From a virus, in IMG/VR virus record IMGVR_UViG_3300044977_000025, positions 1 through 24,742 of that record: a stretch of DNA of 24,742 nucleotides; one strand, given 5' to 3'. The position numbers and the translations under genes are program-made. Each line of letters opens with the position of its first letter. The stretch's first letter is position 1. This document shows positions 1-24,742 of the stretch, one piece after another. Below the pieces are notes generated by a model that did no database searches, was not told where the DNA came from, and saw only the letters and a list, made by a program, of their open reading frames with translations.

Positions 1-444
1 CAGAAAGAAAAGGAAATTAAAGCGGCTATTCCTAAACCGAGAAAAGTTAAACCCGAGCGAGTGGTAAAACCATTAGTCCAGCGCAGTCACGAAGTAAAGG
101 TTCTACCATACAATCCGCAAGAGTTTCCGCTTTGGGATCCCAAAGGCGCATTCAAATCTATCGAGCCGTCGGCGATGCCCGAGTTAAAAGCGTGGAGTAT
201 GTTCGACAAGCCAATAAGCGAAGAGACGTGGACAAAGATTTCGCTCGATCCACGTACGAAGAAAAAGACTTTTTCGCAAGCGGATAAATTGGAGATGAAA
301 CGTTTGTATGGTGAAGGTTGGAAATTCGCGCATCTTGCCGAACGCTACAAAACGAATATCCCGACCATACTACCAATCATAATTGTAGTTGCCGCTAATC
401 ATCGGATAACGGAGCGAGACGTTCCTATAGATCCTCCCGCGTAG
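1..444 (+). CDS. C-terminal part of an unidentified phage protein, possibly DNA-binding
   Basis: The reading frame is open from the first base, so this is the 3' part (147 residues) of a longer gene. GTG at 61 is only an internal codon. The start of the visible part is rich in Lys, Arg and Pro (IPKPRKVKPERVVKPL), like a linker. Near the C-terminus, about residues 88-135, the segment FSQADKLEMKRLYGEGWKF followed by AHLAERYKTNIPTIL has the spacing of a helix-turn-helix of the kind used to choose DNA sites. That is a weak resemblance by eye, not a family assignment. It lies just upstream of the packaging genes, so a regulator of late genes or a protein acting at the packaging site is possible but unproven. 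It ends before the long non-coding stretch at 445-799. Confidence 0.6.
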   Translation, partial: QKEKEIKAAIPKPRKVKPERVVKPLVQRSHEVKVLPYNPQEFPLWDPKGAFKSIEPSAMPELKAWSMFDKPISEETWTKISLDPRTKKKTFSQADKLEMKRLYGEGWKFAHLAERYKTNIPTILPIIIVVAANHRITERDVPIDPPA

Positions 445-499
445 TTACCCTTCGCCCTAACGGGCCATACAATAAACTGACTATAGGCACATATGGTCG

Positions 500-523
500 C
501 GGCCATCTCTTCGGGGATGGCCG
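500..523 (+). other. Stem-loop, 8 bp perfect stem
   Basis: CGGCCATC at 500-507 pairs exactly with GATGGCCG at 516-523 around an 8-base loop (508-515). No T-run follows, so it does not look like an intrinsic terminator. It is the first of the stem-loops in the non-coding region. Confidence 0.55.
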
Positions 524-579
524 TATTACTTTCGGAGGGTCGAGAGTATTTATGGGTAAGCTTCGCTCGGGAGCTAGAA

Positions 580-610
580 CCGCGCAGAGATGCGCGGCAA
601 GGTGTTTTTT
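580..610 (+). terminator. GC-rich stem-loop with GAGA tetraloop and downstream T6; weak terminator candidate
   Basis: CCGCGCA at 580-586 pairs with TGCGCGG at 591-597 across the tetraloop GAGA (GNRA class, usually very stable in RNA). T6 follows at 605-610, but 7 bases separate it from the stem, which is long for an intrinsic terminator. It could end the transcript of the upstream gene, or be part of a structured RNA or packaging site. Confidence 0.35.
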
Positions 611-647
611 CCCTTTTGCGGGGAGATTTTGTTAACCTAGTTGAATA

Positions 648-696
648 ACCGGCGATGCTTATTCCTACCCCTCGGGTAAGGAATCTATTTGCCGGT
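648..696 (+). other. Two-tier stem-loop
   Basis: The outer arms ACCGGC (648-653) and GCCGGT (691-696) enclose an inner stem formed by 661-670 and 674-684 with one bulged A and a 3-base loop CTC. The nested arrangement is more elaborate than a terminator and suggests a folded RNA or dyad protein sites. Confidence 0.45.
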
Positions 697-768
697 GAAA
701 AATTAACGCGGTGTCGGCGACTCCCCGAATTTTAAAAACGTATGCCGTTTTTGACCCGTCCTTCTAAC

Positions 769-799
769 CGTCTGGCTATCGGTATGTATTAGCTAGACG
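769..799 (+). promoter_or_regulatory. Ten-pair stem-loop ending at the base before the start codon at 800
   Basis: CGTCTGGCTA (769-778) pairs with TAGCTAGACG (790-799) with a single G-U pair; the loop is 11 bases. The 3' arm ends exactly one base before ATG 800 and covers the place where a ribosome-binding site would lie. If it forms in the mRNA it should limit initiation of the gene at 800. If it acts as DNA it is a dyad site next to the packaging genes. Confidence 0.45.
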
Positions 800-1051
800 A
801 TGAACTTTAATAAAATTCCTGCATTTTCCTTTGACCCTAAAACCGGACTATTGGTCGACGATTTCTTTTTTGGCGTGGAGTATACCCGTGGCTTCGAACT
901 CGTGCAGAGTTTCACCGAAGATAAGCAGCCTTGCTTAACGATAACGATCAAGGCTTTACTGCACGGTCAAAAGATTAAACCGAAAAGCAGCGGGGAAACC
1001 GTAGAGCTACAAGGTCCAGGTATTGGGACGTTTGAAGTTCCAATAAGCTAA
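800..1051 (+). CDS. Small unknown phage protein upstream of the small terminase
   Basis: The product has 83 residues and I do not recognise a family. It has alternating hydrophobic and polar residues and an even spread of charge, with no signal peptide, membrane segment or Cys cluster (only one Cys), so it is probably a small cytoplasmic beta-rich protein. The start at ATG 800 is the first in the frame. It has no Shine-Dalgarno sequence and lies directly after a ten-pair stem-loop. Its TAA stop is immediately followed by the ATG of the small terminase at 1052, so the two are almost certainly co-translated. Its place between a possible packaging site and the terminase suggests a packaging or head-related role, by position only. 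Confidence 0.65.
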   Translation: MNFNKIPAFSFDPKTGLLVDDFFFGVEYTRGFELVQSFTEDKQPCLTITIKALLHGQKIKPKSSGETVELQGPGIGTFEVPIS

Positions 1052-1666
1052 ATGACCCGCGAACAACTCCAACGAGAACTCGGATTCTCAAAAAGCTATA
1101 CCTGCGCTCGCATTAAAGAGGGTATGCCGACGGACTCAATCGAAGCCGCGAAGCAATGGCTCGAAGAGAACCAGAAGCGCGGTAAGCCCGGAGTTCGCTC
1201 TAAAGGCCCAAAGCCCGCTGCAACCGTCCTACCCGTCGATGGGTCTAGTACCCTCGAAGATGCCGTAAGGCAGCTGCAGGCGAGCGAGAGAGCCGTTAGC
1301 GAGTCGATTAACGAAACCACCGCGGCGCTACTCTTAACCGCCGACCCGACGCAACGAGGAAAGCTATCTAATCAACTCTCCGATTTACGCCAGGAACAGA
1401 AACAGATTGTCGGCGTATTAGCCAAAAGCGAAAATGATCTGGTTAAACTCCAGCGCTCCCGAGGGCAATTAATCTCAATCGACGAAGCCAAGACTTTAAT
1501 TAGCAAGTGCCTCGCCTCCGCAGTTACCGGATTAAAGAAAGTCCCGCAAGCCGGTCAAACGACCGAGGAAAAGAACCGCTTAGCACAAATCGTGGATGGC
1601 GTACTTGCGGAAGTTTACCGAACCGCTTCCGACCATATCGCGGAGAGGGAGTTGGCCGGTGTTTAA
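1052..1666 (+). CDS. Terminase small subunit, Nu1-like
   Basis: Terminase small subunits bind the packaging site and bring in the large subunit to start DNA packaging. This protein has 204 residues, against 181 for lambda Nu1. The N-terminus (REQLQRELGFSKSYTCARIKEGMP, about 3-26) is a helix-turn-helix of the Nu1/Terminase_2 type. A basic linker follows (about 40-58), then a long helical, coiled-coil-like region rich in Gln, Glu and Leu (about 68-150) fit for oligomerisation. It directly precedes the GpA-type large subunit by one small gene, the order expected in lambda-like packaging modules. The start at ATG 1052 abuts the previous stop; the next gene's GTG start lies inside its last codons. 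Confidence 0.75.
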   Translation: MTREQLQRELGFSKSYTCARIKEGMPTDSIEAAKQWLEENQKRGKPGVRSKGPKPAATVLPVDGSSTLEDAVRQLQASERAVSESINETTAALLLTADPTQRGKLSNQLSDLRQEQKQIVGVLAKSENDLVKLQRSRGQLISIDEAKTLISKCLASAVTGLKKVPQAGQTTEEKNRLAQIVDGVLAEVYRTASDHIAERELAGV

Positions 1667-1928
1667 AGAGCATCTAGATTTTAACTCTCGCGAATCGAAG
1701 GAAGCTCTTTTTGAGTTTGCGCGTCACACCGTTCCCGATTTTCCGGAGTGGTTAGGACCCACGGACTTTATCGTGGAGCTGGTAAGCTATGTAGACGCTA
1801 GAACCGTCGTGCTTACTCTTTCTTCTTTTTGGGCGCAGGCTTATTCCGTTTCGCTCAAGGTGCCGGACTATGTGTTTCTAAAACTAGACCGCGAATTTAT
1901 TCACGACTTAGTGGATTACGATGACTGA
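1659..1928 (+). CDS. Small unknown protein between the two terminase subunits
   Basis: The frame extends upstream to an ATG at 1596, but that part lies inside the small terminase gene. GTG 1659 is the likelier start: it overlaps the terminase stop by 8 bases and has GAGGGAG about 8 bases upstream, one of the better ribosome-binding sites in the window. From there the product has 89 residues. It is acidic toward the C-terminus (LDREFIHDLVDYDD) and contains a hydrophobic beta-like centre, but no recognised motif. Its stop overlaps the large terminase start (ATGACTGA at 1921-1928), so all three genes are translationally coupled. In lambda no gene sits between Nu1 and A, so its role, perhaps as an assembly partner of terminase, is open. 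Confidence 0.6.
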   Translation: MFKEHLDFNSRESKEALFEFARHTVPDFPEWLGPTDFIVELVSYVDARTVVLTLSSFWAQAYSVSLKVPDYVFLKLDREFIHDLVDYDD

Positions 1929-3726
1929 CGTTCTCTTAGCCGACTTACGCGCTCCCGACCGCTTACAACGTCACGCTCTCCTCAAGCACATCGAATCGCT
2001 TACGGCGGGGAGTTCGAGTTGCGACATCTTACAATGGGCGACGCAGTTTATGCGTTACCCAAAATCGGACCGCTCTCCGATATTCGATCGCAACTTTGCG
2101 CCCCATTTAAATTTCCCGCTCGAAGCGTTCGCCTCCGGCAAGCATCGCATTATCTCGCTAATGGCGAATACCGGATTTGGTAAGTCGACGCTTATCGAAA
2201 CGGCAACGGCTTACATCGTCGCGGTAAGTCCCGGAGACATGGGAATTATTACGCAATCGGATAACGACTCCGCGACCTTTTCCGACACCCGATTACTTCC
2301 GACCTTAAGAGCCGTCGAACCCGTAGTCGCACTACTCCCAAACGACCGCTACTCGGTTAAGAAAGCGCAGATCGATTTCCCCCACATGTCGATTTTTATC
2401 GGCGGAGCGAATCTAACAACTCTGCAATCGAAGAGTCTCCGCTATGTCCTATTAGATGAGGCTTGGGTTTATCGCGGAGGCATGATTAAAGAGGCGCTGC
2501 ATCGAACGCACGACCGCTCTAATAGCGTCGTATTGGTAACGGGGCAGGCCGGTCTAGTCGGCGACGAGTTCGACGTGCTACACGAAACTTGCGCGAAGCA
2601 TGAATATAGTTGGCAGTGTTCCGCTTGCGAGCAATGGCACGCTTACGGATTCGAAAACATAAAGTGGAATCCGGACGCTAAGAATCCGGAGACTAACGAA
2701 TGGGTTTATGCGCGTATCGTCGAGACCTGCTTTATGCAGTGTCCGAATTGCGGCGCGGAATATCCGGACAACGAATTTACCCGAAGAGAACTAGCTTCTA
2801 AGGCGCAGTATCTTCCGACTCCCGGCGGTAATCCGATCCCAGGCCGCTTAGGTCTACATTGCCCTGCTGAGGGTGTCTGCTGGATTCCTTGGTCGACAAT
2901 CGCTCTCGAATTCATTCTAGCGAACGATGCGAAAAAGGCCGGCAACGATGTTCCGATGCGGCAGTGGCAGCAAAAACGAGAAGCTCGTCCTTGGCAGATG
3001 GAAAGCCACGAGTACGACATCCCGGAGATTAAATCCGGAGGCTATAAGCGTTCCGACTTTGAAGGCGATACTAAGATTGACGGCGAGGTTCTTCGCACGC
3101 TTACGGTCGACGTACAGCGCGACCACAACTGGCTTTTAGTAAACGCTTGGCGAGCGGACGGAACTTGCCGCGTGCTCCACTACGATGCTAGCGCCGACTG
3201 GGACGCGATTAAGGAGACGGCGAAGAGATATTATATCCCCTCCGCGCTTCAGGTTGGACTCGATAGCAACTATGACCCTTCGAAGGTTAATGCCTATTGC
3301 GCCAAGAATGGCACGCTTTCGCTCGTCGGTAATAAGGCGAAGTTCTTCGCGCACGTCGATAATAAAGGCAAGCCGCAGAAAAAACTATTCTCCAAAATTA
3401 ATAGTATTCTTATTAATAACATCCGGGCCAATCAAATCCTTTGGTCCTCGGAGAATGTTAAGGACATCTTAAATAGTATCCGCTCCCAAATTGAAATCCC
3501 CGACGATTTCGATAACACATTTTCGGACCAGATGTCGGCGGAGCGTAAGCAGTCCGTCATTTCTAAGACTACCGGCGAAACTTCTTGGCGTTGGGAAAAG
3601 ATAAGCCATCGAGCTAACCATAGTTGGGACGCTATGGCGATGTCGGTCGTCATCGCGCTAATGAGTAAGCGCGTCGTGTTCTCTTTTAAACCAGAAGTAA
3701 TTTCCGAAAGTAATTCTCAAGAGTGA
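1921..3726 (+). CDS. Terminase large subunit, lambda GpA family
   Basis: This is the ATP-driven motor and endonuclease that cuts concatemeric DNA and pumps it into the prohead through the portal. At 601 residues it is close to lambda gpA (641). The visible ATPase motifs are a Walker A-like loop (NTGFGKST, about 83-90) and Walker B (VLLDE, 176-180). Two CxxC pairs (C233/C236 and C274/C277) form the zinc-ribbon-like insertion usual in this family. The nuclease part has acidic residues in the expected motifs: TVDV with D397, GLDS with D448, and WDAMAM with D570 near the end. It overlaps the genes on both sides (ATGACTGA upstream, GTGA downstream), which indicates coupled translation. The GpA assignment is from motif order and length. 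Confidence 0.92.
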   Translation: MTDVLLADLRAPDRLQRHALLKHIESLTAGSSSCDILQWATQFMRYPKSDRSPIFDRNFAPHLNFPLEAFASGKHRIISLMANTGFGKSTLIETATAYIVAVSPGDMGIITQSDNDSATFSDTRLLPTLRAVEPVVALLPNDRYSVKKAQIDFPHMSIFIGGANLTTLQSKSLRYVLLDEAWVYRGGMIKEALHRTHDRSNSVVLVTGQAGLVGDEFDVLHETCAKHEYSWQCSACEQWHAYGFENIKWNPDAKNPETNEWVYARIVETCFMQCPNCGAEYPDNEFTRRELASKAQYLPTPGGNPIPGRLGLHCPAEGVCWIPWSTIALEFILANDAKKAGNDVPMRQWQQKREARPWQMESHEYDIPEIKSGGYKRSDFEGDTKIDGEVLRTLTVDVQRDHNWLLVNAWRADGTCRVLHYDASADWDAIKETAKRYYIPSALQVGLDSNYDPSKVNAYCAKNGTLSLVGNKAKFFAHVDNKGKPQKKLFSKINSILINNIRANQILWSSENVKDILNSIRSQIEIPDDFDNTFSDQMSAERKQSVISKTTGETSWRWEKISHRANHSWDAMAMSVVIALMSKRVVFSFKPEVISESNSQE

Positions 3727-4040
3727 CACGCGAACTTTTAATCCGCAGTATATGCGCCCGATTCTTAAACAACGTCGCTGGTTTGCAAGACCTAGTTGAC
3801 GCGAAGCTAGATGAGGTTTTGTCGCTAGATGGTCGCTCGATTACTTCGGTAAGCGAAAGCGGACGCTCCACTAGCTTTTCGATTCCGGTGAATATGAACC
3901 CGGAAGAGATTCACGCGCTACTCGCTAGAGCGTTACAAATCCTCACCGCCCACTCTACCTCGGCGATTCAGAATTGGCTTAAGTATCCGCCGACGACGGA
4001 AGTGCGTCCGCGCTACGGCAGGTACTGGTTCGGTGTTTAA
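3723..4040 (+). CDS. Head-tail joining protein, probably gpW-like
   Basis: The product has 105 residues; the start GTG 3723 overlaps the terminase stop by 4 bases. In lambda-like modules the gene between the large terminase and the portal encodes gpW, the small protein that seals the filled head and makes the site where the next connector binds. Here the central strand pair (SITSVSESGRSTSFSIP, about 40-56), a following helix (about 60-85) and a basic Arg-Tyr-Gly-Arg-Tyr end resemble the gpW pattern of a hairpin, a helix and an RRG-aromatic tail. The protein has an extra N-terminal helix, since gpW has 68 residues. GTAATTCTC lies 13 bases before the start. The identification rests on position and a loose pattern. 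Confidence 0.55.
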   Translation: MTRELLIRSICARFLNNVAGLQDLVDAKLDEVLSLDGRSITSVSESGRSTSFSIPVNMNPEEIHALLARALQILTAHSTSAIQNWLKYPPTTEVRPRYGRYWFGV

Positions 4041-4043
4041 TTT

Positions 4044-5738
4044 ATGGCTAAATGGCTTTCAAAACTTTTTCCTCCGCAGCGTAAGCTAGTTAGAGCGGCG
4101 AAAACAAAAATAGACTTCTCCGGTCTGTATGATTCGGCGATCACTACTTTTGATAGACCATTTCTTGGCTACTGGTCGACGGACGCCCATTTCCAGATTA
4201 GCAACTACGATCTTATGCGGCTCCGCTCAGATAGCCGCAAGATGTTTGCGAACATGGGGATTATTCGGGCTCCGGTTTTACAGCGCACGATGTACGCTTT
4301 CGGCGCGAACGGTTGGCGCCCACAATATACGGGCTCGGATAAGGACTGGGGAAATAAAGCGGTCCAATTATTAGAGTCGGACATTTTGCCGAACCTCGAT
4401 GTTCGCGGTGAGATGTATTCTTTCCAGAAGTCTCTTTCGTTAGCTAGTTCCGATATTGATCGCGACGGCGACATTCTCCTTCTCTTTACCGAGACGGACG
4501 AAGGACTCCCAGCGATCCAATGGATACCGGCGCACCGTATCGGCCAACGCACGAACGAGCGATTTATCGAAGAGGGGAAATACAAAGGCTGCGAAATGCA
4601 CCACGGCGTTATTACCCGCGATGAAGTGCCGGTAGCCTATCAAGTTATGGGCTCGAAGGCCGAAGAGGATACAGTTTTCGGCGTCGAAGATGCGATGTTA
4701 ATTTTTGATCCGGAGATTAATGGCTTTCCTCGTGGCGTTCCCGTTGCGTCTTTCGCGCTTAACTCTTTGAAAGACATGATGGTTAGCCAAGTCTACGAGC
4801 AGCAGGCGCTACAATTAGCTAGCCACATCGGTTTACTCGAAACGAATCCCGAGGGTGGCTCTGACGATTACAGCGCGATGATCGAGCAAGCGGAGAGAGA
4901 GTCTACTTGGTACGAAGCCGAAGGCGAAACGTCTCCGCCGGTTAATCCGAAAACGCTTCCCCCGATTTCTACCCAATCGATAATGGGTGGCGTCTACAAA
5001 TATTTTAAATCGAACACCGGCTCGAAGCTAGAAAGCTTCAAGTCCGAAAGACCGTCCGGAGAATGGCAAGCCTTTATGGATCGCTTGACGCGAGAATATT
5101 GCGCGGGCATTCCTTGGCCGTTCGAACTCGCCTGGTCTCCGGAGAAAGTAGGCGGAGCATCCGTCCGCTTAGTCGTCGGCCAAGCGCAACGCGCCGTCGA
5201 AACTCGTCAACGGTTATTCCTACCCGTCGCGAAGAGGATTATTAAGTATTCAATTTCGAAGTTAATCGAAGCCAAAGAGCTAGAAGAGAATGACGAATGG
5301 GATTCTTGGGGCTTTACGTATCCGCCGCGAATTAGCGTCGACGCAGGACGCGACGAACGGGCTCGAATCGATTCGTACAAGACTGGCATTCTTAACCTCG
5401 AGGAAATCTTAACCGAAGAGGGCAAGACGCTAGAGCACCATCTCGACCAACGTATCCACGAAACCGTAATGCGTGAGATGAAGGCTAAAGAAGCCGAAGA
5501 GAAATACGGCATTAAGATTGACCGCAACGAACTCTTGTCGCTCTTCGCAAATCCAGTAGCGGCAACCGGAGACGGCGCAGCGAAAGAAACTCCGGTGACC
5601 GTTCCCGAGGGCCCAGCGGTTCCCGCTCCCGCTCCGGATAAGGAAGCGATTCGCCAAGCCGTTGGGCCGTATCTCGGCTGGGGAGTCGAGACGGAGGAGC
5701 TAACCGAAAAGCTCTCGGCGGTAATTAAGCCTGAATAA
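4044..5738 (+). CDS. Phage portal protein, lambda gpB family
   Basis: Portal proteins form the dodecameric ring at one capsid vertex through which DNA enters and leaves, and they nucleate prohead assembly. This one has 564 residues, against 533 for lambda gpB. The N-terminal part (YDLMRLRSDSRKMFANMGIIRAP..., about 53-75) and the core DIDRDGDILLLF followed by IQWIPAHRIG match the lambda-type portal pattern. An Ala/Pro/Glu-rich tail (about 512-545) is low-complexity. The start ATG 4044 follows the previous stop by 3 bases with no Shine-Dalgarno, so reinitiation by ribosomes finishing the upstream gene is likely. The stop shares bases with the next start (TAATG). A long antisense frame lies opposite it but is a shadow. 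Confidence 0.88.
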   Translation: MAKWLSKLFPPQRKLVRAAKTKIDFSGLYDSAITTFDRPFLGYWSTDAHFQISNYDLMRLRSDSRKMFANMGIIRAPVLQRTMYAFGANGWRPQYTGSDKDWGNKAVQLLESDILPNLDVRGEMYSFQKSLSLASSDIDRDGDILLLFTETDEGLPAIQWIPAHRIGQRTNERFIEEGKYKGCEMHHGVITRDEVPVAYQVMGSKAEEDTVFGVEDAMLIFDPEINGFPRGVPVASFALNSLKDMMVSQVYEQQALQLASHIGLLETNPEGGSDDYSAMIEQAERESTWYEAEGETSPPVNPKTLPPISTQSIMGGVYKYFKSNTGSKLESFKSERPSGEWQAFMDRLTREYCAGIPWPFELAWSPEKVGGASVRLVVGQAQRAVETRQRLFLPVAKRIIKYSISKLIEAKELEENDEWDSWGFTYPPRISVDAGRDERARIDSYKTGILNLEEILTEEGKTLEHHLDQRIHETVMREMKAKEAEEKYGIKIDRNELLSLFANPVAATGDGAAKETPVTVPEGPAVPAPAPDKEAIRQAVGPYLGWGVETEELTEKLSAVIKPE

Positions 5739-6703
5739 TGAAAACTTTTCGCGCCTACGTTGGTAAATCTTTCGACAAGAAGACTGGCATTGCTAAAGGT
5801 GTCTCCGTTATTAGCGTTGGCCCCGCTCTCGGACACGGGACGAACGTAGATAAAAAATCTTTAGAGAGCGTCGTAGCAGCTTCTAAAGCCAGTCCGGATG
5901 GCGTCAAAGTCCATATCCAACACGATTCGGATGCGAAAGACATCGTTGGCTTCTTAAATAATTTTCAGCTCGATGGCGATAACGTCCGTGCGGATTTGAA
6001 GCTGGTAAGGATGTCGCCTTGGTTCGGTTACCTTTGCGAGCTTATCGAGACTAATCCTAGTTCTTTTGGCTTGAGTATTTCCTTCGACGGAACCGAAGAG
6101 ATGGTTAACGAGGCGAGCTTTATCCGAGTCAAAGATTTGTTCTCTGTCGACCTAGTTTCTAGTCCCGCGGCAAATTCGTCCGGGTTGTTTAGTTCGAAAG
6201 TAATTAAGGGTAAGAAACTTATGGCAGATGAATCCCAGACCGCCGAAAAAGTCGCGTTAAGCGATGCGGATGACGAACTAGCTAGTCGTGTCGGACTCCT
6301 TGAAAAAGGGTTCGCCGATATGAAAAGCGCTTTCGATGCAATGGCCGATAACTCCGATAACGGGGATGACTCCTCGAACGGAGACGACGACGACGAAGAG
6401 CAAGCAGAGGACGATGAGTCCGATAGCTCCGATGACCTCGCGAAAGTAAAAGCCGAACTCGCAGCGGTTAAAGCCGAAAACGAAAAGCTTAAGGCGGAAA
6501 AAGTTTCCGGCGAAAAGCTAGCGGCTCGTAAGCTGGCTACGACTGGCGTAAAGGCCGGTGCCCGCCCGAAGACCGAAGCGGCTTCGCCGAGTATCGTGCA
6601 GCAATATAAGGCTCTTAAGTCCTGTAGCGAACAGCTAAATTTCTATCGGAAGCATAAAGCAGAATTGCTCGAACACCGAGAAGAACTAGCGGAGAAAAAG
6701 TAA
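5738..6703 (+). CDS. Prohead maturation protease fused to a scaffold
   Basis: The product has 321 residues. The N-terminal half (about 1-155) looks like a prohead protease: VKVHIQHDSDAKDIVGFL holds candidate catalytic His residues, FGLSISF a candidate nucleophile Ser, and DLVSSPAANSSGLF is the strand-turn seen in several head proteases. It does not look like the ClpP-type protease of lambda C. From about residue 162 it changes to a scaffold: a very acidic low-complexity run (about 205-236), a Lys/Glu/Ala coiled coil (about 238-275) and a helical C-terminus. Scaffold fused behind protease, removed by self-cleavage, is a common head-assembly plan. It overlaps the portal stop and has GTAATTAAG 17 bases upstream. 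A likely internal start at 6221 is listed separately. Confidence 0.78.
   Translation: MKTFRAYVGKSFDKKTGIAKGVSVISVGPALGHGTNVDKKSLESVVAASKASPDGVKVHIQHDSDAKDIVGFLNNFQLDGDNVRADLKLVRMSPWFGYLCELIETNPSSFGLSISFDGTEEMVNEASFIRVKDLFSVDLVSSPAANSSGLFSSKVIKGKKLMADESQTAEKVALSDADDELASRVGLLEKGFADMKSAFDAMADNSDNGDDSSNGDDDDEEQAEDDESDSSDDLAKVKAELAAVKAENEKLKAEKVSGEKLAARKLATTGVKAGARPKTEAASPSIVQQYKALKSCSEQLNFYRKHKAELLEHREELAEKK
6200..6221 (+). promoter_or_regulatory. Internal translation start signal inside the protease-scaffold gene
   Basis: GTAATTAAGGG at 6200-6210 lies 21 bases before an in-frame ATG at 6221. The same GTAATTAAGG string stands before the sheath gene (9519) and the fibre gene (16873). Here it sits inside a gene, exactly at the protease-scaffold boundary. 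Confidence 0.5.
6221..6703 (+). CDS. Possible separately translated scaffold, nested in frame in the protease gene
   Basis: An in-frame ATG at 6221 would give a 160-residue protein made only of the scaffold half: acidic run, coiled coil and helical end. The start is preceded by GTAATTAAGGG at 6200, a string otherwise found before true gene starts in this window. Nested in-frame scaffolds are well known, for example lambda Nu3 within C, where many scaffold copies are needed per protease. The distance from motif to ATG (21 bases) is longer than at the other genes (12-17), which weakens the case. It would serve as the internal core on which the capsid protein assembles. Confidence 0.45.
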   Translation: MADESQTAEKVALSDADDELASRVGLLEKGFADMKSAFDAMADNSDNGDDSSNGDDDDEEQAEDDESDSSDDLAKVKAELAAVKAENEKLKAEKVSGEKLAARKLATTGVKAGARPKTEAASPSIVQQYKALKSCSEQLNFYRKHKAELLEHREELAEKK

Positions 6704-6713
6704 TTAACGACAT

Positions 6714-7604
6714 ATGGCGAATACCTTCACAAATTTAAATTATACCATCCTCTCGGATACGGTTTTCGAGGAATATGTCGCAAGCATTGCTCCTCTTAAA
6801 ACTTTCTCCTTAGATGTGAGTCCGAAACCAGCCGAGCGTGGTACTATCGTTCAGGCTCTTTTCGTTCCGACCCAGAACGCAGCTTCTAACTTTACCGACG
6901 GCACCGGTTACACTATCGGAAACCTAACGGCTACTTCGGTCCAAGTTACCTTAGACGAACACCCGTTCGTTTCGGCTGGCTTAACCGACACGCAAATCAC
7001 GAACATGCCTCAAGTTAATCTTGAGAAGTTCGGTAACCAGCTCGGATTCCAGCTCGGTAAGAGCGTCTTCCAGACGATCATGGGCGGATTCGTTTCCGGC
7101 GGTGGCGCTAACCAATATCCAAATACTTATGCTTCGAGCGGTTCGCTTAACGTCGCAAAAGTCATCGCTATCGGTGAAGAAGCAGATAACCTTTTCTGGC
7201 CGGAAAATGATCGTACCTTGATCGTTCCTCCGTCGCAGTACGCTTCGCTCCTAAGCGATCCTAACTTACTCAAGTATCTTGAATACGGTTCCGACGAACC
7301 TATCAAGAAGGGTGTCATTCCGAAAGTTGTCGGCTTCGACATTATTAAGAGCACGATCCTTCCGAGCAACGTTCAATTTGGTCTCGCGGTCCGCTCCGAC
7401 GCTATGGCGGTCGGTATGCGTCCGCTATTGGTAGCGGAGTCTCACGACTACTATCAATTGGATACGATGACGAGCGCAGAAGGCTTCGTTATCACGTACC
7501 GTCGCTGGTACGACCGTTCGCTTGGTCAAGACCAAGTGGTTTGGGAATGCGTCTACGGTTTCGAGCCTGGCTTGACCGAAGCAGCGATCATCTTCACTTC
7601 TTAA
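6714..7604 (+). CDS. Major capsid protein, HK97-like
   Basis: This is the protein that forms the icosahedral shell. It has 296 residues and is Cys-poor, with a mix of beta segments and helices fitting the HK97 fold. The N-terminus (NYTILSDTVFEEYVASIAPLKTF) resembles the helical N-arm of the group, and the central part (VAKVIAIGEEADNLFWPENDRTLIVPPSQY) the usual assembly of residues before the A domain. It follows the protease-scaffold gene, as expected. ATG 6714 has GTAATTAA 14 bases upstream. An intrinsic terminator follows the gene at once, which would set high expression of the head genes apart from what follows. Identification is by position, length and general pattern. Confidence 0.85.
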   Translation: MANTFTNLNYTILSDTVFEEYVASIAPLKTFSLDVSPKPAERGTIVQALFVPTQNAASNFTDGTGYTIGNLTATSVQVTLDEHPFVSAGLTDTQITNMPQVNLEKFGNQLGFQLGKSVFQTIMGGFVSGGGANQYPNTYASSGSLNVAKVIAIGEEADNLFWPENDRTLIVPPSQYASLLSDPNLLKYLEYGSDEPIKKGVIPKVVGFDIIKSTILPSNVQFGLAVRSDAMAVGMRPLLVAESHDYYQLDTMTSAEGFVITYRRWYDRSLGQDQVVWECVYGFEPGLTEAAIIFTS

Positions 7605-7627
7605 AAATTCAACCCATAACTCAAGAG

Positions 7628-7654
7628 AACCCAGGCTTAACGGCCTGGGTTTTT
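7628..7654 (+). terminator. Strong intrinsic terminator after the major capsid gene
   Basis: AACCCAGGC at 7628-7636 pairs perfectly with GCCTGGGTT at 7643-7651 around the 6-base loop TTAACG, and a T-run (7650-7654, then CTTT) follows directly. This is a textbook Rho-independent terminator, 24 bases after the capsid stop. Confidence 0.9.
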
Positions 7655-7677
7655 CTTTGTCGGGTATTTCTCTTAAA

Positions 7678-8037
7678 GTGTTCGCGAATCCTTTCAACGT
7701 TAGCCTCCTGGCCGGCCACAGAGATTTAATCCGAGTCTCCGGAGAGTTTCGCGAAATCTGGTTCGCGGACGGGCTCGACGGGGAAACTTATTGCAAAGTA
7801 AAGTGCCTGTGGATTCTCGGTAACGAGGGCATCGTTCGGTTGCGCAATATTTTGGATACGCAGCTTTCGGACTACGACGTGACGATGATCGTCGAGCGGT
7901 CCCAGCTTCCGTTTACCGAAGCGATTCCCCCCGGCAGTTATCTACGCTCTCCGATAGAACAAAAATTGAATGTCGAACATTCTCTAGAGTTCGCGGGCGT
8001 GATTACGCTCCGCCTCAATTACCCGGTTACGCGTTAA
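7678..8037 (+). CDS. Unknown protein, possible head-tail connector
   Basis: The product has 119 residues and no recognised family. It has the look of a small beta-rich connector, with several strands (ISLKVF, LIRVSG, YCKVKCLWILG, DYDVTMIVE) and the end FAGVITLRLNYPVTR. The position after the capsid gene and before tail terminator-like and GpZ-like genes supports a neck or connector role. The frame is open to a TTG at 7657, but that codon lies within the terminator's T-tract. GTG 7678 has GTATTTCTC 14 bases upstream, the signal seen at other genes, and is preferred. Its TAA stop overlaps the stop of the opposite-strand gene through TTAA at 8034-8037. The gene lies beyond the terminator, so it needs read-through or its own promoter. 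Confidence 0.65.
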   Translation: MFANPFNVSLLAGHRDLIRVSGEFREIWFADGLDGETYCKVKCLWILGNEGIVRLRNILDTQLSDYDVTMIVERSQLPFTEAIPPGSYLRSPIEQKLNVEHSLEFAGVITLRLNYPVTR

Positions 8038-8585
8038 TCTTTCGCCTTATTGAAATTCTCGGCGATAACCTGGGCCGCGTGGATCGCTCTCTCCGTAAAG
8101 ACTTTCTGTACCAAATCCTCGATTGTCTTATTGAGCCGTTGTCCCGATACCATCGCGGGAACCGAGAGACCCATAAGGGTTTGTAACGGGAAACGCTTCT
8201 TGGTCCGGCGCACGAATAAATTTCCGCCGTATTGGGCGACATTAAACGCGCTGGCGAGCGTGGTCGTTTTTCCGACCAATTCCCGAATCGTAACCGGACC
8301 TTTCGATTTGCCTCCGATTTGGAAACGACTTAACGGGAACTTCTGTCCGGAGTAGTTGAGGAACGCCGCAAGACGGCTCGGGGAAGCTCGGGAAATCGTA
8401 AGGGTAGACGCTACCTCTTTCGCTTTAACCGCGAAGCTAGACCGTACTGCGCGGCTTACAGCGGTCTTACCGCGTGTAGCGGCTTCGTTCGTAGCGCGAG
8501 CGAGAGCTTTATTCACGCCATTAGGGACTTTCGCGAGAAGATTCTCTACACGTTTTAGGTCCGAAGTGTTTAGCGAAATATTCAT
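8034..8585 (-). CDS. Minor tail protein, GpZ-like
   Basis: The product has 183 residues. The N-terminus (NDLKRVENLLAKVPNGVNKALARATN), the pattern of Ala-rich helix then RGKTAVSRAVRSSFAVKAKEVASTL, the strand QKFPLSRFQIGGKSKGPVTIREL, GNLFVRRTKKRFPLQTLMGLSVPAM, and a C-terminal helix match the prophage minor tail protein Z family. That family acts at the head-proximal tail end during joining of tail to head. It is the last of three genes on the - strand, read after a tail terminator-like protein and a tiny membrane peptide whose TAA touches this ATG. Its stop overlaps that of the convergent gene by 4 bases. Confidence 0.75.
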   Translation of the reverse strand: MNISLNTSDLKRVENLLAKVPNGVNKALARATNEAATRGKTAVSRAVRSSFAVKAKEVASTLTISRASPSRLAAFLNYSGQKFPLSRFQIGGKSKGPVTIRELVGKTTTLASAFNVAQYGGNLFVRRTKKRFPLQTLMGLSVPAMVSGQRLNKTIEDLVQKVFTERAIHAAQVIAENFNKAKD

Positions 8586-8648
8586 TTAGTCTCTGCACGC
8601 GATAATCGTGACGAGAATCGCGACGAAAAGTAGCCATTCGGGAATCAT
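8586..8648 (-). CDS. Tiny hydrophobic membrane peptide coupled to its neighbours
   Basis: A 20-residue frame on the - strand fills the gap between two tail genes exactly. Its ATG (8648-8646) overlaps the TGA of the upstream gene (ATGA), and its TAA (8588-8586) is followed at once by the ATG of the GpZ-like gene at 8585. The peptide begins MIPEW and then has a run of 13 mostly hydrophobic residues (LLFVAILVTIIAC) before a charged end, so it should span or enter a membrane. It is too short for usual gene finders. The IIAC could even act as a weak lipobox, though there is no basic N-terminus. It may be a real membrane peptide or a spacer read only to couple the two neighbours. Confidence 0.45.
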   Translation of the reverse strand: MIPEWLLFVAILVTIIACRD

Positions 8649-9274
8649 ACGTCTGTCGTTCCGTCCTCGGAAATCGGCGGAACGTATCCTGGCACCGGGA
8701 GTTCGTAATCTTCATTCAAGACGGGGCACGGAACGCCGAAGGCACAGTTAATAAGCCCGACCGTAACGGGTCCCAGTTCCCCTTCCGGATCATCGATAAG
8801 ACCTTGGGTTAGGCTATGCTCGTCGTGGAGCATAAAGCCCGGTAAATTCCATTGAATGTTACCGTCAAAATCGGCGGGCGGAATCGCGACGGTTGTAAAG
8901 ATTCCGTACGTAACGGTTTCTAATAGCGTTCGCGTATCGGTCTCGGCTCCGTCTAGCGGATCATCCGACCAACAGGCTACGGCAATATCCACTTCGCAAA
9001 CGCCATAATCGCGGAGCGTATAAACGATGCTCTTCGGCCGCACGATTACTGTCGGGTAAGGCGGAAGCGCGTTGTTCTGTTTAAAACCTGCTAACTTCTG
9101 CGGGATCTTTCCGGCCCATACGCTCGGGTTTACATATGCGCGCTTCTGTCCGGAACCGGGGATTGGGTTAGTCGAAGAGAGAAATTGGCACTCTGCGCCT
9201 GAAGTCCAGTGTTTTATAATCGCGACTAGCGCACGCTTTAAGTCGTTGGCTGTATAACGGAGCGGGAGTTCCAC
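8645..9274 (-). CDS. Probable tail terminator or tail completion protein
   Basis: The product has 209 residues from GTG 9274 (reads MELPLRYTANDLKRALVAII). The frame is open up to an ATG at 9385, but that would overlap a likely gene on the other strand, and the extra residues look unlike a protein start. GTG 9274 has GTATTTAT 12 bases upstream on the - strand. The N-terminal helix, the segment YPTVIVRPKSI, and then a strand with VDIAVACWSDD followed by a long helix (RTLLETVTYGIF) resemble tail terminator proteins, which cap the tail tube and join it to the head. The C-terminal tail is acidic and Pro-rich. It is first in the three-gene - strand block. The function is inferred from pattern and place. 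Confidence 0.6.
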   Translation of the reverse strand: MELPLRYTANDLKRALVAIIKHWTSGAECQFLSSTNPIPGSGQKRAYVNPSVWAGKIPQKLAGFKQNNALPPYPTVIVRPKSIVYTLRDYGVCEVDIAVACWSDDPLDGAETDTRTLLETVTYGIFTTVAIPPADFDGNIQWNLPGFMLHDEHSLTQGLIDDPEGELGPVTVGLINCAFGVPCPVLNEDYELPVPGYVPPISEDGTTDV

Positions 9275-9278
9275 GCCG

Positions 9279-9300
9279 ATAAATACCTGTCGGTATTTAC
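9279..9300. promoter_or_regulatory. Divergent start region between a - and a + gene
   Basis: The 33-base gap between GTG 9274 (-) and ATG 9308 (+) carries a GTATTTAT on the - strand (from 9286 leftward) and GTATTTAC on the + strand (9293-9300). These lie 12 and 15 bases before their start codons. There is too little room for two full promoters with untranslated leaders, so any transcripts starting here would have very short leaders. Confidence 0.45.
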
Positions 9301-9307
9301 TCGGGCG

Positions 9308-9505
9308 ATGAGCGTTATCTTTACTGGTCCTAACATCCCCCAGTGCCAGATTAAACCCGGCACGGTTTATCACAGCGCGGAGCACGTAGACAAAGCGCTA
9401 GTTAATTTTCCTGGCTTAAAGCGCTTTGTTATTCCGCTCGATGTCTTCACGAAGATGAAGCGGAGAACGATCATGCGCCCTCTCGGTTTGAATAAGCTCC
9501 GGTAG
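9308..9505 (+). CDS. Small unknown protein before the sheath gene
   Basis: The product has 65 residues, is basic, and has no recognised family. A strand-like start (MSVIFTGPNIPQCQIKPGTVYH) leads to a helix and a very basic end (KMKRRTIMRPLGLNKLR). Its GTATTTACTCGGGCG leader stands 15 bases before ATG 9308. It closely resembles the leader of the baseplate J gene at 18923 and the divergent site at 16341. It opens the second + strand run, which continues into the tail sheath after a 28-base gap. The codon choice looks like that of its neighbours. A small tail-assembly protein is possible from position alone. Confidence 0.55.
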   Translation: MSVIFTGPNIPQCQIKPGTVYHSAEHVDKALVNFPGLKRFVIPLDVFTKMKRRTIMRPLGLNKLR

Positions 9506-9533
9506 CTCTTTCTCGAAAGTAATTAAGGAAAGA

Positions 9534-11063
9534 ATGGCTACTAGTTACGCGCACGGGATTTATTCTAATACACTTTCGACTCCGGTTATCCCACCGGTAC
9601 AAAGCGCCGCCGGAGCGATCACCGCTGTAGGTCGTGCGCCCGTCTACCAGCTAAACGTTCCGTGTACTTCGAGCGGCTACGCTTCCGTTGTTAACGTTGC
9701 GATCGTTTGTAATAACCAATCCGATTTTTCGACGAGCTTCGGAAATATCACCTCTAATTTCTCGAAGTACGGACTAGCTGGCACCGCTTACTCGGTCTTG
9801 ACTCTTTTTAACGCTGGTCCGGTTTACGCGATCAACGTTTTCGATCCTTCGGCTCCCGGTAATAACACGACCGTTACCGATGCGACTATTACTTTCACCG
9901 ACAACGCTTCGGCTATTGCCGCGCAGGTTTGCCAAGGTTCTATCGTCCTAACTTCCGGTGGCGTCACGTTAACCAACGTCGCCAACCCGGGTGGCGTAGA
10001 CTTCTCGGTTAGCTATTCCGCCGACGGTAATACTTGCACGATTGAGTTGCAGCCGTCCTCGAGCTATTACTCGATCTCTTCGGCGACAATCTCCTATAAA
10101 GCTGCGGTTCCGACGAACGTCACGAATACGACTATTGCGGGTGGCGTCGACGAAAACGGAAATCGTTCCGGTATCGCGGTCATCGATAATGTTTATCAGC
10201 AAACCGGCAATGTACCGATGGTTTGTATGGCTTCCGATTTCGCGGATGACCCTACGGTCTTCGCTACCGGTCAAGCCAAAGTCCAATCTATCGGCGGACA
10301 ATTTACCGGCCACTGGCTCGGTCAAGTTTCCGCGACTGCCGTTCCGTATTGGACTGGCGTCGAAGTTTGGAAAACGATCACGGCTAACTTCGTTTCCGAA
10401 TGGGCGACAATTGCTTGGCCGAACGGAAGCCTAAACGGTGTCGAGATTCTCGGCGTTAACTTCCTCGCAGGAAACTTTTCGCAGGTTACGGCGCAGAACG
10501 GTCTGGGAGTTCCTTTCTGGTCTCCGTCGAACTATCCGCTTCCGATTACGGCGACCGTCGCTGGTACGAACGGCGCGGTTAATGTTTTCCTAAGTCAAGA
10601 AGATGCGAACTCCTTAAACGGAATCGGCGTCTGGACGATGCGAAACGATCAGGGCTGGATTAGCTGGGGCGACAATACTTCGATTTATCCGACTTCAACC
10701 GACCCAGCTTGGCGTTGGATTCCGGTTAACATCATGTTCCGATGGATGGGTAACCAACTTGGGTTGCTACTCCGTCCCTTCCGCGACGTGCCGGGAAATC
10801 TTCGCAATCTAACCGATTGCGCGGCTTCGATTAAGCAATTCGGTAACGGACTTGTAGCGGTAGGCGCACTTAATACGTTCGCCCTTACTTTCCCGACAAC
10901 GACTAACACGGTCGTGACGGTAGAGGACGGAATCTACAACTGGCAGTTAGCGGTTACGCCTCCGATTCCGATGGAGCAAATTTACCTTAACTTCTTCTTC
11001 GATTCTAACTCGCTCGCTTCGTGGATCGAGGCGGTTAGCTCTTCCGTGGTTGGTAATTCCTAA
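9534..11063 (+). CDS. Tail sheath protein
   Basis: The sheath subunit surrounds the tail tube and contracts to drive it through the host envelope. The product has 509 residues. The start (YAHGIYSNTLSTPVIPPVQSAAGAITAVGRAP) matches the usual sheath opening, where a conserved N-terminal arm is followed by a GxAP turn. The C-terminal domain (RWIPVNIMFRWMGNQLGLLLRPF... EDGIYNWQLAVTPPIPMEQIYLNFFFDSN) matches the conserved sheath core of the P2 FI type, with the C-terminal strand that links to the next subunit. The middle is Thr/Asn/Ser-rich and less conserved. The leader GTAATTAAGGAAAG has both the GTAnTT element (15 bases upstream) and a fair Shine-Dalgarno. It shows that the tail is contractile. 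Confidence 0.9.
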   Translation: MATSYAHGIYSNTLSTPVIPPVQSAAGAITAVGRAPVYQLNVPCTSSGYASVVNVAIVCNNQSDFSTSFGNITSNFSKYGLAGTAYSVLTLFNAGPVYAINVFDPSAPGNNTTVTDATITFTDNASAIAAQVCQGSIVLTSGGVTLTNVANPGGVDFSVSYSADGNTCTIELQPSSSYYSISSATISYKAAVPTNVTNTTIAGGVDENGNRSGIAVIDNVYQQTGNVPMVCMASDFADDPTVFATGQAKVQSIGGQFTGHWLGQVSATAVPYWTGVEVWKTITANFVSEWATIAWPNGSLNGVEILGVNFLAGNFSQVTAQNGLGVPFWSPSNYPLPITATVAGTNGAVNVFLSQEDANSLNGIGVWTMRNDQGWISWGDNTSIYPTSTDPAWRWIPVNIMFRWMGNQLGLLLRPFRDVPGNLRNLTDCAASIKQFGNGLVAVGALNTFALTFPTTTNTVVTVEDGIYNWQLAVTPPIPMEQIYLNFFFDSNSLASWIEAVSSSVVGNS

Positions 11064-11068
11064 ACTTT

Positions 11069-11599
11069 ATGCCTAACTATAGTTTTACAGTAAAGCGCTA
11101 CAAAGCGTATCTCAACGGTAACCCAATTGCAACGGGGCTCGCGGATGCGGTAACGCCAAAACTTACTAATCCCAAGGCTGAGATTAGCGGAGCGGGGGTT
11201 ATTCCCTTCGACGTACCGATCAGCGGGATGCCGAAAATGGGAGCGGCGACGCTTACTTTCCATTCCCCTGGAAGCGATTTTTACTCATTATTTTCCGGCG
11301 GAGCGGCAACGATTCGACTTGCGAGCGCAATTTACACTTACCAGAGTGGGGCCAATAACGGCGCTACGCCAACGCTTCCGTCTACCCCCACGGTTCCGGA
11401 AATAATCGTTATGACGGGTTTGCCGGATGAGCTAGACCCAGGCCGTAGAGAATCCGGAAACAAAGCCACTTGTACGGTTCAGTTGTTACCCTCGTACCTT
11501 TATATCGAAATGGGTGGCGTCGAGTATGTGGAAGTTGACCCTATCAACGGTGTTTGCCGTTTGCTGGGAGTTGACGTCAACGCTCAAGACGGAATCTGA
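11069..11599 (+). CDS. Major tail tube protein
   Basis: The tube protein forms the inner hollow tail through which DNA passes. The product has 176 residues, close to P2 FII (172). The pattern MPNYSFTVKRYKAYLNGNPIATG, then AVTPKLTNPKAEISGAG and VPISGMPKMGAATLTF, fits the FII-type tube fold, in which the N-terminus enters the beta-barrel and the Gly-Met-Pro turn precedes a strand. The C-terminal half (EIIVMTGLPDELDPGRRESGNKATCTVQL) also fits. It sits 5 bases after the sheath stop with no clear ribosome-binding site, so it is probably translated by coupling to the sheath. The gene is followed by a 76-base gap containing only weak stem-loops. Confidence 0.85.
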   Translation: MPNYSFTVKRYKAYLNGNPIATGLADAVTPKLTNPKAEISGAGVIPFDVPISGMPKMGAATLTFHSPGSDFYSLFSGGAATIRLASAIYTYQSGANNGATPTLPSTPTVPEIIVMTGLPDELDPGRRESGNKATCTVQLLPSYLYIEMGGVEYVEVDPINGVCRLLGVDVNAQDGI

Positions 11600-11675
11600 T
11601 CGACCCACTAAAAAGGGTACGTTTTCTTTTAGCGTTAGGATCTGACGCGGTCCCTGTCGGGTAGTTATTCGTAAT

Positions 11676-12014
11676 ATGCCTAAAGCAACGAAATTGCCCG
11701 ACGTACATAAACTTTCTCAGCCGTACACGGTCGGAAATAAAACCCTCACCGAACTCCAGGTCAAAGCTCCGGGGGGAGTATTAAGGACTGGTCTTTTGCT
11801 CCAATTGTTAGGAGAGTTCCAATCACTATTCCCTGGTATTTACGATGCGGCTGCCGTAAAGATTTCGGACTTTACGTTTGTAACGTTAGCGCTTGCAAAG
11901 TTTAATGGTTTGACTCTCGAAGAACTTCAAGAGCTTCCGGTTCCCGAATTATTGCCGGCTGTGGGATTGGCGATAAGTTTTTTGTACGTCAAACCGGAAG
12001 AGACGAAAACCTAA
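11676..12014 (+). CDS. Tail assembly chaperone, short (unshifted) form
   Basis: The product has 112 residues and the features of the P2 gpE/Mu gp41 class: a short N-terminal region with TVGNKTLTELQVKAP, then a mostly helical C-terminal half with LSxLEL-type helix ends (LTLEELQELPVPELL). These small acidic proteins coat the tape measure while the tube is built and leave before the tail is complete. It lies directly upstream of the tape measure gene. GTAGTTAT lies 15 bases before ATG 11676. Near its end it carries the slippery site T TTT TTG at 11978-11984. A -1 shift there gives a longer form (listed separately), as in P2 E/E' and lambda G/GT. Confidence 0.8.
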   Translation: MPKATKLPDVHKLSQPYTVGNKTLTELQVKAPGGVLRTGLLLQLLGEFQSLFPGIYDAAAVKISDFTFVTLALAKFNGLTLEELQELPVPELLPAVGLAISFLYVKPEETKT

Positions 12015-12154
12015 CGCACGAGAATCTTTGGAAGATCCTTTTAAAGATTTCCAGTACGTCGTATTCCGGCATTGAACCTTTCTTGGCGCTCCCTTTATCC
12101 GAGCTGTTTTACGTCAGCTCATATAGCGTCGATTTGTTTTCTACCAAGGAGTAA
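11676..12154 (+). CDS. Tail assembly chaperone, long form made by -1 frameshift
   Basis: After the slippery heptamer at 11978-11984, shifting back one base continues with GTA CGT CAA ... for 56 codons to TAA 12152-12154, giving a product of about 159 residues. The added part ends with a helical, Leu-rich segment (IEPFLALPLSELFYVSSYS) and reaches to 10 bases before the tape measure gene, filling what would otherwise be a 149-base gap. This is the arrangement of P2 E+E', where the frameshifted form contacts the tape measure. I see the open frame and the heptamer directly. That a shift occurs is inference from the family. No downstream stem at the usual 5-9 base distance was found; a 7-pair stem (12023-12029 with 12043-12049) is farther away. 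Confidence 0.75.
11978..11984 (+). promoter_or_regulatory. Slippery heptamer T TTT TTG for -1 frameshift
   Basis: The seven bases fit X XXY YYZ in the frame of the gene: the codons are TTT (11979-11981) and TTG (11982-11984) with a preceding T. The -1 frame is open for 56 codons beyond it. Both tRNAs can re-pair after slipping back one base. Confidence 0.8.
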
Positions 12155-12163
12155 TTCTCTGTA

Positions 12164-14200
12164 ATGCCCCAGGAACAAAAAGCCCAAATCGCTTTAGCCG
12201 CTAGGCAAGATTCGTCTTTCAATAAGACGTTTACTGACGCGCAAAAGAAGCTCCAAGAGCTTCAAGAAAAAACGGCGGAAGCGGGTAAAGGCTTTGGCGA
12301 GTTTAAGGACAAGATCCTAGAGATTGCCGGAGTCACTTATGTCTTCGACAAGATCAAAGAGAGCGTCGACGAGCTTGTAGAATCTTGGGGTGAGTTGACC
12401 TCGATGGGCGAAAAAGTCGTCCAAATGGAGGCGAACTTAACGGGTGCCCTTCAGGCGCAAAATGACGCGATGCGCGGTTCGACGGAAGCTCTCCGCGAAC
12501 ATACCGAAGCTACCGAACGATACATCGCGACTCGCTCCCGCTTAAGCCTACAGAGCAAGACCGCCGAAACTGCGTTAGCCTTACAGCTTATACAGCTAGG
12601 CGTTCCGACCGGCACCCCGTTAAACGCCATCATGGCGAGCGTTAGCCGTTCGACGGACGTTCACGGCATCTATAAAACGGAAGCGGCGCAAGCTTATCAA
12701 TCGGAGTTGACCTCCGCTTTAAACCGTGCCGCCTCAACCGGAAATACCAAAGGATTAATCGGCTACGGGTATAACACCCGGGGACTAGACTTAAACCGGA
12801 AAGCGAAAGGCGAACACGAAGTTGGTAGCGCGGGGTGGCTACAAAATCTAGCGATCCTTACCAACGCCATTAACGCGCAGGACAAGGACAAAAAGGTTGA
12901 CGAGCGGATTAAGAAGCTGGCCGATGCAAATAAGAAGTGGGAAGAGTTACAGGAAAAGTTCGCCGATGTCGCGCTTACGATTTCCTCCGATTTCGCAGAA
13001 GTTTTGTCCCCGTTCTTGGACGGATTCGGAGAGGACTTCGATCAGTTTTGTACCACGCTAAAGAATACCGCGGCGGAGTTAATGCAAGAATTAAAGCCGT
13101 CCATTCCGGTGCTAGAGCAATGGGGAAAGACGGTTACGAAATGGGTCGCAGATTTCTTTGCGCCTAATCAAAAAACTTGGTTACCGGGCGGAAGCTTTGA
13201 GGCGCTAAAAAAGAAACCATCCGAAGGGGGATTATTTACGCAGATTAAGGATGGCTTAACGTTATTGGTGCCGCCCTTAAAAGCGTTCGCGGAGGCTGTG
13301 GCAAATCTCGCGGTTACGATTACGGGGATTAAGAGTTTGCCGGACCTCGTCACGGAGGTCAATAACGACATAAAGTCTCTAACGGCTCTTTTCAAATTCT
13401 TCTCGGATCTTATGGCGGGGAATTGGACTGCGCTTCCGGGAGATTTAGGGGCGGTCATTTCGTCGGGTGGTTCTGGCGGCTCCGGAGCTACTGGTAACCT
13501 ATCGAGCGTAGGGACAACGGTTGCGCCCTTTGATATACGAAATCCAAGCCCAACGGCTTTGCAGGCGGGGATAAACGGCCTGCTTCCGAACTTCTCGAAT
13601 CTCTATGGTTCGGGCGGTGCCGGTGCCGGTCCGGGTGGCGTAAAGATGACCCATTACGGGTATCCTGGCGATCCATCTCCCGATTCGAATAGTAAACGCG
13701 GAATTGGCGACCACGATAATCGCCTCACGGCTCTTCAGTCCGCGGCATTAACGGCTTCGGAGCGGCTCGCGGTTTTCGGAGTAACCGGGCACAGTACGGG
13801 TCGACAGATACCGGGCACTAATTACATCGATGACGATACCGCTCCGGAAAGTGACCGTCGCATCGATGTCTATGATCCGCAGAACGTCTTAAAATTTGCT
13901 AGAGGCGGTTTCGTAAATCGTCCTACGCTCGGTATGCTCGGCGAGGCTGGCGAGGAGGTAGTAGTACCGCTCTCGGGCGATAGAAATCGCTCCTGGGGGC
14001 TCCTGGGAGCTGCGATGGGGCGTTTAGGAGTTCGCGGAGCCGGAGGCGGTCACGTTATCCACTTCGGCGGATTCAATATCAACGTTTCCGGAGCGACCGA
14101 GAGCAACGCAGGCGAACTAGCGACCTCCATCGGAGAAATGGCGATGGAGTATATCCGAGATCAAATCTCCACCGAACGGAGTCGGCTCCTTCCGGTTTAA
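12164..14200 (+). CDS. Tail tape measure protein
   Basis: The tape measure fixes tail length and lies inside the tube. The product has 678 residues, which is fairly short and implies a tail near 100 nm if the usual 1.5 Angstrom per residue rule holds. The first half is helical and coiled-coil (Glu, Lys, Gln-rich, about 1-110 and 240-270). A hydrophobic stretch follows (about 360-450), then a Gly/Ser-rich linker. The signature FARGGFVNRPTLGMLGEAGEEVVVPL stands near 575-605, the end segment common to many tape measures. It begins 10 bases after the frameshifted chaperone ends. GTAATTCTC lies 13 bases before ATG 12164, preceded by AAGGAG. Confidence 0.88.
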   Translation: MPQEQKAQIALAARQDSSFNKTFTDAQKKLQELQEKTAEAGKGFGEFKDKILEIAGVTYVFDKIKESVDELVESWGELTSMGEKVVQMEANLTGALQAQNDAMRGSTEALREHTEATERYIATRSRLSLQSKTAETALALQLIQLGVPTGTPLNAIMASVSRSTDVHGIYKTEAAQAYQSELTSALNRAASTGNTKGLIGYGYNTRGLDLNRKAKGEHEVGSAGWLQNLAILTNAINAQDKDKKVDERIKKLADANKKWEELQEKFADVALTISSDFAEVLSPFLDGFGEDFDQFCTTLKNTAAELMQELKPSIPVLEQWGKTVTKWVADFFAPNQKTWLPGGSFEALKKKPSEGGLFTQIKDGLTLLVPPLKAFAEAVANLAVTITGIKSLPDLVTEVNNDIKSLTALFKFFSDLMAGNWTALPGDLGAVISSGGSGGSGATGNLSSVGTTVAPFDIRNPSPTALQAGINGLLPNFSNLYGSGGAGAGPGGVKMTHYGYPGDPSPDSNSKRGIGDHDNRLTALQSAALTASERLAVFGVTGHSTGRQIPGTNYIDDDTAPESDRRIDVYDPQNVLKFARGGFVNRPTLGMLGEAGEEVVVPLSGDRNRSWGLLGAAMGRLGVRGAGGGHVIHFGGFNINVSGATESNAGELATSIGEMAMEYIRDQISTERSRLLPV

Positions 14201-14203
14201 AAT

Positions 14204-14431
14204 ATGGCGACGATCATTAAACAGATTCAAACGATTTCCGGGGATACTTTCGACATTATCGCGCAGAGAGAATACGGAAATTGCACGCTCATCGGTCCGC
14301 TAATCGATGCGAATCTAGATTACGCGAACGTTATGTTCTTCGACCAGGGCGTAACGATAAACATCCCCGAGGTTACGATTGCTCCGGCCCAAATCGCGGG
14401 TCCACCTTGGAGTCCGGTTTTCGTTTCCTAG
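14204..14431 (+). CDS. Tail protein X, P2 X-like
   Basis: The product has 75 residues. TISGDTFDIIAQREYGN (about 8-24) is the start of a LysM-like fold as seen in P2 tail protein X. It is followed by LIDANLDYANVMFFDQGVTINIPEV, in which the pattern of helix then asparagine and PxV is kept. P2 X binds the distal tail hub during baseplate assembly. It starts 3 bases after the tape measure stop, without a ribosome-binding site. Its TAG stop overlaps that of the opposite-strand D gene through CTAG at 14428-14431. Confidence 0.85.
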   Translation: MATIIKQIQTISGDTFDIIAQREYGNCTLIGPLIDANLDYANVMFFDQGVTINIPEVTIAPAQIAGPPWSPVFVS

Positions 14432-14928
14432 AAACCTGCCGCGTGGGCGTTAGCTGTCGCGTTTGCGAGTTCCTGCGCCGAAGCCTGGTGCACGCCGATT
14501 ACGTTAGAGTTCGAGCTACCGCTAGAAGCGCCATAAGTGGTCGTATAATTTAAGCACCGTTGTAGCGTCACCGTCGTTGTACTTCCCGCGCTTCGCGTTA
14601 CCGTATGCGTTACTTGGACGACGATACATTTCCCGTCGATGATCGTACCGAATCCGGAAAGCTGGTAATTTTGACCGGAACGGATAGAAAGTGAGAGCGG
14701 GAGAAGTAAGCGGATTACGTTTCCTTTCCGGTTCTTTTTATGTAGCTCCGACTTCGCCACATTATTCATTTGCGGCGTCTGCGTTTGGGACTTTTGACCC
14801 GAGTCTGGGTCTACGAAAGCGGTGTCGGATTGTGGAGTGGGATTAGTCAAGATAGTTTTGGTTCGGTTGAAAAGTTTTAGTGTGGACCTTATCCGTCGGC
14901 GGAGCATCCGGATCTTGAAACGTCCCAA
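14428..14928 (-). pseudogene. C-terminal part of late control protein D, separated by a frameshift
   Basis: This - strand frame (166 codons from a TTG at 14928) holds the C-terminal half of a GpD-like hub protein. GNVIRLLLPLSLSIRSGQNYQLSGFGTIIDGKCIVVQVTHTVTR followed by TTTVTLQRCL is the usual end of the family. Upstream of about 14867 its translation is basic and unlike a protein, so it is not an independent gene. It continues the frame ending at 14843 after a +1 change in reading frame near 14847-14867. The tail after LNYTTTYG (rich in Ser, Asn, Ala) is variable. Joining the two parts gives about 414 residues, close to the family length. It may be made by recoding, or this may be a genuine lesion or base error; see the finding. 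Confidence 0.7.
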
Positions 14929-15673
14929 CGTGATTTCTACCCGTCGCGGCGTTCATCGCGGAGATTTGAGAGGCGGCATAAACATCTTCTAAGTTATAAT
15001 CGTAGTCCCAATCTAGTAGCCCACCCACTCCGTTTAGTCCCCCCGGCTCGGTAATCGTCGCGACGACGGGAGCCGCTTCTAAAGCGATCCTATCGAAAAC
15101 ATAGATTTGCCCGTTTTGCACTTTATAGTCCAGACCATTCGCGTCGCAATTCCGCTTTAATAACACGAAATCGCTCTCGTTTACTTGATCGCTTCGGGTA
15201 ATGGGGAAATCGGTAGCCGTGTACTTCGGCGTCATTCCGTTTCGCGCCGCAATTTGGGAAGTTAACTGGCTTAAGGTGGTCGCGGAATAGCCTTGGCTCT
15301 TCCCCGCTAATCGAGCGGACTTCGACACCGGGCAAGAGTTCGCTTTAATGCTTACTCTCGCTCCCGCTTTAACGTCACGTTTTACTTTAATTCTATCGAT
15401 CTCGAAGCTTCCATAGTTTCCAGTCAACGTCTGTCCGCCGATGGTAGCTTTAATTGAGAGAGTTATCGGATTGCCGCCTTGAAAGACTTGTACTTTCCGA
15501 AAACGTCCGTCCGGATCTTCAAGATTAATTTCGACGGAATCGGATTTACTGTCGATAGTGTCCGTGTATTTTAGCGAGTTTAAACTCGCCATAATCGTCG
15601 CCGTAATGTCTGTGCCGTTGTAGCCGACAACCGGAGACGCGACAATCACAGGATTAGTAAAAGGGGAACTCAT
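14843..15673 (-). pseudogene. N-terminal part of late control protein D (GpD), ends early by frameshift
   Basis: The product has 276 residues. GpD-like proteins form the trimeric hub at the tip of the tail, holding the spike and meeting the tube. The pattern of NPVIVASPVVGYNGTDITATIMASLNSLKYTD, then SVEINLEDPDGRFRK, matches the N-terminal tube-like domain of the family. A CPVSK... AGKSQGYSATTLSQLTSQIAARNGM stretch (about 118-145) and ATDFPITRSDQVNESDFVLLKRNCDANGLDYKVQNGQIYVFD follow, the region that carries the Q-SD-DFL-LA motif of the D proteins. It stops at TAA 14843-14845, just before the conserved C-terminal region, which continues in another frame. It starts 4 bases after the V gene's stop. 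Confidence 0.75.
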
Positions 15674-15677
15674 AAAA

Positions 15678-16334
15678 TTAGCACTCGTTCGTCGACAAGC
15701 CGTCGGAATTTGTCATGTGCGGTTCGGCTGTCGGAGCGGCTTGACTCGTCGCCGCAAAGAAGTCCGCTTTTAAGGTTGCGCCGGCAGGAAGAGTAACGTT
15801 TCCGTTCGGATCTATCGTGACCTTGTTTACGACTACGTTCGCAGAACTAGTTATGGTAATCTGGCCCTGGGCGTTAATCGTAATCGTCGAAGCCGTCGAG
15901 GTTAACGAAATCGCATTTTGAAATTGCAGCGCGGCGGACGATGCTGTACCCGACATCCAAAGCCTAGAGGCTTGCGGGTCATAATCGAATATCGTTCCGT
16001 CAGCCCACGAGATATTTAACGAATCGATGCTTTGCGTATTCGGTCCGGAGAGATTCGTCGTGTAGTGCGCGCCCTCGCAGATTCCGGTTTCTATCGCGCC
16101 GCTCGGATGGGAGCATTGTACGGTTTCGTTAAGTCTTGGTAGGTGGTAGACCTTTACTCCGGTGCAAGACGTTACGCGGACGGGTAACCACCCGGAAGTT
16201 AACCCACGGTCCGGATAATAAACTTGTACCGAGGGAAAGGGAGTCTGGCGTCTGGCTACGACTACGCCAATACGAAAGACATTCCCTAAGCGGGTATCTC
16301 CGTTGGCTGTCCCATAATCGTGTTCGTCGAACAT
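15678..16334 (-). CDS. Baseplate assembly protein V (spike)
   Basis: V forms the trimeric spike at the tip of the contractile tail. The product has 218 residues, near P2 V (211). The N-terminal part (YGTANGDTRLGNVFRIGVVVARRQ, about 7-30) then VQVYYPDRGLTSGWLPVRV is the OB-fold start of the family. The region after SGPNTQSIDSLNISWADGTIFDYDPQA is the start of the beta-prism. The repeats SLTSTASTITINAQGQITITSSANVVVNKVTIDPNGNVTLPAGATL (about 144-188) are the beta-helix of the needle. The C-terminal end AEPHMTNSDGLSTNEC does not show the HxH iron-binding tip of some phages. GTAATTACC stands 14 bases before ATG 16334 on the - strand. It is the first gene of the reversed D-V block. Confidence 0.88.
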   Translation of the reverse strand: MFDEHDYGTANGDTRLGNVFRIGVVVARRQTPFPSVQVYYPDRGLTSGWLPVRVTSCTGVKVYHLPRLNETVQCSHPSGAIETGICEGAHYTTNLSGPNTQSIDSLNISWADGTIFDYDPQASRLWMSGTASSAALQFQNAISLTSTASTITINAQGQITITSSANVVVNKVTIDPNGNVTLPAGATLKADFFAATSQAAPTAEPHMTNSDGLSTNEC

Positions 16335-16339
16335 CGCTC

Positions 16340-16349
16340 GGTAATTACC
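16340..16349. promoter_or_regulatory. Ten-base palindrome GGTAATTACC between divergent V and U genes
   Basis: The palindrome lies in the 18-base gap between ATG 16334 (-) and GTG 16353 (+) and puts a GTAATTACC 14 bases before the V start and 12 bases before the U start. The same GGTAATTACC stands at 22577-22586 before the fibre gene. It is either a bidirectional start signal or a two-fold protein site. Confidence 0.55.
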
Positions 16350-16352
16350 CGA

Positions 16353-16862
16353 GTGCTACTAGCAAGCTTTGGTCCTCTCATTTTTATCCCTGGTAAGGAA
16401 ACGGCGTTTACCTACAAGAATTTGTCTAAAGCAAATACTGTGGTTTACGCGCAGCACGAGATTTTACAGGGCGTTCCACTCATCGAGTTTACAGGCTATA
16501 AGCTAATCACGGTGAATATGACCTGCAATTTCGTTGCCGGTTGGACGCTTGATCCGAGCCTGGCCGTTTTAGCTTTCGAGACGGCGCAAGCGAATCCGGT
16601 AGCGATGCCGCTAATCTTAGGAACGACTCCCATCGGACGCGGGCTTATTAGCTCCTTTGTAATTCAAGAAGTCCAAAGCAAATTCACCCGTTTCGGTACG
16701 GACGGCTCGCCAATCGAAGCCACCGTAGATGTTAAATTTTTAGAGGCTGGATCGATCCTCCCGAGCTTAGGGCAACTCGCCAGTTCGATTCTCGGCGGAG
16801 CGGGAATAAGCGTAGGCGCTAGTCTAGGTCCGGTAAGCGTAGGCGCGAGTATCGGAGTCTAA
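16353..16862 (+). CDS. Tail protein U, P2 U-like
   Basis: The product has 169 residues from GTG 16353 (an ATG-less frame extends upstream into the V gene on the other strand). P2 U is needed to complete the tail. The pattern fits the family: GYKLITVNMTCNFVAGWTLDPSLAVLAFETAQANPVAMPLILGTTPIGRG, then SFVIQEVQSKFTRFGTDGSPIEATVDVKFLEA, the segment in which a strand, a gly-x-pro turn and a long final strand are kept. The end (SLGQLASSILGGAGISVGASLGPVSVGASIGV) is a Gly/Ala/Ser-rich repeat of unknown meaning. GTAATTACC stands 12 bases upstream. In P2 the gene is next to T, X and D; here it is split from X by the reversed D-V block. Confidence 0.8.
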   Translation: MLLASFGPLIFIPGKETAFTYKNLSKANTVVYAQHEILQGVPLIEFTGYKLITVNMTCNFVAGWTLDPSLAVLAFETAQANPVAMPLILGTTPIGRGLISSFVIQEVQSKFTRFGTDGSPIEATVDVKFLEAGSILPSLGQLASSILGGAGISVGASLGPVSVGASIGV

Positions 16863-16886
16863 TTCCGCGCGGGTAATTAAGGGGAA

Positions 16887-18353
16887 GTGAGCCTCTCTAA
16901 TTTCCCCAACTCCATCGATAACTTTCCCGATCCAGCGGCAGGACAGTTATTCGATGATCCGGTAAATCCGCACAACCTAATCGAAGGACGGCAAAACGAT
17001 GCTATTGAGGCCATAGAAACGGTTCTCGGAGTCACCGGAAGCGTTGTCCCGGGAACGGTTGTCAATGACCTAGCAGCGATTAACGCGGTTATTCCCTTAC
17101 CCGCTCCGGGGAATCCTCTTTATTATCTCGCCAGTAACGGAACGTGGAGCATCCCCTCGGTTTCCGGCTCCGGCTCTACTAGCGCAGCGGTCGACGGGAG
17201 TATAACATCCGCTCCGTTTTTGATTCCTGCGGTAGGCTCGACGGTTCCGGTAAGTTTCGCGAATGCGAAAGGCTTTCTTGCGGGGCAAACTTTAGCTTTC
17301 CTCGATTCGAGTTACAACTTTGTCTATCTCGAAGTAACCCAGGTCAATTCGACAACTTCCGCTACATTAATAAATCGCGGTTATCCGAAAGCGGGAAGCG
17401 GCATCGGTTCTAGCGCTATCGCCTACGTTTCTAGTCCGGGAATCGCCACCGCAACTTCTCCCGGTTTACTTCCGCTGCCGCCGAATAATACAACCACCTT
17501 TTTACGCGGGGATGCGACTTTCGATGTTCCGCCAACGGTTACGACCGGTGCCCCTGGTTATGCGCCTACGCTACCGAGTTCGACCGTAGAGTTCTTACGC
17601 GGCGATGGCTCTTGGGCCATGATTCCGCCAGTATCGAGTGGCGCAGCCGGTCTCGCTCCGGAGTTTCCGAATAATACAACTACTTTCCTACGCGGAGATG
17701 GTACTTATGCGGCGGTTCCGACGGCAACGGCTACGGCTGGCGGGCTCCTTCCGCTTCCGCCGAATAATACAACCACTTTCTTGCGCGGAGATGCGACGTT
17801 TGTCGCGGTACCAGCTCCAGCGGTCGCCACCGCTACTAGCTCCGGACTCGTTCCGACTCCTCCGAATAATACAACCACTTTCTTACGTGGAGATGCTACC
17901 TTTGCGGCCGTACCGGCTCCTGCCGTTGCGACGGCGACCAGTTCCGGTTTAGTTCCTACTCCTCCGAATAACACGACTACGTTTTTACGCGGAGACGCAA
18001 CGTTTTCCTCGCCTGCGCTTTCTACCGATTTAGGTAGCGTCAGTACAAACCAAACTGTGAGCTGTCTAGGTTTTACCCACGTGTCGATTGGGCTTAAGAT
18101 TACGGGTAACGTTACCCTATCGTTATCTAATCTCGCGCTAGGTACGTTCGTTTCCATTTATTGTTTGACGGCGGGGAACACTATTACGGTCGCGGCGAGC
18201 GATCCATCGAGTAACGCTTACACGGTTCACTTTACCATTGAAGGCGGGAACAACGGTGCCTCTGACTCGGACGATACGTTAGTCGCTGGCGTCGGCAGCG
18301 CTTTACAGGCCAACGGAACTAAGATTTTACATCTACAGGAAACATACTTCTAA
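16887..18353 (+). CDS. Repeat-containing tail fibre-like protein with six FLRGD repeats
   Basis: The product has 488 residues. The N-terminal part (FPNSIDNFPDPAAGQLF... HNLIEGRQNDAIEAIETVLG) is the type of start seen in phage fibre proteins that trimerise, where a helix with DAIxALE lies before the shaft. From about residue 195 a tandem repeat of 31-34 residues runs for six copies, each with NNTTTFLRGD(A/G)TF or a variant; the F of FLRGD is at about 205, 236, 267, 298, 332 and 366. Such LRGDGTW-type repeats are known from shafts of receptor-binding fibres. The C-terminal 110 residues are beta-rich, possibly a binding or trimerisation head. GTAATTAAGGGG stands 14 bases before GTG 16887. It lies between U and W, not with the other fibre genes. 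Confidence 0.75.
   Translation: MSLSNFPNSIDNFPDPAAGQLFDDPVNPHNLIEGRQNDAIEAIETVLGVTGSVVPGTVVNDLAAINAVIPLPAPGNPLYYLASNGTWSIPSVSGSGSTSAAVDGSITSAPFLIPAVGSTVPVSFANAKGFLAGQTLAFLDSSYNFVYLEVTQVNSTTSATLINRGYPKAGSGIGSSAIAYVSSPGIATATSPGLLPLPPNNTTTFLRGDATFDVPPTVTTGAPGYAPTLPSSTVEFLRGDGSWAMIPPVSSGAAGLAPEFPNNTTTFLRGDGTYAAVPTATATAGGLLPLPPNNTTTFLRGDATFVAVPAPAVATATSSGLVPTPPNNTTTFLRGDATFAAVPAPAVATATSSGLVPTPPNNTTTFLRGDATFSSPALSTDLGSVSTNQTVSCLGFTHVSIGLKITGNVTLSLSNLALGTFVSIYCLTAGNTITVAASDPSSNAYTVHFTIEGGNNGASDSDDTLVAGVGSALQANGTKILHLQETYF
17465..18010 (+). repeat. Coding tandem repeats (six units of about 93-102 bases)
   Basis: The shared core at the DNA level is CCGAATAATACAACCACTTT followed by a leucine codon, CG(C/T)GGAGATG. 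It appears with few changes at about 17481, 17667, 17760, 17862 and 17964; a shorter, diverged copy lies near 17585. Units 4-6 are the most alike and include the linker GCTCCTGCCGTTGCGACGGC in two close forms. The near identity fits recent unit duplication. Confidence 0.8.
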
Positions 18354-18356
18354 AAT

Positions 18357-18917
18357 ATGGCCTCTGGCTTTTTCAATCAGCCCGCTCCGTTTAACTGGCC
18401 TGGGGTTCTGTTTAACGATCCGCAAGGGTCAGTAGCGGGGGAAGCACAGCTCGGAATCGGCGTAGTGCTTACGATCTACGTAAACGGAAAGCCGCTTACC
18501 TTTAATAGTCCGGGAGTCACCCTGCTTAATCCCACCCCGGGGAGCTTCCAGGAGGCGGTGCAGCGCGTTTTTAATGTCCTACTCGTACCGTTAGGCTCGC
18601 AGATTCTCGGGCGCACCTACGGGCTCGATACGAGCTGGCTAGACAAGCCGTATAATCGTCAGAGGCAAGCCGCAATCGCGGCAACCGTAAACGCGATTCA
18701 AAATTGGGTCCCTAACGTCAAGATAAAGAGCGTGGATCTAGTTCCGATTAATAACGGCATCTTCAACGGTAGCGCACTAAACGTCACGCTCTTATTCGTT
18801 CCGCCGAACACGGCAAATAATGCGGTATTCGGTCCGCCTGGCGGAACATTACTCACGACGGTAGACATAAACTCCTCTGGCGTGCCCGCAGTTCTCCAAG
18901 AGACGCTAACGATGTAG
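18357..18917 (+). CDS. Baseplate wedge protein W, gp25-like
   Basis: The product has 186 residues. gp25/W proteins link the sheath to the baseplate and start sheath assembly. The core SFQEAVQRVFNVLLVPLGSQILGRTYGLDTSWLDKPY, then AAIAATVNAIQNWVPNVKIKSVDLVP, fits the family's pattern of a helix with a G-R-yG motif and a second helix ending in W-P-V-(x)n-V. There is an N-terminal extension of about 50 residues with PQGSVAGEAQLGIG. The start ATG 18357 is 3 bases after the fibre stop and has no leader, so coupling is likely. The 19 bases before J contain the start signal for that gene. Confidence 0.8.
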   Translation: MASGFFNQPAPFNWPGVLFNDPQGSVAGEAQLGIGVVLTIYVNGKPLTFNSPGVTLLNPTPGSFQEAVQRVFNVLLVPLGSQILGRTYGLDTSWLDKPYNRQRQAAIAATVNAIQNWVPNVKIKSVDLVPINNGIFNGSALNVTLLFVPPNTANNAVFGPPGGTLLTTVDINSSGVPAVLQETLTM

Positions 18918-18936
18918 GGAAAGTATTTACGGAGCG

Positions 18937-20202
18937 ATGAGTTCGAGCAGCGCTCCATTTTCCAATATTACACCGTTCGCCCCACTGCCGACGGACGCCA
19001 ATAATTTGTTATCTGAGGCGGTCACGCTCTATCAAACAAACTGGCTCGCTAATACCGGACAAGCCATCGTCTTAACGCAAAGCGATCCCCGCTACCAGCA
19101 GCTCCAAACGATTTGCGCTTTCGTCGCGAATTTATTCGGTATGTCGAATCTGGCGTACAACCAGAACTTTCTCCCCTTAGCCCAAGGCGCATTTCTCGAC
19201 GGTCTCGTTGCTCTACTCGGTCCGAACGCTACCCGGCTCGAGGAGTCCTACGCAACCGTTACCTTGCAGTTTTCTTTATCTGCCGTACAAGCGACGCCGC
19301 AAACGGTTCCCGCTGGTACGTCCGTCGCCGTTACCGGAAATAGCGCACTCTCTTTCGCTACCACGGCGGATTTAACGATCCCAGCCGGTCAACTATCGGC
19401 GACCGCGACCGCGACTTGTAACCAAATCGGGAGCATCGGTAACGGATTCGTGGCGGGGCAAATCGCGTCGCTACAGAATTGGGCGCAGCCTTTTCTCGTC
19501 GCGGCAGTCAATACGAATACCAGTGAGGGCGGAGCGAACACCGAAACGGATTCGGCAATGCAAAATCGCGACTTTTTCGTGACCGAAACTTATACGACGG
19601 GCGGAAGTTACGGAAGCTATACCGAGCTAACCTTGGCTGCTAATCCGGCGATTCAAGGCTGTACGGTTGTCGGTCCGGAAAGCGATTTAGTGTTCCCAGC
19701 GATAAACGTCAGTATTAACGCGGGCTCGAATCCGGGTCAGATTCCGAACGACTTAGCGGGAACGGAGATTACTCCGGGACAAGTCTACATCACCGTTTTA
19801 ATGGATGGCGGGGCAATGCCAACGCCAGCGATTTGTTCCGAAGTCTGGAACAACGTTACGCCGTTTAATCCGTTAACCGATCAAGTTTTCGTCAACGGTC
19901 CGGAGAAAATCCTTTTTCCGACGAACGTCTCTTTTTACATCGATTCGGAGAACGTAGCGAACGAGACGACGACCATCGCAAACGTAACCGCGGCAGTAAA
20001 TAATTGGGTTTCGAATACGTCGCAGAAGCTAGGCCGATCTATCGATCCCACTTCGCTAATCGGGCAAATGTACGCTCAAGGAGCGAGCCGAGTTGTGTTA
20101 ACCGGGATGAGTTACCAAGCGGTCCAACCTTGGCAGTTAGGAAGCGGAAACGGCTCCGTCACTATCGTCTATAACGGATTGGAGAACGACAACTTAAACT
20201 AA
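18937..20202 (+). CDS. Baseplate wedge protein J
   Basis: The product has 421 residues. J-family proteins are the main wedge proteins of contractile-tail baseplates. The N-terminal helical region (LLSEAVTLYQTNW... ICAFVANLFGMSNLAYNQNFLPLAQGAFLDGLVALLG) and the segment after it, ATRLEESYATVTLQFSLSAVQATPQTVPAGTSVAV, match the J family: the latter is the domain that begins R-x-x-ya-ra-ttvrf and is followed by the I-PAGT turn. GSIGNGFVAGQI is in the usual central place, as is the C-terminal VLTGMSYQAVQPWQLG. The leader GTATTTACGGAGCG has the element 14 bases upstream and GGAG 2 bases from ATG 18937. Gene order W-J-I is as in P2. Confidence 0.85.
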   Translation: MSSSSAPFSNITPFAPLPTDANNLLSEAVTLYQTNWLANTGQAIVLTQSDPRYQQLQTICAFVANLFGMSNLAYNQNFLPLAQGAFLDGLVALLGPNATRLEESYATVTLQFSLSAVQATPQTVPAGTSVAVTGNSALSFATTADLTIPAGQLSATATATCNQIGSIGNGFVAGQIASLQNWAQPFLVAAVNTNTSEGGANTETDSAMQNRDFFVTETYTTGGSYGSYTELTLAANPAIQGCTVVGPESDLVFPAINVSINAGSNPGQIPNDLAGTEITPGQVYITVLMDGGAMPTPAICSEVWNNVTPFNPLTDQVFVNGPEKILFPTNVSFYIDSENVANETTTIANVTAAVNNWVSNTSQKLGRSIDPTSLIGQMYAQGASRVVLTGMSYQAVQPWQLGSGNGSVTIVYNGLENDNLN

Positions 20203-20203
20203 T

Positions 20204-22573
20204 ATGTCTTTCGCTCCAATCCAACTGGCGGCGCAGTTCGCCCAAATCGCATCGAACTATAATAGTGGATCCTCGGATAGTATCTCGGCTCCTTTTGCTA
20301 GCCCAATCCCGGCGGGAACTCCGATCCCAGTTTTTGTAACTTATAAAGGAGTGGCTACTCCGACCGTTACGGATAGCGAAGGAAACACTTATAATCTCGT
20401 AGAAAGCGAACTATTAACGGTTTCCGAAAACTGTTATATCGGCTATTTCCTTTGCTCTAGCGGCAGGCAACCGGTTAGTCCGAACCTACTAACGGTTAGT
20501 GTAAACACCAGTGTAAATGTAACCGCGTTATTTGTTGTCGCGCTGCAACCTCAATATTACTCGGCGAATACTACTTTCGATTTAGGAAGTATTCACGGCA
20601 ATACTTCATCGGGAACGACCAGCGATCCGACAATCACTACCACTCTAGCGAATACAGACGAAACGCTATTGGTAATGGTATATGGGGGTGCCGGAGGCGG
20701 TTCTGTAACCGCGCAAACCGGCTGGACTAATCTCGCAAGTAACGCCAACGGAGCGATGCTTGTTTCCAAAGTGGTTACCACTAGCGGCTCTTATGTCGCC
20801 CAGCCTTGCGTTTATCCCGGAACGCCTCCCGTCACGATGGTCTGTGTGGCGATGATTAGCGGTTACGCTCCGATTGGCTTAACCACTGGTTCCAATGGTA
20901 AACTCCTACCCCAAGGAGAAACCGAATTGCGTAACTTCGGGGATACAATCTCCGCCATGCAGGCGAGCGTTTCCTGGGGTTATCCTTTTTGTACCGGCGT
21001 AACCTTACGGGTAAATTGGAGTGACCTACAACCTAATCCCCCAACCGGAAATGCCGAAGTCGATTTTGAGTGGGCCTATATCGATGCGGCTCTCGCGCAA
21101 GCGCAAAGCTACGGAAAAATCATCGGCTTGATACTCGGACTCGGAGAGTCAGCGCCGTCTTGGGTGCTAAGCTCCGGGTGTACGCTTTTTTATATTAGTA
21201 CCGATGAAGCCTACGTCCCTGCGCCTTGGGACCAGTACTATCAAGTACAGCTTACCTACTTAGTAAACGCCATAGCTCAACGTTACGACAATAATCCGAA
21301 TCTCGCCTACGTAACTATGTCCGGATTTGGATGGCACGACGGGATGGCCTTCTGCCGCTCGACGGCGGATAACAACGCGCTTTACGCGACGACGTATAAC
21401 GGCGTAACCGGACTACAACTGCTTCAAAACGCTTTCGAAGCGATTTGCCTCATCTATCTAACCGCGTTTCAAAAGACACGTTTAGAGTTAATTTTTTACA
21501 GCCCGATTAATCCGGATAATTACACGACGCAACCGACCGTCGTGCCTTGGGTACAATGGCTCCTTGGCGTTGGGGGATCGCAGGTCGGGATAGATTGGCA
21601 TAATCTTGGCACGGCGTCGTGGTTCGATACGGGAAACGAATCCGATAACTTTGTCCCCTACGGATTAATCCAAGAATATAGCGTTACGAATTTGAATGGG
21701 GTTCAACCAGAACACGCGACTTCAAGCGATATTCCGAACCTCATTATTGCCGCTTCTTCTATCGGGGCAAGTTTCCTCGAGACCTATATCGGGCAGCTCG
21801 AATACGATACAAGCACTTTCGGAGTTAACTGGCAAGGCACCGCGGCGATGCTAAATTTCGTCGCCGAATTTTGGAAACCGTTTACACCCTATACTCCTCC
21901 GCTACCGCCTCCGGCTCCAACGCCAATACCTTCTTTTATCCCTGCTAATCCCATCGCGGCGCCAATTATTAATCCAGGCGTGAGTCTGGAATCGATTCCC
22001 GGTGGATCGCTAGTCGATTATCTCAATCCGCTTCTGCAACAAGATGCGGCGTCCGTTACTTTAATGCAGACGCTAGACGAGTTGTTTTCGCAGATGGTGG
22101 ATTTAATTCCGCTAAACACGATCTACGCGAATCTCCCGAACCAACCGGAAGCGGTTTTAGACTTTCTTGCGGTGTATTGTTTTAATACCGATTTTTACGA
22201 TTACTCTTTATCCTACGCGCAGAAGCTTTGGTTGGTCCAAAACTGTATTCTCTTTAAAGAGATCAAGGGCACGAAGGCAGTTTTGGAAATGGTTATTTCG
22301 AACCTCTACGCTAACGCCAAAGTTATCCAGTGGTTCGAACCGGGCTTCTCAGTTAACGGCTCCCCGCCCGTCGTGCCTTACACGTTCCGCCTAAATATCG
22401 GCGGAGACCTTACTAACCAAACCTTGCTTAATAAGATCAACGCTCTCGTTTTAGCGTACAAGAATGTAAGAAGTCTTTGCGTAACGATTAATCCGATTTC
22501 GTTCGGCAATACAACCAATTACGTTGGGGTCGCAGCTAGCTGTTACCGCAAGTACATCGTGTGGTCGTCTTAG
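20204..22573 (+). CDS. Tail protein I fused behind a beta domain and a glycoside hydrolase-like barrel
   Basis: The product has 789 residues, about four times P2 I (176), in three parts. Residues 1-220 are a Ser/Thr-rich beta sandwich (VTDSEGNTYNLV, then LLVMVYGGAGGGSVTAQTGW), like domains on adhesive or surface proteins. Residues 227-560 resemble a TIM-barrel glycosidase: GVTLRVNWSDLQP, then FEWAYIDAALAQAQSYGKIIGLILGLGESAPSWV, NPNLAYVTMSGFGW, and GASFLETYIGQLEY. A Pro-rich linker runs at about 560-580. Residues 595-789 are Tail_P2_I-like: SLVDYLNPLLQ, LPNQPEAVLDFLAVYCFNTDFYD, KEIKGTKAVLEMVI, IQWFEP. It lies after W and J, where I is expected. The usual Asn-Glu of clan GH-A is not seen at the fourth strand (MSGFGWHDG), so activity is uncertain. 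Confidence 0.75.
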   Translation: MSFAPIQLAAQFAQIASNYNSGSSDSISAPFASPIPAGTPIPVFVTYKGVATPTVTDSEGNTYNLVESELLTVSENCYIGYFLCSSGRQPVSPNLLTVSVNTSVNVTALFVVALQPQYYSANTTFDLGSIHGNTSSGTTSDPTITTTLANTDETLLVMVYGGAGGGSVTAQTGWTNLASNANGAMLVSKVVTTSGSYVAQPCVYPGTPPVTMVCVAMISGYAPIGLTTGSNGKLLPQGETELRNFGDTISAMQASVSWGYPFCTGVTLRVNWSDLQPNPPTGNAEVDFEWAYIDAALAQAQSYGKIIGLILGLGESAPSWVLSSGCTLFYISTDEAYVPAPWDQYYQVQLTYLVNAIAQRYDNNPNLAYVTMSGFGWHDGMAFCRSTADNNALYATTYNGVTGLQLLQNAFEAICLIYLTAFQKTRLELIFYSPINPDNYTTQPTVVPWVQWLLGVGGSQVGIDWHNLGTASWFDTGNESDNFVPYGLIQEYSVTNLNGVQPEHATSSDIPNLIIAASSIGASFLETYIGQLEYDTSTFGVNWQGTAAMLNFVAEFWKPFTPYTPPLPPPAPTPIPSFIPANPIAAPIINPGVSLESIPGGSLVDYLNPLLQQDAASVTLMQTLDELFSQMVDLIPLNTIYANLPNQPEAVLDFLAVYCFNTDFYDYSLSYAQKLWLVQNCILFKEIKGTKAVLEMVISNLYANAKVIQWFEPGFSVNGSPPVVPYTFRLNIGGDLTNQTLLNKINALVLAYKNVRSLCVTINPISFGNTTNYVGVAASCYRKYIVWSS

Positions 22574-22592
22574 CCCGGTAATTACCAGGTGA

Positions 22593-24233
22593 ATGGCTAA
22601 TTTCAACTTAACGGTCACGAACGTCGGGGATTCCGCGCTTTCGAGCGTTACCGCTGGTGGATCCTTTAATATCACCGGAGTTTCCTTTGGTAGCGGTCAA
22701 ATCGGTTCGGGTAATCCGCAAGCCCTCACCGCCTTAATTAATCCGCAATATTCCGAGAATATTCAAAACGCGAATGTGCTAGTCCAATTTCAAACGAGCA
22801 TCGAGTTTATTCTGGCTGAGTCCGCGATTCCGGTAAGCTTCTCTAACTATGAAGTCGGCGTTTTTGCGAGCGTTAATGGTGGTTCCCCGCTTCTGTTCGC
22901 TTATGGCTATACGACTTTACCCGACAATTTAACGGCGGGCGGAACTCAAACCTTTGATTATGTCCTTGGGATTAAGTATAGCCAAACGGCGCAAGTCACG
23001 GTTTCCCTTGTTAATACGATGTCGGTTCCGCTTCACGCGGCAACTCACATCTTAGGAGCTTCTGGACCTGGAGGGGGAATCGACCCGCTTCCCGTCGCGA
23101 CTTCCTTGCTTCCCGGTCTCGTCCCAACGTCAACGAATACAGGGGCGAAAGTCTTAACCGATACCGGAACCGTAAGCTGGCAAGCTCTCCCGGCGCAAAA
23201 CATCGGTTCCCCGATTTTAGTAAATGGAGACTTCTCCGTTCAAAGCCGTTCGGATGGTACCCTCGGCGGGTCAATCTCCGGAGGCGCAGCTTATCTTCTC
23301 GATAACTGGTATCTCAATAGTTCCGCTAGCATACCGCACGTTAGCGCGACGTGGAACGAATGGGACGGAACTTTTACGCCAGACGCGGTTTTTAAAAACC
23401 CGAAAGGCTTCGTTCGCTTTTCCTCTACCCAAGCCGTTTCTACTAGCTCTTTCCTCGATTTAAACACCTACATCGAAGCGAACGATTTAGACACGGCAAT
23501 CGGTTACGCCTGCGTGCCTTCGACTTTAATTCGCTGTTCGACCGCCAACCAGAGTTTACTTATGTATTGCCAAAGTGGTGATGGGACTTTCCTCTTCGGA
23601 AATCTCGTTACGCTTAGTAGCTCTTGGCAACGGTTCTCCTTTTCGCTTCCGTCCTCTTGGCCCGCCTTTAGTCATTTTAACCGCGATACTCTCGCGGATC
23701 TCGCGAAGCTTGGGTTGACGCTCTCCTTCCGGATTATTTCGACGAGTAGCGGGAGCGTACCGGCGAGCAATAACACGTGGACGACATCGACAACGAGCGG
23801 CTCCGCGTGGAATCCGTTTACGGGTAGCGGCTCGACTTTCGACATCGCCGATGTCCGTTTCGACGCAAATTGTAGTTCCGTTCAAAATCCGATTTTCGAG
23901 CCGCAACAAAATACGTATGACCGATGCTTACGACTCTACGAGCCGAACATTACCTACGTCGGCATCATCAACAATCTTGTCGGAGGCACGACCACCTCGA
24001 TTGGGAGCGGAAATTACCGGGTGGCAAAACGCATCCTTCCGAAAAACTTCACAGCTAGCAGCGGTCTCGGTAACGGAACGTTACAAATCTTGGGACAAGA
24101 TAGTGGTCGCACGATTACGGGTATTGGTACGGGCGGAAATCTTCTTGGCTTTAACCAGATTCAAGCCGGTGGCTATTCGGAAGATGTCGGCAACGGCTGC
24201 TATGCTTTAGTAAACGCGGACTCTTCTTTCTAG
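22593..24233 (+). CDS. Tail fibre protein, H-like, with C-terminal carbohydrate-binding-like region
   Basis: The product has 546 residues. The N-terminal ~150 residues (ALSSVTAGGSFNITGVSFGSGQ, then ALTALINPQ, YEVGVFA, FAYGYTTLPDNLTAGGTQTFDYVLGIKYS) have the pattern of the collar domain by which P2 H-type fibres bind the baseplate. HAATHILGASGPGGGIDPLP then ATSLLPGLVPTSTNTGAKVLTDTGTVSW is the hinge and one copy of a shaft repeat like that of the 16887 gene. The C-terminal part begins VNGDFSVQSRSDGT, then AYLLDNWY, and later has FEPQQNTYDRCLRLYEPNI, a pattern of phage carbohydrate-binding fibres. It is probably the host receptor-binding protein. GGTAATTACCAGGTGA stands before ATG 22593. Confidence 0.8.
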   Translation: MANFNLTVTNVGDSALSSVTAGGSFNITGVSFGSGQIGSGNPQALTALINPQYSENIQNANVLVQFQTSIEFILAESAIPVSFSNYEVGVFASVNGGSPLLFAYGYTTLPDNLTAGGTQTFDYVLGIKYSQTAQVTVSLVNTMSVPLHAATHILGASGPGGGIDPLPVATSLLPGLVPTSTNTGAKVLTDTGTVSWQALPAQNIGSPILVNGDFSVQSRSDGTLGGSISGGAAYLLDNWYLNSSASIPHVSATWNEWDGTFTPDAVFKNPKGFVRFSSTQAVSTSSFLDLNTYIEANDLDTAIGYACVPSTLIRCSTANQSLLMYCQSGDGTFLFGNLVTLSSSWQRFSFSLPSSWPAFSHFNRDTLADLAKLGLTLSFRIISTSSGSVPASNNTWTTSTTSGSAWNPFTGSGSTFDIADVRFDANCSSVQNPIFEPQQNTYDRCLRLYEPNITYVGIINNLVGGTTTSIGSGNYRVAKRILPKNFTASSGLGNGTLQILGQDSGRTITGIGTGGNLLGFNQIQAGGYSEDVGNGCYALVNADSSF

Positions 24234-24625
24234 TGGCTAACACGGTTTACACTACTTTTAAAACCGCGCTGCTAGACGGAACGATAAACCTAGCCACGGC
24301 CAATCTTTGGGCGTTAATTTCTACTTCCGGTTACACGCCGAACTACGCGACGGATAGCTTTGTATCCGTCATCGCTCCGATTTTATCGAGGGTTGCGCTA
24401 ACCGGAATAACCGTTTCGAACGGCTCGCTCTTCGCGAACGACCCAACGTTTCCCGCCGTGAATTCGGGCAGCGTAGTAACGCAAGTTATCGTCTATATAA
24501 ATTCCGGTTCGGACGCTACTTCCCAATTAATCTGCACTTTCAATCAAGCGTGCCCCGGATTACCCGTCGCAACTAACGATGGAAATATAGAGGTGCAATG
24601 GGTAGGCGAAATCTTCTCTCTCTAA
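24233..24625 (+). CDS. Small unknown virion-associated protein after the fibre
   Basis: The product has 130 residues. Its GTG start (24233) overlaps the fibre TAG (TAGTG), so the two genes are coupled. The frame has no signal peptide or membrane span. The pattern KTALLDGTINLATANLWALISTSGYTPNY, then APILSRVALTGITVSNGSLFANDPTFPAV and VIVYINSGSDATSQLICTFN, resembles a family of small phage structural proteins in fibre regions with no known function. It could decorate the fibre or aid its folding; the data do not tell. It is beta-rich and ends VQWVGEIFSL. Confidence 0.65.
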   Translation: MANTVYTTFKTALLDGTINLATANLWALISTSGYTPNYATDSFVSVIAPILSRVALTGITVSNGSLFANDPTFPAVNSGSVVTQVIVYINSGSDATSQLICTFNQACPGLPVATNDGNIEVQWVGEIFSL

Positions 24626-24641
24626 AGAGTATTTAAACGCG

Positions 24642-24742
24642 ATGGCTGATATTGAAATTGTAAACGAACCGGCTCCGGAGCCTAAGCGTGGACCTTGGGT
24701 TAACGCAGGCGGACGTGGACGAATGGAATGTACCGTCCGTTT
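24642..24742 (+). CDS. Start of an unidentified gene, cut by the window edge
   Basis: ATG 24642 has GTATTTAAACGCG 13 bases upstream, the start signal of this window. Thirty-three codons are visible, reading MADIEIVNEPAPEPKRGPWV and continuing with a basic, Gly/Arg-rich part. Nothing identifies it yet. A small protein next to the fibre would be expected, such as a fibre chaperone or a further structural protein. Confidence 0.55.
   Translation, partial: MADIEIVNEPAPEPKRGPWVNAGGRGRMECTVR

Follow-up and report, generated by a model that had tools for sequence, protein, structure and literature searches.

A 24,742-base virus contig from IMG/VR (hereafter the window) carries a short box, consensus RGTAWTTM, whose G lies 12–15 nt before nearly every uncoupled structural gene start. 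We think it probable that this box forms the core of a phage-specific promoter for late genes, with mRNA 5' ends on the start codon or no more than a few bases from it. The window, part of the genome of an uncultured phage with a contractile tail, covers a structural module comprising terminase subunits, portal, protease/scaffold, major head protein (gene 6714, the major capsid gene by its PHROG match), neck, sheath, head closure, tape measure, baseplate, and fibres. The neck and the baseplate hub/spike genes run leftward (8034–9274 and 14843–16334) in an otherwise rightward module; the hub/spike inversion is kept in the relative L211 (4787–6622). Its nearest named portal relatives are a Puniceicoccales phage and an Akkermansia phage; portal relatives also occur in genome assemblies of Verrucomicrobium sp. 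and Haloferula, and genes related to the terminase large subunit (TerL) of a second relative, G391, in 15 of 388 verrucomicrobial genomes. Because portal and TerL relatives occur in Verrucomicrobiota, a verrucomicrobial host is likely.

The copies of the box and the features next to them are as follows (d, distance from the G of the box to the start codon):

545..552, +: orphan box (G at 546), no start codon 10–24 nt downstream
785..792, +: loose form GTATTAG before 800, d = 14
3709..3716, +: box within the TerL coding sequence, before 3723 (the gene that lies between TerL and portal), d = 13
5720..5727, +: doubtful box-like copy within coding sequence, ahead of coupled start 5738, d = 17
6199..6206, +: box-like copy 21 nt before internal ATG 6221, inside the protease/scaffold gene, doubtful
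6699..6706, +: box before the major capsid gene 6714, d = 14
7626..7657, +: strong intrinsic terminator with an 8–12-pair stem and a T-rich tail, immediately before the 7664 box
7663..7670, +: box before 7678, d = 14, between terminator and start codon
9280..9287, –: box before leftward gene 9274, d = 12
9292..9299, +: box before 9308, d = 15, next to the 9286 box and divergent from it
9518..9525, +: box before the tail sheath gene 9534, d = 15, kept in L211
11052..11059, +: doubtful box-like copy within coding sequence, ahead of coupled start 11069, d = 16
11660..11667, +: box GTAGTT before 11676, d = 15, GTACTT in L211
12150..12157, +: box before the tape measure gene 12164, d = 13, kept in L211
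16340..16347, +: palindromic box GTAATTAC before 16353, d = 12, kept in L211 with other flanks
16342..16349, –: the same palindromic box GTAATTAC read leftward, before 16334, d = 14
16872..16879, +: box before 16887, d = 14
18922..18929, +: box before the baseplate J gene 18937, d = 14, kept in L211
22577..22584, +: box before the tail-fibre gene 22593, d = 15
24628..24635, +: box before 24642, d = 13

The orphan at 546 lies in non-coding DNA upstream of gene 800 and the terminase genes, a position resembling that of a G391 copy at 25965. A second GTAATT is found at 3697, near the 3709..3716 box. Translation from the internal ATG at 6221 would yield a scaffold-like C-terminal product of the protease gene, resembling the nested scaffold genes of other phages. 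RNA from the 355-nt non-coding stretch before the terminase genes (445–799), which contains the orphan, is predicted to be very strongly structured (MFE z –6.9), with no family matched in an Rfam search.

All GTAnTT coordinates and distances listed in the initial annotation were correct on recheck, and the box itself is confirmed. The word is no more abundant in the window than chance predicts (52 copies vs. 52.7 expected), but its placement is not random: 16 of the 52 are 11–17 nt before a same-strand start, and the signal lies entirely in this positioning. A start-agnostic test used 27 stop-defined ORFs, allowing every in-frame start within 120 nt. Among plain and one-gap 6-mers, GTA.TT was the top word 11–17 nt before starts (14 of the 27 genes); at 15 shifted offsets taken as controls the best word reached only 3–5 genes. 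A second, differently built word scan gave the box a corrected p of 2.6e-13. The fuller consensus, RGTAWTTM, comes from 16 copies aligned on the G; with one base relaxed it has 22 matches in the window, 16 of them at starts. The trustworthy spacing is 12–15 nt. Copies at 16, 17, and 21 nt (11069, 5738, and 6221) fall within coding sequence, ahead of coupled or internal starts, and could be chance matches.

According to the initial annotation, starts that touch or nearly touch the previous stop lack the box, except 3723 and 5738, which overlap a stop. An additional GTAnTT is found at 11053, 16 nt before coupled 11069. The leftward start at 8585, counted there among the touching ones, is 59 nt from the previous annotated stop, but a small ORF, MIPEWLLFVAILVTIIACRD, ends exactly there, and the start therefore still counts as touching; this hydrophobic 20-codon ORF (8586–8645, minus strand) is between two leftward genes and touches the next start.

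Two relatives share the box. L211 (IMGVR_UViG_3300044713_000202) was found by baseplate J alignment and shares the tail module, including the two leftward genes, with sheath proteins 79% identical. The box is its main conserved sequence upstream of uncoupled starts, present 12–15 nt before all eight and before none of the fully coupled ones; start 1637, with a gap of 5, has only a GTAGTT at 23 nt. For the divergent genes 16334/16353, L211 retains the palindromic box, and the flanking arms change in step (CTCGG/CCGAG to CGTCG/CGACG). G391 (IMGVR_UViG_3300050821_023325, 39.8 kb; L299/L300) is more distant, its TerL 42% and its portal 41% identical to those of the window. From its sequence it looks like a nearly complete temperate phage genome; an integrase is encoded, and both ends of the record lie within one leftward tape-measure gene. 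Its box is stricter, GGGTAMTTCTW, with 13 exact copies vs. 0.09 expected from shuffles. Eleven are 13, 16, or 17 nt before structural (late) gene starts; the other two, one ~140 nt ahead of terS and one ~120 nt ahead of the capsid gene, are not close to any usable start. Box starts make up 10 of 34 in the structural part and 0 of 17 elsewhere (p = 0.02), and the portal and sheath genes lack the box despite gaps of 14 and 25 nt.

Promoter activity, the transcription start sites, a link between a sigma factor and the box, the host, and the leaderless state of the mRNAs are inferred. A phage-encoded sigma factor, probably without –35 recognition, would direct host RNA polymerase to RGTAWTTM, for which GGGTAMTTCTW would be the G391 counterpart of the single element. 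Transcription would start ~6–9 bp downstream of the box, on the start codon or only a few bases away, leaving most late mRNAs leaderless or nearly so. Genes touching the previous stop would be co-transcribed and translated by coupling through an A/T-rich junction, and so would need no box, while the one palindromic box at 16334/16353 would serve both directions.

The main rival, which we consider unlikely, is an mRNA translation-initiation signal resembling the start-associated sequences (SAS) of cluster K mycobacteriophages. A protein or RNA of phage or host origin would bind it, and it would take over from the Shine-Dalgarno (SD) sequence at uncoupled starts. This reading is suggested by the tight spacing to the start codon and the split between coupled and uncoupled starts, and parts of the probable host group are poor in SD sequences (PMC10783764). 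In many other phages the SD stands where the box does, and the absence of the box at coupled starts is also what a ribosome-binding site would show, so position alone does not decide between promoter and translation signal. The start-less copies, the two in G391 and the window orphan, favor a promoter, as do the confinement of the G391 box to structural genes and its absence from the uncoupled portal and sheath genes there. Sequence context points the same way. At coupled starts, whose messages must have leaders, the sequence from stop to start (stop codons omitted) is A/T at 27 of 28 positions, a preference absent at box starts, where the last 5 nt are A/T at only 50 of 115 (p = 8e-8). If the messages had leaders, openness of the start region would be 0.37 at box starts, lower than at random sites (0.435, p = 0.048) or coupled starts (0.53, p = 0.005), and at L211 start 9017 a perfect 9-bp hairpin would lock the start. 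Against the promoter, the first 12 nt of a leaderless transcript are no more open at box starts than at random, and the G391 context tests, although in the same direction, are weak (A/T p = 0.02; folding not significant). In favor of the translation signal, some boxes are set in inverted repeats with arms that vary from copy to copy; the inverted-repeat signal is significant over all 34 copies (permutation 3/3000) but not in the window's own non-divergent boxes alone. By inspection, the box is not complementary to the conserved 16S tail. The initial annotation's suggestion of an AT-rich initiation enhancer next to a weak Shine-Dalgarno is disfavored by the G391 exceptions as well as by the A/T-poor spacer and a start region that is not unstructured; AGGAGG-like words occur 5–13 nt before window starts once, vs. 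1.0 expected.

Its other suggestion, a –10-like box giving leaderless mRNAs, fares better as to a promoter, but not as a host –10. That the phage has borrowed a host –10 of the kind found before leaderless genes in Deinococcus or actinobacteria is most improbable, although the position fits leaderless promoters generally (PMC12340547). TANNNT precedes none of the 27 window starts (1.3 expected); base six of the box, counted from TA, is A or C rather than T, so it is not a TANNNT of the sigma70 type. The box also differs between phages of the same group, and 388 genomes of Verrucomicrobiota, the likely host phylum, show no strong enrichment that would indicate host-wide use. We attach just as little probability to an operator or processing site, that is, a repressor or stoperator-like site, or an RNase site trimming mRNAs to leaderless form. 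The palindromic GTAATTAC at some starts would fit this, and the distribution recalls phage stoperators and SAS, but only some copies are palindromic, and the fixed spacing to start codons and the way the box follows strand speak against a plain operator.

Several arrangements further favor a phage promoter. A strict positional consensus, with neither SD nor any conserved –35 upstream of the aligned window copies, is kept at every uncoupled L211 start. The strong terminator directly before the 7664 box is the only strong one in the structural part; since terminators are similarly arranged at the major capsid gene in boxless relatives, it could be partial. Between divergent starts, which are separated by 18 and 33 nt, there is hardly any non-coding space in which other promoters could fit. 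The window has few sigma70-like sites (4 vs. ~19 expected), which is not strong support because some boxless relatives are also depleted of them.

A candidate for the sigma factor is encoded in G391 immediately upstream of the terminase genes (terS), a finding that also favors the promoter. This 334-aa protein (L299, 13893–14897, minus strand) matches the sigma70-ECF superfamily TIGR02937 (E = 8e-9), at 35.3 bits below the cut-off of 42.9, and Pfam Sigma70_r2 weakly, also below curated cut-offs; only region 2 was detected. Its low score and its presence in one relative only count against the promoter. Its sole match in the 388 verrucomicrobial genomes resembles a host ECF sigma. An AlphaFold model from the one sequence was discarded (pLDDT 44). 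The left edge of the window falls where such a gene would be expected, which likewise counts against the promoter; the first ORF, which runs off that edge, has no homology to the G391 protein.

Many short, phage-specific late promoters without a classical –35 are also found in T4 (TATAAATA, with gp55, gp33, and gp45). The phiKZ and AR9 late promoters are similar in these respects (PMC5312081), but are read by a multisubunit phage RNA polymerase, have TATG and AACA-N6-TA/G motifs, and in AR9 give leaders of 26–491 nt. The box looks like a relative of the single-element promoters of phiEco32, a precedent that favors the promoter. The phiEco32 sigma factor gp36, without recognizable region 4, uses one element (tAATGTAtA) and no –35, with transcription starting 6–8 bp downstream (PMC8948821). 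Applied to the window box, that distance falls on the start codon; window start codons are 5–8 nt past the box core. As in phiEco32 and the related phage 7-11, a single short element differs between related phages, and its placement before structural genes parallels that of the phiEco32 promoters before middle and late genes (PMC8948821). The phiEco32 sigma factor is phage-encoded; here the candidate is the sub-cut-off match in G391. The differences are in the consensus and in number: phiEco32 has only a handful of promoters, and leaderless mRNAs are not reported in the parts of that source cited here (PMC8948821). In Deinococcus-Thermus, a promoter core likewise stands just before the start, the –35 is optional, and mRNAs are leaderless, but the element is TANNNT, used host-wide with a host sigma factor (PMC12340547).

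Descriptively, the nearest precedent for a phage box tied to gene starts is the SAS of actinobacteriophages in clusters K and EF: short, conserved, close upstream of many starts, in one orientation, lineage-specific, and sometimes with inverted repeats (PMC3203893, PMC7302621). They are 13 bp long with an SD-like core 3–7 bp from the start, and in cluster K precede non-structural genes only. The box described here has no SD-like core or AGGAG and precedes structural genes; most copies are at starts, but 2 of the 13 exact G391 copies and 546 break the tie to the start codon.

A broader generalization is attractive but somewhat more doubtful than not: in this phage lineage, probably infecting Verrucomicrobiota, nearly every late gene or gene pair would have its own leaderless mRNA from a start-proximal single-box promoter read by a phage sigma factor, with box and sigma drifting together and palindromic boxes driving two divergent leaderless genes. 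If so, late transcription units could be read off the sequence in a phage group about which little is known, start-codon calls would be firmer, and a compact sigma-promoter pair would be at hand; late mRNAs without leaders would also be in systematic use by phages, in a phylum of which at least some members are low in SD use. Should the translation reading be true instead, an SD-independent initiation signal would be at least equally interesting.

Elsewhere the box is rare. In ~280 other phage loci, including most with the head genes of the window, it is absent, with matches near the chance rate (11 in 4,212 genes vs. 6.7, two of them in L215, which is part of G391). Relatives identified by portal also lack it, except that L157, which is close by portal score, has one copy at d = 17. 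TerL-family prophages, looked at in 14 stretches of verrucomicrobial genomes, have no box either. Scans of viral sequences with single proteins (baseplate J, TerL, or portal) yielded no relatives, and an Rfam search nothing. A motif-only scan with AGTAATTAAGG-N3-5-ATGGC returned 23 contigs, all chance matches. By unbiased word search, GTA.TT is the top start word only in the window, L211, and G391; in other phages it is mostly the SD (AGGxGG). Another start word, (G)TTGAC(A), is found ~17–25 nt before starts in L083, L092, L150/L156, L183, L320, and L324, which are Verrucomicrobiota phages or prophages; it is too near the start for a normal –35 plus leader.
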